DNA of 64,000 bases from Symbiodinium sp. CCMP2592 (lineage: Eukaryota > Sar > Dinophyceae > Suessiales > Symbiodiniaceae): NCBI GenBank assembly GCA_905221615.1, contig CAJNDT010000964.1, forward strand, positions 1-64,000, read 5' to 3'. Shown here piece by piece: positions 1-64,000 of this stretch. A program made the position numbers and the translations under genes. The notes under the pieces were generated by a model. That model saw nothing but the letters and a program-made list of their open reading frames with translations. It did not search any database and was not told the origin of the DNA. Position 1 is the stretch's first letter. Every line of letters starts with the position of its first letter.

Positions 1-350
1 CCCTGGTGAAGGCGGCGTCTGCAGTGTCATATCCATGGTTGGATGTAGTCGCCTTTGTCTCGGCCTTTGGTGCAGCTTGTGAGCTGATTGGAGTTGCCTC
101 GGCTTTAGCCGGTTGTGGCTGCTTGGCCTTTGCCCGTTCGGCCCTTCTTCTTTCAAGCTGTCCGTCTGAGGACGCCCATGATCTTTCACTTTCATCTCCT
201 GAGGGAGATAAGGCGTGGGCATGAAGGCTGTTCCAGTACTGTGCTGCAGAAGGAGTTAGGACTTCTTCATGGTCAGATTCTGATTGGTCTTCCTCAGAGC
301 TTTGGTCGTCAAAAAGTGTCTCAAGGACATTCTTGAGGTTTTTATGTCTT
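1..350 (-). pseudogene. 3' portion of the large copia ORF2, beyond the YR1 insertion
   Basis: The minus strand is open through this whole stretch (about 116 codons) and leaves the window without a stop. The product is acidic and charged, rich in Glu, Ser, Lys and Ala (for example LETLFDDQSSEEDQSESD), then a Lys/Ala/Pro-rich tail, so it is probably disordered. Joining base 9143 to base 350 keeps the frame of the ORF that ends at 9143, so I read it as the continuation of that ORF, displaced by YR1. There is no recognisable domain in this part. An unrelated host sequence is possible but would need a frame match by chance. Confidence 0.6.
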
Positions 351-583
351 ACCGTTTGGGTTCCCCAAAAGGATTGTCTCGTGGTTTGAGCCGGGAGGGT
401 GGGCCGGGGGAAAAGTGAAAAACTTTGCGTCAGGCTTCGCGCCGCTTGGAAAGTACTTTGGTAATTTCGTAGTTTGCAATGCCATGAGTTCCTCTTGCTT
501 GTCTGCACTAACTGCGTTTTGCTTGAGCTCAGATCTACTGTACGAATGTCGTTGCCACTTTGGCACGAGGACAAATTTTGTGT
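351..583 (+). repeat. YR1 split direct repeat A1
   Basis: This 233-bp repeat matches 8549-8781 with a constant offset of 8198 and one visible difference (gatctact versus gatcaact). It begins ACCGTTTGGG and ends ...AATTTTGTGT. It is the left terminus of YR1 and the leader of the YR gene. Confidence 0.93.
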
Positions 584-644
584 GTGAGGGGCGGGTAGAC
601 CTGCGGCTCGATAGGCATGGGCAGCGAGCTCAGCAGCAGTCGGC

Positions 645-2705
645 ATGAAGAGACATGCCGATTGGTCGGCGCTGCATGGTCTTGATCCTGCATTGATTGC
701 TGCTATCCGTGAGAGTTACTCGAGCATTGTGCATTTTGATGGGGCTTTTGATGATGAGGGTGAAGCAGCAAATACAGTGGAAGAGCTCCTTGGGGATAAG
801 AAGCCAGCTGAAGAAATCAACAAGTTGGCAAGCAGCTTGTGGAACTGGAAGGAAAAGCGGTTGCGTCGTGGGCCGTCAAGTGTTCGCATTTTGCAGGAGC
901 ACATCCGCGAGCTTCCGGTGAAGGTTCCAAGAAAGATGAGGGACATCACAGCGGTGTTTGAAGACGAGGTGCAAATGACTCCAGCTGTTGCGTTGTCGCA
1001 ATTGAAGAGGGCTGTGAGAACTTCAAAGGCGAGTGGGAGCCGGGAAGAGATGGAAACGAAGATCCGTGAAAGATGGGCGATGCAGCTCGTAGTGTATATC
1101 AAGGAAGCAGAGTTGCCTTGCTCAGAACGCCTGGAAGCACTGGGCGACAGCAAGGCGACGTGGTTGAGGATCTTTGGAAATCGGCGAGGCAAAACACTTC
1201 GGAATCGGGCGCGTTCTTGGATGCCAGTGAGAGAATGGCTAATGGTGACTGCTGGGGCACCGTGGCCGGCAGATGTGGGACAAATCCTGAAATATCTTGA
1301 GGAGCGACATGCTGTGAAGGCAATGGGGAAGACAGTGCCGCGGGCAATATTGGCGAGCATCTCTCTTCTTGAAGTTGTGGGAATGGTTCCGTCTGAGCGG
1401 CGGCTGTGTGAAGACCAGCTCTTGCTTGAAACGATTCGGTCATGGAGTGCTGAGCTTGAGACTGGTGCACCACCGGCCAAACCAGCGCCAATGCTGCCCG
1501 TGGTGGTGCTGCTAGCTTGCGAGCTGGTGGTTTGCCGGCCCAGCTACGAGGTGGGATTGCGATACATGGCTTTCATCTTGCTGTTGATGTGCTGGGCCAG
1601 CCTGAGAGCTGATGATGTGCAAAACATCAGTCCTACGTCTGTGAAGCTCAGCCAGGTGGGTCTGCGATTCGTTTTGAATAAGACTAAAACGAGTGGACCG
1701 GGCCGCAAGGTTGGGGAACTTCATGGATTTGTCTCTCGCGCTGCTTGCTTGAGTGGGTTTGACTGGATTATGGAAGGGCACAAGCTTCTCTCTGCTGAAC
1801 TGCTCGCATGGCCTCGTGATTTTCTCTGTCCTGCATTCACGAAAGACTGGGACGGGGCTTCAAAGGAATACATGGAGGCAGAAGGGCTGGCATTGCAGAT
1901 CAGACGTTTCATTCAGCATCTCCCCACTCCTGTCAGGCAGCAGGGAATCTGGAAAGTTTCGAGAGAGCTCTTGTTGCCAGGTCAGATGGCAAATTACTGG
2001 TCAGGGCACAGCGCGAGGCATGTGCTGACAAGCTTGGCAGCAGCACTAGGCATAAGCAAGGATCGGCGGGACTATCTAGGCCGATGGGCCTACGCACAGC
2101 ATGGTTCGCAGGACTATGTGCTGACTTCGAGGCAGGTGGTGCAAGCAGTGCAGAACTTTGTTTGCAAGAGCCTGCTGATCGGAAGTCCGGAGGGAGGCTA
2201 CATCGAGGAAGAGCTTCTCTTCTCGATAAAGACTTTTGCTGAGGGCCTGGGGCTTGAGAGTGTTGCAATCCTGAATGCGTGCACTGTCTTGAAATGGGAT
2301 GAAAGTGAAGAGACCTTCAAGCTAGGGGGCGCGTTTCCCAGCATCCCGTTGGGGCCTGAACGGGTCCGGGCTTCAGCAGGCGATCTTGATGCAGAGTTGC
2401 CTGGGCCTTATGAGGCATTTGAAGGCGGGGAAGATACTGATGAGGCTCCGTACTTCATCACCGTCTCCAGGCGGGGTTTCCGCCGTCTTCACTTGTCAAA
2501 GAGGTGTGCTGTGAGACGGGAGAACTGCCTTGAGACCATACCGGTCATGAAACTGACCGAGGGCATTGCTGATGCTGTATGCAAGTTGTGTCGCCCAAAG
2601 ATTGAGAGCTGCGATGATTCATCCACTAGCGGGTCGGAGGACTCGCAGGAAGGGCAAGGGACTGAGCTAGAAGCGCTTGAGCCATCAGTGCCGAGTTTTA
2701 CTTGA
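645..2705 (+). CDS. Tyrosine recombinase/integrase of YR1
   Basis: The 686-residue protein is expected to recombine the circular cDNA of the element into the genome. The catalytic set of phage-integrase-type recombinases is visible: first Arg at R321 in MCWASLRADD, a Lys region in VLNKTKTSGPG, H455-x-x-R458 in GHSARHVLTSLAAALG, a Trp in LGRWA, and candidate nucleophile Y491 in QDYVLT. The N-terminal ~200 residues should be the core-binding part. The C-terminus carries a separate Cys-rich mini-domain (RRLHLSKRC...CKLC) followed by an acidic tail. The ATG follows a short leader after repeat A1. It is about half identical by eye to the YR2 protein at 17,414. Gag and Pol follow on the same strand; placing YR first is unusual. 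Confidence 0.88.
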   Translation: MKRHADWSALHGLDPALIAAIRESYSSIVHFDGAFDDEGEAANTVEELLGDKKPAEEINKLASSLWNWKEKRLRRGPSSVRILQEHIRELPVKVPRKMRDITAVFEDEVQMTPAVALSQLKRAVRTSKASGSREEMETKIRERWAMQLVVYIKEAELPCSERLEALGDSKATWLRIFGNRRGKTLRNRARSWMPVREWLMVTAGAPWPADVGQILKYLEERHAVKAMGKTVPRAILASISLLEVVGMVPSERRLCEDQLLLETIRSWSAELETGAPPAKPAPMLPVVVLLACELVVCRPSYEVGLRYMAFILLLMCWASLRADDVQNISPTSVKLSQVGLRFVLNKTKTSGPGRKVGELHGFVSRAACLSGFDWIMEGHKLLSAELLAWPRDFLCPAFTKDWDGASKEYMEAEGLALQIRRFIQHLPTPVRQQGIWKVSRELLLPGQMANYWSGHSARHVLTSLAAALGISKDRRDYLGRWAYAQHGSQDYVLTSRQVVQAVQNFVCKSLLIGSPEGGYIEEELLFSIKTFAEGLGLESVAILNACTVLKWDESEETFKLGGAFPSIPLGPERVRASAGDLDAELPGPYEAFEGGEDTDEAPYFITVSRRGFRRLHLSKRCAVRRENCLETIPVMKLTEGIADAVCKLCRPKIESCDDSSTSGSEDSQEGQGTELEALEPSVPSFT

Positions 2706-3027
2706 TGGAGCTGTGTTCTTGAAAAGGGTTCGGGGAGAGCCTGCTGAGTTTACAGACTGCAGGTGGAAGCAGTGCATTGTGAACAGTTCATGAGCTTGCT
2801 GCGGGTGGAATGCAGCAGAATGATAGAGTGATGCCGGTGGAAGTGCATCACCATGAAGCGGAAGTCCTTGCCCGGCGGAAGGCACTCAAGCTTCAGTCAT
2901 GCAATCGGATGAACATGCATGTTAGATGTCAACTGAGCTTGCGTGTGCAGAGGCTTTGAGAACGGCTTAAGTTATCCTGCGTTGCACTGCTCATAAGTCC
3001 GTTGTTGAGTCCAGGAACAAGTCCAGC
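2706..3027 (+). other. YR1 spacer between YR and Gag genes
   Basis: This 322-bp stretch between the YR stop and the Gag ATG has no convincing ORF, repeat or RNA gene. The equivalent YR2 spacer (19,409-19,682) is of similar size and also non-coding. If each gene has its own mRNA, a trans-splice acceptor could lie here, but none can be assigned. Confidence 0.5.
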
Positions 3028-4377
3028 ATGGCCGCACCTCCGCCGACTGAGTTGCCGGCGGGAACCACCGAGGCAGCTGCACTGGATTTCTTGGATAAAG
3101 AGGTCAGCTCCGATTTGGTGCACATCTTTCAAGAATGTGGTGTACCATTGGGGTTACAGTTTCGGCTGGCACAGAACTTCAAGAATGTGAAGCGTTTTTC
3201 GACTTATGCTGACACTCGTGCTGACGTGAGAGTTGCATTAAAGGATGATCACTTGCTGGAGGCAACCAATCAGGCGAGCAGAGCGGCGGTTGCTTCTGTT
3301 GTTTCTGCGTGGGAGACTTCGAAGGATTATGCCAGCAAGGAGTCCGAGCTAAGAGCTGAGGCACGCATGCTGGGAGTGAGTCGGCCAGTCACTCAGACGG
3401 AGAAACAGGCGATGCGCATTGCATTCGAGACTGCACATGGCACCTTAGAGGAGGCGTTTGAACCTTCAGATGATTACATTTCGGCAAAATTAGAAGAGAT
3501 CGAGAACGGGGAGGTTTCAGCAAGTGCTTTGTCGGAAGTGACATCGAGGAAGCGGGTCAGAACAATGGGCATCCAGACGACAGTGGACACTGGGGGCCAC
3601 GTGCGGATCATGAAGCAGAAGAACAAAGGGGCCATGCCTCAGCATACTGAGGAGTTGCGCACAGTCCTTCGTGTCGAAGGGAACATGTGGACTATGTTGG
3701 CTTCGAAGTTCAAGAACAAACCATTCTTTGCTAACATGACGCCTGAGGTTTGGCTGAGTTATGTGAACTTTCTCTTGGGGGAGAAGGTCTATCTCATGCA
3801 GGTTCCTGCCGGTGGCAAGGGTGGCAAGTTGGATCAGGCTCCGCTACGGCCGCCTTGGGTTGTTATTCTCAATTTTGAGTTTGAGCTTCGCAAGGAGGCC
3901 ATCAAGCGGGCATACCGTGACTCGCGGCCCTTGAGGGATACCTTGAGGGAGGTGGTAGATGATGCCCAGATTAAGGAGCAGTACTTCACTTCGCCGATCG
4001 CGTTGCAGAACAGGGGGAAACGAGCAAACGAGTCATGGGAGCCGTGGGAAGCCGAGGGTTACAATAAATGGAATCGCAATGCTTGGAAAGGTGGATGGAA
4101 GGGAAAGGATGGACATCGCGGTGAGAAGGGGAAGAAAGGAAAGGAAGGAAACCAGAAAGGGAAGGAAGGAAAGGAAGGAAAGGGGAAGCAGCAGAGCATC
4201 ACCACTTCGCGGACCCCGGATGGCAGGTTCATATGTTTCGCATACTCTGGCCCAGGTTGCGACGGCAATTGCGGCATGGTGCATTGCTGCATGGTGAAAG
4301 GGTGCTTGGGCTCGCATCCTACATGGAAGCATTGGCAGCTTCATCACGATGGCAAGACAGCGGACACGAAAAGCTGA
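3028..4377 (+). CDS. Gag-like nucleocapsid protein of YR1
   Basis: The 449-residue protein is the likely particle and RNA-binding component. Residues ~1-330 are mixed helical sequence that aligns with the YR2 Gag (shared VTSRK, TEELRTV, FEFELRKEAIKRA, KEQYFTSPIALQ). This is followed by a Gly/Lys-rich basic stretch (GKKGKEGNQKGKEGKEGKGK) and a C-terminal C-x7-C-x3-C-x3-H zinc finger (CFAYSGPGCDGNCGMVH) with more Cys/His after it. CCHC or CCCH fingers plus basic tracts are typical of nucleocapsid regions. The gene ends in TGA at 4375-4377, and Pol lies in the same frame five codons further on. It starts at the ATG after GTCCAGC. Confidence 0.8.
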   Translation: MAAPPPTELPAGTTEAAALDFLDKEVSSDLVHIFQECGVPLGLQFRLAQNFKNVKRFSTYADTRADVRVALKDDHLLEATNQASRAAVASVVSAWETSKDYASKESELRAEARMLGVSRPVTQTEKQAMRIAFETAHGTLEEAFEPSDDYISAKLEEIENGEVSASALSEVTSRKRVRTMGIQTTVDTGGHVRIMKQKNKGAMPQHTEELRTVLRVEGNMWTMLASKFKNKPFFANMTPEVWLSYVNFLLGEKVYLMQVPAGGKGGKLDQAPLRPPWVVILNFEFELRKEAIKRAYRDSRPLRDTLREVVDDAQIKEQYFTSPIALQNRGKRANESWEPWEAEGYNKWNRNAWKGGWKGKDGHRGEKGKKGKEGNQKGKEGKEGKGKQQSITTSRTPDGRFICFAYSGPGCDGNCGMVHCCMVKGCLGSHPTWKHWQLHHDGKTADTKS

Positions 4378-4395
4378 CTGAGCGTCTTGCTCATG
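4375..4395 (+). promoter_or_regulatory. Candidate leaky UGA stop between Gag and Pol of YR1
   Basis: The Gag stop TGA is followed by CTG AGC GTC TTG CTC and then ATG, all in one frame, and Pol continues in that frame to 8250. UGA followed by C is the stop context known to be most prone to readthrough in other eukaryotes. The same arrangement recurs in YR2 at 21,054. Reinitiation at the ATG 15 bases downstream is the alternative for YR1. Readthrough is an inference. Confidence 0.5.
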
Positions 4396-7300
4396 ACTAC
4401 GGATTTTACAGTGGGTGCCTCTTTGCATGCGTGTTTGAAGAATTTAGCTGAACGCACGGGATGCGATATTAGTGTCGATTATGCAGACTCGGATGGCAGC
4501 CTTCTGGATTGGTCTAAGACCTCAACCTGGGAAGCTGTGGTACAGCAAGCACGCCATCGTGCTTGGGATGTGTGTTTAATGATTCCGCCTAGCAGCACTT
4601 ACAGCCGCGCGAGGCATCGACATGACGGGCGACGGAGTGGACCCAAACCCTTGCGTGCCCGTAATTTTCCCGATGGATTCCCATGGCTTGCTAAGCAACA
4701 TATGGCTGCCGTTGAGCATGAGAATTTCTTGATTTCACGTTGTGTGCATTTGGCCACCGTGTTGGGGGAGCTTCAGATTGGGTGGCTGCTGTTGCATCCC
4801 GAGGACCTAGGCGTGCTTGAGAACGAGGACTTTCCCGCTAGCATTTGGCAGCGGCATGAGATTAAATCTACTTTAGCAGGCATGCCCGGCACAAGGACTT
4901 GGGCAGTTCATATGTGCAGTTATGGGGCGGATGCGGCGCATCCGACCCGGGCAATCACAAACCTGCAAACAGGACCAGCGGCCATGCCTTGGCCCGCACT
5001 TGACGATCGGGGCCATTACACTGGACCACTTGTGCGCTGTGGGCATTTGCATCCGTCTGCAGCAGGGCGCCACGAAACTGCGTGGGCCACCAAATCTAGT
5101 TTTCCGCTTGCATTTCTGGAGTTGCTGGCCGAGCTTGCCCATGAACGTGCAGCCACAGGGCGAGCGACTGATTCGTCCTTTCAAGGGGCCGAGGATTTCG
5201 CTTGGTCCTTGATGCAGAGATCCCAACCATTGCATAAGCATGATTGCGAGGCTTTAGCTAGACTGCTGCCCTTCGAGACACCGCATCCGGCGGCAACTGG
5301 GGGAAGGCCTGCCACAGGCCGTGCATTCTTCGCAGGTGCGTTTTCCAAAGGCCCATTCTTCGGCCTGCGTCAGAGCTGCACCGCATTTCCGAATTCTGTC
5401 AAGTGTTACGCCTCCTTCTTGCGAAATACATTCCCAGGGAAGGTTTTCAGCTCGCTGGCGATCTTCGACAACGTGGCAGCTGCCATGCACAAGGACACCA
5501 GGAATGCACCGTTCCCGAACCTGTTGGTGGCCCTAACGGAATTCCAGCAGGGTCACGTGTGGTGCGAGTCCTCCACCGGCACGGTGCATCGTTCAGTTCG
5601 GGGAGTTGATCGCCCAGGCATCCTCCTGCCTGTTGCCGACTCACCGCAGGTTTTGATGGCGCATGAAGTCTTCCACCAGACAGAACCTTGGACGGGCGAT
5701 CGCTTACTGCTTGTAGGCTTCACAGTGCAGCGCACTGCCAACTTGTCCACAGACCAGCAAGCAATTCTTCGTGCCTTAGGCTTTGTCCTGCCTCCGTCCG
5801 AAACTCTGAAGCAGGGGGGCGCGGACGATGACAACAACAAAGCTGACACAAACCTGGACTTCCCCCGAGAGGATAACACCCCCCATGAGGCAACCGCTTC
5901 TGGGGCCCCGGGCCCGGCTAGCACCCCCTTGGGAGGGACCACCCAAGAGGCTTCCAGTAGCACCCCGTTGGAGGGGACCACTCCTTCGGCTCCCGACCTT
6001 GCACCTCCTAATCCCGAACCAAGCTTCCAGGAGAGTGAGGAAGAAGATGATGATGAAAGGGATTTTGATCCAGCTACAAGTCGCTGTAGGGGACCACCGA
6101 TAAAGTGTAGACACACTCGCGAATGGAGGGAGCTGGTCGATGGCTTCGGCTTGTGCTCTCCGGGCAGATGGAGGCCACTCGCAAGGAATGCAACTGCAAG
6201 CTCAGGGGAATGGAATCATGCTGTGGAGCTGCGAGAAATTCTTGTGCAGGCTGTGCGGTCGTCCCTTCCGGATCTTCGGAAAGCTTCATATCTCCTTGCA
6301 GCAGGACGCATGGCATCTTCTCCTTTCAGCAAGGACCTGATTGAGAACACCCGGGCACGCATTGCCGAGACCTTGCCAGATCCCGAGCAAGCCTTGTGTC
6401 GACCCGAAGGGCAGCCCTTCATGTTGCACATGTTGTCTCAGTCTTTGAAGCTGCTGGGAGACCCAGACTATGCAATACTTGATCAAGGCAGTGAATGCTT
6501 CGCAGAAGGTGTGCCGCTGGGATGGGATAAACCGATCCCCCGCACGCCACAGGTGTTTCCGAAACGCACCCACTTCAGGAAGCTTGATGAATCCGATTTT
6601 GATCCGTCGATGGTGAACTACCGATCGGCCGAGATGAATGCCTCCCAGCTGGAGGAGAAGTTCCGTGCGGACGAGCAGGCAGGTCTGATGATCTGCACCA
6701 CTGAAGCGGAGGCTCGCCGGAAATATGGGGAGGACGCAGTGCTCATAGCAGCTATGGGAGCTGTCACCAAGGCAAACGGTGACGTGCGCCCATTACACGA
6801 TGGGACCCATGGCATAAACCTGAACAACTCTATTAAAATCCTTGACAAGCTACAAGTTCCGGGACCTGAAGATCTTCAAGAAGTGGCTTCCCGAGTCAAA
6901 GAAAGTAAAGAAGCTCCTTTTACGCTTTGTGCCGACATTAGCCAAGCCCACCGGAATGCCAAAATCAGGGAGTGCGACTGGGCACGGCTAGCGTGTAAAT
7001 CTTCCAGCACCTCACGCGTCTTGTGGCTTAATAAGGTAGGAACTTTCGGGGTCAGCTCAGCGGCCTACTACTGGACCAGATTGTTCGCCACTGTAGGGAG
7101 GTGGACTTTCCGTGTGCTGCACCACGACAAGTTCTACATGCTTATTTATGTCGATGACCTCCATGTGGTGGTGTACGGTGCCGAGAAATTTGAAACCTTG
7201 TGGGTCCTGTTCTTGGCGATGGAAGTTTTGGGGACACCCTTCTCGTTCCACAAGTTTAAAGGGGGCGTCAGTGTGGACTACATTGGCTACCACATCAGCT

Positions 7301-8250
7301 ACTACGAGTGGGCAGCTGGCATCTCTGAGAAACGAGCCAACTGGATTATCGAATGGGTCAACCGTGTCGAGTCATCGAATTGGGTGGTCACCGGACGGGC
7401 GCTTACGGAGTTCACGGGACGCCTGTGCTTCGTGACACGGCTGTTAACTTGGTTGAAGCCATTTCTTGCACCGCTGTATGCTTGGAACAACGTGCTGAAC
7501 CGGAGCACGGCTGCCCAGGTCCCTGAGATGGTGATCCATGTCCTTCGGTTCTTCAGGTGGCAGTTCTTGAATGGGGCCCGTCTTGATGCCGTGCACATGT
7601 GCTGGCCGTCGTGCGAGCGCCAGGCCTTCAGGACCGATGCCAAATGTGAATCTGGACGGATCGTGCTAGGGGGATGGTCACTTGATCATGGCATGGACAC
7701 GCGTCGGGCACCTTGGTTTGCGCTGGAAATCTTTCCAGCGGATTTTCCGGCACTCTTCAAGGAAGATGGATCTTCTGAATGGGCATCGACAGCTGCGGAG
7801 TTGCTGGCCTCTTATGCCGGCTTGGTTGCTTTCAAACATCTTGAGACTTCAGGTGGCCGCGATTCGCTTCGCTTGCAGGTTCATGCTGGCACGGACAACT
7901 CTGCTACCCCAGCAGTGTTGGCTAAGGGCATCAGCAACAAGTGGCCAGTGCAGGGCTTGCATATGCAATTGTCACTGTCTTTGAGGAACGCCAACAAGTT
8001 GTGCCGGTTGTCTTGGCGCCCACGGGAGGAGAACCAGGATGCAGATGACCTGACGAATCTTCGTACCAGCAACTTTGATCAGGCCTTGCGGGTTCCCTTG
8101 TCATTGTCTGACCTCCCGCTGGACTTGTTCAACATGCTTCGGGAGGCCCATACCGATTTCTTGTCAGAGAAGGCGAGGCTCGCAGGTGTAAAGGCATTTG
8201 AACCGAAAGTGACGAAGAGACAGAAGTTACTTGACAAAACCGAATGGTGA
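4393..8250 (+). CDS. Pol of YR1: degenerate methyltransferase - 2OG dioxygenase-like - RT - RNase H
   Basis: The polyprotein has about 1,285 residues (numbering here is from the in-frame TTG at 4387; the ATG is residue 3). Residues 1-145 correspond to the methyltransferase-like domain of YR2, but the PPCS motif is PPSS (67-70), so the nucleophilic Cys is missing, and motif I is weak. Residues ~300-450 hold H368-x-D370, H430 and R439 (AMHKDTRNA; FHQTEPWTGDR), the metal and 2-oxoglutarate ligand pattern of Fe(II)/2OG dioxygenases. An acidic Pro/Thr-rich linker (~480-570) follows. RT is at ~780-1000: DVRPLHDGTHG, catalytic LCADISQAH, FGVSSAA, and Y921-VDD in IYVDDLHVVV. RNase H is C-terminal: FRTDAKCESG, EWASTAAELLA, GTDNSA. 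Expression is probably by readthrough from Gag. Confidence 0.85.
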   Translation: MTTDFTVGASLHACLKNLAERTGCDISVDYADSDGSLLDWSKTSTWEAVVQQARHRAWDVCLMIPPSSTYSRARHRHDGRRSGPKPLRARNFPDGFPWLAKQHMAAVEHENFLISRCVHLATVLGELQIGWLLLHPEDLGVLENEDFPASIWQRHEIKSTLAGMPGTRTWAVHMCSYGADAAHPTRAITNLQTGPAAMPWPALDDRGHYTGPLVRCGHLHPSAAGRHETAWATKSSFPLAFLELLAELAHERAATGRATDSSFQGAEDFAWSLMQRSQPLHKHDCEALARLLPFETPHPAATGGRPATGRAFFAGAFSKGPFFGLRQSCTAFPNSVKCYASFLRNTFPGKVFSSLAIFDNVAAAMHKDTRNAPFPNLLVALTEFQQGHVWCESSTGTVHRSVRGVDRPGILLPVADSPQVLMAHEVFHQTEPWTGDRLLLVGFTVQRTANLSTDQQAILRALGFVLPPSETLKQGGADDDNNKADTNLDFPREDNTPHEATASGAPGPASTPLGGTTQEASSSTPLEGTTPSAPDLAPPNPEPSFQESEEEDDDERDFDPATSRCRGPPIKCRHTREWRELVDGFGLCSPGRWRPLARNATASSGEWNHAVELREILVQAVRSSLPDLRKASYLLAAGRMASSPFSKDLIENTRARIAETLPDPEQALCRPEGQPFMLHMLSQSLKLLGDPDYAILDQGSECFAEGVPLGWDKPIPRTPQVFPKRTHFRKLDESDFDPSMVNYRSAEMNASQLEEKFRADEQAGLMICTTEAEARRKYGEDAVLIAAMGAVTKANGDVRPLHDGTHGINLNNSIKILDKLQVPGPEDLQEVASRVKESKEAPFTLCADISQAHRNAKIRECDWARLACKSSSTSRVLWLNKVGTFGVSSAAYYWTRLFATVGRWTFRVLHHDKFYMLIYVDDLHVVVYGAEKFETLWVLFLAMEVLGTPFSFHKFKGGVSVDYIGYHISYYEWAAGISEKRANWIIEWVNRVESSNWVVTGRALTEFTGRLCFVTRLLTWLKPFLAPLYAWNNVLNRSTAAQVPEMVIHVLRFFRWQFLNGARLDAVHMCWPSCERQAFRTDAKCESGRIVLGGWSLDHGMDTRRAPWFALEIFPADFPALFKEDGSSEWASTAAELLASYAGLVAFKHLETSGGRDSLRLQVHAGTDNSATPAVLAKGISNKWPVQGLHMQLSLSLRNANKLCRLSWRPREENQDADDLTNLRTSNFDQALRVPLSLSDLPLDLFNMLREAHTDFLSEKARLAGVKAFEPKVTKRQKLLDKTEW

Positions 8251-8284
8251 GACTGTCGGCTTCTCTCACGGCCGGTCTCAAGTT

Positions 8285-8548
8285 GGGGTGCTGTTGCCGG
8301 TTGTTCGATCAGCCGGTTGCCGTAAGTGCAATGCATTCTCCTTGAAGCCCGTAGGCTGTGCAGACCGAATCCGGAGAGTCCCGACACACGTCGCAAAATG
8401 AAGACCAGTCCGAGTGAGTGCGCATTCAGTTTGAACATGTCTGGAATGTTGCGAACTTGTTTTACCTTGTACCTTAACCTTGCCAGTGAACCCTGAAACC
8501 CCTTGCCACCCTAGAGCCGTAGCCTTCTTGGTTCAAACAGCGGGACAA
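8285..8548 (+). repeat. YR1 split direct repeat B1
   Basis: This 264-bp repeat matches 8879-9142 at a constant offset of 594 with one visible difference (ccttgaag versus ccttaaag). It runs directly into A2, giving the B1|A2 junction expected from a circular intermediate. A spliced-leader-like motif ends 11 nt before its terminus. Confidence 0.93.
8517..8537 (+). other. Spliced-leader-like motif in YR1 repeat B1
   Basis: The 21 bases starting CCGTAGCC and continuing TTGGTTCAA match the conserved dinoflagellate spliced leader (from memory CCGTAGCC, then ATTTTGG, then CTCAAG) at 17 of 21 positions. The motif lies on the coding strand of the element and ends 11 nt before the B1|A2 junction. An identical copy lies in B2 at 9111-9131. 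Relic spliced leaders from reverse-transcribed mRNAs are known in dinoflagellate genomes. Confidence 0.6.
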
Positions 8549-8781
8549 ACCGTTTGGGTTCCCCAAAAGGATTGTCTCGTGGTTTGAGCCGGGAGGGTGG
8601 GCCGGGGGAAAAGTGAAAAACTTTGCGTCAGGCTTCGCGCCGCTTGGAAAGTACTTTGGTAATTTCGTAGTTTGCAATGCCATGAGTTCCTCTTGCTTGT
8701 CTGCACTAACTGCGTTTTGCTTGAGCTCAGATCAACTGTACGAATGTCGTTGCCACTTTGGCACGAGGACAAATTTTGTGT
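8549..8781 (+). repeat. YR1 split direct repeat A2
   Basis: Second copy of A1 (351-583), immediately after B1. The 97 bp between its end and B2 are unique and hold no gene. Confidence 0.93.
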
Positions 8782-8878
8782 CCCACCCACGCCGCCCTTT
8801 ACTGCCGAAGGCATCACTTGTGTTTCAAGTGTCACTCTTGCATGCCAACGTCTGCTATGTGCTTGTATCGCACGGAAG

Positions 8879-9142
8879 GGGGTGCTGTTGCCGGTTGTTC
8901 GATCAGCCGGTTGCCGTAAGTGCAATGCATTCTCCTTAAAGCCCGTAGGCTGTGCAGACCGAATCCGGAGAGTCCCGACACACGTCGCAAAATGAAGACC
9001 AGTCCGAGTGAGTGCGCATTCAGTTTGAACATGTCTGGAATGTTGCGAACTTGTTTTACCTTGTACCTTAACCTTGCCAGTGAACCCTGAAACCCCTTGC
9101 CACCCTAGAGCCGTAGCCTTCTTGGTTCAAACAGCGGGACAA
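8879..9142 (+). repeat. YR1 split direct repeat B2 (right terminus)
   Basis: Second copy of B1; it ends CAGCGGGACAA and abuts interrupted copia sequence at 9143. It contains the second spliced-leader-like motif (9111-9131), again 11 nt from its end. Confidence 0.93.
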
Positions 9143-12100
9143 CGCTCTATCTCTAGTGAGGAATGGACCAATTGATTGAAGACTGTTTTTGAGTCCTTCA
9201 GTGCTGTTAGAAGGATTTCCACTCTGGATAGAGTATCTTGGATGGTGTCAAGATGATCCTTTCTTTCCTCCTTGTCTCTCTGGATAGAGTTTCGCAATGA
9301 TTGTGCGATTCTGAGGAGGTCGAGATATTTCTCAATAGGCATAGTTACCGTATGATTGTCATGTATGACAGTTGTTTCGTCGCTGCTCAAGTTCCTGAAT
9401 AGGACTTCCACGACTGGTAGAAACTCCGTGCTCCACGGTTCCTCTTCATCATATGTTTCTACGTGCTGTTGCACGCGTTGTGTAAACTGCTCGGCTGCTT
9501 CTACCGTTGCATCGATAGAGCTGACGTGTCTTACTGCCATGTTTCGGCACATAGTGTTAATGGCCTGGCCTTGATTGGCTTCGCCAAGTGCAGCGTCTGC
9601 ATGGTTGCAGAGTCCACTGTTATGGGCTTCTCTAGCTGCTTTTCGTTGAATGCGCCGATTTTGACCTCCTCTTCTGGTAGGACCTTTTGGTCTCGGAGGA
9701 TCTGAAGGTACTGTTCCTTTCGCCTTTGGCGGAGGAGTCTTAGGTGGAGGTGACATGTTTGCCTTGTTAGGCACTGGTGGCATTGCCTTGGGCACTGACG
9801 ACGATGAGGCACTTGCGAGTGCAGATGTACCTCTGGCTCTTGCCGAGGATCCCTTAGGGATTGATGTATAGGTAATCTGCATGGCTTCTTCGGCCATTTG
9901 TGAATGCAATGCATCACTGAATAATTGCCTCATATGAGGAGTAGTACTTGCATCGTCATAGGTTTGAAACCGTTCAATGTCCCTTTCGGTGCCACGTGAT
10001 CGTGTATCACCTCTTTGAAAAGGATCGTTCCTGCGAATCTCCGCAACTTGTACTGCCTGGAGGCAGGTTTTACACAGCACCTTCCTTGAAACATCTTTTG
10101 CTTGCTTGAGCTGGTAACAGCTGTCTGAAAGATGGTAGACTTCGCTTCGGGAAGTGTGCCACACAGGTCGCAAATCCGTTGTTTCTCCAGAATTGACCCT
10201 GTTGGGTCCTAAAGGTTCACGCGTCTGTGGTTCATTCTCGGGTTCGAGAAATGGTGGTGGTCGTTTCGCTGCTGCTTTTGCATTTGATTGTTGGCGGTCC
10301 ATACATCTGATGGGAGCCCTGGTAATCTGCTTCCACATCCAGTGTAAGCCCATTAGCAGCAGGAAAACGTTCCAAACAATGCTGAGAATGGAGAATTCTT
10401 TCTCACTGGTTAGTGAGTTGGGAAGTGAAGGTTCATCAGTCTTGATAGACTCTGCGTTCGCTCCACCGTGGTTACGGTGTCCGAACCAGCCCGACAACCC
10501 CGCTGCTGTGGCAGCTGTTCTGAGTGCCTTGCCGCTCGGAGCAGACGGTGGGCGTGATGCCTTCCTTCTTCTCCTCCGGCTGGAGGATTCGTCCTCTTGT
10601 TCCTCTTCATCTCTCTGAGCAGACATCAAGTTTGATGTTTCTCTTTCGTGTTCTTCGATGTCACTTTTTGTTGGTGACGGTTCTTCTTCTAGTCCATCCA
10701 GCTCTTCCAAAGACATGTTGAGCTTGTCAACAATATTGGTTCTTTGAGGTCTGGACCTTGATCTTGGTAGATCTTGTTGTGAAGAGGACGATGATGCCTG
10801 GCTCCTTCTTGGAGGAGAGCCTTCAGGCTCGCTGGGACGTTCAGGCTGTGGCCTTTCCCAGAATCTTCCATATCTGTGATAGCTACCTTGTGGTTGCTGT
10901 CTGTCGTACCAGCTGTTGCCGGATGAATACACAAATGAGTCTTTGTAATCCCAGTATTCAGCATTACGCTGCTTGTAAGCCTGTCGCTTGTCAGCGATCT
11001 TCTGAACCTGGGCATCTGACCGGTTGTGTTTCCCTTTTGTAAGGATTGGTTGTATCGTGAAGCCCAAAGGGCTGTGCCAATCTTTGTCAGAGGGACTCAA
11101 CCACAGGTCAAGGTTAGAAAAAGTTGAATAGTACTGCTTGACTGAGACAAACAGACGGATATCGATATCCCTGTTTCTGTTCATGTCCTGCCACATATCT
11201 GAGACTCGTTCCCAGTATGTTCTTTCGGCGGCAGGTGTAGCATCTCTTGGACTAGGTGACGCCGTGTGCGGCGTTTTACTCCAGTCAAGGATATAACTGT
11301 TGATACAGTCGAGGTCAGCAACTTTCTTCGCCGGGTCCGGCGGTAGACGATCTGCACGTGCCAGTCTGTGCTGGTCAGAGTTGTTCAAGCAGAGGTGTCG
11401 CACTTGTGAGTGCCTTCCTGCTATTCTGTTGAATGCTGCAAGTTTCTTCTCCAGGTATAGAGAAAACAAACCGTTTCGCGGGTGAACGTCTCCACCTTTT
11501 AAGGTGAGCCTCGACGCAATATTATTGAGATCCCCCGCAATTACATCCGGTTTGAAAGGGAGAACCTCGTTGAGGAACGCGTTCACCAGTTCGCGCCTCT
11601 GTTCTTCCTTATGAGTCATGTATGAGTTGAAATGGACGATCGCGATGGTGATGACCTTGTAAGGCCCTTTTGTACACCACATCTCGTCAAGATCGTTTGA
11701 TGCTTCTTGTGAGAAGATCTCTGCGTATGACTCAAAGTCTTCCTCTGGTGGCTCATCACCCTCGACATGGCCGTTCCATTCACAGAGAACCGGCGAAGGG
11801 TCGAGGTCCGACAGTGTCAGACACGCCTCTGGTGAGAGGTAAGAGCCATCAGTGGGTCCATCCTTGTCAGGATTTTTACCCTTGAGAGGGTCATATCCGA
11901 TAATCTTCATGTACTCATCTCTCGTCATCCTCTGGCCGGAATATGGGTGGACCCATTCTTTTGCCTCCTTGATGGTACTGTGGTACCCAAAGGTGAGGCG
12001 GCATACCGCACCGTGGCATGCCCACAGTCGCTTCTTGGGACCACCAGCCTTAGGCTTCATTGTTCGGTGACGGTAAAAGTGGTGGACGAGAGAGATGTCT

Positions 12101-15100
12101 GTTGTTGGGTCACCCTTGACTCCAATATACATTGAGGGTGCCTCAGGCTCCTTGGGAGGAGAATGGATTAGCATCCCTCTGTATTCATGTTGTCGCATGG
12201 TTGCGATCGAATACTTTGACGCAAGTGCTCCTGCCTCGAGTACGAGGGTAATATGTGCTGAATTGTTGAAGCACATGTCAATAAGAGGGTGGTAATCGAA
12301 TCCCTTCTCAGGTTTGAGTTTCTTTTTGGGATTCCCTGCTGGCACCGGCGCTCGATCCATATTTCCCCAGTTGCATACCACTAGGCTTAGTGATACGCTG
12401 TCTGGGTTTGAGCCCTCTATGTATTCTCTCTTTTCGTTAACACCGGCCATCCTATTACGAACTATCTCGTAATGTGCGTCGAGCACCAGTTTGTCTTCGT
12501 AGCCAGTAAGAGAGAGAAAAGACGCCGGGTGGCTTGTTCTGGAGTCCTTGATATTGATGTGACCCTTGTTGATGCTCTTGTATTCCTCCAGGGTTGGAGC
12601 CTCTGTGGAGCTGGTGTAAGTATTAGGAGGATTATTCCTAATATCATCAAAGCTACATGGATCAACGCCTGGATGGGCTCTCATGAACGAATTCCTTGCG
12701 TGGTCGCAATACATGTTGATTTTCTGGACTGCCAAATCTACGTCCTCATGTGTGAGGATGGCCTCGTATAAAACCTGACGCTCTTCTGAGATCATTCCTG
12801 CTGACACTTTAGAGGTCTCGAGGCAATCGATTGGCAAGACGCACTCGCACATCTGTTGTTTACCCTGTGGGGTAAGTCGACAGTCTGCACATACAATCGT
12901 ACCACAGGAATAGCAAAAATAGCCTGTAGGCTGGTTGCAAAGATCGCAGAGAGGATTATCTGGTCGTGTCATCAGCCGTATCCTTTGGTTAAGACTCATG
13001 GCTGTCCTGCGTACTCCTACAAATCTCTCCTTGGTAGGAGGTGCAGAGGAGGAAGATGCCGAATCTCTGGGTCTGTCCCACTCCTCTTCGTCAGGAGCCT
13101 CAGAATCCTTGATCATGAGTGGACTTCGGATTTTTCGATTCCATCGACTAACCCAGATTCTCTCTTTCATTTCCTGTTGCATAGCCGGGTTAGACGATGA
13201 CTTCGAGATTCGGTGCTTGCGATTTTCTCGAAGTCGAGCGCTGATGCGCTCATGTTCTCTTACGAGATCTTCCTCATCAGCAGGTTCCTCGTATTCGAGG
13301 TTGAGCTTGCTTCTGTTGACTCGATAATAACTTTCTGTTTCAGGATCGAAGAGAACTAGGAATTTCTCCTTCTCCTTTTTAGGAGATTTTGGTTTCTGTG
13401 GCTCTTCGTCTGAACTCTGAACATATTCTGCTTCAGGCTTTGGTTGGTCAAGTTTGACCTTCTTAAGTTTCTCTGTGATCTCTTCCGTGGGAGATTCTTT
13501 CTTCTCCTCCGACGCTGCAGGTGCAGAGTTCGTCTTGTGAGACGGATTAACATCAACTCGGAGTTCTGAGGATGACGAAGATTTTGAGCTCTTTTCGCTT
13601 GATGCCGACTCATCGTCTGATTCTTCGTCACGATCCTGGTTAGGATCCGGTTCCTCAGGTTCCGTCTCTGTTCCAGAAGATTCTTCCTTGGGAGGAACTA
13701 CGTTGGCGGAAGTATCCTGAACAGGTTCTGGAGGTTTGTGACCTGTCGTTATCTTAAGAACTTCGGTGGCGCTTCTGGTGCCGTCGGAGTTCCAGAGCTG
13801 TCCCATAAGACTGTCCGGATCCTTGTCAGCCTCGGCCTGCCGGGCGAGCTTGGATCTCGGATGGATCTCCTTTGCAGTAGTCTCCGTTTTCGGAGGTACC
13901 TCACCTGCAGAAGCGGTTTGCTCCAGGTTTGGAGCTGTGTCAGCCTCTGTCTTTGGCAGAGAAAAAGACTTCTTGTGAGAAGATCTAGCCTTGGGAGGCT
14001 CTGGTGGCAGATTTCGCCTTGCCACTTTTCGAAGTGCCGATTCGATTTCTCGGCCGTAATTTGCGCACCATTTCTTCGACTCGTAAGTCGCTGACGGCAT
14101 CTGTTCGGAGCAATGGTCTGCCCACCATGGTCCGATGCTCTTGAGCTCATCGTATTGCGATGATACCCAGAGTGTTTCAGAGGGTGCGAATACGGCGCTA
14201 AGAGTACGGGCATGCACTACATCTGGTGTAGCAAACATCCCTACTTGCGACTGCCACAGGTTTGTGACTTCGTTCACTACGTTATTTGCATCGAATACCA
14301 GAAGCAGTGCCTTGTTGGCACGCAACATGGTCGGATTGGGATTCGCCAGGTTTAGCGTTGAGAACTGAACAGTGTCCCTGTTGGAACGACTGTTTTCATT
14401 CACAAGAGCTTGGAAATCTGGTGCTGTAACCACCTGCGCTAGGAGGTTTGATGGTACCAGACCGTGCCTCAGGATTGAGGATAATGCCTGTAGGTCCGTG
14501 GCATGCATGATGTAACAAGGGTTGTTCTGTCGAACAAAATCCTCCATGCCGACGGGCCTCGGCGCGTTAGTGGAGAGACGCTGTGCACGGGACTGCACTG
14601 GATTGCTCCCCGTTGCCATGAAGTCTGAGATGGTCATGTGTGACCTTGGTCTCTCTTCTTCAGGATCTGGTTCTTCAGCTCTTGGTAGAGTTCGTCGTGA
14701 ACCGTGTCCTCCCACTGCCGAAAGGAAAATTTTGCTCATGGTCAACACATTTGCATCCGGTGGGATGTTAACGGCGGCATCTGTGGTTTCGGCCTTGCCA
14801 TCTTTGTTATAAACCATGGTGACCACAAACCTAGACTTAGTGTTGAGGAGGACACCAAGCGCGATCTCTTGTGGTGTATACTGTGCGAGCTCTGCATCGG
14901 CCAACTTGAACATGTCCAGAAGATAATTGTGTTGGCCAGCAAAGAGATCTGGGCGCTGGTTCTGAAGGTGTCTTGTTGAGTGTGCCAACCACCTTCCGAC
15001 TCTGTTGGTCTTGGAAAGAATGTGGAAGCACATCTCTGGTGAGAGACCTGTTACATCTGCCAGTTTTGGCACTGAGGAGGAATAGTCATATTCTCCGGAT

Positions 15101-15576
15101 CCATCAAGGCTCACACATTGTTCTACCTCCGGTGGGAGGCCTGTCTGAAGGTGATGTGCAAGCATCGTACAGAACTGGCGTGGATCACGAGCGTGATTAC
15201 CGACGTTGTTATCCCAGTATACAAGGGGACTGTTGTCCCATGGTCCTTGAAGGACTCCTTCGTAGAGCCTGACTCCATGTCTGGAGTTTAGAGTGAGCCT
15301 TGCTCCACTCGCATGGCCATATCGTGAGATCAATTGAGCAAGATCTCTTGGATGCGGATTGAACACCTGTTGGTGACCCATGATGATGAATTGAGGCTCG
15401 TGATTTTTCTCACGTTTGTGAATTCGGTGTCCACCGTGTTCGGTGTTTCGACGTGATGCTTCCCGACGAGACTCGGGGTACGAGCTATCCATGTGTGGAT
15501 GTCGCTCATGGTACGCCTGCACTGCCCTGGGTAGGGCGTGTCCATCACGGCTACGGAAGTTTGATCGTGTGCTCAT
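9143..15576 (-). CDS. Large copia ORF2: ART-like, zinc, EEP nuclease-like and membrane segments (interrupted)
   Basis: About 2,144 codons are open here, and the frame resumes at 350-1. Translation probably starts at the ATG at 15,576 (MSTRSNFRSRDGH), because the upstream in-frame residues are unlike it. In order: ~14,545-14,140, YIMHATDLQALSSILRHGL then RDTVQFSTLN, resembling the H...GL and R..V.FS motifs of Tpt1/KptA-type ADP-ribosyltransferase folds; a long acidic Ser/Glu/Pro region; ~12,960-12,800, a Cys-rich zinc domain (CDLCNQ, CYSCGTIVCADC); ~12,390-11,060, the EEP motif set (CNWGNM, VLEAGAL, VHFNS, GDLNN, DWHSPL); one hydrophobic segment at ~10,400-10,317; and ~10,165-10,045 a His/Cys mini-domain (HLSDSC...CKTC). 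The role is unknown. It lies 3' of RNase H, in the position of env-like extra ORFs. YR1 breaks it. Confidence 0.62.
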
Positions 15577-15800
15577 TACGGCACAATGACCAAACAGGAT
15601 CAGGAACGCTTGGTTAGCCCGAAAGGCTGATTGCTGTGAGGCTCGAGGCTGAAAGCGGCTGCGGATGATACAGAACATATAATTCTCATGAACATGTCCG
15701 ATCTTAATGAAAACGCAGCTCGCAGACACAAATTTTCTTTTAGACGGAAAACAGTCTAAATAGAAAATCCAGCACATGGTTGTGCTACCAGCAAACGAGA

Positions 15801-17130
15801 CTACCACCATATTCCTTGGCAGTAAAATAATCGGTAAATCTCTGTTGAGATATCAATTCCAAGGAAGGCTACCGCTGTGGCGGCATTCTTGAGATTGTCT
15901 ATGATCCACCGAACAGTGAAAGCTTTATGTTGAAGAAGTTCACGGAAGGGTGGATGAATGTCTGTTTCTGGTAAATTCCCTGTTTCCAGAGCCTTGATAA
16001 GCTCATCAGGTTGCGCCGAGTGCTTTGTTAATGCATCAGCTAGGCAGTACTTCGAGCTTACATGAGCTAGGTCATCTAAAGATCCAGAGTTGGATTCCTT
16101 ACGAAGCATCTGAATGAGGTGGTGAGTTTCCTTCTGCTCTGGAAGGTGTGTCGTGCCTGCTGTTGTCACAAGATTGTTCGCATCTGTTCTGATATGTATG
16201 GGTACGGTCTCTGATGAGAGATCTGCCCAAAGTCCCTTGAGGAACAGGCAAGTACCAAAGCAACGCATCAGTGCGTTAAGCTCTGCCACTGTTGTGGACA
16301 TTGTGGTTGTCGTAATCTTGTGAGACTCATAATCCACCAGGCTACCTCTCGAGGATGTTTCCTTAATAGAGGATTCAGAGAAATCGTTCTTCTTGGAAGA
16401 AGCAGCTGCTGCTGATTGTTTCATTCCCTTTAGCTTTGGATTTCGATCTTCAGCAAGGAAAATAACATGTGCTCTCTGAGATGATTTGTCATCATTGTTC
16501 CTGTAGGAAGCATCAGGGTAACCGAGGATTCTGAGATTTCCTTTCAGCGGCCAAAAACGCAGTTCTACTTCAGTAGACTTCAAAATCCTAACAAGCTTGT
16601 TCAATTCTCGAATATCACCGATAGTAGGCTTGGCAGCCTTACTCGCACACCGACTGAAGCGATAACAGATGTGAGCTTGAGTCCGGCTTTGTAGCCAGTT
16701 GATCTGTCCTAAAACACTTCTGTAAGCAGTGTGCTGCTGTGGTGTGCATTGTTGCTCATTGTTGAGCTTCTTATCAAAAACAATTTCCTCTAGAGCTTCA
16801 ACAGCTAGGTTCTGATTTACTGAGATATGTGCTGGCACTGATGCTGTAGCATCCTTCCAGACTAATCTCTGTCCTACAAACATAATATCGTTCGTGTCTT
16901 CAGAACCGACTGCAAACTCCTTTTTGATCGATTCAATCACGGCCTTACGAAAGGTGTCATCACCGGCCATGCACAGGTCATCTACATGTAAACAGACTAC
17001 TCCATGTACCTGTCTACCCTTGGCATTGTTGCCTGCTATGGGATCTAGGAGATAGTCAATCGCTGATTCCATGGTCTTTGGCTGAGACTTCTTGAGCTCA
17101 GCATCTGCTGTTGCAGACTTCTTACCATAC
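15801..17130 (-). pseudogene. Copia RT C-terminal part and RNase H (3' half of the split Pol)
   Basis: This is the C-terminal half of copia Pol, displaced from its 5' half (25,737-29,087) by YR2. It begins VLYGKKSA, contains the RT catalytic motif LHVDDLCMAGDD (~17,000-16,965; His where Tyr is commoner), the RT end SRTQAHICYRFSR, and a copia-type RNase H: GYPDASYRNN (~16,520), TVAELNALM (~16,280), IRTDANNLVTT (~16,190). It ends TEIYRLFYCQGIWW before TAG. The apparent N-terminal ~90 residues of the longer open frame (to 17,414) are antisense YR2 repeat A1 and are not part of the gene. About 225 bp separate it from the ORF2 start at 15,576. Confidence 0.85.
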
Positions 17131-17137
17131 AGAACAT

Positions 17138-17361
17138 GCTGCTTGGGCCTGACCAAAAGTGTGTTCGGGAGCCTTGAGGGGGGGCGGGGGGGGGAATGCA
17201 TCTCAGAACGCTTGGACTTTCCTGCGGACATGTGATTGAAGATTTGTGATTGAAAGTTTTTTACTTCGGTGGAACAGCGTGTTTTGCAAGGCAGCTTGAT
17301 CATGTGTACAGTGCCAATGAGATCGCTCCTCAGCAGAGTTACGACTCGAGTTCTTTTGTGA
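17138..17361 (+). repeat. YR2 split direct repeat A1
   Basis: This 224-bp repeat matches 25,192-25,415 at a constant offset of 8054. It starts GCTGCTTGGGCC, contains G-rich runs and ends TTCTTTTGTGA. Confidence 0.92.
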
Positions 17362-17413
17362 GTGGGTGGGCGTAGGGGACCTCCGGCGCTATGGCTCACC
17401 ATGAGTGAATTCA

Positions 17414-19408
17414 ATGGGCTCGGAGTGGCAGCAGCTTCGAGAAATCAACCCTGTTTTCTGCGAGCGTGTTTCGAAGGTCTTCTTGCATATTGGAAACTTT
17501 TGCTTGGCTGCAGCTACACTTGAGGATGTACAGGCAATCGTGGATGATTCGATGAGTGATGTTCTTAAGATTGAGGATCGTGTGGCGCTTACAGAGTCAG
17601 TGCATAAGTGGTGCGCGCTTCATCAAGGGACAGTGGAAAGGACTGTTCGCGAGATCGGGCAGAATGTCCGACGTGGGCCTTATATCCGTCGTGGGCCCAG
17701 TGTGACGGCTGCCGATTTGTATGAGGGGCTTTTGGCTTCTGACCCTGTGCTGGGTTTGGCTGCTCTTGAGAAGAAGTTAAAGCTTCGCAAAGCTGGAACA
17801 GGGGCGCGTGTGGAAGCAGAGGACTTGTGCAGGCGCCGCTGGGGTCTCAAGCTCGCGGGCTACATCCAGGAGGCGGATCTGCCAGCATCTGAGAGAATTG
17901 GGTCGCTGGCTGACGCGGAATCGGCCTGGCTACGGGCTTTCGGTAGCAGGCGCGGCAAGACCTTGAAGAATCGGGCTCGCACGTGGGAGCCGGTGCGCGA
18001 GTGGATGATTCAGGCGACTGGGAAACCTTGGCCAGGAGACGCATCGCTGTTGCTGCAGTACTTTGATGAGAGGCATCAGATCAGGCCGATGGGGAAGACT
18101 GTTCCGCAGAGTATCTTGTCAAGCCTCGGTTTGCTGGAGCTGGTTGGGCAGAGGCCTTCAGCAGATAGGCTGTCGGAGGATCCTTTGCTTGTGGAGTCTG
18201 TGAAGGCATGGACGATGCAATTGGAGACAGGTGCCGAGCCGGTCAAGCAGGCGGAGCTCGTTACGGTGGCAATGGTGCTCTCGGCTGAGATTCTGCTGGT
18301 GAAGGTCGGGACACCCCCTGGGCTGCGGTTCGGATGCTTCATTTTCTTGCTTATGTGTTGGGGAACGCTGCGTTGTGACGATATACAGGGGATCGATCCT
18401 TCGAGTGTTACGCTGTCACAGCTTGGAATGAAATTTGTTCTTTCCCGGACCAAGACCTCTGGACCTGGAAAACGGATCGGGCAGCTGCACGGATACCTTG
18501 TGAGGAGCATAAGCCTTTCTGGCTATGACTGGATTGCGCATTCATGCAAACTCTTGATGAGCGAGGATTTCAAGTTTGCTCGGGATTTCTTGTGTCCAGA
18601 CATTGGTGAGTCGTGGGAAGTCAAATCGAGGGAGTACGTTGGAGCAGAGGGCGTCGCCAACCTTGTACGACGTGTGATCCTGGAGCTGCCGGTCCCGGGG
18701 AAGAAAGATGTGGTCTGGGGTCTGAGCAAGACAACGAAGCTGGTTCCGAAGGAGCTGGCGCTCTTCTGGTCCGGGCACTCGCCGAGGCATTTCCTTCCAT
18801 CCCTGGCGGCAGCAATTGGGATCGACGAAAAGAAGCGCGACTTTCTCGGACGGTGGGCGGCTGCCCGGCAGGGGTCAACCGCTTATGTGCTGACGGCCAG
18901 ACAAATTATTCAGCAAGTTCAGGCTGAGGTGTGCGAAACACTCTTGACTGGGAAGAACCAGCCCGGCTACATCGAGGAGGAGCTGCTTCTTCGCTTAAAG
19001 GCGTTTGCGGAGCAACATGGAGTTTCTAACGGGGCTGTTGCACGCCACAATGTCATGGTGTGGTGTGCACTCAACTTGTGCTGGAGTCTTCAAGGAAAGT
19101 TTCCGGCAATTGCAGTTGACCCCGGAAGCCATCAGCAAGCGGTGGCCGAGCCACCGAAGGACCAGCCGGCGCCTTCTCCGGAGGATGCAGATGCGCCATA
19201 CTTTGTTGTTGTGAGTCGTAGTGGGCACAGACGTCTTCACATGTCACGCACTTGTGCTGTAAGGCAGGAGCGTTGCTTGGAGACCATTCCTTTGTACAGC
19301 ATCACTCAGGATTCTGCAGATGCAATTTGTAAGTTATGCAGGCCCCGGCTAAAGGAGCAAGGGGCGGTCAGCAGTGAGTCCGCATCCTCAGATGCAGTGG
19401 AGCCGTGA
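17414..19408 (+). CDS. Tyrosine recombinase/integrase of YR2
   Basis: The 664-residue protein is homologous to the YR1 recombinase along its length. I start it at the ATG at 17,414 (MGSEWQQLRE); the open frame extends three codons upstream only through GTG. Catalytic residues: R320 in MCWGTLRCDD, a Lys region in VLSRTKTSGPG, H455-x-x-R458 in GHSPRHFLPSLAAAIG, Trp in LGRWA, and candidate nucleophile Y491 in TAYVLT. A C-terminal Cys/His mini-domain (RRLHMSRTC...CKLC) repeats the one in YR1. Expected role: integration of the circular element. It is the first gene after repeat A1. Confidence 0.88.
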   Translation: MGSEWQQLREINPVFCERVSKVFLHIGNFCLAAATLEDVQAIVDDSMSDVLKIEDRVALTESVHKWCALHQGTVERTVREIGQNVRRGPYIRRGPSVTAADLYEGLLASDPVLGLAALEKKLKLRKAGTGARVEAEDLCRRRWGLKLAGYIQEADLPASERIGSLADAESAWLRAFGSRRGKTLKNRARTWEPVREWMIQATGKPWPGDASLLLQYFDERHQIRPMGKTVPQSILSSLGLLELVGQRPSADRLSEDPLLVESVKAWTMQLETGAEPVKQAELVTVAMVLSAEILLVKVGTPPGLRFGCFIFLLMCWGTLRCDDIQGIDPSSVTLSQLGMKFVLSRTKTSGPGKRIGQLHGYLVRSISLSGYDWIAHSCKLLMSEDFKFARDFLCPDIGESWEVKSREYVGAEGVANLVRRVILELPVPGKKDVVWGLSKTTKLVPKELALFWSGHSPRHFLPSLAAAIGIDEKKRDFLGRWAAARQGSTAYVLTARQIIQQVQAEVCETLLTGKNQPGYIEEELLLRLKAFAEQHGVSNGAVARHNVMVWCALNLCWSLQGKFPAIAVDPGSHQQAVAEPPKDQPAPSPEDADAPYFVVVSRSGHRRLHMSRTCAVRQERCLETIPLYSITQDSADAICKLCRPRLKEQGAVSSESASSDAVEP

Positions 19409-19682
19409 CACATGAGGGGTGTGAAAATTTCGTCGCATCAGGGGCTTGTCCCGTGAGTCAAAGCAGGAAGTACTTCGGTTGTGCCACGTCCCGTGAGTAT
19501 CAGACTGGGACATTGCATCAGATTGAGAAGAGCCGCAGTCACGTCAGTATCAGGTGCAGTGCTTTGACATGTCTTTCTTGTCTTAACGTTGTGCGAATTG
19601 AGGTGAGCCAATCAGACTCTTCAGACACAGTGGCATTTCTTCACACAGTGTGTTCGGTGGTAGCTTGCAGTGAGTTCCAGAC

Positions 19683-21056
19683 ATGGATTTGCCAGCTGGA
19701 GTGAGTGAGGAAGCGGCTTCGAAGTTCTTGTCCACTGAAGTCGATGCTGAACTTGCACACATCCTTCAGGAAGCTGGAGTCCCGCTTGGATTGCAGTACA
19801 AACTCACACAGTCTTTCAAGACTGTGAGGCGGTTTCAGTCTTATGAGGACACCCGTGCAGGGATACGAGATGCATTGAAGAACGATTTCGCTCTGGAGCC
19901 TACCACTCTTGATAAGCGCGCTGGGATCTCAGCTGTGATTAGTGCTTGGGAGGCATGTCAACAATTTGCCGCGAAAGAGCAGGAGCTTCGCGCGGAAGCG
20001 CGCGTGTTGGGGGTTTCAAGGCCCGTCACACAGACAGATCGGAGTGCGATGAGAGCCGCCTTCGAGGCGACCCACGGCAGGCTTGAAGATGCACATGAGC
20101 CTTCCGAGGATTACATCTCATGCAAGATGGAGGAGCTTGAGGCTCATGAGCCGCCGGCTTCGCCGCTGTCCGAGGTTACATCACGCAAGACTGTGAAGAC
20201 TCAGGGGATCCAGACTGCAGTCGATTCTTCAGGCCATGTTCGCATCGTGCGGACAAAGGTCAAGGGATCATTGCCTCAGGGCACTGAGGAATTGCGCACG
20301 GTGATGCGTGTTGAGTGCAACTTGTGGTGCTTCTTGGCGACCAAGTATCGCAACCGCGAGCTCTTGCGAGGCATGGACCCCGAGTGCTGGAATCAGTATG
20401 TTGCTTTTCTGCTGTCTGACAAGGTTTACCTTATGAAGGTGCCGATGGCAGGGGGCAAGGGCAATCAGACCGAACATGTACCATTGCGGCCCCCTTGGTC
20501 AGTGTTGCTGAATTTCGAGTTTGAGTTGCGAAAGGAGGCAATCAAACGGGCTGTACAGGGCAATCGGCCTTTGAAGGATACACTCGTGGAGGTGACGTCC
20601 GATGCTCAGCTCAAGGAGCAGTATTTCACATCGCCCATTGCCCTTCAGCAGGTTGCACCTCCACCGCGGCCAGATCCTTTCTGGCCACAGCGACGGTTCC
20701 GACAGTGGGACAATGATTGGTCCGAGAGCCCGGCCAAGTGGCAGCGAACAGGCAAAGGACGTGGCCATGGAAAGGGCAAGAACGGCAAGGGGGGCAAGGC
20801 CAACCGCGATGAATCCAAGGGCGATGGCAAGGGCCTCGGCGGTGGCAAGGGCAAGAGTGATCATGCGCTCTGGACACACACGCCGGATGGACGTCAGATT
20901 TGTTTTCCATATAACGCTCAGGGTTGTGATGGCAGCTGCGGTCGAGTTCATGTATGTCGCGTCCGAGGGTGCATGCAGTCCCATCCGATGTGGCAGCATT
21001 TCCAGAGCTTGGCAGCAAAGGCGGCAGCACCGACCGGGGCGCAAGCCACCAACTGA
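19683..21056 (+). CDS. Gag-like nucleocapsid protein of YR2
   Basis: The 457-residue protein is collinear with the YR1 Gag: shared EVTSRK, TEELRTV, FEFELRKEAIKRA and KEQYFTSPIALQQ, a Gly/Lys-rich basic region (KGKNGKGGKANRDESKGDGK), and a C-x7-C-x3-C-x3-H zinc finger (CFPYNAQGCDGSCGRVH) with further Cys/His to the end. It probably packages element RNA. It ends in TGA at 21,054-21,056 followed by CGT, and the Pol frame continues directly after it. The start is the ATG at 19,683 (MDLPAGVSEE), which aligns with the YR1 Gag start. Confidence 0.8.
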   Translation: MDLPAGVSEEAASKFLSTEVDAELAHILQEAGVPLGLQYKLTQSFKTVRRFQSYEDTRAGIRDALKNDFALEPTTLDKRAGISAVISAWEACQQFAAKEQELRAEARVLGVSRPVTQTDRSAMRAAFEATHGRLEDAHEPSEDYISCKMEELEAHEPPASPLSEVTSRKTVKTQGIQTAVDSSGHVRIVRTKVKGSLPQGTEELRTVMRVECNLWCFLATKYRNRELLRGMDPECWNQYVAFLLSDKVYLMKVPMAGGKGNQTEHVPLRPPWSVLLNFEFELRKEAIKRAVQGNRPLKDTLVEVTSDAQLKEQYFTSPIALQQVAPPPRPDPFWPQRRFRQWDNDWSESPAKWQRTGKGRGHGKGKNGKGGKANRDESKGDGKGLGGGKGKSDHALWTHTPDGRQICFPYNAQGCDGSCGRVHVCRVRGCMQSHPMWQHFQSLAAKAAAPTGAQATN

Positions 21057-21074
21057 CGTTCCAAACTCACCGTG
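21054..21074 (+). promoter_or_regulatory. Candidate obligate UGA readthrough site between Gag and Pol of YR2
   Basis: TGA C at the end of Gag is followed in the same frame by CGT TCC AAA CTC ACC GTG CTG TAT CTT TTC GCT GGG, the last six codons being methyltransferase motif I. There is no ATG in frame before the methyltransferase core; the first internal Met is near Pol residue 180. Unless a non-AUG start is used, Pol needs readthrough of this stop, or trans-splicing into this region. Confidence 0.58.
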
Positions 21075-24000
21075 CTGTATCTTTTCGCTGGGCAGGCACG
21101 GGATGGAGATATCCGATCACACTTACAGCAGCTCTGCACGTCGCGGGGACTGGATTTAATTTTGCATGAGTTTGATTTGCTGCGGGGTCCTGAACAGGAC
21201 CTATCGTCGCACAGGCTTTGGGAGCGTCTTTTCAAGGACATTTCGTCTGGAACCTATGATATCCTTATTTTGAGCCCGCCTTGTTCCACTTTTTCGCGGG
21301 CTAGACATCGTTTTGCGGGGGCATTTGGCCCACGCCCACTTCGTTCACATGGCCATCTGCTGGGTTTTCCTTGGTTGCGTGATTCAGATCGCACAAAAGT
21401 TGAGCTGGCAAATTTCTTCGTGCAACAATCTTTTGAGGCCATCCGTTTACAGAGGCAGCAGGGCTTGTACTTCATTCTTGAGCACCCTGAGGATCTGGGC
21501 CGTGTGCCGTCTGGTGAGAGGCCTGCTTCCATTTGGTCTTTTGATGAGGTTCGTCAGATTTGCGCTGGAGGCGATGTCAGTTGCTGGGCATTGCATCAAT
21601 GCCTTTTCGGGGCTATGTCTTGCAAACCCACTCGCTTGCTATCCAATCTGCCCGGAGCATTGAACTTTGGGATACAGATGCCATGTTTCAATGATGACGG
21701 GGACTACGTGGGGCCGCTCTTGCGCTGTCCGCATTCACATGCAGATCGAGCCTGCGGTTTTCAGGATGGCACTTGGAAATCGGCCGCCACGGCGGCTTAC
21801 CCTTCGGAGTTCGCTGCTTTCTTCGCCCGTCTCTCTTTGAGTGTGATGCCTGAGCTGAGGGCCGTGGCTGACTCCGACCTGATCCCAGCCAACATCCCTT
21901 CATCCGCCGAAGCCTTTGCCACGGAGTGCATCGCACGCGGTTCTTTCGATCGTGCTTCAGTTCAGATTCTTTTCGACTTGCTTCCTAAGACTCGGCCTCA
22001 TAAAATCACGGGCAGTGCAGAACCTGGCACCGCTTTCTTTGGAGGCACTGTGCACCAGGAGGGTCTCACCGCACCGCGGTCCACTTGTTTTACATTCCCC
22101 GAGTCCATGCGTGTGATCAATGCTTTTCTTCACTCCGTGGACCCGCACCACCGTTACGCTGCTTTTGTTCTCACAAAGAACGTGACTAGTGAGGTTCATC
22201 GTGATCCGCGAAATGCAGCTGTGCCCAACATGATTGTGGCAATTTCCTCCTTTACTGATGGTGGCATTTGGATACAGGATGACTCAGGTACCCAGGTGCG
22301 ATCCTTCCACGGCTCGCCCGTCACAGGCACTGTACACTCCTTACAAGACGGACCCGTCTACCTGGATGCCCGTGGATGTTTGCATGCTACCCAACCTTGG
22401 GTTGGGGATCGTCTCATCGCCATTGCATACACCCCTCAGAACATGCACCTGCTCTCTGTTGATGATTCGGCTTTTCTGGCTTCATTGGGCTTTCCTGTCT
22501 TGGATTCCTCTCCTGCGGGGGGGGAGGCACCAGCGGAGTCCTTCGTTTCCTCAGACAACTTCACCTTGGCTGCAGCAGTGCCGGCGATAGACAACTCAGG
22601 CACTGGAGATGCTCAGGAGGTCGTGGTGATCGATCATGATGAGTCGGCCAGGGAACCTTTTGACCCCAAGACTAGTCGCGCTTTCGGGCAGCCCATGATC
22701 TGCAAGTTTGAAATGGGCAAGCAAGAGTTTGTGGACGGCTTCGGGTTGTGTTCGCCTGGCCGTTGGGCTCCCGAGGCGAGAGAGAAGTTGGCGTCGAGTG
22801 ATGAGGTGGCACATGCAGAGGGAATTCGCGGATTGCTACGAGACTTTGTGATTGATCAGCTGAAAGACCCCAAGGACATGGCGTTCCGTCTCGCGACGGG
22901 CCATGTGAAGAATTCTCCTTTCGCGGAGGCTGCCTTGCAGAAGTTGAGGCAGAGGATCGTCGGGTTGATCCCAGGGGCGCCTTCAGACCTGCTGCGTGTT
23001 CCCGAGCGGCAGCCGTTCCACTTGTACATGCTGGCCGAGTCGCTGAGGCTACTTGGTGACCCCGACTGGGAGATTCTTGTGCAGGGGGAAGAGTGTTATG
23101 CCGAGGGGATGCCGGTGGGCTTCGACTCGCCACTGCCAACGGCACCGCAGGTGTTCCGGCCGAGGGACCGCTTCCGCAAGCTGGATGAGAGTGAGTTTGA
23201 GCCGCAGATGCAGAACTACTCTTCTGCCGAGCTGTCTTCAGATAAGATCGAAGAGCACTTCAGGGCTGAGGAGCGGGAAGGCTTGATGGTGGCGATGACT
23301 GAAGGGGCCGTGAAGGCGGAGTACGGCGAGGGGCGACTTCTGGTGGCCGCCATGGGGGCCATTCTTAAACCAAGTGGTGATGTCCGCCCTCTTCACGACG
23401 CCACCCACGGCGTCCGCTTGAACAATGGTATAAGGATTGCAGACAAACTCGAAGTGCCTGGACCTGCGGAAATCATCGAGACCGTGTCCAGGGCGCGGCA
23501 GGATTTCGGCGTCCCCTTCTCCATTGCAGCGGACATTGCCAAGGCACACAGGAGGTCCAAAATACGACGACGCGACTGGCCCTTGTTGGGCTGCCGGACT
23601 TCGTCTGCATCTAAAGTGATTTGGCTTAATTGCGTAGGAACTTTCGGGGTAAGTTCAGCTGCGATCCTTTGGGCCAGATTGTTCGGATGCATCGGACGCT
23701 GGGTCTTGAGAGTGATGGGACGGCTCTGGAATGTGCAGATTGTGTACGTTGATGACCTTCATATCGTGGTGACTGGTCCCGACAAATACGTGGTGCTCTG
23801 GATGATCTTGGCTGCTTACGAGGTGCTGGGCACGCCGTTTTCTTACCGGAAGTTTCACGGTGGTGTTGAATGCGAGTTCGTGGGCTACTGGCTTTCTTAC
23901 CGAGGGAGTGCCGCCGGGATTTCGCTCAAGAGGACGCGCTGGGTTCTTGATTGGATCGACAATGCCGAGGCGAACAACTGGTTCGTCACAGGTCGGCGCT

Positions 24001-24851
24001 TTGCCGAATTCCTTGGACGGCTCAACTTTGTTTCCAGGGTGTTGACTTGGATCAAACCTTTTCTTGCACCGCTGTATGCTTTTGACGCCGTCTTGCAGAA
24101 GGGGACTGTGGCGAGGATTCCGGAGATGGTCTTCGTGTCGCTTGTTTATATCAGGGAACAGCTTGCGGAGTCCAGGGGACTACACAGTGTGCTCCAGGAT
24201 TGGCGGGCGCCGCGCGAGAGTTTCAGGACGGATGCAAAATGCACAAACGGCTTGGTGGTGCTCGGGGGCTACTCGCTTGAGAATGGGACGGACCCGTCAG
24301 TTGCACGCTGGTTCTGCCTCGATGTGTCGCAACAGGATCTGCCTTGCCTCTTCAAAGATGACGGCGATAGCCAATGGGCATCGACGAGTGCGGAGTTGCT
24401 GGCCTCGCTTGCTGCGTTGAAAGTTTTTGATCACCTGGAAAAGGTGACGTCAGGTGTGCACGACAACATCAGGACTGTGGTTTGCGGCGGAACTGACAAT
24501 TCTTCGACTGGCAAGCTGCAGAAGAAGGGCTCGAGCACTAAGTGGCCGTTGATGGGCATCCAGATGGCTTGTGCAGCGGCTTTGCATAAAGTGAACAAGC
24601 AGCTCACGCTGCAGTGGAGGCCTAGAGATGAGAACACTTTGTCGGATGCCATCACCAACCACGACTTCTCGAGTTTCTGCCCGGAGCTGAGAGTTCCTTT
24701 GAAGCTGGACGATCTGCCGCTTGATATTTTCCTACGGATGATTCATTCCAGGGAGGCCTTCGTGAATGCACGCGTCAGCTTACAACACCTGGTATCAAGA
24801 GAGACTTCGATGTCGCGTCGTGAGAAGGAGCAGAGCAAAACACCTTGGTGA
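21057..24851 (+). CDS. Pol of YR2: methyltransferase - 2OG dioxygenase-like - RT - RNase H
   Basis: There are about 1,264 codons after the Gag stop; residue 1 here is the GTG at 21,072. Methyltransferase domain, residues 2-145: motif I LYLFAGQARDGD, motif IV SPPC with C71 followed by STFSRAR, and LEHPED at 136-141, the pattern of cytosine-C5-type enzymes. Dioxygenase-like region, ~330-460: H376-x-D378 (EVHRDPRNA), H438 and R447 (LHATQPWVGDR). The spacing from first to second His is 62, as in YR1. RT: DVRPLHDATHG, SIAADIAKAH, FGVSSAA, Y892-VDD (VYVDDLHIVV). RNase H: FRTDAKCTNG, QWASTSAELLA, GTDNSS, then WRPRDENTLSDA. All visible catalytic residues are present, so it looks functional. Confidence 0.87.
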   Translation, partial: RSKLTVLYLFAGQARDGDIRSHLQQLCTSRGLDLILHEFDLLRGPEQDLSSHRLWERLFKDISSGTYDILILSPPCSTFSRARHRFAGAFGPRPLRSHGHLLGFPWLRDSDRTKVELANFFVQQSFEAIRLQRQQGLYFILEHPEDLGRVPSGERPASIWSFDEVRQICAGGDVSCWALHQCLFGAMSCKPTRLLSNLPGALNFGIQMPCFNDDGDYVGPLLRCPHSHADRACGFQDGTWKSAATAAYPSEFAAFFARLSLSVMPELRAVADSDLIPANIPSSAEAFATECIARGSFDRASVQILFDLLPKTRPHKITGSAEPGTAFFGGTVHQEGLTAPRSTCFTFPESMRVINAFLHSVDPHHRYAAFVLTKNVTSEVHRDPRNAAVPNMIVAISSFTDGGIWIQDDSGTQVRSFHGSPVTGTVHSLQDGPVYLDARGCLHATQPWVGDRLIAIAYTPQNMHLLSVDDSAFLASLGFPVLDSSPAGGEAPAESFVSSDNFTLAAAVPAIDNSGTGDAQEVVVIDHDESAREPFDPKTSRAFGQPMICKFEMGKQEFVDGFGLCSPGRWAPEAREKLASSDEVAHAEGIRGLLRDFVIDQLKDPKDMAFRLATGHVKNSPFAEAALQKLRQRIVGLIPGAPSDLLRVPERQPFHLYMLAESLRLLGDPDWEILVQGEECYAEGMPVGFDSPLPTAPQVFRPRDRFRKLDESEFEPQMQNYSSAELSSDKIEEHFRAEEREGLMVAMTEGAVKAEYGEGRLLVAAMGAILKPSGDVRPLHDATHGVRLNNGIRIADKLEVPGPAEIIETVSRARQDFGVPFSIAADIAKAHRRSKIRRRDWPLLGCRTSSASKVIWLNCVGTFGVSSAAILWARLFGCIGRWVLRVMGRLWNVQIVYVDDLHIVVTGPDKYVVLWMILAAYEVLGTPFSYRKFHGGVECEFVGYWLSYRGSAAGISLKRTRWVLDWIDNAEANNWFVTGRRFAEFLGRLNFVSRVLTWIKPFLAPLYAFDAVLQKGTVARIPEMVFVSLVYIREQLAESRGLHSVLQDWRAPRESFRTDAKCTNGLVVLGGYSLENGTDPSVARWFCLDVSQQDLPCLFKDDGDSQWASTSAELLASLAALKVFDHLEKVTSGVHDNIRTVVCGGTDNSSTGKLQKKGSSTKWPLMGIQMACAAALHKVNKQLTLQWRPRDENTLSDAITNHDFSSFCPELRVPLKLDDLPLDIFLRMIHSREAFVNARVSLQHLVSRETSMSRREKEQSKTPW

Positions 24852-24886
24852 TGGCTTGAACTGACGGCCTTGCTGCCTTCCTACGG

Positions 24887-25190
24887 GGGGGAAGTGAGGC
24901 ATCTGCGACCGTCATGTGAACATGTGGCGCATTGCTTCAGCCGACGAGGATCAGTTCGACGCACCGAGTGAAAACATCTGACTTCCTGAACGGCATCTTT
25001 TGTGTGACGCTTCAAGCTTGAGATTGATGGACTGCTGATTCTTCCTCTCACGACATTTGCATTGGCGTGGAGCTTCTGCTATTGCGCATGAGAGTTTGGA
25101 AGCTTTGATTTTCCTGCGAAGTCTGATTTTCCCTTAAACCCTGTCCTCAACCCTCAAGGCTCAAAAGGTTCGGCTCAAGGCGTGAGAACA
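24887..25190 (+). repeat. YR2 split direct repeat B1
   Basis: This ~304-bp repeat matches 25,432-25,736 apart from a one-base indel. It ends GCGTGAGAACA and is followed, after one base, by A2. Confidence 0.92.
25165..25179 (+). other. Weak spliced-leader-like motif near the end of YR2 B1
   Basis: AAGGTTCGGCTCAAG resembles the 3' half of the dinoflagellate spliced leader, with GGCTCAAG exact. It ends 11 nt before the B1 terminus, the same distance as the stronger motif in YR1. The copy in B2 ends at 25,725, again 11 nt from its terminus. On its own this match could be chance. Confidence 0.35.
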
Positions 25191-25191
25191 C

Positions 25192-25415
25192 GCTGCTTGG
25201 GCCTGACCAAAAGTGTGTTCGGGAGCCTTGAGGGGGGGCGGGGGGGGGAATGCATCTCAGAACGCTTGGACTTTCCTGCGGACATGTGATTGAAGATTTG
25301 TGATTGAAAGTTTTTTACTTCGGTGGAACAGCGTGTTTTGCAAGGCAGCTTGATCATGTGTACAGTGCCAATGAGATCGCTCCTCAGCAGAGTTACGACT
25401 CGAGTTCTTTTGTGA
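25192..25415 (+). repeat. YR2 split direct repeat A2
   Basis: Second copy of A1 (17,138-17,361), directly after B1; only 16 bp separate it from B2. Confidence 0.92.
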
Positions 25416-25431
25416 CCCGCCCTCCCACACC

Positions 25432-25736
25432 GGGGGAAGTGAGGCATCTGCGACCGTCATGTGAACATGTGGCGCATTGCTTCAGCCGACGAGGATCAGT
25501 TCGACGCACCGAGTGAAAACATCTGACTTCCTGAACGGCATCTTTTGTGTGACGCTTCAAGCTTGAGATTGATGGACTGCTGATTCTTCCTCTCACGACA
25601 TTTGCATTGGCGTGGAGCTTCTGCTATTGCGCATGAGAGTTTTGGAAGCTTTGATTTTCCTGCGAAGTCTGATTTTCCCTTAAACCCTGTCCTCAACCCT
25701 CAAGGCTCAAAAGGTTCGGCTCAAGGCGTGAGAACA
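25432..25736 (+). repeat. YR2 split direct repeat B2 (right terminus)
   Basis: Second copy of B1; it ends AGAACA and abuts copia RT sequence (antisense of ...ADRCT) at 25,737. Confidence 0.92.
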
Positions 25737-28700
25737 CATGTACAGCGATCCGCACGGGTTGGCACCAGGCCGTAAGACAGGAGTGCCTTATCAACGATGT
25801 TCCACCATCTTCGAGGTGCATCGTTAAGTCCATAAGCGGGTTTCTTCATCCTCGCTGCAATGTAGGGAGGATAACCTGCTTCAGGAGGAATCTGACAGAT
25901 TATGTCTCTCGACTCATCATAGGCTTCACCCTGCAGAAAAGCAGTCTTTAGGTCGATGTGTGTCAGATTCCACAGCTTGTTAGCTGCTAGTTGAATCGCT
26001 AAGCGGAAACCTGGGCGACTCGCAGCAGGACTATCAGTTTGCTGTATGTCCTTTTGTCGATCCTGGAAACCTCTTAGGACCCATCGGGCCTTGCACTTAA
26101 GGAAGTTTCCGTCCTTATCTCTTTTTAGAGTCAGGACCCATCGACCAGTGACATAATTTCGGATGTTTCCGAGTTTCCGTGTATCGACGAGCTCAAAGAC
26201 ATCATTGTCTAGCCAGCTCTGATATTCTGCTGCTTTCGCTTCATCAAACTGTTTCTTCATCTCACGCTTTTCTTTGGCGGTTGCCTCCTTCCGTTGTGCC
26301 TTCTGGGTCAGATTTGCTGAGTTCCTGGGGGAACTTAGGGATAAGGCCTTGTCCTCTTCCGTGAGAAGATCATACTCTTCACGGATGTCAGATCGGAACC
26401 TTTTGGTGGGTTTATACCGTGTTCGGTCTGACCTCACTCTTGATGTTACCTCTCTGATGTCTACGGGTCCGCCATGCATGTACCGAGGCATGGAGAAAGA
26501 ACCTGTGTTACTGCACAGTTTCTGTTCTTCTGTGAGAAGGATCCAGTCCTTCTCATCTACGACCAGGTCACCTTCCTCATCAGAGTAATACCTTGTGTCT
26601 TCTGACTCGGCATCGCTCTCCGGTTCTGGTGAACCAGAGGTGTGAGGAGGAGCGGACGGTTGTCCGGGGTCGTCCGGGACCAGTTCTTCTTCAGAATCTT
26701 CTTCATCTTGTTGTAACGGAAGAATGGGTCCCTGTGGATGTGCCTTCGGTTTAGGTTTTGGTGTCGGCACCTGTGAAGGTGATTTCTGTTTGTGCGGCGA
26801 AACTTTCCTTTCCGATGAAGACCTTGGCGACACATCACCCCCCAGACGCCGAGGAGACGGAACGCGAGGAGGCGGATGCACGCGAGGCTTAGCCCGAGCA
26901 GGAGCCACGGGCTCATCGGAGGAAACGGCCGGTAGTCGCGGTGGAGGTATGGGAGGAGGAGGACGCGACGGCGGCGTGCCGGGAGGCATCGGCTGATCTG
27001 GTTCCGGCATAGAGACATCGTCAGATGTGATCCGTGAGCGATTAGTGCTCATGGGTTCTGACGGGTCTGACGGCGAAACCTCTTCGTCCGACATGATAAC
27101 ATCCGGCGGTGTTCGCACGGACGGTGAAGTCTTGCCGCCTGTCATCTGGAAGAGCACCCCCGAGAAGGTTGATGGGTGTACTTTATTCCAGGAAACCTGG
27201 TGCGGCAAGCAACACGTCATAGTCGAATTGGGCTTCTTCTTGTTCCAGAAGACAAGAACGCCATCAGTTACACTGGTGAGTGCTTTGACTGTTCCAAATG
27301 TACCTCTGTATAGAGTACACTGTTCGAAACCAGACCCTGGTAAGAGTCTTGATCTAAGGCGAGTAATGTCTGACACCAAGGCATCAAGGGACGGTGATGG
27401 TTTGGAATGATGCAATGGTAATTCAGTTTTACTCGATAAGGAATTTACTCTAGCAACAAGTGATCTGATTTTCGGATCTTGCAGGAGTTTGGAATCCTTG
27501 AGAGGATTTGCTGTCAAAAGTGAATACTCTTGGTCAAGAAGTTCCGAAAGTCCCTGGAGGCATTCATCTCCAGAGTATCCTAGTATGTCTGTGACTAAAG
27601 AAAGATGAGATGCATATGTATCTCTCTTCAGGAATCTTGCCAAACACGAGGCAAAGGTCTCACAGAATTCATAAGGATACACTTGTGCGAGTTTCGTTTT
27701 AAGACCGTAGCCTTGAATACCCTTTTCGTCTCCTGGTGGAGATGTTGGAGATTTCGTTTTGGCAGAATGCCTCTGGAGAGGAGTTAGAACCTGCGGTGGC
27801 AGGTTGTGCATGAAAATCGAGGATTTCGATTCATAGTATCCTTTTGGATCTTTCATGCCATAGGCTTGTAGGTTACAGACCTCATAGCTGATCTTGCGGT
27901 TGGAAAACAGGCGTTTTGCTTCTGGTGAAGACCAGAGCCTGCTGTAGTATGGGTTCTCAAGAACAAAGTAACGTCCGAGCTTCATTTGGTGGTCTGCGAC
28001 CGATTCACAGAATTTTAAAACAGAAAGTCTCTTGGCAGAGCCTTTCTTCCACTGTGAGTACCAGCTAGACCACTGAGAGTGATCGGGTGACATAACAATA
28101 ATAGTAGGTTCTTGTTCCTTGATGATCCTAAGAAGATTGGAGCGACCTTGCGGTTGCTCAAGATCTAGACCACTACGCAAGTCGACTGGCTGACCTACTC
28201 GCAGACCTGACAGGGCAGCCTTGTGACTCATACGGGGAGATCCACCGTAGAGTTCTAGGAAGTCAATCTTCCCAGTGCTGGTGACCTGCCAGTGACACTC
28301 TTGATGTGGAACCGTTAGGTCTGTCGACTGCAGGGAAGCATCAAAGGTGACCATGCAACTTGCGTGGTCAGAACCTTCTGACGTCAGAGTTTCCTCATCA
28401 GGCGCGAGAGGAATCTCCACATCAGATGTTATGTCATAATTTTTCCTCAGTTTTGAGATATTAACGCGGACGATGCGTGTTCCAAGATCCACACCTACCA
28501 TGGATCCTCCGAGTTCGGAGATCACCTTTCCTTTTAGCCAAGATCCATGTTTGGACCCAGTTGATCCAATCTTAGACTTATCCTCTGACCAGTAGAAAAC
28601 CTTATCTCCCAAAGAGAAAGGTCCTTCGGTCATTGACAGTCTGGCCGCAAGATCTCTGCGCAGATCATCAGATTGGCGTGCCTCTTGGTAAGCCCTGTTG

Positions 28701-29087
28701 GCAAGCTCCTTAATGGCTCTCGCAGTGACTTCCGTATCAGTTGGATTACCTGTCAACTGATTGGGATCAGCGTTCTCTGGTGTTATAACATCTCGAGGAC
28801 GCCTACCAAAGGCCATTTCTAAAGGAGTAACTCCTCCATAGGTAATCGAAGAGTTTCTTGCCAAACATGCTTGTCGAACGAGGTTGCCATACTTCATGGT
28901 GATTCCGTTATACTGCGGGTCACCATCCTTCAGGATCTGAAGTATGATCTTAATCTGATGCTTCAGCAATCTTACAGCAGCTTCGGCCCTGTTGGGCCAT
29001 GGTGTTCCAGGTCCTGTTGCTACAGGCTTGATATTCTGCCGATTGTAATAAGCCTCCATTTTTGGAGTCATGAATGCTTGATCTCCA
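25737..29087 (-). pseudogene. Copia Pol middle part: integrase C-terminus, methyltransferase-like domain, RT N-terminus
   Basis: This is one open frame of about 1,110 codons between the small integrase insertion and YR2. It starts in the integrase after its second catalytic Asp (TPKMEAYYNRQNIK, then PNRAEAAV with the catalytic Glu) and its basic/SH3-like tail (SLGDKVFYWSEDKSK, VRVNISKLRKNYD). At ~28,275-27,930 a methyltransferase-like fold follows: FLELYGGSPRMSHKAAL (motif I), IIVMSPDHSQW (motif IV, with Asp-His in place of Pro-Cys) and FVLENPYYSRLW. A long Pro/Ser/acidic region then leads into copia RT: GRWVLTLKRDKDG, THIDLKTAFLQGE with the catalytic Asp, KPAYGLNDAPRRWW. RT is cut at DRCT by YR2; it resumes at 17,130. 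Confidence 0.85.
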
Positions 29088-29487
29088 ACTAGCTAAACCG
29101 GGTTTCACCCTGTAGATCTGTCCGGAGCTAGCCGACGGGCGGGGGGGGGGGGTTGTTGTCTGAGGACTTGGATCTTAGGCGGATCCCGTGCTCTTGCTTG
29201 AAAGAAAATAATTTCCTCGGTCAGATTTTGTTTTCTCCTTTTGGCATGAATTTCTTTTGAGTGATTTCGAACCATCTTATTTCAGTTCAGTCTTGCCGTA
29301 TCGCGAAGTTGAAGCGTTGAACAGGTAGCCACGTCAGGCTCAGGCCGTGGCCCGATAAATTTCGTTTAGCCCACCCAACCCACCCTGGAATGCCAGAGCA
29401 TTTCCGAGAATAGACCGTTCCATGCCGCGGGGGGGTGGGATGCATCAACATGCATCCGCCCTACCAAGGGCACCGCGAGACTACCAG
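29088..29487 (-). mobile_element. Small (~0.4 kb) insertion in the copia integrase
   Basis: Comparison with copy 2 (36,700-36,740) shows that about 400 bp separate ...KVAV from GDQAF in copy 1. The insert includes runs of G, the palindrome-like GATGCATCAACATGCATC near 29,438 and no ORF of note. GCTGT on one side and GCTAGT on the other may be an imperfect target duplication. No terminal inverted repeat is evident. A short non-autonomous element is likely, but its family is unknown. Confidence 0.5.
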
Positions 29488-31077
29488 GACAGCAACCTTT
29501 GGGTTAATCTGAAATTTCTCAAAATAGTCATTCATAATCGACATTGTAGTATGCTCTTCCTTATCCTGGACTACTTCGGAAGTCAACAGGTTTGTTGCTC
29601 CGTCATAGAGAATAAGAAATATCAAGCGACTATTTTTGCCGGGAATTGGAAGCTCACCGTGATCTACGAAGGTGAGATCACCGAAAGTCTCTGATCTTAA
29701 ACCGGAAATCTTCGCTCTTGAAGGAGCTCTCACGTGTTCCTGACAGGCTGAACACTTTTTGACCAGTTGGTCATATAGCTCATATATCTCCTTTGGGATC
29801 TGTAAGGCTTTCGTGCGTCGCTTGAACTGATCCGTACTCATATGACGGTGCTTAAGGTGAAGCTTATAGAGTTCTACAGGGTCCTTAAGCTTCTCATGAA
29901 TCCTGCGAAGAGCAATGGGAAGAGATGGCGATGGTTCTGCGACAATCTCTTCACCTGTAGGTGAGTCTGTACCAGGAGCCGGGTATTCTCTTGACTCAAG
30001 TGGTCTTACCTCCGTCCCGTCATCAGCTCCTGGGACCATAGACTTCTCCTCAACAGGAGGTTTGACCGCATATTTGCGGGTTTTCTTCAGAAGGTTTTTA
30101 AGACCCTTTGGAGTCTTTGTCTTCGCAGGTGGAACCTCAAGTCTTTCTTCTTCTGGAGGTTCGTGCGGTGCAGATGATTCTGCAGGTTTGTCTCTAGAGC
30201 CTGATGATGGTTCCGATGGTTCGGAAGGCTCAGGAGCATCACCAGATGGTTCTGGTGGATCAGGTTTCTTGGCAGATGATTCTGCCGGATCAGATGGAAG
30301 AGGCTTCTTCTTACCTGGAATGCCCTTCGGTGGTGGATCAGCTGCTCCTTCAGGTGCTTTGTCGCAACCTTTGAGGAACGTATGAGGCTTTTTCTGTCCT
30401 GCGCAGGCTGGACAGCGACCTTCCGGGATCTTAGTATAAGATCTTCTTTCTTCCTTTGGCTTCTTAGCTCCTAGAGCAGTCTCCGTCGCACTGAACGACG
30501 TACCTGACTTAGGGAGATACTTCCTGGTGGAAGTGAAGCCTAGAAGGTCCAATACCAAATGGTTATTGGTACTAATCGGAAGGGGGGTTTTGTACAAACC
30601 GAAAGCTTCACACGTTGCTAGGTCAGCTGTGGGACTACACTCGAGGGTCATTCTTAGATTCCTCATCTGTTCGATGGAGAACAAAATGGGAACTCTCCCC
30701 TGATCCAGAACTTCTATGGTTGTATCTCTTCTTGGAGTTGTGTTGAACCATAGAGTTACACGCTCCTTGATAAGAGCTGTTTCACTATCTGCGAAAGAGA
30801 ACTTCGTGTTCGAAGGTGAGAAAGTGAAATCAATCATGCCTGGGGCACGTTGCTTCACGGCCTTGATAAGCCTGTTCACCGCATAGCGGGAACCCATAGC
30901 CCTAGTACAACCTGAGTCAAGTATGACAAAGGTAGGGTTCTTATCAAGATTGATCCGCTCTGTGAGAGCAGATAGGACGGTGTGCTGCAACGGAAACACC
31001 GCTGTTGCAGTTTCAACACCTTGCCCCTCGGATGGTTCAAAGACCTGGGGCACGTAACTCACTGATGAGTTGAACAC
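29488..31077 (-). pseudogene. Copia protease and integrase N-terminal part, copy 1
   Basis: This open frame overlaps the end of Gag and stops at the ~0.4 kb insertion. It contains the retroviral-type aspartic protease motif VILDSGCTRAMG, a possible zinc knuckle (CPACAGQKKPHTFLKGC), a long Pro/Ser/Glu linker, the integrase HHCC zinc-binding region (YKLHLKHRHM...KKCSACQEH) and the first integrase catalytic Asp in LTFVDHGELP. The second Asp and the Glu lie beyond the insertion, so the integrase is broken. In copy 2 the same sequence is fused in frame to Gag, whereas here Gag is in another frame. Confidence 0.83.
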
Positions 31078-32687
31078 GGGTTCTTGGTGCGCGCTCGGAT
31101 CTGTGCCTCTACCTGATGATCCTGCTTGATTTCTTCTCTTCTTTCTCCGTGTTTTCTTCGTGAGGCTTGTGATGCATAGTATGTATAAGACGTTTGATCG
31201 TCATAAGCGGCATAATTCCAACTGGAGTCAGTATAATAACTGTCCTCATACCATGAATCCCAGCTCGGTGCGGTGGAACTCTCATAGGCCTGTGGAGATC
31301 CAGTTTGGTCTCCTTGTAAGGAGGCAGACTTAGCTGTATCCTTACCTTTGCCTTTTGCCTTTGCGCCTTTGAAGGAGCTTCCTTTATCTCCTTTGTCCTT
31401 TCCTTTTCCCTTGCCTTTTCCACCTTTTCCTTTTTCCTTTCCTTTACCTTTACCGAAATAGCTGGAATCAGTTGGATCATGTTCTGCCTGGTTGGCTCTC
31501 CCTTTTCCGCGGTATGACCTAAAACGGCCACGTCCTTTTCGCTTGCCACCCTTTGCTCTTCCCGGTGATCCGGGACGCATTCTTGGTCTTCTTCCCTTTT
31601 TGAATCTCCTTGCAACGAAGGCCTCATGGTCATCAACTGTCCAGAAGACAGCTTCTTCATCCTCGGCGGCAAGAAAGCCTTCCTCAAGGGTGTCTTCGTC
31701 TTGGAGCCAGAATCCATCGACTCCATCGTATTCACCCTGATCGAGGATGAGGAAGTTTCGACCTCCGCGTTTACGGCGTTGGTCTCTCCTTCCATGGCGG
31801 TCCTTCTTGTGAGAAGAGTGCCGAATGTTGGGATCCTGCAGACCAGTTCTGGTCGTTGAGAACTGATCGAACATGGTCTGCCGTACCACAGGGTACGTGT
31901 AGGTCTCAATTCGGTGACCTTGGTTGGTCAATGCTGTTACCAACCTCTCACGTTGCATCTCATTTAGGTCGGACTGCACTAGGAAGAGGAGAGCTAGGAG
32001 ATTATCGTTCAGAGGAAACGCTCTTCGATGATTGTCAAGGCGTTCCTTGTTCCATGTTTCGAAATAGCGTGCGGCATATGTGTCTCTCTCGGCTGCATCC
32101 TGCATGCGCAAGAAGGTTTGGTCTGCCTGCACAGCTTGCATGAAATCTGGATGGGCATCCTCCAGAGCTATCTCTGGTAAGAGATCCATCCATGAGTTTT
32201 TCACGCGCTGTAGCACGATCTCAAACTTGGCAATCCAAGTCACAAAGTCTTGGTTGCCCTTCCATGCCTTGAATAGGCCGAGGAAACGCCACAGGAAAAC
32301 GTACTGTTCTCCTTTCACGAAAAATGGACGCATCTTCTTCTTGAAGTAATCTACTCCATCTGGGGCTGCAAGCCTTTCTCGGTTCAGTGATTCCTTTTGT
32401 ACTGCGGCCAATCCGGAGAGCCTCGTCTTGAGAGACGGACCTCTTTTGGTGTCATCCAGCGTTGTTATGTCGCACCAGTCGTCAATCAACTGTTCATACT
32501 CAAACCACGAGGTGGTGCCATCATAGGCAGGCGCGATCTTGGGCGTTATGCCTAATGATGCAAGCATGCGGTCAGATGTTGCATATGACTGTGCGACATA
32601 AGTGGCTGGACCTTGGGAGGTCTCTTCGTTCTCATATCCCCCGGAGGATTGGGAACTGTCGTCGGCTTCGCTATGCGAGCTCGACAT
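31059..32687 (-). CDS. Copia Gag, copy 1
   Basis: The 542-codon ORF starts MSSSHSEADDSSQ. Residues ~60-290 form a helical Gag core (YDGTTSWFEYEQLIDDWCDIT, FLWRFLGLFKAWKGNQDF, FLVQSDLNEMQRERLVTAL), which matches UBN2-like copia Gag organisation (bind a target, small helices). This is followed by a basic RRGKR-rich stretch, a long Gly-Lys repeat (GKGKGKDKGDKG) and a Tyr/Ser/Trp-rich tail. It is ~90% identical by eye to copy 2. A one-base difference in the A-rich stretch upstream of ~31,110 puts protease in another frame, with an 18-19-base overlap of the two ORFs. Confidence 0.83.
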   Translation of the reverse strand: MSSSHSEADDSSQSSGGYENEETSQGPATYVAQSYATSDRMLASLGITPKIAPAYDGTTSWFEYEQLIDDWCDITTLDDTKRGPSLKTRLSGLAAVQKESLNRERLAAPDGVDYFKKKMRPFFVKGEQYVFLWRFLGLFKAWKGNQDFVTWIAKFEIVLQRVKNSWMDLLPEIALEDAHPDFMQAVQADQTFLRMQDAAERDTYAARYFETWNKERLDNHRRAFPLNDNLLALLFLVQSDLNEMQRERLVTALTNQGHRIETYTYPVVRQTMFDQFSTTRTGLQDPNIRHSSHKKDRHGRRDQRRKRGGRNFLILDQGEYDGVDGFWLQDEDTLEEGFLAAEDEEAVFWTVDDHEAFVARRFKKGRRPRMRPGSPGRAKGGKRKGRGRFRSYRGKGRANQAEHDPTDSSYFGKGKGKEKGKGGKGKGKGKDKGDKGSSFKGAKAKGKGKDTAKSASLQGDQTGSPQAYESSTAPSWDSWYEDSYYTDSSWNYAAYDDQTSYTYYASQASRRKHGERREEIKQDHQVEAQIRARTKNPCSTHQ

Positions 32688-33040
32688 TGTGCTGCCTCTT
32701 ATCCGCTTGGTTAAGCGTTCGGCGAGGCCGACCGCTGTAGCGGACTTTGGGAGGCGGGCGGCCCTTTCCGGGCTCCGCTACCAGAAAACTGAGCCGATAC
32801 ACCCACAAGGAAATGCTCCTTGTTAGGAGGTGTATGACCAGTTTATTCCCTAAGGATCAAAGGGCAGCGCCCTGCACACGGACAGTAGTTGTTTTGTCTT
32901 GCTACGCAAGGAGAGCTTGTCTTGTCTCAATATGGTAAAACCACTGTGAGCCAATGGGCAGCGGAATGTATATGTATGAGCATGCAGCCATTGCTGTAGG
33001 TACCTGTTAGAGCTACCCCTTTAGAGGTTTACGCAAACAG
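32688..33040 (-). repeat. 5' non-coding region of copia copy 1 (arm of inverted repeat)
   Basis: This leader upstream of Gag is homologous in inverted orientation to 33,191-33,517. Shared blocks are CCAGAAAACTGAGCCGATAC, the ACACGGACAG...AGTTGTT block, GCGGAATGTATA, and CCCCTGTTT next to the minisatellite. It could contain a 5' LTR and primer-binding region, but no 3' partner is in the window to prove it. Confidence 0.7.
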
Positions 33041-33190
33041 GGGGCTTAAGGGGGGCTTAAAGGGGGGCTTAAAGGGGGCTTTAAAGGGGGGCTTTAAAGG
33101 GGGGCTTAAAGGGGGGCTTGAACGGGGCTTAAGGGGGGGCTTAAAGGGGGGCTTTAAAGGGGCTTTAAGGGGGGCTTAAAGGCTTCGACC
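33041..33190. repeat. G-rich minisatellite between head-to-head copia copies
   Basis: There are about 12-14 imperfect units of GGGGGGCTTAAA or GGGGGGCTTTAAA with one-base length changes. It sits exactly between the homologous 5' ends of copies 1 and 2 and is the axis of the inverted pair. It is not telomeric. Confidence 0.9.
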
Positions 33191-33517
33191 CTTTGCCCCT
33201 GTTTACTTAAACCTCCAAAGGGGTATTACTTACAGCAATGTCTTGGTCGCATGCTCACATGTATACATTCCGCTGCTCGCTGGCTCAAGTGGTTTTACCG
33301 ACTTGACAACAAGCTCTCTCTGCGTAGCAGAACAAACAACTGCTGTCCGTGTGCTGGGCGTTGCCTTAGATCCCACGGGACACAAACTGGTCATCCTAAA
33401 GGGGTGTATCGGCTCAGTTTTCTGGTAGCGGAGCCCGGAAGGGCCGCCCGCCTCACAAAGCACCGCAACAGCGGTCGGCCTAGCCGATCGCTTAACAAAG
33501 CGGGCTGAGGCAGCACC
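33191..33517 (+). repeat. 5' non-coding region of copia copy 2 (arm of inverted repeat)
   Basis: Inverted homologue of 32,688-33,040, ending at the Gag ATG at 33,518. Confidence 0.7.
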
Positions 33518-36500
33518 ATGTCGAGCTCGCATAGCGAAGCCGACGACAGCTCTCAATCCTCCTGGGGATATGAAGAAGAGGAGACCTCACAAGGTCTAGC
33601 TACCTATGTCGCACAGTCATATGCATCATCTGACCGCATGCTAGCCTCGTTAGGCATCACGCCTAAGATTGCGCCTGCCTATGATGGCACCACCTCGTGG
33701 TTTGAGTATGAACAGTTGATTGATGACTGGTGTGACATAACTACGCTGGATGATAACGAAAGAGGTCCGTCTCTCAAGACGAGGCTCTCCGGATTGGCCG
33801 CAGTGCAAAAAGAATCGTTAAATCGAGAAAGGCTTGCAGCCCCAGATGGAGTAGATTACTTCAAGAAGAAGATGCGTCCATTCTTCGTGAAGGGAGAACA
33901 GTATGTTTTCCTATGGCGATTCCTTGGCCTGTTCAAGGCATGGAAAGGCAACCAAGACTTTGTTACTTGGATTGCGAAGTTTGAGATCGTGTTGCAGCGT
34001 ATGAGAAACTCTTGGATGGATCTCTTACCAGAGATAAATCTGGAAGATCACAACCCTGACTTTCTCGCTGCAGTACGCCAGGATCCAACTTTCATGCGCA
34101 TCACAGATGCCAATGAGCAGGAAGTATTCGCCGCACGATTCATTGAGACGTGGAACAAGGAACGCCTTGACGTGCATCGTAGAGCGTTTCCACTGAATGT
34201 TTTTCTCCTAGCTCTCCTGTTCCTAGTGCAGTCCGATCTGAATGAAACACAACGTGAGAGGTTGGTTACAGCATTAACCAACCAAGGTTACCGAATTGAG
34301 ACCTACACGTACCCCGTGGTACGGCAGACCATGTTCGATCAGTTCTCGACGACCAGAACTGGTCTGCAGGATCCCAATATTCGGCATACTTCTCACAAGA
34401 AGGACCGGCACGGACGGAGAGACCAACGCCGCAAACGCGGAGGTCGCAACTTCCTCATCCTCGATCAGGGTGAATACGATGGAGTAGATGGTTTCTGGCT
34501 CCAAGATGAAGACACCCTGGAGGAAGGCTTTTTAGCTGCTGAGGAAGAAACGGTCTTCTGGACAATAGATGACCATGAGGCCTTCGTTGCAAGGAGATTC
34601 AAGAAGGGAAGAAGACCGAGAATGCGTCCCGGATCACCGGGAAGAGCAAAGGGTGGCAAGCGTAAAGGACGTGGCCGTTTCAGGTCATACCGCGGAAAAG
34701 GGAGAGCCAACCAGGCAGAACATGATCCAACCGATTCCGGCTATTTCGGTAAAGGAAAAGGAAAAGACAAAGGAAAAGGTGGAAAAGGCAAATGGAAAGG
34801 AAAGGACAAAGGTGATAAAGGAAGTTCTTTCAAAGGCGCTAAGTCAAAGGGCAAAGGTAAGGATACAGCTAAGTCTGCCTCCTTACAAGGAGATCAAACA
34901 GGGTCTCCACATGCCTATGAAGGTTCCACCACACCGAGCTGGGATTCATGGTACGAGGACAGTTACTATACTGACTCAGGTTGGAATTATGCCGCTTACG
35001 ACGAAAATACGTCTTATACATATTATGCACAAGCCTCAAAACGAAAAACACGGAAAAAGAAGAGAAGAAACAAACAAGGATCGAATGGTAGAGGCACAGA
35101 TCCGAGCGCGCACCATGAAACCGTGTACAACTCCTCTGAGAGTTATCTGCCTTTGACACATGAAAACAGTCAAGGGCCAGGTGTGCAGACTGCAACAGCA
35201 GTGTTTCCGTTGCAGCACACCGTCCTATCTGCTCTCACAGAGCGGATCAATCTTGATCGAAGCCCTACCTTTGTCATTCTTGACTCAGGTTGTACAAGGG
35301 CCATGGGATCCCGCTATGCGGTGAATCGGCTTATCAAGGCCGTCAAGCAACATGCACCAGGCATGATTGATTTCACTTTTTCACCTTCGAACACGAAGTT
35401 CTCTTTTGCTGACAGTGAAACTGCTCTTATCAAGGAGCGTGTAACCCTATGGTTTAATACTACTCCTAGGAGAGATACGACCATAGAGGTGCTCGATCAA
35501 GGAAAGGTTCCCATTCTGTTCTCCATTGAACAGATGAGGAATCTCCGAATGACCCTAGAATGTAGCCCTACCGCGGATCTTGCGACATGTGAAGCTTTTG
35601 GTCTCCACAAGACTCCTCTTCCGATCAGTACCAACAATCACCTCGTACTGGATCTTCTGAGCTTCACTTCCACACGGAAGTACAATCCTATATCAGGTTC
35701 ATCGTTTCAGGCAACAGAGACTGCCTTAGGATCGAAGAAACCAAAGGAAGAAAGGAGATCCTACACGAAGATTCCTGAGGGTCGCTGTCCAGCTTGTGCA
35801 GGACAGAAGAAGCCTCACACTTTCCTGAAGGGATGCGATAAAGCACCGGAAGGAGCAGCTGATCCGCCGCCTAAGGGCATTCCGGGCAAGAAAAAGACAC
35901 CTTCATCAGGTCCAGCAGACTCATCTGCAAGTAAACCTGATCCACCAGAACCCTCTGGTGATGTTCCTGAGCCTCCCGAATCATCGGAACCATCGTCCGG
36001 CTCAAGGGACAAGCCTCCAGAAGCTTCGGGATCACCCGAACCCCTTCCTGAGGTAGAAACTCCATCAGGAAAGGCAAAGACCCCAAAGGGTCTCAAGAAT
36101 CTTTTGAAGAAGAGTCGTAAATTTGCAGTCAAACCTCCAGTTGAGGAAAGGTCTGTTGTCCCAGGAGCTGATCACGGGACGGAGGTAAGACCACTTGAGT
36201 CAAGAGAATACCAGGCTCCTGAGGAAGATTCACCACCAGGTGAGCGACTCCATGAAGAAGAGATTGTTCCAGAACCAACACCATCTCTTCCGATAGCTCT
36301 TCGAAGGATTCACGAGAAACTTAAGGATCCAGTAGAGCTTTACAAGCTTCATCTTAAGCATCGCCACATGAATACTGATCAGTTTAAGCGACGTACAAAG
36401 GCTCTACAGATCCCAAAAGAGATCTATGAGTTATATGACCAACTGGTCAAGAAGTGTTCAGCCTGTCAGGAACACAAACGTGCTCCTTCAAGAGCAAAGA

Positions 36501-38131
36501 TCTCTGGGTTGAGGTCAGAAACTTTTGGAGATCTCACCTTCGTAGATCACGGAGAGCTACCAATCCCTGGCAAGGCCAGTCGACTCATTTTTCTCATTCT
36601 TTATGACGGAGCAACAAACCTGTTGACCTCCGAAGTCGTCCAAGACAAGGAGGAACACACGACAATGTCGATCATGAATGACTATTTTGAGAAATACCAA
36701 ATCAACCCGAAGGTTGTTGTTGGAGATCAGGCATTCATGACTCCAAAAATGGAAGCCTATTACAATCGACAGAATATCAAGCCTGTGGCAACAGGCCCTG
36801 GTACTCCATGGCCTAACAGGGCCGAGGCAGCTGTACGATTGTTGAAACATCAGATAAAGATCATACTTCAGATTCTTAAGGATGGTGATCCTGAGTACAA
36901 TGGTATAGGTATAACCATGAAGTATGGCAATTTAGTGCGTCAGGCATGCTTGGCAAGGAATTCTTCAATTACGTACGGAGGAGTTACTCCTTTGGAAATG
37001 GCATTTGGAAGACGTCCCAGAGATGTAATCACGCCTGAGAATTCTGACCCTAATCAGCTAACCGGTAACCCCAGTGATACCGAGATTACTGCAAGAGCTA
37101 TCAGGGAACTTGCCAACAAGGCCTATCAAGAAGCACGACAATCTGATGACCTTCGAAGAGACCTGGCGTCTCGATTGTCTATGACCGAAGGACCTTTCTC
37201 CCTGGGAGACAAGGTTTATTACTGGTCGGAAGACAAATCCAAAATTGGATCGACTGGATCCAAACATGGATCTTGGCTCAAAGGAAAGGTAATCTCCGAT
37301 CTTGGAGGTTCCATGGTAGGTGTTGACCTCGGAACACGCATTGTTCGTGTCAACATCTCAAAACTGAGAAAGAACTATGACATCACCTCTGATGTTGAGA
37401 TCCCTCTGGCACCAGATGAAGATGCATTGATGTCTGAAGGGTCAGATCATGCAAGTTGTATGGTGACCTTCGACGCTTCTCAGATATCATCAGATCTAAC
37501 AATACCACATTATGAGTGTCATTGGCAGGTGACTAATTCTGGAAAAATTGATTTTCTGGAGCTTTATGGAGGGTCACCACGAATGAGTCACAAGGCTGCC
37601 TTATCAGGCCTAAGAGTAGGACAGCCGGTAGACCTCCGTAGTGGTTTAGATCTGGAACAGCCTCAAGGCCGTTCAAAACTTCTGAGAATCATCAAGGAAC
37701 AAGAACCTACTATTATTGTAATGTCTCGGGATCACTCTCAATGGTCTAGCTGGTATTCGCAACGGAAGAAAGGCTCTAGCAAGAGACTTTCCATCATCAA
37801 GTTTTGTGAGTCCATAGCGGATCACCAAATGAAACTCGGACGATATTTCGTCCTAGAGAATCCTTACTATAGTAAGCTATGGTCCACGCCAGAGGCAAAA
37901 TGCTTGTTTGCTAACCAGAAGATTGGTTACGAGGTGTGTAACTTACAAGCGTATGGTATGCAAGATCTAAAAGGATACTACGAATCCAGATCCTCAATTT
38001 TTATGCATAACCTGCCACAGCAGGTTCTTAGTCCTATTCACAGGAATTGTTCAAAACCAAAATCTCCAACATCATCTCCAAGAAATGAATCGGGTATTCA
38101 AGGCTACGGTCTTAAAACAAAGCTCGCGTAA
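33518..38131 (+). CDS. Copia Gag-protease-integrase-methyltransferase-like polyprotein, copy 2
   Basis: A single frame of 1,537 codons. Gag is at ~1-510 with the Gly-Lys repeat near 410-450. Aspartic protease has D589-S-G. The integrase HHCC region is ~942-982, and the catalytic triad is D1010 (TFVDHG), D1070 (VVGDQAF) and E1103 (NRAEAAV), all present. The methyltransferase-like domain is ~1345-1460: FLELYGGSPRMSH, VMSRDHSQW at ~1403 (no catalytic Pro-Cys) and LENPYYSKLW at ~1446. It ends at TAA (38,129-38,131) where copy 1 has a Gln codon (KLAQVYPYEF), so this is a nonsense mutation. Gag and protease are in one frame here, unlike copy 1. Confidence 0.85.
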   Translation: MSSSHSEADDSSQSSWGYEEEETSQGLATYVAQSYASSDRMLASLGITPKIAPAYDGTTSWFEYEQLIDDWCDITTLDDNERGPSLKTRLSGLAAVQKESLNRERLAAPDGVDYFKKKMRPFFVKGEQYVFLWRFLGLFKAWKGNQDFVTWIAKFEIVLQRMRNSWMDLLPEINLEDHNPDFLAAVRQDPTFMRITDANEQEVFAARFIETWNKERLDVHRRAFPLNVFLLALLFLVQSDLNETQRERLVTALTNQGYRIETYTYPVVRQTMFDQFSTTRTGLQDPNIRHTSHKKDRHGRRDQRRKRGGRNFLILDQGEYDGVDGFWLQDEDTLEEGFLAAEEETVFWTIDDHEAFVARRFKKGRRPRMRPGSPGRAKGGKRKGRGRFRSYRGKGRANQAEHDPTDSGYFGKGKGKDKGKGGKGKWKGKDKGDKGSSFKGAKSKGKGKDTAKSASLQGDQTGSPHAYEGSTTPSWDSWYEDSYYTDSGWNYAAYDENTSYTYYAQASKRKTRKKKRRNKQGSNGRGTDPSAHHETVYNSSESYLPLTHENSQGPGVQTATAVFPLQHTVLSALTERINLDRSPTFVILDSGCTRAMGSRYAVNRLIKAVKQHAPGMIDFTFSPSNTKFSFADSETALIKERVTLWFNTTPRRDTTIEVLDQGKVPILFSIEQMRNLRMTLECSPTADLATCEAFGLHKTPLPISTNNHLVLDLLSFTSTRKYNPISGSSFQATETALGSKKPKEERRSYTKIPEGRCPACAGQKKPHTFLKGCDKAPEGAADPPPKGIPGKKKTPSSGPADSSASKPDPPEPSGDVPEPPESSEPSSGSRDKPPEASGSPEPLPEVETPSGKAKTPKGLKNLLKKSRKFAVKPPVEERSVVPGADHGTEVRPLESREYQAPEEDSPPGERLHEEEIVPEPTPSLPIALRRIHEKLKDPVELYKLHLKHRHMNTDQFKRRTKALQIPKEIYELYDQLVKKCSACQEHKRAPSRAKISGLRSETFGDLTFVDHGELPIPGKASRLIFLILYDGATNLLTSEVVQDKEEHTTMSIMNDYFEKYQINPKVVVGDQAFMTPKMEAYYNRQNIKPVATGPGTPWPNRAEAAVRLLKHQIKIILQILKDGDPEYNGIGITMKYGNLVRQACLARNSSITYGGVTPLEMAFGRRPRDVITPENSDPNQLTGNPSDTEITARAIRELANKAYQEARQSDDLRRDLASRLSMTEGPFSLGDKVYYWSEDKSKIGSTGSKHGSWLKGKVISDLGGSMVGVDLGTRIVRVNISKLRKNYDITSDVEIPLAPDEDALMSEGSDHASCMVTFDASQISSDLTIPHYECHWQVTNSGKIDFLELYGGSPRMSHKAALSGLRVGQPVDLRSGLDLEQPQGRSKLLRIIKEQEPTIIVMSRDHSQWSSWYSQRKKGSSKRLSIIKFCESIADHQMKLGRYFVLENPYYSKLWSTPEAKCLFANQKIGYEVCNLQAYGMQDLKGYYESRSSIFMHNLPQQVLSPIHRNCSKPKSPTSSPRNESGIQGYGLKTKLA

Positions 38132-39883
38132 GTTTATCCGTATGAATTCTGCGAAACCTTTGCCTCCTGCTTGGCAAGGTTCTTGCGTCGAGATTCATAT
38201 GCGTCACATCTTTCCTTAATGACAGATATCTTGCAGTACTCAGGCGACGAATGTCTTCAAGGGTTAAGCGACCTGCTCGATCAAGAGTATTCGCTGTTGA
38301 CCGTCAATCCTCTCAAGGATTCTAAACTACTGCAAGATCCAAAAAAACGATCACTTGTGACCAGAGTAAATTCACTTGCGAGTAAGACTGAGATGCCATT
38401 GCATCACTCCAAGCCATCACCGTCCCTTGATGCGCTGGTCTCAGATATTACTCACCTCAGATCCAGACTTTTGCCAGGCTCTGGCTTTGAACAATGCACT
38501 CTATATAGAGGTACTTTTGGTACCGCAAAGACACTTACCAGTGTTACTGATGGCGTCCTTGTTTTCTGGAACAAGAAACGACCAAATCAGACTATTACCT
38601 GCTGTATGCCACACCAGGTATCGTGGGATAAGATGCACCCAACAACATTCTCGGGGGTGCTGTTTCAAATGACGGGTGGCAAATCATCTCCGTCAGTAAG
38701 ACCACCTCCAGATGTCATCATGTCTGATGAAGAAGTGTCGCCATCAGATCCGTCAGAACCAATGAGCACCAATAGGTCTCGTGTGACGTCTGACGATGTC
38801 TCAATGCCGGAGCCAGATCAACCTATGTCGCCTGGCCATCCTCCGTCGCGTCCTCCTCCTCCCTTGCCTCCACCGCGACTTCCGGCAGTTTCGTCCGATG
38901 AGCCCGTGGCTCCTGCTCGGGCCAAGCCTCGCGTGCATCCGCCTCCTCGCGAGCCGTCTCCTCGGCGTCTGGGGGGTGATGTGTCGCCAAGGTCTTCATC
39001 GGAAAGGAAAGTTTCGACGCACAAACAGAAGTCACCTCCACAGGTGCCTACACCGAAACCTAAACCGAAGGCGGCACCTCAACCATCAGGACCCATTCTT
39101 CCCCTGCAACAAGAGGAAGATGAGTCGTCTGAAGAGCTCGTGCCAGATGATCCTGGTCAGCCCTCCGTTCTTCCTCACAACTCAGGTTCGCCTGAACCTG
39201 AAAGCGATGCTGAGTCTGATGATACGAGGTACTACTCTGATGAAGAAGGTGATCTCGTTGTTGATGAGAGGGACTGGATTCTGCTCACAGAAGAACAGAA
39301 ACTGTGTAGCAACACAGGATCATTCTCTATGCCTCGGTACATGCGCGGTGGCCCTGTAGATATCAGGGAGGTCACATCGAGAGTGAGATCTGACCGAACA
39401 CGGTACAAGCCTTTTAAAAGGAATCGATCAGACATCCGTGAGGAATATGATCTTATGACAGAAGAGGACAAAGCTTTGTCTCTGAGTCCTAGGAATTCAT
39501 CTAATCTTACTCAGAAGGCACAGCGAAAGGAGGCAACCGCCAAGGAAAAGCGGGAAATGAAGAAACAGTTTGACGAAGCAACGGCAGCTGAGTATCAGAG
39601 TTGGCTGGACAATGATGTTTTTGAACTTGTCGATACACGCAAGCTCGGAAACATCCGAAATTATGTGACAGGTCGATGGGTCCTAACTCTAAAAAGACAT
39701 CCACCGTTCCGAGAACTACTGCAACACAAGGCTTTCACTGTAAGGTGGATTATTGATCACTTGAAGAATGCCGCTACAGCGGTAGCATTCCTTGGAATTG
39801 ATATCTCAACAGAGATATACAAGATATTAAAAAGCTGGGCCCCTGAGCCAGCAAGATTAGCGAAATGGATTTTTGTTTTCTGA
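38132..39883 (+). pseudogene. Continuation of copia copy 2 Pol with RT/RNase H deleted
   Basis: The same frame resumes after the TAA (VYPYEFCETFASCLARF...). It spans the linker with Pro-rich and acidic stretches (RPPPPLPPPR; ESDAESDDTRYYSDEE) and the first RT block (NYVTGRWVLTLKR). It then jumps to the last ~45 residues before the copia Pol end (HPPFRELLQHKAF to STEIYK), and runs into unrelated residues. Compared with copy 1, the deleted part includes every RT catalytic Asp and the RNase H domain, so no reverse transcriptase could be made. Confidence 0.85.
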
Positions 39884-40279
39884 GGCAGGTTTTAGGTGTG
39901 TCCACCGATTGTTTTCTTTTAACAGTCATGTTCATGAGGGCATATGCATTCGCTGTCTGCACTTTTGCCGCAATCTGACAAGTACACTCAGCACAGAAGT
40001 CATCTACAGAAGGCAGGCGGGTCAGTGGGAGCCTTTCCAGTTGTGTTCGGCAAGAGCTCCCTCACGAGGGCCTTGTCGCTATTCGGCGAAGTTGCCGGCC
40101 CACCGGGGTTCTTGTGTTAGCAGCTCCGGAAATCAATTCCGTTTCACAACATGTTCAAGTGGAGATCACTGAGTGGAAATCACATTTCTGGAAATCAGAT
40201 CGGAGTCGCATTCCGGAGTTGCTTCTGGAGATCATTCCGGCTTGAGCTTTGCAGTCAGTTGTTGTTCTCATATCCCGCC
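39884..40279 (+). other. Non-coding stretch downstream of copia copy 2
   Basis: No gene. Near 40,165-40,215 the words GGAAATCA and TCCGGA or TTCCGG recur at short intervals. The nucleotide match to copia copy 1 has ended before this point, except for a possible short TCATGTTCATGAG word shared with ~15,690. Confidence 0.4.
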
Positions 40280-41590
40280 ATGGATCGTGAACGCTCCCCC
40301 CGCCGCAACCCCTTCTGGAGCTCCTCCTTGCCTGCTTTGGTCCCACCTACCCCTGAGAGTTGGCAGCACCCTGCACCCCGACCTGCCCCACCAGTGAACA
40401 GACCGGCAGTGCTTCAGCCACAGAACCTCACGTGGCAACCCAATCCACGTATTGCTCAGATTATGAACATTTCGCCAACCCCCCGCATTCCAGGTCTCCC
40501 ATCCCCACCTGCTGCAAACTCCCCGAGAGTCTTCGGCCCGATGATGCCCGCTGAGTTTTGCCAGAACCCGAATTATTTGGACTCCCGTTGTATTGCAGGC
40601 TTGAACTTGGCTCGTTGGGTAAAGAAGACTGACTGGACAGTTCGAAAGCAGATTGATGGATGTCCGACCCATATGATACCGCTTCACTCGTTGCTCTATC
40701 AAGGCTGGAATTCGCATTGGGTGCGCCATATTGCCGAAGGAAAGCCGACTTTCTTTGCAGGCTTCAAGTCGATCGGTGAAGTTGTATTTTGCCACGCCTT
40801 GTTTGGAAAGCTGCGAGATGAAGAAGTCGACTTGGATGAGCTTGCTTCTATTGTGCTTGGTACCAGTGACCCCGCTTCCAAGAGCAGCGGTTCGGACTCC
40901 AAGTCACAGGCCACACACTTGTTGGCACAGAAGGTTGTTGACTACATGCTAGGTCTGTATCCTCAGGCCTCTGTTGACACAGAGAAGGCAGCCGTGGCAA
41001 ATCAGATCCAGATTCTTCAACAACAACTTGCGAATTTCGAGAATGCTTCCCCCTCCCGCTCTTCTAATCAAGAGGTTGCAGTTCCGAAAACGTTGCCGAT
41101 TGAAGAAAGCCCCCCAGGACGTGTGACGGAGTCCGCGCCCTCAGCTCAGAAAGTTCCGGATGGTGCCACTCGCCTTCTTCGTGGTCAGACGGCTGAGCCC
41201 AAAACTAGTCTCATGCAGGCATTCCAGAAAGGCAAACCATCGGGGAATCATGCAGAACCTTTGAATGTTGAGCCCGATGAAGCTGAGACCCAGGGTCGCA
41301 GCCCAGGAAATTCGAGTTCTGCTCCTCAGCCTGAGTATGGAACATCCTCGCATGTTGGACAGGTTGTGAAGATTGTTCTCGCGGATCCAAGCAAACGTCA
41401 CTTCTTGAGTCGCAGTTGGAAGGCTTGCAAGTCGGACAAAGAAGTATCGACGTGGATTGAAGGATTGAACTTGAGCAAGAACAATCGACAGAAGCTCCAG
41501 ACATGGACAGCTCATGTCCAACGATGGCATGCGGACCTTCCTTCCAATGAACAGGCCGAATTGGATCAGGTTGTTGCCAACTGGGGCGGA
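40280..41590 (+). pseudogene. Unidentified ORF truncated by the viral block
   Basis: About 437 codons from the ATG at 40,280 (MDRERSPRRNPFWSSS). The N-terminus is Pro-rich and basic. A folded-looking central region follows (RCIAGLNLARWVKKTDW, LYQGWNSHWVRHIAEG, GEVVFCHALFGKLRDEEVDLDEL), then a short coiled-coil-like stretch (QIQILQQQLANFEN), a disordered part and a C-terminal helical block (HFLSRSWKACKSDKEV, WTAHVQRWHADLP). I do not recognise the family; a Gag-like protein of another element is possible. The frame stays open past 41,590 only because it runs antisense through viral sequence, so the true C-terminus is missing. An ATG at 40,151 is also in frame. Confidence 0.5.
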
Positions 41591-42292
41591 GCCGCGAGGC
41601 ACCGGGAGCGCATGCTTCAGCAGGGTCTCCGAACCGTCGGTGGCCCGCACCGTCATCGAGTCGTAGCTCGAAACCTCCCGCACCGCCCCGTACTGGGGCT
41701 GGAAGCTCCTCGCCGCATTGGTGGGGGCCCGGAACGCCCCCGCCTCCTCGAGCCGCCGCTGACGGCTCCTCGTCAGCTCGTCGTTGTGCTTGAACTTGGC
41801 CGCGTTATCCTGGCAGGCCCCAAACCCTGCGGCAGGCATCGTCTCCACATCCTCAGGCGCCACCGTCACCGCCGCGTGCGGGCGGGCATTGTAGGCCTCC
41901 GTCGCTTCGTCCACGTGGTCGCCCCACCCGCCGCCGTGCCGGGCCACCTCGCCCGCCAGATCCTTCTTGAGCGTCTGAATCGCGCGGTCCACCACCGCGG
42001 TCGCATTGCGATCCGTCGGGTCCTTCTGCCGGTGCACCACGCCCCCGGGCAGCGCCGCCTCCAGCCCCCGGAACTCGTTTCCCAGATCCGTGGTGACGAC
42101 GTAATTCGGCGGCTTCGGTGCGAGCACCTGCCGCGCCACGTCGCTGCGCAATGCCGCCTGGGCCCGTGCACTCGTGAGGTCCCGCCGCTCCGGGAACTCC
42201 CGCCGGGCTATCTGATAGAGCTTTCTGGGATCCCTGACGTTAAAGTCCCGTGCCAGCTCCTGGAGCAGCCCGATCGCCTCCGCTTCTGCCAT
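41590..42292 (-). pseudogene. Retroviral-type (rve) integrase fragment
   Basis: It starts at the ATG at 42,292 (MAEAEAIGLLQEL), three bases beyond the fibre stop. An N-terminal region (DPRKLYQIARREFPERRDLT) is followed by YVVTTDLGNEF with the second catalytic Asp of rve integrases, then DRNATAVVDRAIQTLKKDLA, where the expected catalytic Glu is Asp, then YNARPHAAV and a chromodomain-less tail. The segment that normally holds the first catalytic Asp is absent, so there is an internal deletion. The 3' end merges with unrelated sequence at ~41,590. Not functional as seen. Confidence 0.62.
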
Positions 42293-42294
42293 TT

Positions 42295-45057
42295 CTAATC
42301 CGAGTTGCCCTTGCGGCCCTTCTTCTTCTCCAGTTTCTCGATCCTCTTTTGCAGCCTCTTGCATGTCGTCATCCGCTGGTAGTCCAGCGTCATGAGCTCC
42401 CGGTCGTCGAAGATCCTGACCTTGCAGAACCTCCTGCCCAGCCAACCCGATGCATCCACCTCCTGGGCCACGAAGCCCACCTGGTCGGCGGCGCCGTCGA
42501 TGCGGTCGTAGCTCCTGGCCTCCACGCCGTCGAAGAGCTCCTGCGCCTCGTCCTCCGACACCGGCCGGACGTTCGTTTTGAGCCTCTCGTCCGAGAGGTT
42601 CTGGAAGCCGTAGAAGCAGTGTTGCCCTCGATGAGCAGATTCGCGGTGCCCGCCGTGTTGCTCCAGCAGCGGGGCGAGGACCTGCACCCCGTTGGTGCCG
42701 CCGGTGAGGCTCAGGAAGGGCTGGGCTCGGGCGCCACGGCCCCGTTGACGAGGAGGGTGTCATTGACCAGGACGCCCTGGGCGCCGCCTTCGATGGAGAG
42801 CCAGGGCTCCGCCGGATCGGAGCGCACCAGCGGCGCCTCGAGCCTCAAACCGCTCGTGATCTCGGGGGTGGCCGTGGCGGAGCTGCTGCTCGCGAAGGTC
42901 CCCGTGGCTGCCGTGGAGCCCACGAAGAACTGGGCGACGTCCGCGGTGGTGGCATTGAGGGTGCGGTCCGAGCGCACGGTGATGTCTTGCTCCAGGCCGA
43001 TGTTGCCAAGGAGGGCCACCAGCGTGCCGTCTTCGGCGCGGATGGTGCTTAGCGCGTTCCGGATCTGCAGGTCAGCCGCTGCGCTCTGGAGGAGTGGTGT
43101 CTGCACGAAGCTCGTGGCCGTGAGGCTGTTGACGGTGAGGTCCGCCGTGGGGTCCACGCCCGGGCTGTTCTCGAGGTCCGTGACCCGCTGGCCCAGGGAG
43201 TTGAAGTTTGCGATGAGGGGATAGCGGGTGTCGCTCTGTCCCTTCGACCAACAATCGCACGATATCTGGAGGGTGCTGCCGTTGCCCAAGATGGGCTGGG
43301 CGGAGAGGGGCGATTGGCACAGCAAGCTTCGAATGACCCGCGGGGTGAATTGCTCCTACACCATCGAGAAGATGCCGTTGCCCTCCGGGAAGGGCTCCCG
43401 GACGAAGAGCGGGCGTCGAGCGGCCCCAGGTCGTTCGTGCGCAGGAAGCGGGAGTCCGCCTCGGCCTTGGACCAGGAGTCGCTTCGGATGCGCAGGGTGG
43501 ACTGGTTGCCCAGGATCGCGTCCCCAGACAGGGGCGCCTCCAAAAGCAAATTGCGCACGATCCGCGGAGTGAACTGCTCCTGCACCAAGTTCCAAATCTG
43601 CCCCGACTCCGCGCCGGGAGCGCACACGAAGTAGCGCAGGTCGGCGTCCGCCTGGGTCTGAAAGCCCGCGCCGGCGATGGCATTGTCTATCTCCGTTTGG
43701 GTGCGCCCTGACATCCAGTACTGCGTGAACGTTGCCGTGAGCTGGCTGTCCAGCTCGGTCCTGGGGTAGTAGGCCGTCGTAGGAGCTGAGGGCCGAGGAG
43801 ATGGCCGAGGAAACCGAGGCCGTCGTGGCGTAGTTGGCCAGCTAGCTCGAGACCTCCGCTTGGGTCCAGTAGGCCAGCAGGGCCTGGTCGATCAGGAATT
43901 GCACCCCCGCAGCGTCCTGGTACTGCCCGACGTTGAGGGCATCGATGGCATCGGAGATGGCGGTGTTCATCTCCGAAGTGTTGCTGTAGACTCCCAGGGC
44001 GTCGGAGATGGCGGTGCCCACCTGCACGGTGGTGCTGTAGGCGGCCAGGGCGGCCAAGATCTCGTTGCTCACCCAGGCCTCGCTGGCCAGGGGAGCCAGC
44101 AGGGCGTCCGTCTCCCCGCGACTGTAGGCGTCGCAGGCGAAGCTCAGGGTCCAGTTGTCGTTTGCGAGCTGGATGCTCAAGGGCCCCACGGCGTGCAAGT
44201 TGCGGACCGTGTTAGTCCCGGCCAGCAGGTCCCAGGTCACATACCCGGGCCAGGCCGGTGCATTGACCAAGTTCGTGGCACCGCCCAGGGTGGCGATCTC
44301 CGCCAGGATGCTGTCGATGGATGCCTGCAGCGCTGTGATCTCGCTGGGCAGGGCGAAGGGCCCCGCCCCCTGCAGCGCCAAGATGTCTGCGTCGTGGCCG
44401 TCCAGACGTGTGTCTCTGAGCGCCAGTGCGCCGTCCATGCAGGGCCGCCTGCGCCACGTAGCTTAGCAGCGCGGTGGCGATTCGCTGGTCGACGTCGGCG
44501 GCCGTTTGCCTAGCCGCCAGATCGATGGCCAGCTGGTCCACCACCGATTTCAAAGCGTAGTTTGCCGCAACAGTCGCCAACGTTGCGTTGTTTGTGGAGG
44601 CGATGCTGCTGTTCATCGCGGCCGTGGTCGGATGATTGGCCAGCTTGAGGTCCACCGAAGCGGGCGTGCTCTTGGAATCGACCTGGACCTGGAGAGCATC
44701 CAGGGCCGACTGGTTTGCCTTGGTGGCCAGGCCCTGGGTCAGGCTGGTGTTCACGGCTACGAGGCCGGAGGCGTTGGCGACGATGGAGCCCTCTGCTGCG
44801 GCGAGGTCCGCCGCCAAAGCGTAAGGGGTTAGGTCCGGAGCTGCGGGCAGGGCGGACAGTTGGCCCTGCAGAGCTGCGATGGCTGCTGCGTTGACTCCGA
44901 TGGCCGCGGTGTTCTGGGTGGTGGTTTCGAGGGGGGTGTAGGCGGTGAGGACTGTGGTGAGCTGCCCGGCGGAGATGCCCTGGAGCTCGATCACCGGCGG
45001 CGCCGTGACGCCGTCGTCCAGGATCCTCCCGGTCAGGGTGGAGGGGAAGAGTGACAT
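42295..45057 (-). pseudogene. Tail-fibre-like gene with C-terminal S74 chaperone domain, frameshifted
   Basis: It starts at the ATG at 45,057 (MSLFPSTLTGRILDDG), just after the capsid stop. Helical, Ala-rich shaft sequence is followed by repeated modules of the form RNLL..PLS....TL.I..D.WSK.E.D (near 44,240-44,080, 43,590-43,450 and 43,330-43,220) and repeats of Y.TT..V..AIS.AL. The last 80 residues (42,295-42,560) carry the intramolecular-chaperone/peptidase S74 pattern: SDERLKTNV, VEARSYDRI, VGFVAQEV, LDYQRM, and a final coiled coil. S74 domains trimerise phage and virus fibres. At least four breaks are seen: frame changes near 44,435, 43,400-43,330 and 42,690, and a TAG at ~43,843. Confidence 0.68.
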
Positions 45058-45063
45058 TTATAT

Positions 45064-46271
45064 CTAGTCCAAGACGCTGACCCCGCTGCCCGAGAGGGTC
45101 ACGATTTGCATCGAGACCAGGCCGATGAAGCACTGATCGACGCGGTCCGCGAGCATCGACTTGAATGTGAAGCGGCACAGGTCGCCTGAGCGCGTCGACA
45201 AACCGCTGGTGGGGTGCTTGGGCACACGCTCCGTGGGGAACGCGGCGATGAAATGCGTGTTGTCGTAGTTCGGCAGGCGCATATTTCGCAGTTTGGAATC
45301 GTAGGTTCCAGCCATGATAGCGAGAAAATGGTGGTATTCGGCGATGCTTTTGACACTGTTTCTGGGGAATTGCATGGCCCCGAGCTGCAGCTGGCCCTCC
45401 ATGACCGTGGCCGCCGAGACGTTCGGGAAGGCCTCCCCGGGGTACTCGAAGTTGGAAACGTGGTTCTCCCCGGTCTTGTTGAAGTGCACAAAGGCTCCCA
45501 AAAGCTTGGTAAAGGCTCGCGCAACGGTGATATTGTAGCTCGTGGAGCCCGCCGGGACCGAGGACTGCTGCACGTGGAGGCTCGGAAAGCTGAAAAGGAG
45601 CGATCTGTTGGACAATAATATGCGCTCGAAGTTCTCCCTGAGGGCACTATCAAGGGTCACCTGATCGGCCAAAAGGTGCACATTTTCGATCTGATACGAC
45701 AGACTCGAGCCCACGCCGGCGCGCATGGCCTGCTCGGGCTCGGCGAACTCGATCTCCAGGACGAGATTTAGCTGCGGCGGGAGCATCTTGCCGCAGTTGA
45801 ACATGCCCAGAAGGTGCGGGTGCATCAGCACATCGCGCTTTTGCCCCGGCTGCACCGGCTGCGCCCAGCCGCCGGCGTCCACCGGGAGGCCCTCCCAGTG
45901 CAGCTCCGTCCACCAGTCGCTTGGTTTCAGAAGCGAAGACAGCTGATGTCTTCCACCCGTTGCCCTGCAGCGAAGAGCTGCATCCTCTCGATGAAACACG
46001 AGGGGTCCGGCGAGCCGCAGAGCATGTCGCTGGAGCCGTCCGTGTTGCGGAACGTGAACGCGAGTTTTATGGACTCGGGGTCTACGAAATCGGACCCAGG
46101 GGTGATTGGTATGCGACATACGCGGCTGGTGCTTGGCGTAAAGGTGCTCAAAGAGCTCGGAAAGAACTGCACGGACTTGCGGGACTGAATGTAGTTGGTG
46201 TTCCCCGTTTGGAGCTTGTAGTCGAGGCTGGCCACCAGCTCGTCGTTGACGGCTTGTGTGACCTGCTCCAT
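45064..46271 (-). pseudogene. Capsid-like protein, one frameshift
   Basis: It starts at the ATG at 46,271 (MEQVTQAVNDEL). The N-terminal ~110 residues include RVCRIPITPGSDFVDPESI and LAFTFRNTDGSSDML, the strand-rich start expected for double-jelly-roll type capsid proteins. The frame changes near 45,935; the remaining ~290 residues (DWWTELHWEGLP, LNLVLEIEFAEPEQAM, YNITVARAFTKLLGAFVHFNK, MQFPRNSVKSIAEYHHFLAIM) run to the TAG at 45,064. Length (~400) and position before the fibre fit a major capsid protein. The call rests on layout and motif impression, not on a search. Membrane or enzyme motifs are absent. Confidence 0.52.
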
Positions 46272-46285
46272 CACTCTTTACATAC

Positions 46286-47040
46286 CTATGCAGCTTCCGG
46301 TTCGCTCGCCTGACGAAGGGCGTCGAAGGACGGCTGGGTTCCCAATGGTCCCCGGTCGCCGCGGGACTGCCGGCTGACGCGGGAGCGGTCGCTGCCGGAA
46401 GACACTGGGATCGGGATGTTGTTGAGGCCAAAAGGGGTTTGGGCCTGGGCCCTGGGGCGGCGTGCCGGTCGTGCGACGATGCGTTGCTGCGGCTGGGGCC
46501 GCGGCTCGGGCCTCCGCTGGGTTCGGCGCTGCTCCTGGATGAAGTAATGATCTACGGCGCCCGACTCTTGCATCCCGTTCAGCGTCGCAAGGTCCGTGGT
46601 CTGGCTGGGCCGCGACGCATCGGAGTCCGTGCCGCCTCCCGTCGCTGCACCCCAGCCTGTGAGGGCGGAGGCCGCGTTCAAGCCTCCCTCGATGGCCCAC
46701 GCGGTTCCGACCAATGCCGCACCTGCAGCGGCCACCGCGAGTCCGCCGCTCGCCGCGCCCACGGCGCCAGCAGTCGCCAGGGCTCTGCCCCCGCCCGCTT
46801 CCGCCGCAGTTGCCGCTTCGGCCCCTGCCGCCGCAGCCTCCGCCGCCGTGGCAAAGCCTTCCGAAGCTTCCGCTTCTGCCAGCTGCTGCGTGGCAAATTG
46901 CTCGATGTCTTGCGCGGCCGCACGCTCCACCTCCGCGGCTCTCTGGCCCGCCCGCTCCAGCAGGGGCTCTACCTCGGAAGGCCTGCCGATGATTTGCGGC
47001 GGGCGCACCTCGTCGGGGGCGGGCCCAGGCCGGGCGGCCT
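46286..47040 (-). CDS. Ala-rich minor virion-like protein with hydrophobic segment
   Basis: An open frame of ~240 codons without an ATG at its apparent start (GTG at 47,008; the frame extends a little upstream as ANPQEAARPGPAPDEV), so the 5' end was probably joined to the next ORF before a frameshift. A helical Ala/Glu-rich part (EVERAAAQDIEQFATQQLAEAE) is followed by a hydrophobic Gly/Ala stretch (~residues 75-115, ATAGAVGAASGGLAVAAAGAAL), then an Arg/Pro/Gln-rich tail. Proteins of this build beside the capsid gene are often minor capsid or membrane-interacting components; this is inference. It ends 14 bp before the capsid start. Confidence 0.45.
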
Positions 47041-47515
47041 CCTGGGGATTCGCAGCAGCATATTCCCCGTCTGCACTTCCGTGTAGGCCCTCCAGGCCGA
47101 GGCCGCGCCGAGGCTCCCGCCTGCGATGATCGACTCAGCTCCCTGGATCCCCGACTCCTGCATGCGAGCGCCGAAGCTGGGGGGCCTGGCCTGGGTCCAT
47201 GCCTCCGTCGTCGCTGTCCGGTAGGAAGCTGGGCCGAGTGAACTCTCTAGGCGGGCGAGGGAAGGGCACGCCGTCGTAGCCCTCATCAGCGGTCTCGAAG
47301 GCGGCTGCGGGATTGATTGTGGTGTGCGGCATTGGTGCAGCGCTAATGGGCTCGGGTGCATTGGGGTAATCATCCAACCAGAAGTGGCTGGATGTGTAGA
47401 TGCTGGCCTTGCGGTTGGGCAGGGGAATGTCGAGGGGCTCGCCCTCAGCTATGTAGCCGAGGACCTGGCCGAAGGAGGGCTTGACGCGGAAGCCATTGCT
47501 TCTGCGCTCCTCCAT
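47041..47515 (-). pseudogene. Small virion-like ORF, frameshifted
   Basis: It starts at the ATG at 47,515 (MEERRSNGFRVKPSFGQV) with a short ordered part (YIAEGEPLDIPLPNRKAS, SSHFWLDDYP) and a Pro-rich part. Near 47,180 the frame seems to shift: ARMQESGIQGAESIIAGG and GAASAWRAYTEVQTG lie in a second frame that leads towards the Ala-rich ORF. I do not recognise the product. It may have been one protein with the following ORF. Confidence 0.4.
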
Positions 47516-47522
47516 GTTTTAC

Positions 47523-48659
47523 TTAGAAGCTGATGTGCAGCGGCCGTCGCTGGCCATAGTAGCTGCCCTCCCGGGCCTTCCAGACGCTGTCCGAGTTGGC
47601 CACGGGGTCCGACTTCAGGGACAGCTCGCCGCTGCCGCCGCTGGTGAACTTGTAGAACTGGAAGGTCACCTCGCGCTCCTCGCCCCACTCGTCCTCTAAA
47701 GCTTGGAGCTGCTCATCGGAGAGCTCGTCGTCAAAAGCCAGGCTGACGTGCAGCGGGTGGTGTTCGGCCGTCTTCTCACCATCTGGGAAGTGCGCAGGCG
47801 GAAGTTGGTGCAACATTCTCCCACGCTGGTCTGGCGCAGGCGCAGGCACAGGTGCAGATGCCAGCTGAGCTCTGACACGTTCCTCCGCGTCTGCGTCTAG
47901 TTGCACACCTGCCCGTGACAAGGCTGCAAAGAAGGCTTTAAATGCTTTGGGATCTTCCACTGGGGGCTCTGGCTTGGCTTCAAATTCGCCCAGCTTCGTT
48001 TGCAGCTGCTTCTGGAGATCCTCCACTTCTGCTTGCTTGGCACTGAGCTGATCCGTCAAACCCTGCATGCTACGCAAAAGCTCCTCATACGTTTGCTTGG
48101 CTTTATCGATGCGGGCCTGCAGCGACACTGACTGCTGCACGAGATCTCTCAACGCGTTGGTCTCAGCCTTAAAGCGCCGATTTAGATCTGACACCGCTTG
48201 CCCATATGTGGGCTCCTGCTTGGGCTCTTGCAGGAGCTTTTGGATGCTCTCTGGCAGCGCTGACAAGTGCTGCCTGCAAGCCTCTTTCAGATCAGGCTCA
48301 GTTGGAGGCACTGGGTTGCAGTGGACGCCATGCGACTTCAAAGTGGCTTGCAACTTACTATCAAACGAATCCCAATGCACCTTCAAAGCTTCGAGAACGT
48401 CTGCCGGCAAAGATGTCCTAGTGTCCAAGCCTGGTGGCGGCTGGGGTTTTGGTTTCCTGACCTTTGGCGCCTTCCATCGTGCACTTTCCCACACACTAGG
48501 CCACTGACCTGTCAGTGGGGCAGCTAGCCCCGACGCGGCTAGCGATTTAGCCCACGATGTGTTGCAACTGCTACAGTGAGTGTGCTTGTCGCAACGGTCT
48601 GTCCAAAGCCAGCTGTGGCACGCTTTGTTGCAGCAGACAACGTACGATCTCTGAGGCAT
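47523..48659 (-). CDS. Chimeric ORF: zinc-ribbon/coiled-coil protein fused to a viral C-terminal fragment
   Basis: 378 codons from the ATG at 48,659. Residues 5-35 contain CC..ACHSWLWTDRCDKHTHCSSC, a probable zinc ribbon. Residues ~45-120 are Pro/Trp-rich. Residues ~150-235 are a strong coiled coil (TYEELLRSMQGLTDQL, KQAEVEDLQKQLQTKL). The last ~75 residues (FDDELSDEQLQALEDEWGEE... to YYGQRRPLHISF) lie in the GC-rich viral block, end 8 bp before the next viral ORF and look like the C-terminus of a viral protein. The junction near 47,760 is therefore probably where the viral DNA met an older ORF. The zinc/coiled-coil part may be a transposon ORF; function unknown. Confidence 0.45.
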   Translation of the reverse strand: MPQRSYVVCCNKACHSWLWTDRCDKHTHCSSCNTSWAKSLAASGLAAPLTGQWPSVWESARWKAPKVRKPKPQPPPGLDTRTSLPADVLEALKVHWDSFDSKLQATLKSHGVHCNPVPPTEPDLKEACRQHLSALPESIQKLLQEPKQEPTYGQAVSDLNRRFKAETNALRDLVQQSVSLQARIDKAKQTYEELLRSMQGLTDQLSAKQAEVEDLQKQLQTKLGEFEAKPEPPVEDPKAFKAFFAALSRAGVQLDADAEERVRAQLASAPVPAPAPDQRGRMLHQLPPAHFPDGEKTAEHHPLHVSLAFDDELSDEQLQALEDEWGEEREVTFQFYKFTSGGSGELSLKSDPVANSDSVWKAREGSYYGQRRPLHISF

Positions 48660-48884
48660 GGTTCAGTGCTGAAGCCAAGGTTCCAAGAAAATGCGGTTCA
48701 ACTTCAAGAAGTTCACAAGAAAATCAAGGAAATTGAAGCACCGAACAAGGAAAACTATGGCGCACTCTAGTGGAAAGCTAGCTACGCAAGGCAGCACCAC
48801 GGGGTACTGTCCTTCCACAAGCGTGGGGATTGCAAGCTACCGAAGAGCCGCTGTTGGCTGAACTTGAGCCTTGAGCTTGAGCCA

Positions 48885-50343
48885 CCCAGGTTTGAAACCT
48901 GGGTTTAACCTGGGTTTGAACCTGGGTTTTAACCTGGGTTTGACCTGGGTTCGAACCTGGGTTCAACTTCGGGTTAAACCCAGGTTTAAACCCAGGTTAT
49001 AACCCAGGTTTGAACCCAGGTTTGAACCAACCCAGGTTTGAAACCCAGGTTCTAACCCAGGTTTGGAACCCGGGTTTAATGAACCCAGGTTTAACCAAGG
49101 TTAAAACCCAGGTTCAAACCCAGGTTAAACCCAGGTTCCAAACCCAGGTGTGAAACCCAGGTTCTGACCCAGGTTTAAACCCAGGTTATAACCCAGGAAC
49201 CCAGGTTTGAAATCCAGGCTCTAACCCAGGTTTGGAACCCAAGTTTAAAGCACCCAGGTTAAAACCCAGGTTTGAAACCCAGGTTCTAACCCAGATTGGG
49301 AACCTGGGTTTAAAAACCCAGAGGTTTGAACCCAGGATTGCCAGGTTCTAACCCAGGTGTGGAACCCAAGTTTGAAGCACCCAGGTTTAATCCAGGTTAA
49401 AACCCAGGATAAACCCAGGTTCAAACCCAGGTCAAAACCCAGAGGGCTTCAAGCCAGGCCTCGGATTGGTTTGAAGAAAGGCTTAAAGAAGGCGTAAGTA
49501 AGGCCGCATAAAAGCGTTCAGCGAAGCCCGTCTTAAAAGCTATGGGGGGGCTGGAGGCTGGTCCCCTCCCCCCCCGGGGTTTAACCCAGGTTTGAACCTG
49601 GGTTTGAACCTGGGTTCCCTCCCCCCGGGGGGGGGGAACAACAACAACAACCCAGGGAACCCAGGTTTGAAACCTGGGTTTAACCTGGGTTTGAACCTGG
49701 GTTTGAACCTGGGTTAAACCTGGGTTCGAACCTGGGTTCAACCCCGGGTTAAACCCAGGTTTAAACCCAGGTTATAACCCAGGTTTGAACCCAGGTTTGA
49801 AACCCAGGTTCTAACCCAGGTTTGGAACCCGGGTTTACTGAACCCAGGTTTAACCCAGGTTAAAACCCAGGTTCAAACCCAGGTTAAACCCAGGTTCCAA
49901 ACCCAGGTTTGAAACCCAGGTTCTAACCCAGGTTTGGAACCCGGGTTTAAAAACCCAGGTTTAAACCCAGGTTAAAACCCAGGTTTGAACCCAGGTTAAA
50001 CCCAGGTTCCAAACCCAGGTTTGAAACCCAGGTTCTAACCCAGTTTTGGAACCCGGGTTTAAAAACCCAGATTTAAGTTTAAACCCAGGTTTGAACCCAG
50101 GTTTGAAACCCAGGTTCTAAAACCCAACCCAGGTTTGAAACCCAGGTTCTAACCCAGATTTGGAACTCGGGTTTAAAGACCCAGGTTTAAACCCAGAGTT
50201 GGAACCCGGGTTTAAAAACCCAGGTTTGAAACCCAGGTTCTAACCCAGGTTTGGAACCCAAGCTTAAAGCACCCAGGTTTAACCCAGGTTAAAACCCAGG
50301 TTCAAACCCAGGTTAAACGGTTAAACCCAGGTTAAACCCAGGA
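48885..50343. repeat. Large array of AACCCAGGTT-type repeats with orientation changes
   Basis: Hundreds of bases of units AACCCAGGTTTG, AACCCAGGTTAA and AACCCAGGTTCT, separated by 1-4 variable bases. Each unit is an imperfect palindrome (AACCCAGGTT versus AACCTGGGTT). The first ~80 bp and blocks near 49,580-49,610 and 49,670-49,745 read AACCTGGGTT; most of the remainder reads AACCCAGGTT. A non-array insert at 49,443-49,575 (CTTCAAGCCAGGCCTCGGAT...) recurs at 50,345. Confidence 0.95.
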
Positions 50344-50345
50344 GG

Positions 50346-52140
50346 GCTTCAAGGCAGGCCTCGGATTGGTTTGAAGAAAGGCTTAAAGGAGGCCTGAGGA
50401 AGAGACCTGAAGGAGGACCTTCTTCGACACGAAAGGAGACGCCCACACGAAATCGCTTAAGGGGGTTAAAAACGAATAAAAGAGAAGCAGAAACATGAAA
50501 ATTCACACAAAGGCCGCATAAAATCGTTCAGCGGGACCCGCTCTTAAAAGCTCAATGGGGGAGGCTGCGCCCCCCCCCCAACCCCCCTTTTTGTAAATTG
50601 CAAACTCCCCGCCTTTGAAGCCGCCTAAACCGTAAACCTTCAACTCCAAACCCAAACCGTACAAAGCGAAAAAATAACAAAAAGAACAGGGTTCAAAAGC
50701 AAGTATATAAATACCCACGAAATCGCTTTGGGGGGCTTAACCGCGAAAACAGAATCGAAGACATGAAAATGGAAGGGGCTGCGCCTCTCCAACCCTTCCG
50801 CTTTTTGCAAAAAACCTTCCTGCGCCTTTGACGCCTAAACCGTAAGCTTTCAATTAAGAAAAAAGAACGTGAACAGACGCCTTCTTCACACGAAATCGCC
50901 TGAGAGGCTTTAAAGCGAAGAAAATACATGTTCACGAAATCGCTTTGGGAGCTTCTTGCCGGCGTGCGAAGTTAGGTCAGCCTCAGAATTTCGGAGCCAG
51001 AGAAGTCGATTTTGATCGTGCGCTAATGCTTCGTCACTGTACGGAAAGTGAAGCTTTCCGAGTGTGCCTCACTCCCATGCTGGCAATTTCCATCGCGCTG
51101 GCGCAGTTCTGCGACCCTGTGCTACGGTTACCTGAAGGGCGTGTCTTCGACCTTTCGTGGTACGAATTGGCTCGCCCGGAGATCTGGTGGTGGTTTCTCT
51201 TGGACGAGTTTAACGCAATAATAACCTGCTCGCTTTTGTAAATTGCACTCTCCGCGCACTTAGATTTGAAAACCTGCCAACTCAGGTTCAATCGCAGTTT
51301 AACCCAGGTTCAAAACCCAACTTTCAACCCAGATTCTAACCTAGGTTCTAACCCAAGTTTGAACCTAGGTTCCAACCCAGGTTTGAACCCAGGTTCCAAC
51401 CCAGGTTGAACCCAGATTAGAACCCAGATTGAACGCCGAGAGTGCAATTTACAAAAAGCGAGCAGGTTATTATTGCGTCAAACTCGTCCAAGAGAAACCA
51501 CCGACCAGATCTCCACGCGAGCCAATTCGCACGAAACGTCGAAGACACGCCCTTCAGGTACAGCACAGGGTCGCAGAACTGCGCCAGCGCGATGGAAACT
51601 GCCAGCATGGGAGTGAGGCACACTCGGAAAGCCTCACTTTCCGTGCAGTATTAGCGCACGATCCGCAAAATCGACTCTGGCTCCGAATTCTGAGGCTTGC
51701 ACGCCGGCAAGAAGCTCCCTAAAGTGATTTCGTGAACATGTATTTTCTTCGCTTTTTTAAGCCTCTCAGGCGATTTCGTGTGGAATCCTCAGCCTCCATT
51801 GAGCTTTTGAGAGCCAGTCCCGCTGAACGATTTCATGCAGTCTTTGTGTGTCTCTAAATTTTCATGTTTCTGCTGCGTCTATTTTCTTCATTTTTAACCC
51901 TTGGGCGATTTCGCTTGGCCTTTGCTTTTGTGTTGAAGAAGGCATCTGTTCACGTTTTTTGTTTGTGCGGTGGGCTTGGAGTTGAAGGTTTTACGTGTGT
52001 TTTCTTCGCTTTTGAACCCTCTTAGCCGATCTCGTGTGGCGTCTGCTTTTGTGTTGAAAGAATGCGTCTGTTGACTACGGTGCGGAGAGTTTGCAATTTT
52101 GCAAAAAACAGGGAGGTTGGAGGGGGCGCAGCCGGGCTGG
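50346..52140. repeat. 1.8-kb quasi-palindrome between AACCCAGG arrays
   Basis: The inner arms 50,888-51,256 and 51,435-51,782 are ~350-370-bp inverted copies (for example AATACATGTTCACGAAATC and its complement; AATTGCACTCTCCGCG versus CGCCGAGAGTGCAATT). The outer flanks (50,500-50,880 versus 51,790-52,140) are also homologous in inverted order but more diverged, with CACGAAATCGC or GCGATTTCG words recurring. There is no credible gene; the short ORFs in both arms are mirror images of the repeat. Confidence 0.8.
51290..51430. repeat. Short AACCCAGG array at the centre of the quasi-palindrome
   Basis: About 140 bp of diverged AACCCAGGTTC units form the loop between the two inverted arms. Confidence 0.85.
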
Positions 52141-52156
52141 TCCCAGAGGGGGGGTT

Positions 52157-52335
52157 GGAACCCAGGTTAAACCTGGGTTCCAAACTATTTCTTTCTTCAA
52201 GAGCAGGTTCGGAAACCTGGGTTGAACCTGGGTTTCGAAACCCAGGTTTGAACAACAATTTTGAAACGGAGTTGTTCAAACCTAGGTTTGAACCTGGGTT
52301 CGGAACCCAGGTTTGAACCTGGGTTAACGTCAGAT
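52157..52335. repeat. AACCTGGGTT/AACCCAGGTT array right of the quasi-palindrome
   Basis: The same unit as the large left array, again in both orientations (for example AACCCAGGTTAAACCTGGGTT near 52,160). Arrays of this unit thus bracket the inverted repeat on both sides. Confidence 0.88.
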
Positions 52336-52693
52336 GTCCCAGGTTCGATGCCAAGAAGCGAAGAAACACACGCAAAATCTTCAACTCCAAACCCGCCCGG
52401 TAACATGCAGCAAGGCTTGAAACAATGAACGAAGATGCCCTGGACACAAACTGCCCAGTGAAACGGGCTGTTTTCCAAACTTTTCTTTCAAGAACCTGAA
52501 GGCAAGTCAGAAGGAGCGCAGTCGATCACCGCGTGCCAAAGATGGTCAGAGTCAAGGTTAGGGTGTCGGCCAGCGGGGCCAAAGGCCCACCAAGGGTGAG
52601 AGTGGCTGTGATCAGAGCTTTGCACTTCCACCCTTTGCAGGGCCAGGCCCTTCGTGGCCAACTCAGGTTTTTCGTCAGGCGCAGCGCCATCAT
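52336..52693. other. No gene seen
   Basis: Unique-looking sequence between the last AACCCAGG array and the duplicated ORF. Short segments resemble the outer flank of the quasi-palindrome (AAAATCTTCAACTCCAAACCC at 52,375 versus ~50,635). Confidence 0.4.
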
Positions 52694-53761
52694 TTGGAAG
52701 CTTTTGCTTTGAATCTCTTGGTGCTGGGGGTCACAGGGGTTTTGCAAACCCTGTGCCAGGGTGTTGACCAAGTCTTGGAGCAGCGCTTGCAGGTGTTTCA
52801 TGTGGTCACGCAATCCAGTTTAGGTGCTGGGTCGTGCCAGGACAGCCGGTTTGAGGAAGCAAGGGGATTTGCGGCCTGGGGCTTGTCCACTGAGGCTGAT
52901 GCCGTTTGTTCGAGTTCTTTTCAGGGGAGTTTTGCTAGTGCCTTGAGGGTGGGGAGCCGTGATCATGGGCACCCTCGTGAGGCAGCCAGTGTTGCTCTGA
53001 GTTGTTTAGTCCTCGCTGCCACTGGAGTTTTGCAATCCATGTGCCAGGGTTGTGACAGAACATTGGAGCAGCGTCTGGAGGTGTTCCGAGCGATTTCCCT
53101 TCGTAGTTTGCCTGGTGGGGAGCCGGGCTCAACGATTTTGACCCAGGATGCAAGGGGTGCCGATTGGGTCCTAGCTGTGGCGTTCCCAGATCGCAGCTTT
53201 GAGGTTTTAGGGGGTGATGCTTTAGTAGGTGGTGCCGAGTGGGGCGGGGGCCAAGGTTGCAAAAGTGACGTTGCAAGTGTCCCGCAGGCCATCGTTTCTG
53301 ATGCATCAGGGGTAGGCTGGCAGCTTCCGAAGCGTCCTGCCAGGCCGTTTCAATCAGGTGAGTCGTGTACGGACTGGTCGGGGCCAAAGTATTTCCACGC
53401 CGCTGATGTGGAATACCTTGATGGGCCCAGGCAGTTTGAGGACTGCGATAGATTTTCTGATCGGGAGACAGCGCGAGCATCGTGGGGTCGCACATGTGAT
53501 CCTCAAGCTGCGCAGCAAAGGGTCAAAGGAGAAGTGTCGCGGATTGTGAGTGTTGTGGACTGTCGTTTGGATCCTTGTGTAGCCTTTTCGACACCAACTG
53601 TTAGTAAAACTCACGGGTCCTACGGGGCATCGCCGGAAGATTGGAAATGGCTTTATAATTCCGCAAGAATCGAAACTTCTTTTATTTTGAAGGGAAGGAC
53701 GAAAAGCCGCCGATGGTGGACAACCCATACGGGTGCTGGCTGGAATTTTGCAATAATGTAA
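52694..53761 (+). CDS. Unidentified ORF with an internal duplication
   Basis: 355 codons open from a TTG; no convincing ATG. Two related blocks occur at about 52,700-52,840 and 52,985-53,130: GVTGVLQTLCQGVDQVLEQRL and AATGVLQSMCQGCDRTLEQRL, about 70% identical in DNA, each followed by a Gly/Ser-rich stretch. The rest has no motif I know. The lack of an ATG and the composition make a pseudogene or an element fragment likely. Confidence 0.3.
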   Translation: MEAFALNLLVLGVTGVLQTLCQGVDQVLEQRLQVFHVVTQSSLGAGSCQDSRFEEARGFAAWGLSTEADAVCSSSFQGSFASALRVGSRDHGHPREAASVALSCLVLAATGVLQSMCQGCDRTLEQRLEVFRAISLRSLPGGEPGSTILTQDARGADWVLAVAFPDRSFEVLGGDALVGGAEWGGGQGCKSDVASVPQAIVSDASGVGWQLPKRPARPFQSGESCTDWSGPKYFHAADVEYLDGPRQFEDCDRFSDRETARASWGRTCDPQAAQQRVKGEVSRIVSVVDCRLDPCVAFSTPTVSKTHGSYGASPEDWKWLYNSARIETSFILKGRTKSRRWWTTHTGAGWNFAIM

Positions 53762-54670
53762 AACAGCAAGCAGAAGAAATTGAGCAAGTGCAATGTGAAA
53801 TGGCCAAAAGCGACGAAAGAAGTGGTGGAGGTCCAGAGTTCCATTTGTAAACCCCGCATCGGAGGCTTGCGGGTGTTCAGGGCCTGGGCAAACGCAGAAG
53901 GCACGATGGATTGTCCTTCCAACACAAGCGAAGTCCGTGACCCACGGGGTGCTGTGTGGAAACAACCCTTGGCAATTGAATTGCCAGCTGAGAACAATGC
54001 CTTGTGGGCTTCGGTAGGATGGAAGCATGGCTACCTGAATGTTGTGGAAGTGTGTGAGCAAGTAAGTCTAAATGCAAAAACCCACCAAGTATACCTTTTT
54101 TTAATCGTGCTGTTGCGAGCGCCTGTGTTTCCAGGAGTGGTTGATGGCACTTGACATTGGTGACATTGGTGCAGTGGGTTTTGGTTGATATCCTCCGAGA
54201 TTCTGAAAGGCACAAAACCACTGCTGCGCGGCCGGCGCCTCATGGCCCCTCCGTGCAGTGCCCGGCACACGAAATGCTGCTGCGGTGCTGCCTGCATGAG
54301 TGCTCAAGAATTGCTTTCATCCTTCCAGAAAGGTGCACCACAAACGACAAAGGCAGTCGGTCCATACCTCCGGATGCAGAACTGTTTAAAACCTATTTGC
54401 ACACGTCGTGCTCTACTGGCATCGATGTGGCGCACAGTGAATCCAGTTGGTCGGAGCTGCTCTTCAATGTTAAACCCACCGAACAATCCATTGTTCATCA
54501 CGACTGTAACAGCCACAGACCACCGATTTCGAAACCTAAAACGGGACACTGCAAGCAGTTGGGTGAAGAGAACGCGGAGAACCACAGTGTATCGTGCGCA
54601 ATATGGCCGCGTAACCACTTGGAAATTGTTGGTCTATCAGGCTACTAACTACGCAATTCCCCTTCCATAA
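53762..54670. other. No supportable gene
   Basis: Several overlapping ORFs of 100-165 codons occur on both strands, none with recognisable motifs or clear coding bias. I see no repeat or RNA gene here. Confidence 0.4.
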
Positions 54671-55280
54671 TAACAGGTGGATGCCAGGGGGGGTGGGTCT
54701 CGTTGCCACCTATTTTGAAGCGGTGGCGCGGCTTATTTGGCCTATTTTGGAAGACTGACCACTCTAACCCAATAGGCGGCAGATATAGGCTTTTGGGTTT
54801 GCCGCAGGCTTCAATCATCGGGACAGTGAATTGAGCTCGGGCGGTTGCTTGCTCAGGATGCACGGCTTCGGGCTGTCGGTATCGGGCTAGTGCAAGCTCT
54901 GTGGAGGGTTTCCAGTAGTTTGGTGTCTCTGCAGCCTAATACTCCAAGCTCTAATCCCTTGAACGAGACCCTAAACCCAGAAACCCTAAACCCTCTTTCG
55001 ACTAAAGCCGCCCCTAAACCCAGAAACGTTCAGAAACCCCAAACTTTTGGACTCATAAACACCCAAACCCCTCGAACTCTAAACCCGTATACAGGACGGG
55101 GAGCCGTGGGCTGAGGCTTTTGGGGCGATGTTCAGCCTGCGTAGCTCTGGTACACTTTACAATCTTTCGTTTTTTCGAGAAGACTCGTTCCCACCCCACT
55201 CAAGACATACCCCCCAGCCGAAGCAGGTGCCACATATTCGCTGCCCCGACCCCAACCCCCCCCCCCTTAGGGGGAATCCC
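54671..55280 (+). repeat. Foldback element left arm
   Basis: Contains CCCTAAACCC-like words at ~54,970-55,015 that resemble plant-type telomere repeats. Homologous to the complement of 56,627-57,248. Confidence 0.8.
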
Positions 55281-55636
55281 CGCGGCTCCACACCACAACG
55301 GCGCAAACCGCAATGTGTTTCCAGCCCAAAATCGGTTGCGTTCTTTGGGGCACGGAATTTCGGTTGCTGCCAGCTTCCAAAAAAGGTTTTAGGCCTTGTG
55401 GCAGGAACTTTCACTGAGTTTATAGGGCTTTGGGTTAGGAAATATGGAGATTTCAAGTAATTTTGGGAGGCGGAAGCCCTAGCACAATTTTGTTTAGGAC
55501 ATTTTGGACATTCGACGTTGAATAGTACCGAAAGAATCCCAAATATATTTTGGAAAGCCGAACCCTTAATTCTTTGACGGCCAAAAATATGCAAAATCAT
55601 TTTTCTCCCAGAAATGCAAGTTTTTGTAATTAAACC

Positions 55637-55785
55637 GCGCTCCCCCGCACTCCCCCGCACTCCTCCGCACTCCTCCGCACTCCGCCCCCGCACTCCCCCG
55701 CGCTCCCCCGCACTCCTCCGCACTTCGCCCCCGCACTCCCCCGCACTCCCCCGCACTCCCCCGCACTCCTCCGCATTCCCCAAAA
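55637..55785. repeat. CCCCCGCACT minisatellite inside the foldback element
   Basis: About 14 units of a 10-bp motif CCCCCGCACT with TCCTCCGCACT and GCGCT variants. It makes a spurious Arg/Pro/Ser ORF on one strand and a Gly/Glu/Cys ORF on the other. Confidence 0.92.
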
Positions 55786-56626
55786 TTAAAAAAAACAGAA
55801 ACCAATATTTTGATGCTTTCAGGAATATTTCCGGTATATTCAGGTGCACAAAATGTCGAAATAATTGGCAGGAAGGCCAAAACACGCTCCAAAGGCTTGA
55901 AAAAGCCAAAAAGAATTCGTCGACATTCCAAGCATGCTCCAACACGCACAAAACAGCTCAAAGACATACGAAACCAGGTAGAACTGCAAGGAAAGCAAGC
56001 GAAAACCGTGCCAGACGCTGAAGCACCAAATCCAAAAGTGATTTAGTCATAGCGATGTGTTCAATCAGCTATGGGGCTTTGGGCTTTGGGGCCAATCGAA
56101 CCCACGGTCTCAGCTAACCACAGTTTTCGGAGTTTCCGACACATATCGAGTTTGAACGAAACCGAGCGTCAACCCCAACTGCTCAAAAGCAACGCTCGAT
56201 TCTTGGAATAAAAGACCATCTGCGGATCATGCCATGCTGTCGAGATCCAGCGTCGTGAATTGCAGGCCTTCTGCGCTGCTTTGTAGTCCAATGTAGGCCA
56301 CGAGAGTTTCGATACCGTGCCATGGTCTTATCATGCCTTCAAGGATCAGCGCGGCAACTGTTCGCATTTTCTCGTTACATCCTCAACCGGTTGCTGAAAC
56401 TTTTGGCCTAAGAACGCAGTCGACAGTGTGTACAGTTGTTTTGCATCTCAAATTTTTCATACATAATGCGCAAAGTAAAAGTTTTGCTTTAATGGCTTGG
56501 TGAAATGCTCGACCTGGAACATGGTGACAGTCCGCTTGTCAAGTTTTCAAAAAAACACAAATCTGGTGGTCTGCCGCTACTTGATACCCGGTGCATGTTA
56601 ATTGGCCCCTGCTTCCGTCATGGATG

Positions 56627-57248
56627 TCGATTCCCCCTACCAGAAGGGGGGGTGGGGGGTGGGCAGCAAATACGTGTATCTGTTTTGGCTCGGGGGTACG
56701 TCTCGGGCGGGGAGTGTGTGAACGAGTCTTTTTGGAAAAAGCCAGGGATTTTAAAGTGTGCCAGAGCTTTGCAGGTTTAAAGTCGCCCCAAAGGCCGCAG
56801 CCCACGGCTCCCCGTCACATATACGGGTTTAGAGTTCGAGGGGTTTGGGTGTTTATGAGTTCAAAGGTTTTGGGTTTCTGAATTGAATGTTTCTGGGTTT
56901 AGGGGCGGTTTTAGTCGAAACAAGGTTTAGGGTTTCTGGGTTTAGGGTTTCGTTCAAAGGATTAGAGCTTGGAGCTTAAGTTGCAGAGACACCAACCTAC
57001 CGGAAACCCGCCACAGAGCTTGCACTAGCTCGATACCGACAGCCCGAAGCCATGAATCCTGAGCAAGCAACCGCCCGAGCTCAATTATCTGTCCCGATGA
57101 TTGAGGCTTGCAGCAAACCCAAAAAGCCTATATCTGCCACCTATTGCTTTAGAGTGGTCAGTGTTTCAAAATAGGCTAAACAGGCCGCGCCACCGATTCA
57201 AAGCAGGTGGCACCGACACCCATTTCCCCGAGCATCCACCTACTGTTA
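56627..57248 (-). repeat. Foldback element right arm
   Basis: Inverted homologue of 54,671-55,280, with GGTTTAGGGTTTCTGGGTTTAGGGTTT at ~56,930-56,955 as interstitial telomere-like words. Confidence 0.8.
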
Positions 57249-57758
57249 GGAAGGGAATGATGTCGTCAAGCACCACACTTCAGCAAAGCAGCAGCAATGC
57301 TGATTAGCATGCGGGCTGGGCCTTATTCTCCATTTCGGGACTTGGTGGACATTGGTAGACAAGCAATCTCAAGCATCAATGCCACTTGACGTCAAACGCG
57401 GCTGTAGTCGTGTGTTGTCAAATATACACAATGTTTCAGCAGACAACCACCAAACTGCCCTATCCAATTGCTAATTACGTGAGATCTGTCTGTCATGAAA
57501 TCTTCAAACGCCCAGCTTTTGCCTCAGAGGGTTGCTGGCAGACCTAGTTTTTTGCATGGACCCACGCACATACACTGTGAGCAAGAGCTTTCTCATCCAC
57601 ATTGCCAGGGATGGTTGGAGCTTTCCTATGCATTTGGTCCAATGTCATAAGACGGGGCGAAGAAGCGCACGGGGGATAGATGTGGTCATGTGTTTTCGAT
57701 TTTAAGGTATTTCACGGCCCGAATGCTGCGAACTGACACCCAAACGCAGGACCCGTGA
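57249..57758. other. No gene seen; possible left end of the DIRS-type element
   Basis: Unique sequence between the foldback arm and the first open frame of the DIRS-type element. The terminus of that element should be here or within the first ORF, but DIRS ends are inverted repeats whose partner lies beyond the window, so it cannot be placed. Confidence 0.4.
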
Positions 57759-57836
57759 GTTTTACCACCAACTGTAGACCCAAGTCTAGGAGAAAATGCA
57801 TTTCCACAGAAGGATGGGTCTGCAAGTGTTGCAGCA

Positions 57837-58394
57837 GTGGCCAGGGATGGGGAATTTTCGGGTTTAGGTGATCCGGATGCGAGTCGAACCTGGGTTGGCG
57901 ACAAGCGTGGCTCAGCCCCAGCCCCGCCGTGTGGCACATCATCGGTTTTGGAGGCGGCCGAATTGTCCGTTTGGGGTGCAGGAAGCCCAATTCCGCCAGC
58001 GCCCCCAGGGTCGGTTTTGGGGACGGCCGAATTGTCCGTTTTGGACACAGGATCCCCAATTCCGCCTTTGCCCCAGTGCAGCCCAGGGAAGGTTACGGAT
58101 AAGGCTAGCCCTGAGGTGAGACCCAGCTGCAACCGTGATCAGGAGATGGAGGCCCGGGAACTTTGTGAGGCCATCGGCGAGCTTTTGCAGCCTCTCAAGC
58201 GAGAACAAGATGTGCCAAGAGAGGTCGAAGGAAAACTGGTTGTTTTGATTGAGAAGCTGGAAAAGTCCGCGCAAGAACACAGCCCACTTTGGGATCTAGG
58301 ATTTTCCGTTTGTGAAGCCTTGGTTGATCCTTTGCATGCTTTGGAAACAGCCCAAGAATTTTGTGCAAACTTGCTTGCTAGGCCGTCTGTATAG
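57837..58394 (+). CDS. Small ORF 1 of the DIRS-type element
   Basis: Open from 57,759; the GTG at 57,837 and the first ATG at 58,146 are both in frame. The upstream part has two copies of a ~24-residue Pro-rich repeat (SVLEAAELSVWGAGSPIPP and SVLGTAELSVLDTGSPIPP). The ATG-initiated part (82 codons, MEARELCEAIGELLQPLKRE) is helical and charged. No known family. The repeat in the DNA (TTTTGG...GGCCGAATTGTCCG) could be non-coding structure. I favour the short ATG form, with low confidence. Confidence 0.4.
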   Translation: MARDGEFSGLGDPDASRTWVGDKRGSAPAPPCGTSSVLEAAELSVWGAGSPIPPAPPGSVLGTAELSVLDTGSPIPPLPQCSPGKVTDKASPEVRPSCNRDQEMEARELCEAIGELLQPLKREQDVPREVEGKLVVLIEKLEKSAQEHSPLWDLGFSVCEALVDPLHALETAQEFCANLLARPSV

Positions 58395-58472
58395 TGCGTG
58401 CACAGTAATGACAGTTGGCGAAAACCCGCTGTCTTTTCCTCTCGAGTGCTTCTTTGGGCAGTAAATCCTAGC

Positions 58473-58802
58473 ATGGATGCCTCACACGCTGCCTTGGGAT
58501 TGAGTGGATTGGTCGTTGGCTGGTGGATCTCGGCATCCAAACCGCCAAAGGCGGAACCTAACGTCTGTCATTGTCAGTGTGCTTGGGCTGCCGGAGCTGA
58601 ACAGTCTTCTAGGGATTCTTTATCCTTCTGGGTGGTTCTTCTCTTTGGGCTGGTGCTCGTGGGCACAAATCTGGCATTGGTCTTCAGGGTCACGTTCCAA
58701 CAAGCAGAGGGAGGCGGCAGAGAGATCACTTTCTCTGTTAAGGGGAAACCTGGCAAGGGAATCTTCGGAGCCTCAAAGGGCATACAACTTGTTGACCAAT
58801 AG
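58473..58802 (+). CDS. Small membrane protein of the DIRS-type element
   Basis: 110 codons from the ATG at 58,473 (MDASHAALGLSG). One weak hydrophobic segment at residues ~5-18 (AALGLSGLVVGWWIS) and one strong transmembrane segment at ~50-72 (SFWVVLLFGLVLVGTNLALVF) are separated by a Cys-containing loop (NVCHCQCAWA). The C-terminus is basic. The stop TAG is two bases before the Gag-like ATG. A membrane protein is not a usual DIRS component. Function unknown. Confidence 0.5.
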   Translation: MDASHAALGLSGLVVGWWISASKPPKAEPNVCHCQCAWAAGAEQSSRDSLSFWVVLLFGLVLVGTNLALVFRVTFQQAEGGGREITFSVKGKPGKGIFGASKGIQLVDQ

Positions 58803-58804
58803 AT

Positions 58805-60004
58805 ATGAATGCTGGAGACGTGGTCTATGTGCAGTACCATGCAGATCCGGGAGTTTTCCATACTAGGTTGCTGGCGGATCAGGTGGATGGAGATGAATGG
58901 ATGATCATTACCCCGGACCGGGACATCTACCCTGAACTTATGGATCCATCCAATGGGGATTTCAGCCGAATGTATCATGCGTCAGATGGTAGGGTGCCTA
59001 GACAGGTGCCAGTCAATCAGGTGTATTCTTTTGCGCCAATGGATGCCAGGCAATATGGAGATCTCTTGAGGGCCGGAAGGCAAGCAGCCGCCGCCGAGAG
59101 GGCACGACGAGGCCTTAACGTGGCGGCTCCTCCGGCTGTACCTGGCCCGGCCCCTGCCGTTCAAGGGGCGGCAGCTGCAGTGGCTGCCGGTGGAGCGGTA
59201 CCCCCATTGCCTGGAGGCGGTCCCACGACATGGGTTGCCCTCGAAGACGGGGACAACATCAAACGTGGAGATGTCCTTGCCGTGGATCCTGGACCTCTTC
59301 CACTCGGCCATGTCATCATGGGCACTCGGGCACTGGTGCCTTCCGGGACGGATTTCATCACCGCAAAAAAGGTGCTCCCAGATCAGGTGCCGCTTCTCAG
59401 GTTCGACGATATCAGGGTGTTACCGGTGCAGTTCGATGCGCAGGGGATTCGACGGAGGGAGTTCAATAGCGCCGCCTCTTTGCTACATGACACAGTTCCT
59501 CAAGGTGGGGGCCTCCAGTTGCAAGGCCCGGCGTCACTGATCAACGTGGTCAAGATGATGCGTGATCAAAACTTCACCCCGGCGACCTTCCATGAGTACT
59601 GGATCCGATCATCTGAACTGGCCAAGGGGGATCGTTCCGTGTATGAACATGAATGTTTATCCCGGATCCTTGAGTCGATGCTGACTGTCGATCAGCTCAA
59701 TGCTCCGGTCCTACAATCGGCTGAACTCCTGGTGCGCCGGATGCAGGTGATTAGGGAGGCACACAGAATCTCGCCATCGGCCCCGGACTACTCCGCGGCC
59801 GACTTGTTCATGGGATGGAAGTATCGCAGATCTGGGCAAGGAGTCGATGCAGGCTTAGCGGCACATGTGGCTACGGAGCTGAAGAACGAAGCAGCGATCT
59901 CCAAAGAGGCCCGGAAAGCCAGGGAAGAAGCAGACCTTAGGCGCCGTAACCCACGAAAGCCTCCGAAAGGAGGCGGAGATGGGGGAGGCGCCACCCATAC
60001 ATGA
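58805..60004 (+). CDS. Gag-like protein of the DIRS-type element
   Basis: 399 codons from the ATG at 58,805. An N-terminal small beta-rich region (MNAGDVVYVQYHADPGVFHTR, DEWMIITPDRDIYPE) resembles Tudor/SH3-like barrels. A Pro/Ala linker (~100-145) is followed by another region (VALEDGDNIKRGDVLAV) and a helical C-terminal half (NVVKMMRDQNFTPATFHEYW, ILESMLTVDQLN, AELLVRRMQVIREAHRI). It ends in a basic Arg/Lys/Gly tail suited to nucleic-acid binding. The stop overlaps the ATG of the RT ORF (ATGA), suggesting coupled translation. Assigned Gag-like by position and tail only. Confidence 0.6.
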   Translation: MNAGDVVYVQYHADPGVFHTRLLADQVDGDEWMIITPDRDIYPELMDPSNGDFSRMYHASDGRVPRQVPVNQVYSFAPMDARQYGDLLRAGRQAAAAERARRGLNVAAPPAVPGPAPAVQGAAAAVAAGGAVPPLPGGGPTTWVALEDGDNIKRGDVLAVDPGPLPLGHVIMGTRALVPSGTDFITAKKVLPDQVPLLRFDDIRVLPVQFDAQGIRRREFNSAASLLHDTVPQGGGLQLQGPASLINVVKMMRDQNFTPATFHEYWIRSSELAKGDRSVYEHECLSRILESMLTVDQLNAPVLQSAELLVRRMQVIREAHRISPSAPDYSAADLFMGWKYRRSGQGVDAGLAAHVATELKNEAAISKEARKAREEADLRRRNPRKPPKGGGDGGGATHT

Positions 60005-63000
60005 AGCACGTGGTGGCACCTGCTGGGGGCGCGGGTGCCAGGAACCGTTTTCCAGCCCCCCATGGCCCGGATGGATCTAAGGTTGCCTGGGCCAGCAATT
60101 CAGGACTTGGTTCGCAGTCGAAGGGTTTTTTAAGTTTTGGGGGCAGCGATAGGCATAGAGACCTTTTTCCTTTGCCCCACATTGCCGAGCGAGCTCCTGC
60201 AGCGCAATCTTTGAGCTGTTCACAGAGACGTCGGGCTGCCCGCTTCAATGGCCGGGCTCGTATGGCAAATGACATCTTGGGCACCCTGAACGACATGTAT
60301 GCTCCAGCCGGGTCCTTATCGTGCACGACGGCCCCCCCGACTTCAGCCCAATCTGAGGTGCAGAGAGAGCTGTTAAGACAGGTGGGTTCGATCTCAAGTG
60401 ACATTCCTATGTACAGTGAGCGTGAGGCGACAAGAACGCTTCTGCAATCCAGCCTCTCCTACTCGGAGGAGGCACAAACGACAGTCCGTCCTTACAACCC
60501 CGACTTAGTCTCTCTGCCCAAGGTGGGGTCCAGCCCGCCTCCACTTCGGGACCTGGTGGACGACTTTGGTCGTGATATCTTGGAGGACCCGGTGGGGAAC
60601 ATGATGATCTCAGCCGATGAATGGGGCACGAAGGTAGAGAGTGGCAGCGTGGTGCAACCATACATGGACATCGTCCTAAAGAATGACAATGGAAAGTATG
60701 TGCAGTTTGTTCACAAGCTCTTCTTGGGGGGCATGATTTCTTTCACGGATAGCCCTCAGGACCTTATCACGCCCTTCTTTGTCGCAAAGAAAAGTGGCAA
60801 GCTCAGATTAGTTTTGGACTGCCGTGGTGTAAATCAGCGATTCAAGCAACCTCCCTCAATGATGATGGCGGCCGGAGCGTCGTGGGCACAGGTGGAAATT
60901 CCCAACAATGAGTCTCTCTATATTGCACAAAGTGATATCACAGACTATTTCTACTCCCTGGAACTACCCGGCGAACTTCGGTCGTATTTCAGTTTACCTG
61001 CCATTCCCTATGAGGCTTTGGATGCTTGGGGTGTTCCGGTCCAAGATCGCCCTCCTCATGGCCGCGAAGGACTGATCTTCCCAAGCTTCAGGGTCATCCC
61101 GATGGGTTGGAGCTGGGCCATGTATTGGGCTCAAAGAGTCCATCAGCTCCAAGCACTACGGGGTGCAGGTTTAACATCAGAGCGGCTGCTGGTCTCTGGC
61201 AAACCGGCGCCATCCTTAGAGGATGGCACGCCGTTGGTGATTGCATACGCCGATAACTTGAACATCGCGGGCACATGTCCAGAAAGGGTGCAAGCTGCGA
61301 AAGATGGTGCCGTATCACACCTTAGGTCCCTCGGGTTTGGCGTTCACGAAGAGCTTGATGCATGCACCTCAGCGGCTTCGCTGGGATTTATCGTGGACGG
61401 TGTGAGTGGCATCGTCAAGCCTGTTCCAGAAAAGGTCGGGCGAGTGATCGCTGCGTTCCGATGGCTGAGCAGGCGCCCCAGGGTGAACGGCAGGGCGATT
61501 GAGAAGCTGATCGGTCATGCGGTCCACTTCATGTTGCTTCGTCGGGAAATGTTGTCGTGCATGCGGAGCCTCTATGATTTTGTGCAGACCAGCTACCGCG
61601 CCAGGCGGCGACTTTGGAAGTCAGCTGCCCGTGAAGCGGGATGGGTAGCTAGTCTGTTGCAAGTTTGCCATGCTGACCTCCGGAGGGGTTGGGATGACCA
61701 GGTCACTAGTTCCGATGCCTCTTTGAGTGGAATGGCGGTCAGTTGCAGGCTTGCTGATTCAGAGGAGGTTGCACGGCTCTCGAGGCAACATGAGGGGTGG
61801 CGTTTCAAGACCAGAGATTTTTCGGCGCCCAGACAAAGAGCCTTGGGATCGGATGAGCCACTCGACCCGTTCAGCCATATTGACACAGTGAAGCCGAAAG
61901 CAGTGCTTCCAGAGGATCCTTTCGCCATTGATGCAGACTTCGCGGAGATTCCTGTATCATTCATGAATAGCTGTGATTGGCATGATTTATTCGCCGTCAG
62001 ATTTCAACATGCGGAGCCCATCACGGTTCTTGAGTCCAGAGGGGTCGTTGCGGCAATTAAGCACAAGCTCAGATTGGTCAGAAACTTCAGTAGACGGCAT
62101 CTTCATTTGAATGACAACTTGGCCAATGTGTTGTGCTGCGAGAAGGGACGATCGGCCTCGTTCCAAATGCTAGCTACCTGCCGCAAGCTGTGTGCGCTGC
62201 TAGTTGCAACTAACTGCAGTGTTTATCACCGCTGGATCCCCAGTGAACTAAATCCGTCAGATCATGCTTCGAGGAGATGGGAACATGAACGAAAAGGCCT
62301 CGAAGCGAGGTTCAAGCAAGAAGGTGGCCGACAACAATCCAGATCCGCAGGTTGCCAACTTGGAAGTGCCTTGTCTGAAGGCCGCCTCTCCAACATCAGG
62401 CACATCGCTGATGGATCGGCGAGCGACAGTTCGGCGAGCCTTGCAAGGAGCATCGAAGCCCGAGCGAGCCACGAAGAGACAGAAACTCATCGAGAAAAGC
62501 CAGCTGCCAAGGTTTCCGGGGCAGACGTTCTTGGAGCAAGCAGCAATCTCTGGACAAGTCGCACAGGACTATGCCCACAGGGTGGCTCAGTTTGCGAGGG
62601 CCATGATGATCCCAGATATTCATGTTCTGACCATGCCGAAGTTGGACGAGTACTTGAGCACATTTCTCAACAACATGTTTTCGGAAGGCGCCGACATTTC
62701 AGAAGGAAACAAGACCTTCGCCGCCGTGTTGGACGCCAGGCCAGGCTCTTCCCAAGCGGAACAGCTGCCGAGGTCGAGAAGATGCTTGAAGGGCTGGGTA
62801 AATCTGGATCCGGGGGCCACGCGACCACCGGTTCCATTTCAGCTGATAGCCCTGATCGTTGTCACTATGTTGCGACAAAGCATGGGCCAGGCCGCACTAC
62901 TCATCTTGATGATGTTCAGTGCTTATTTGCGGCCGGGGGAAGCGCTGTCACTTTGGGCAGAGGATGTAGTGTTCCCAACCAGGACGGTGAAATCCTTTGC

Positions 63001-64000
63001 GATCAATCTGCATCCCCTGGATCGTCTAGAATCCAGCAAAACAGGCCTTTCAGACGAGACTGTGCTGCTGGATTCCACAGTGCTTCCCCAGCTAGGTCCT
63101 ATGTTGGGGCGGTTAGCGAGACAGCGGAAAGGCAATCCTCTGTTCGACCTCGACTACGCCAAACTTCTAGCAGTATGGCATCAAGTGCTCCGCCAGCTCA
63201 ATCTGCCGCAAAACTTTGCGGTTCTTTATCAGATGAGGCACTCCGGTCCCAGCCACGACCGTCTGCACCAGCTAAGGACAGCTCTGGAGGTCAAGATGCG
63301 AGGACGTTGGGCCAGCGATGCCAGCGTCAAAAGGTACGAGGCCCACAGCAAGCTCTCTCTGGAATTTCAGCGTCTCCCAGACAGCATTCAGCGTGCGTCT
63401 CTGGAAGCCGAGAAGAGCCTGCCGTCCCTGATGGCAAAGTGTTCCTTTCGCATCTAGGATCCTCAGCTCCCTGGGTTATTGAACTCTTCGCTGGTGGTGC
63501 ACGGCTCTCCCACACTTGCTGGAAAGCTGGTTTCAATGCGCTAGCGGTTGATATTAACTTCAGTGCAGAATGTGATCTCCTCAGGCCTTCGGTGCAACAA
63601 CGATTGTTCCGATTCCTTAAAACCCATCGCATTGCATTGGTGTGGATCGGACTGCCGTGTACAACCTGGTCCAGAGCTAGGAAGCACGATAGCCTTGGGC
63701 CACCACCTCTGCGTGACGATGCTGATGGGTTGTGGGGTCTTCCTCATCTCTCCAGAAAGGACACAGACAAGGTGCAACAAAGCAATCTCCTCTTGCAGGT
63801 ATCATGTCACTTCATCCGGTACTGCTGTCAACACAATATCTGCTGGGCTCTTGAGAATCCCCGCTCGTCCCGAGTGTGGTTGACGCATTTGCTCTGCGAA
63901 CTCCGTCGGCATGCACACCTGGTTGAAGTCGACTTCTGTCAATACCGGCAGCCATGGAAAAAGCCCACACGGCTCCTTTCTGGGCCTTCAGCATGGCTAC
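60001..64000 (+). CDS. RT - RNase H - methyltransferase polyprotein of the DIRS-type element (partial)
   Basis: The frame is open for 1,333 codons to the window edge without a stop. RT: LRLVLDCRGVNQRF, IAQSDITDYFYSLEL with the catalytic Asp, IPMGWSWAMYWAQ, and the active-site box Y416-A-D-N419, where the usual second Asp is Asn. RNase H follows (VTSSDASLSGMAV, LESRGVVAAIKH, NDNLANVL, HRWIPSELNPSDHAS). Residues ~755-1150 share their DNA with the YR gene and look low-complexity in this frame. From residue 1159 a methyltransferase domain is clear: VIELFAGGARLSH (motif I), GLPC with C1220 then TTWSRAR, WALENPRSSRVW at ~1283, QYRQPWKKPTRL. Start: ATG overlapping the Gag stop. Confidence 0.85.
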   Translation, partial: MKHVVAPAGGAGARNRFPAPHGPDGSKVAWASNSGLGSQSKGFLSFGGSDRHRDLFPLPHIAERAPAAQSLSCSQRRRAARFNGRARMANDILGTLNDMYAPAGSLSCTTAPPTSAQSEVQRELLRQVGSISSDIPMYSEREATRTLLQSSLSYSEEAQTTVRPYNPDLVSLPKVGSSPPPLRDLVDDFGRDILEDPVGNMMISADEWGTKVESGSVVQPYMDIVLKNDNGKYVQFVHKLFLGGMISFTDSPQDLITPFFVAKKSGKLRLVLDCRGVNQRFKQPPSMMMAAGASWAQVEIPNNESLYIAQSDITDYFYSLELPGELRSYFSLPAIPYEALDAWGVPVQDRPPHGREGLIFPSFRVIPMGWSWAMYWAQRVHQLQALRGAGLTSERLLVSGKPAPSLEDGTPLVIAYADNLNIAGTCPERVQAAKDGAVSHLRSLGFGVHEELDACTSAASLGFIVDGVSGIVKPVPEKVGRVIAAFRWLSRRPRVNGRAIEKLIGHAVHFMLLRREMLSCMRSLYDFVQTSYRARRRLWKSAAREAGWVASLLQVCHADLRRGWDDQVTSSDASLSGMAVSCRLADSEEVARLSRQHEGWRFKTRDFSAPRQRALGSDEPLDPFSHIDTVKPKAVLPEDPFAIDADFAEIPVSFMNSCDWHDLFAVRFQHAEPITVLESRGVVAAIKHKLRLVRNFSRRHLHLNDNLANVLCCEKGRSASFQMLATCRKLCALLVATNCSVYHRWIPSELNPSDHASRRWEHERKGLEARFKQEGGRQQSRSAGCQLGSALSEGRLSNIRHIADGSASDSSASLARSIEARASHEETETHREKPAAKVSGADVLGASSNLWTSRTGLCPQGGSVCEGHDDPRYSCSDHAEVGRVLEHISQQHVFGRRRHFRRKQDLRRRVGRQARLFPSGTAAEVEKMLEGLGKSGSGGHATTGSISADSPDRCHYVATKHGPGRTTHLDDVQCLFAAGGSAVTLGRGCSVPNQDGEILCDQSASPGSSRIQQNRPFRRDCAAGFHSASPARSYVGAVSETAERQSSVRPRLRQTSSSMASSAPPAQSAAKLCGSLSDEALRSQPRPSAPAKDSSGGQDARTLGQRCQRQKVRGPQQALSGISASPRQHSACVSGSREEPAVPDGKVFLSHLGSSAPWVIELFAGGARLSHTCWKAGFNALAVDINFSAECDLLRPSVQQRLFRFLKTHRIALVWIGLPCTTWSRARKHDSLGPPPLRDDADGLWGLPHLSRKDTDKVQQSNLLLQVSCHFIRYCCQHNICWALENPRSSRVWLTHLLCELRRHAHLVEVDFCQYRQPWKKPTRLLSGPSAWL
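62264..63457 (+). CDS. Tyrosine recombinase of the DIRS-type element (overlapping gene)
   Basis: 397 codons from the ATG at 62,264, wholly within the RT-RNase H-methyltransferase ORF in the +1 frame. Catalytic pattern of DIRS recombinases: R223 in AYLRPGEAL, Lys in SSKTGLSD, H326 in MRHSGPSHD (the DIRS variant of HxxR), RGRW, and nucleophile Y358 in VKRYEAHS. The N-terminal ~90 residues are basic and may bind DNA. Expected role: integration of the circular cDNA. It stops before the methyltransferase motifs begin in the other frame, so the two conserved domains do not overlap. Confidence 0.87.
   Translation: MLRGDGNMNEKASKRGSSKKVADNNPDPQVANLEVPCLKAASPTSGTSLMDRRATVRRALQGASKPERATKRQKLIEKSQLPRFPGQTFLEQAAISGQVAQDYAHRVAQFARAMMIPDIHVLTMPKLDEYLSTFLNNMFSEGADISEGNKTFAAVLDARPGSSQAEQLPRSRRCLKGWVNLDPGATRPPVPFQLIALIVVTMLRQSMGQAALLILMMFSAYLRPGEALSLWAEDVVFPTRTVKSFAINLHPLDRLESSKTGLSDETVLLDSTVLPQLGPMLGRLARQRKGNPLFDLDYAKLLAVWHQVLRQLNLPQNFAVLYQMRHSGPSHDRLHQLRTALEVKMRGRWASDASVKRYEAHSKLSLEFQRLPDSIQRASLEAEKSLPSLMAKCSFRI

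Follow-up and report, generated by a model that had tools for sequence, protein, structure and literature searches.

A predicted TET/JBP-like oxygenase domain in the Pol proteins of Symbiodinium retrotransposons

Two repeat-bounded retrotransposons and their relatives

The DNA analyzed, here called the window, comprises positions 1-64,000 of contig CAJNDT010000964.1 from Symbiodinium sp. CCMP2592 (assembly GCA_905221615.1) and contains two elements, YR1 (351-9142) and YR2 (17131-25737), both bounded by split direct repeats in the arrangement A1...B1-A2-B2 (Table 1). The original prediction had placed its feature at 4393..24851; the Pol ORFs were recovered as single open frames, but the extent had to be revised, the elements being larger and delimited by their repeats. 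The Gag DNA of YR1 and YR2 shares 64% identity across 890 bp. Both elements show tyrosine-recombinase (DIRS/Ngaro-like) features, i.e. the repeat arrangement and a reverse transcriptase (RT) with a YVDDL box. A Pfam search of ORF1 gave no match in either element, and its HSARH or HSPRH and GRW...Y residues are what we take to be the tyrosine recombinase motif. RVT_1 was found in YR1 Pol below the cut-off (E 0.013), and YR2 Pol gave no Pfam match in that search; PMC5890265 describes Symbiodinium DIRS RTs as poorly fitted by Pfam. YR1 and YR2 are tyrosine-recombinase-type retrotransposons in which the recombinase ORF is putative.

Table 1. Features of YR1 and YR2 in the window
Feature	Positions	Strand	Basis or detail
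YR1 terminal repeat A1	351..583	+	233 bp; 99.6% identity to 8549-8781
YR1 ORF1, putative tyrosine recombinase, 686 aa	645..2705	+	open frame; HSARH and GRW...Y by eye
YR1 Gag-like ORF, 449 aa, C-terminal Cys/His-rich knuckle	3028..4377	+	open frame; knuckle by eye
YR1 Pol, 1287 aa: methyltransferase-like, 2OG-oxygenase-like, RT, RNase H	4387..8250	+	single open frame
YR1 Pol methyltransferase-like region	4387..5112	+	motif-IV Cys replaced by Ser (IPPSSTYSRAR)
YR1 Pol 2OG-Fe(II) oxygenase-like double-stranded beta helix (predicted), residues 300-480	5284..5826	+	H368, D370, H430, R439
YR1 Pol reverse transcriptase	6517..7416	+	YVDDL box, residue 921
YR1 Pol RNase H-like region	7507..8136	+	named from its place after RT; no Pfam match
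YR1 repeat B1	8285..8548	+	264 bp; 99.6% identity to 8879-9142
YR1 repeat A2	8549..8781	+	repeat comparison with A1
YR1 repeat B2	8879..9142	+	repeat comparison with B1
YR2 terminal repeat A1	17131..17361	+	231 bp; 99.6% identity to 25185-25415
YR2 ORF1, putative tyrosine recombinase, 667 aa	17405..19408	+	open frame; HSPRH and GRW...Y by eye
YR2 Gag-like ORF, 457 aa	19683..21056	+	open frame; identity to YR1 Gag
YR2 Pol, 1259 aa: methyltransferase-like, 2OG-oxygenase-like, RT, RNase H	21072..24851	+	single open frame
YR2 Pol methyltransferase-like region	21072..21839	+	motif-IV-like SPPCSTFSRAR, EHPED
YR2 Pol 2OG-Fe(II) oxygenase-like domain, residues 308-487	21993..22532	+	H376, D378, H438, R447; alignment with modelled YR1 domain
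YR2 Pol reverse transcriptase	23115..24014	+	YVDDL box, residue 892; 54% identity to YR1 RT
YR2 Pol RNase H-like region	24105..24734	+	named from its place after RT
YR2 repeat B1	24887..25191	+	99.7% identity to 25432-25737
YR2 repeat A2	25185..25415	+	repeat comparison with A1
YR2 repeat B2	25432..25737	+	repeat comparison with B1

When relatives of the RT (query 6544-7416) were collected from the same genome, the oxygenase-like domain lay upstream of RT in at least 116 of the 134 scored, a lower bound because 63 of 150 and 100 of 150 rows of two locus lists were entered. The domain was also found without a methyltransferase-like region (L099) and with the order reversed; apparently Copia-like elements that bear an integrase have it too, one of them grouping with the YR1 clade. 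It has been rearranged between element types. A viral origin was rejected, as none of 15 pattern matches in viral contigs was confirmed and the L106 domain found no phage match by tblastn, and so was a bacterial one (two pattern matches in prokaryote genome contigs, neither confirmed). CpG depletion, considered as a footprint, revealed no difference.

Ligands, predicted fold and profile matches of the oxygenase-like domain

Between the methyltransferase-like region and RT, an HxD, a His 62 residues further on and an Arg nine residues after it had been claimed, and all were found at the residues given, in YR1 (codons of H368, D370, H430 and R439 at 5488-5490, 5494-5496, 5674-5676 and 5701-5703) as well as in YR2 (codons of H376, D378, H438 and R447 at 22197-22199, 22203-22205, 22383-22385 and 22410-22412), together with the claimed flanking strands NAPFPNLLVA or NAAVPNMIVA and EPWTGDR or QPWVGDR. 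Judged by sequence, the H-x-D...H metal triad and the downstream Arg for 2-oxoglutarate that characterize the 2OG-Fe(II) oxygenase superfamily appear to be present. Conservation over many copies, which the original prediction had proposed as a check, held nearly throughout: in 93 rows, forming 15 clusters at 50% identity, the ligands were retained in 92/93 (H), 93/93 (D), 92/93 (H) and 93/93 (R), the two departures being a Pro at 368 (L080) and a gap at 430 (P0019). These rows include L009, which is the YR2 of the window, three places fetched twice (L036/L039, L037/L040 and L038/L041) and 10 redundant identical strings; L029-L035 were omitted for alignments below 150 residues, as were 11 proteins among the 19 from the database (P0003-P0021), which nearly duplicate included rows or derive from partial or chimeric gene models, and the gene models P0008, P0009, P0020 and P0021 lack the stretch with the distal His and Arg. 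Among 35 representatives at 90% identity, the four ligand columns, named beforehand, fell within the 14 best conserved of 193, the chance of which by random draw, C(14,4)/C(193,4), is ~2e-5, a figure that ignores that residue types differ in their usual conservation.

The oxygenase-like domain is under purifying selection, as judged from codon comparisons. Ten pairs were run for dN/dS, and we set aside the saturated pairs (YR1 v L056, YR2 v L041), the near-identical pairs with oxygenase values of 0.336, 0.094, 0.396 and 0.255 (2-5 non-synonymous changes each), and L041 v L040, with zero non-synonymous changes.

Structure prediction, the other check proposed, returned for the YR1 domain a double-stranded beta helix (AlphaFold2, pLDDT 87.7, pTM 0.85) that aligned with TET and AlkB; in this model and in the retained H/D/H/R, the findings were opposite to the two outcomes, a different fold or loss of the ligands, that had been named as speaking against the claim. 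The top structural alignments, all to double-stranded beta-helix 2OG-Fe(II) oxygenases, were tied between 6n1f (an oxygenase whose title states no substrate), NgTET1, TET2, AlkB and FTO. By title, the best 50 structures listed, many of which repeat one protein, are TET, AlkB/ALKBH, FTO and NMAD-1, save PHD2 and 6n1f. The domain is, in its predicted fold, nearest to nucleic-acid oxidases (TET, AlkB).

As for sequence profiles, Tet_JBP (Pfam) matched one related subfamily, in L106 best (29.2 bits, E 6.2e-7, against a curated cut-off of 34.9 bits), so that this subfamily is recognizably related to TET/JBP at a score below the cut-off; YR1 gave no match to this profile, and YR2 none above the cut-off. 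Over the host genome, Tet_JBP gave four matches, all of the L106 subfamily kind, in a six-frame search that would miss a TET/JBP host gene with short exons. Searches of PDB sequences yielded only a calcium-binding-protein-39-like chain with the domain profile (E 0.65 and 1.4) and four unrelated chains with the single YR2 domain (E 0.39 or worse), and the matches from NCBIfam and PHROGs were weak and unrelated (best 0.0024 and 0.0078). The 2OG dioxygenase reading is therefore upheld by predicted fold, ligand conservation and purifying selection but not by Pfam, in which YR1 and YR2 alone have no significant match as 2OG oxygenases. This latter result would suit an H-x-D...H...R pattern arising by coincidence in an unrelated fold, which we consider extremely improbable in view of the high-confidence model with 2OG oxygenases on top, the ligand conservation and the Tet_JBP match of the related subfamily. 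An active 2OG oxygenase might instead modify protein, either the element's Gag/Pol or a host chromatin or translation factor, and not a base; the composition of the 50 structures, the Tet_JBP relation and the position ahead of RT make such a substrate unlikely.

The methyltransferase-like neighbor

The companion claim of a "writer" methyltransferase is weak. The Pfam family DNA_methylase (PF00145) reached at best E 0.16 on the YR2 region (11.8 bits against a cut-off of 22) and had no match at E<=5 on the whole YR1 and YR2 Pols, DNMT2 appeared in the PDB profile search at E 0.25, likewise insignificant, and the contig of the window had none of the 124 genomic DNA_methylase matches listed, 123 of 1338 candidates having been scored. 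Among 50 loci examined (L009-L058), motif IV was found in 31; its Cys is kept in 19 of them and replaced in 12, by Ala in 11 and by Ser in 1. This set has many near-copies, and L038 and L041 in it are the same place. YR1 has Ser, whereas by eye Cys is present in L101 and in L104-L107. The methyltransferase-region dN/dS was 1.38 for YR1 v L057 (9 v 2 changes; oxygenase 0.09) and 0.90 for YR1 v L055 (148 codons only; oxygenase 0.34). Because L099 contains oxygenase and RT with no visible methyltransferase-like region, the motif-IV Cys is variable and YR1 gave these two values, an obligate writer-eraser pair was rejected as a general model. The methyltransferase-like neighbor is an optional partner, and its sequence makes it unlikely that the YR1 region is a working C5-methyltransferase.

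For L041 v L042, the methyltransferase-like region remains under selection (dN/dS 0.21) although the motif-IV Cys is Ala, and therefore retention of a fold without the expected chemistry seems to occur in these elements. By the same token, the oxygenase fold and ligands might be kept in a domain that serves Pol structurally or by binding nucleic acid, with no catalysis. This is very unlikely, since the columns of all four ligands rank with the best conserved across 15 clusters at 50% identity and a binding role needs no joint H, D, H and R.

A proposed base oxygenase and its relation to known systems

In the dinoflagellate lineage, DNA carries methylation at nearly every CG site and 5-hydroxymethyluracil in place of part of its thymine. 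The best overall explanation, which we hold to be probable, is that the domain works as a TET/JBP-like base oxygenase on nucleic acid of the element that encodes it. The Pol domain would be a divergent, catalytically active 2OG/Fe(II) oxygenase that binds both Fe(II) and 2-oxoglutarate. Being synthesized within Pol, it may travel with RT to the RNA or freshly made cDNA of its element and might oxidize a base there, which in DNA could be 5-methylcytosine or thymine and in RNA a methylated base. The oxidized copy might thereby escape, or blend into, the heavily methylated, 5-hydroxymethyluracil-containing host DNA.

The RNA branch of this explanation overlaps with AlkB-like RNA demethylation, by which the transcript would be shielded from surveillance based on m6A or other methyl-RNA, a role already proposed for Gypsy elements of orchids, and the two are not mutually exclusive. 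The structural ties to AlkB, ALKBH5 and FTO agree with demethylation, as does the precedent of an AlkB, encoded by a Gypsy element, that demethylates m6A in vitro (PMC9289625). It is nevertheless rather unlikely, because AlkB-type Pfam families matched 0 of 28 members at E<=1, a set in which Tet_JBP did match, and the 13 places where the AlkB profile (2OG-FeII_Oxy_2) matched the genome, with all 20 candidates scored, lie in no frame of the length of these Pols. The AlkB of that Phalaenopsis Ty3/Gypsy retrotransposon, which has likewise gained a 2OG oxygenase, is described as an additional ORF near plant AlkB, in a single lineage whose elements are 25 kb long (PMC9289625), whereas here the domain is part of Pol in YR-type and integrase-bearing elements.

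Returning to the TET/JBP-like base oxygenase, close parallels are fungal mobile elements with an HxD...H oxygenase of TET-like relations, namely the DNA transposons Kyakuja, Plavaka, EnSpm, PHISTA and others and some Helitrons, between whose superfamilies the modules have moved, as the domain has here (PMC12730594). Those carriers are DNA transposons and Helitrons, whereas in the present elements the domain sits within Pol, ahead of RT, and by its Pfam score is no more than TET/JBP-like; that 2025 survey reports no fungal retrotransposon with a TET/JBP dioxygenase. SymbioDIRS-Dnmt3 shares with our elements the host group, the A-coding-B-A-B repeats, an epigenetic-enzyme domain in Pol and variable domain order, but is reported to carry a true DNMT3 (PMC5890265), in a paper whose main text mentions neither dioxygenase nor TET. 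In our elements the oxygenase is what stays constant, and the methyltransferase-like region is not recognized as DNMT. Compared with Naegleria NgTET1, human TET2 and kinetoplastid JBP1/2, the present domain has 14% identity to NgTET1, scores below the Pfam cut-off, is fused to RT and has a predicted activity.

As far as its available text goes, PMC6723414 calls the role of 5-hydroxymethyluracil unknown and the base in general a likely TET-family product, naming no dinoflagellate enzyme, and none is named in the available parts of PMC11071213 and PMC11065753. The retrotransposon oxygenases might be JBP-like thymine hydroxylases and a main source of dinoflagellate 5-hydroxymethyluracil, new cDNA being hydroxylated during synthesis and the abundance of the mark following the elements. 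We regard this as quite improbable; if true, it would explain the enrichment of the mark on repeats, because 5-hydroxymethyluracil would track the elements.

Base oxidases on DNA transposons and AlkB in one orchid Gypsy lineage were already known; in this single alga, both YR-type and integrase-bearing elements regularly carry a TET/JBP-like domain within Pol, and do so in many copies. A retrotransposon enzyme would thus be linked to DNA modification in a 5-hydroxymethyluracil lineage, which may offer a way to test the origin of the unusual DNA of coral-symbiont algae.

Conservation of the oxygenase domain and its linkage to reverse transcriptase

The predicted 2OG-Fe(II) oxygenase-like domain that the original prediction placed before the reverse transcriptase (RT) in Pol of the retrotransposons YR1 and YR2 carries its ligands at the residues claimed (H368/D370/H430/R439 in YR1 and H376/D378/H438/R447 in YR2), and the strand motifs are also as described. 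Because a pattern common to two divergent relatives is little proof, the sample was widened. Protein searches with the domain yielded 19 database proteins (P0003-P0021). P0003-P0016 are YR-type Pols or gene models containing pieces of them, among them two Symbiodinium sp. CCMP2592 proteins (P0003 and P0004) with up to 100% identity to the oxygenase region of YR2 Pol, and P0017-P0021 are polyproteins, Copia-type by eye, in which the H-x-D motif recurs and, if the sequence is complete, so does H...R; identity between P0017 and YR1 is 27%. A first look at the host genome (1.098 Gb, 5383 contigs, with the window on G000:C964) gave 4955, 4914 and 4656 candidates for the YR2, YR1 and P0017 domains, respectively, in overlapping lists; the best 150 scored per query all matched (150/150), the rest being unconfirmed. 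Ninety loci were drawn from the score-ranked YR2 and YR1 lists (the 30 topmost, the others chosen for spread), and 83 of them aligned over at least 150 residues. Together with YR1, YR2 and 8 of the 19 database proteins they made 93 rows, falling into 35, 22 and 15 clusters at 90, 70 and 50% identity. In this sample, where decayed copies are under-represented, D370 and R439 were kept in 93/93 rows and H368 and H430 in 92/93 each, the departures being L080 and P0019.

When loci L041 and L042 (dS 0.4-0.6) were compared, the dN/dS values were 0.119 (oxygenase), 0.213 (methyltransferase-like region), 0.422 (linker), 0.063 (RNase H) and 0.013 (RT). Concordant values came from L043 and L047, but both are near-copies of L042. 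In a search of the host genome with the YR1 RT (134 of 1569 candidates scored), the oxygenase lay upstream of RT on the same strand in 116 of 134 matches, with a start-to-start spacing of 478-1546 bp (median 1236). At least four of the other 18 (on contigs C3446, C2962, C205 and C5366) had an oxygenase about 11-14 kb away on the same contig.

Affinities of the oxygenase and methyltransferase-like regions

Pfam searches of the whole YR1 and YR2 Pols did not find the oxygenase. Over 28 members, Tet_JBP matched five (best 5.3e-5), the other matches being to unrelated families (WD40_2 in two members, two further families in one each; best 0.051), and in a separate set of six it matched four (6.2e-5 to 0.12). 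In the latter set, P0017 gave a weak but better match to a cupin family (0.0017); the beta-helix fold is also that of cupins. The L106 domain matched Tet_JBP at 6.2e-7 (29.2 bits; cut-off 34.9). Since L106 is 83% identical to L076, which the YR2 query found at 4.5e-28 and which shares 35% identity with YR2 across 192 residues, the chain Tet_JBP-L106-L076-YR2 is closed. Genome-wide, Tet_JBP gave matches at four places (E<=0.001; 150 of 155 candidates scored), all belonging to a single subfamily. Their frames, 1231-1283 aa long, contain the oxygenase domain and a methyltransferase-like region, and their RT is expected outside the stretch fetched. The AlkB family gave matches at 13 different places, in frames of 120-517 aa; both searches were run exon by exon, and short-exon host genes would escape them. 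By sequence, the domain is TET/JBP-like and not a member of TET/JBP. It is unreported in the available parts of the open-access literature on dinoflagellate and DIRS retrotransposons and on retrotransposon dioxygenases/AlkB, as in those of an accessory-domain paper (PMC6338049), and may have been noticed earlier elsewhere.

In some members, the methyltransferase-like region shows a motif-I-like FAG and PPC-like and EHPED/ENP-like motifs. Nevertheless, no significant match was found: Pfam DNA_methylase (PF00145) reached 0.16 and was unmatched at E<=1 for the L104 and L101 regions, and a PDB profile search ranked DNMT2 (0.25) below an unrelated coatomer (0.062). PF00145 had at least 124 matches genome-wide (123 of 1338 candidates scored), indicating that the search method works, and none of the matches listed was on C964. 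In YR1, Ser replaces the motif-IV Cys. Given this substitution and the lack of a significant match, the proposed 'writer' methyltransferase is unproven, and the YR1 region is unlikely to be a C5-methyltransferase.

Element organization and architectures

YR1 and YR2 each contain three ORFs (putative tyrosine recombinase, Gag-like protein and Pol), with 99.6-99.7% identity between repeats. Their layout is that described in PMC5890265 for Symbiodinium DIRS-like elements (A-coding region-B-A-B). YR2 appears to be inserted in a Copia-type element, within its RT gene. By eye, the Copia polyproteins at 25721-29071 and 33518-38131 contain a methyltransferase-like stretch that is degenerate, its motifs being SPDHSQWSS or SRDHSQWSS and an ENPYYS type; the oxygenase was not seen in either.

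Elements and frames in the window
Feature	Positions	Strand or orientation	Content
YR1	351-9142	as YR2	split direct repeats A1...B1-A2-B2
2227-aa open frame	9127-15810	-	end overlaps YR1 repeat B2; B-box zinc-finger-like (Pfam 3.8e-4, below cut-off) and endonuclease-like (by eye) stretches
Frame flanking YR2	15801-17414	-	assigned by eye
YR2	17131-25737	as YR1	split direct repeats A1...B1-A2-B2
Frame flanking YR2 (Copia polyprotein)	25721-29071	-	RVT_2 3.7e-15, first half of profile
Second Copia copy	32206-39700	inverted	81-83% identical
Copia polyprotein	33518-38131	+	
Low-complexity ORF	55157-55951	-	repeated GGVRGSAGE-like units
Third element	60001-64000	+	continues past window edge; RT (RVT_1 2.1e-4, below cut-off); methyltransferase-like region with Cys in motif-IV place
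Overlapping ORF of third element	62264-63457		putative recombinase; no Pfam match

As read from translated frames, the order is methyltransferase-like region, oxygenase and RT in YR1, YR2, L041 and L101, and oxygenase, methyltransferase-like region and RT in L053 and L100; in L104 the oxygenase precedes the methyltransferase-like region. In L099, and in L048 within its open frame, oxygenase and RT were seen but a methyltransferase-like region was not. An integrase precedes the oxygenase in L102, where it was recognized by eye, and in L103, where the rve match (4.5e-6, 27.3 bits) is below the cut-off of 32.6. Since neither frame matched RVT_2 at E<=0.1, they are 'Copia-like' by eye only. The L103 frame (G000:C313:629500-634500) is very long at 3508 aa; besides an integrase-like stretch it contains an oxygenase that shares 48% identity with that of YR1, above the 35% between YR2 and YR1.

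A tree of 36 domains places L083, which represents the L103 element, with the YR1 clade (support 98/96), and the other four integrase-type rows form a separate group (100/100). Two label changes are forced in this tree, which has many long branches and 14 of 33 forks open. Of the 31 rows without an integrase-type label, most were fetched as the domain alone or with neighbours unclassed. On this comparison, the oxygenase module seems to have moved between element classes at least once.

Among the best 150 candidates for the YR2 domain, 29 places, including L099, match residues 8-179 of the query at 33% and have a Pol that begins with the oxygenase; 20 of the 29 have 946-aa frames with nearly identical scores. 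In L099, the oxygenase comes after a Gag-like frame that contains a Cys/His knuckle. These places look like a recent burst.

Possible role in the host DNA background

CG sites are nearly all highly methylated in two Symbiodiniaceae, and 5hmU replaces 12-70% of thymine in dinoflagellates (PMC6723414); in Breviolum, most repeats, some LINEs excepted, are enriched in 5hmU, with Maverick DNA elements showing the strongest enrichment (PMC11071213). The Breviolum pattern fits a general link with repeats, but these elements are not singled out. The predicted fold, its ligands, the selection on the domain and its linkage to RT are the established part; from there we infer that the domain performs Fe/2OG chemistry and, less surely, that its target is the element's own nucleic acid. 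As a piece of Pol, the oxygenase would be carried along with RT, and because it would travel in this way, its natural substrate may be new cDNA or packaged RNA.
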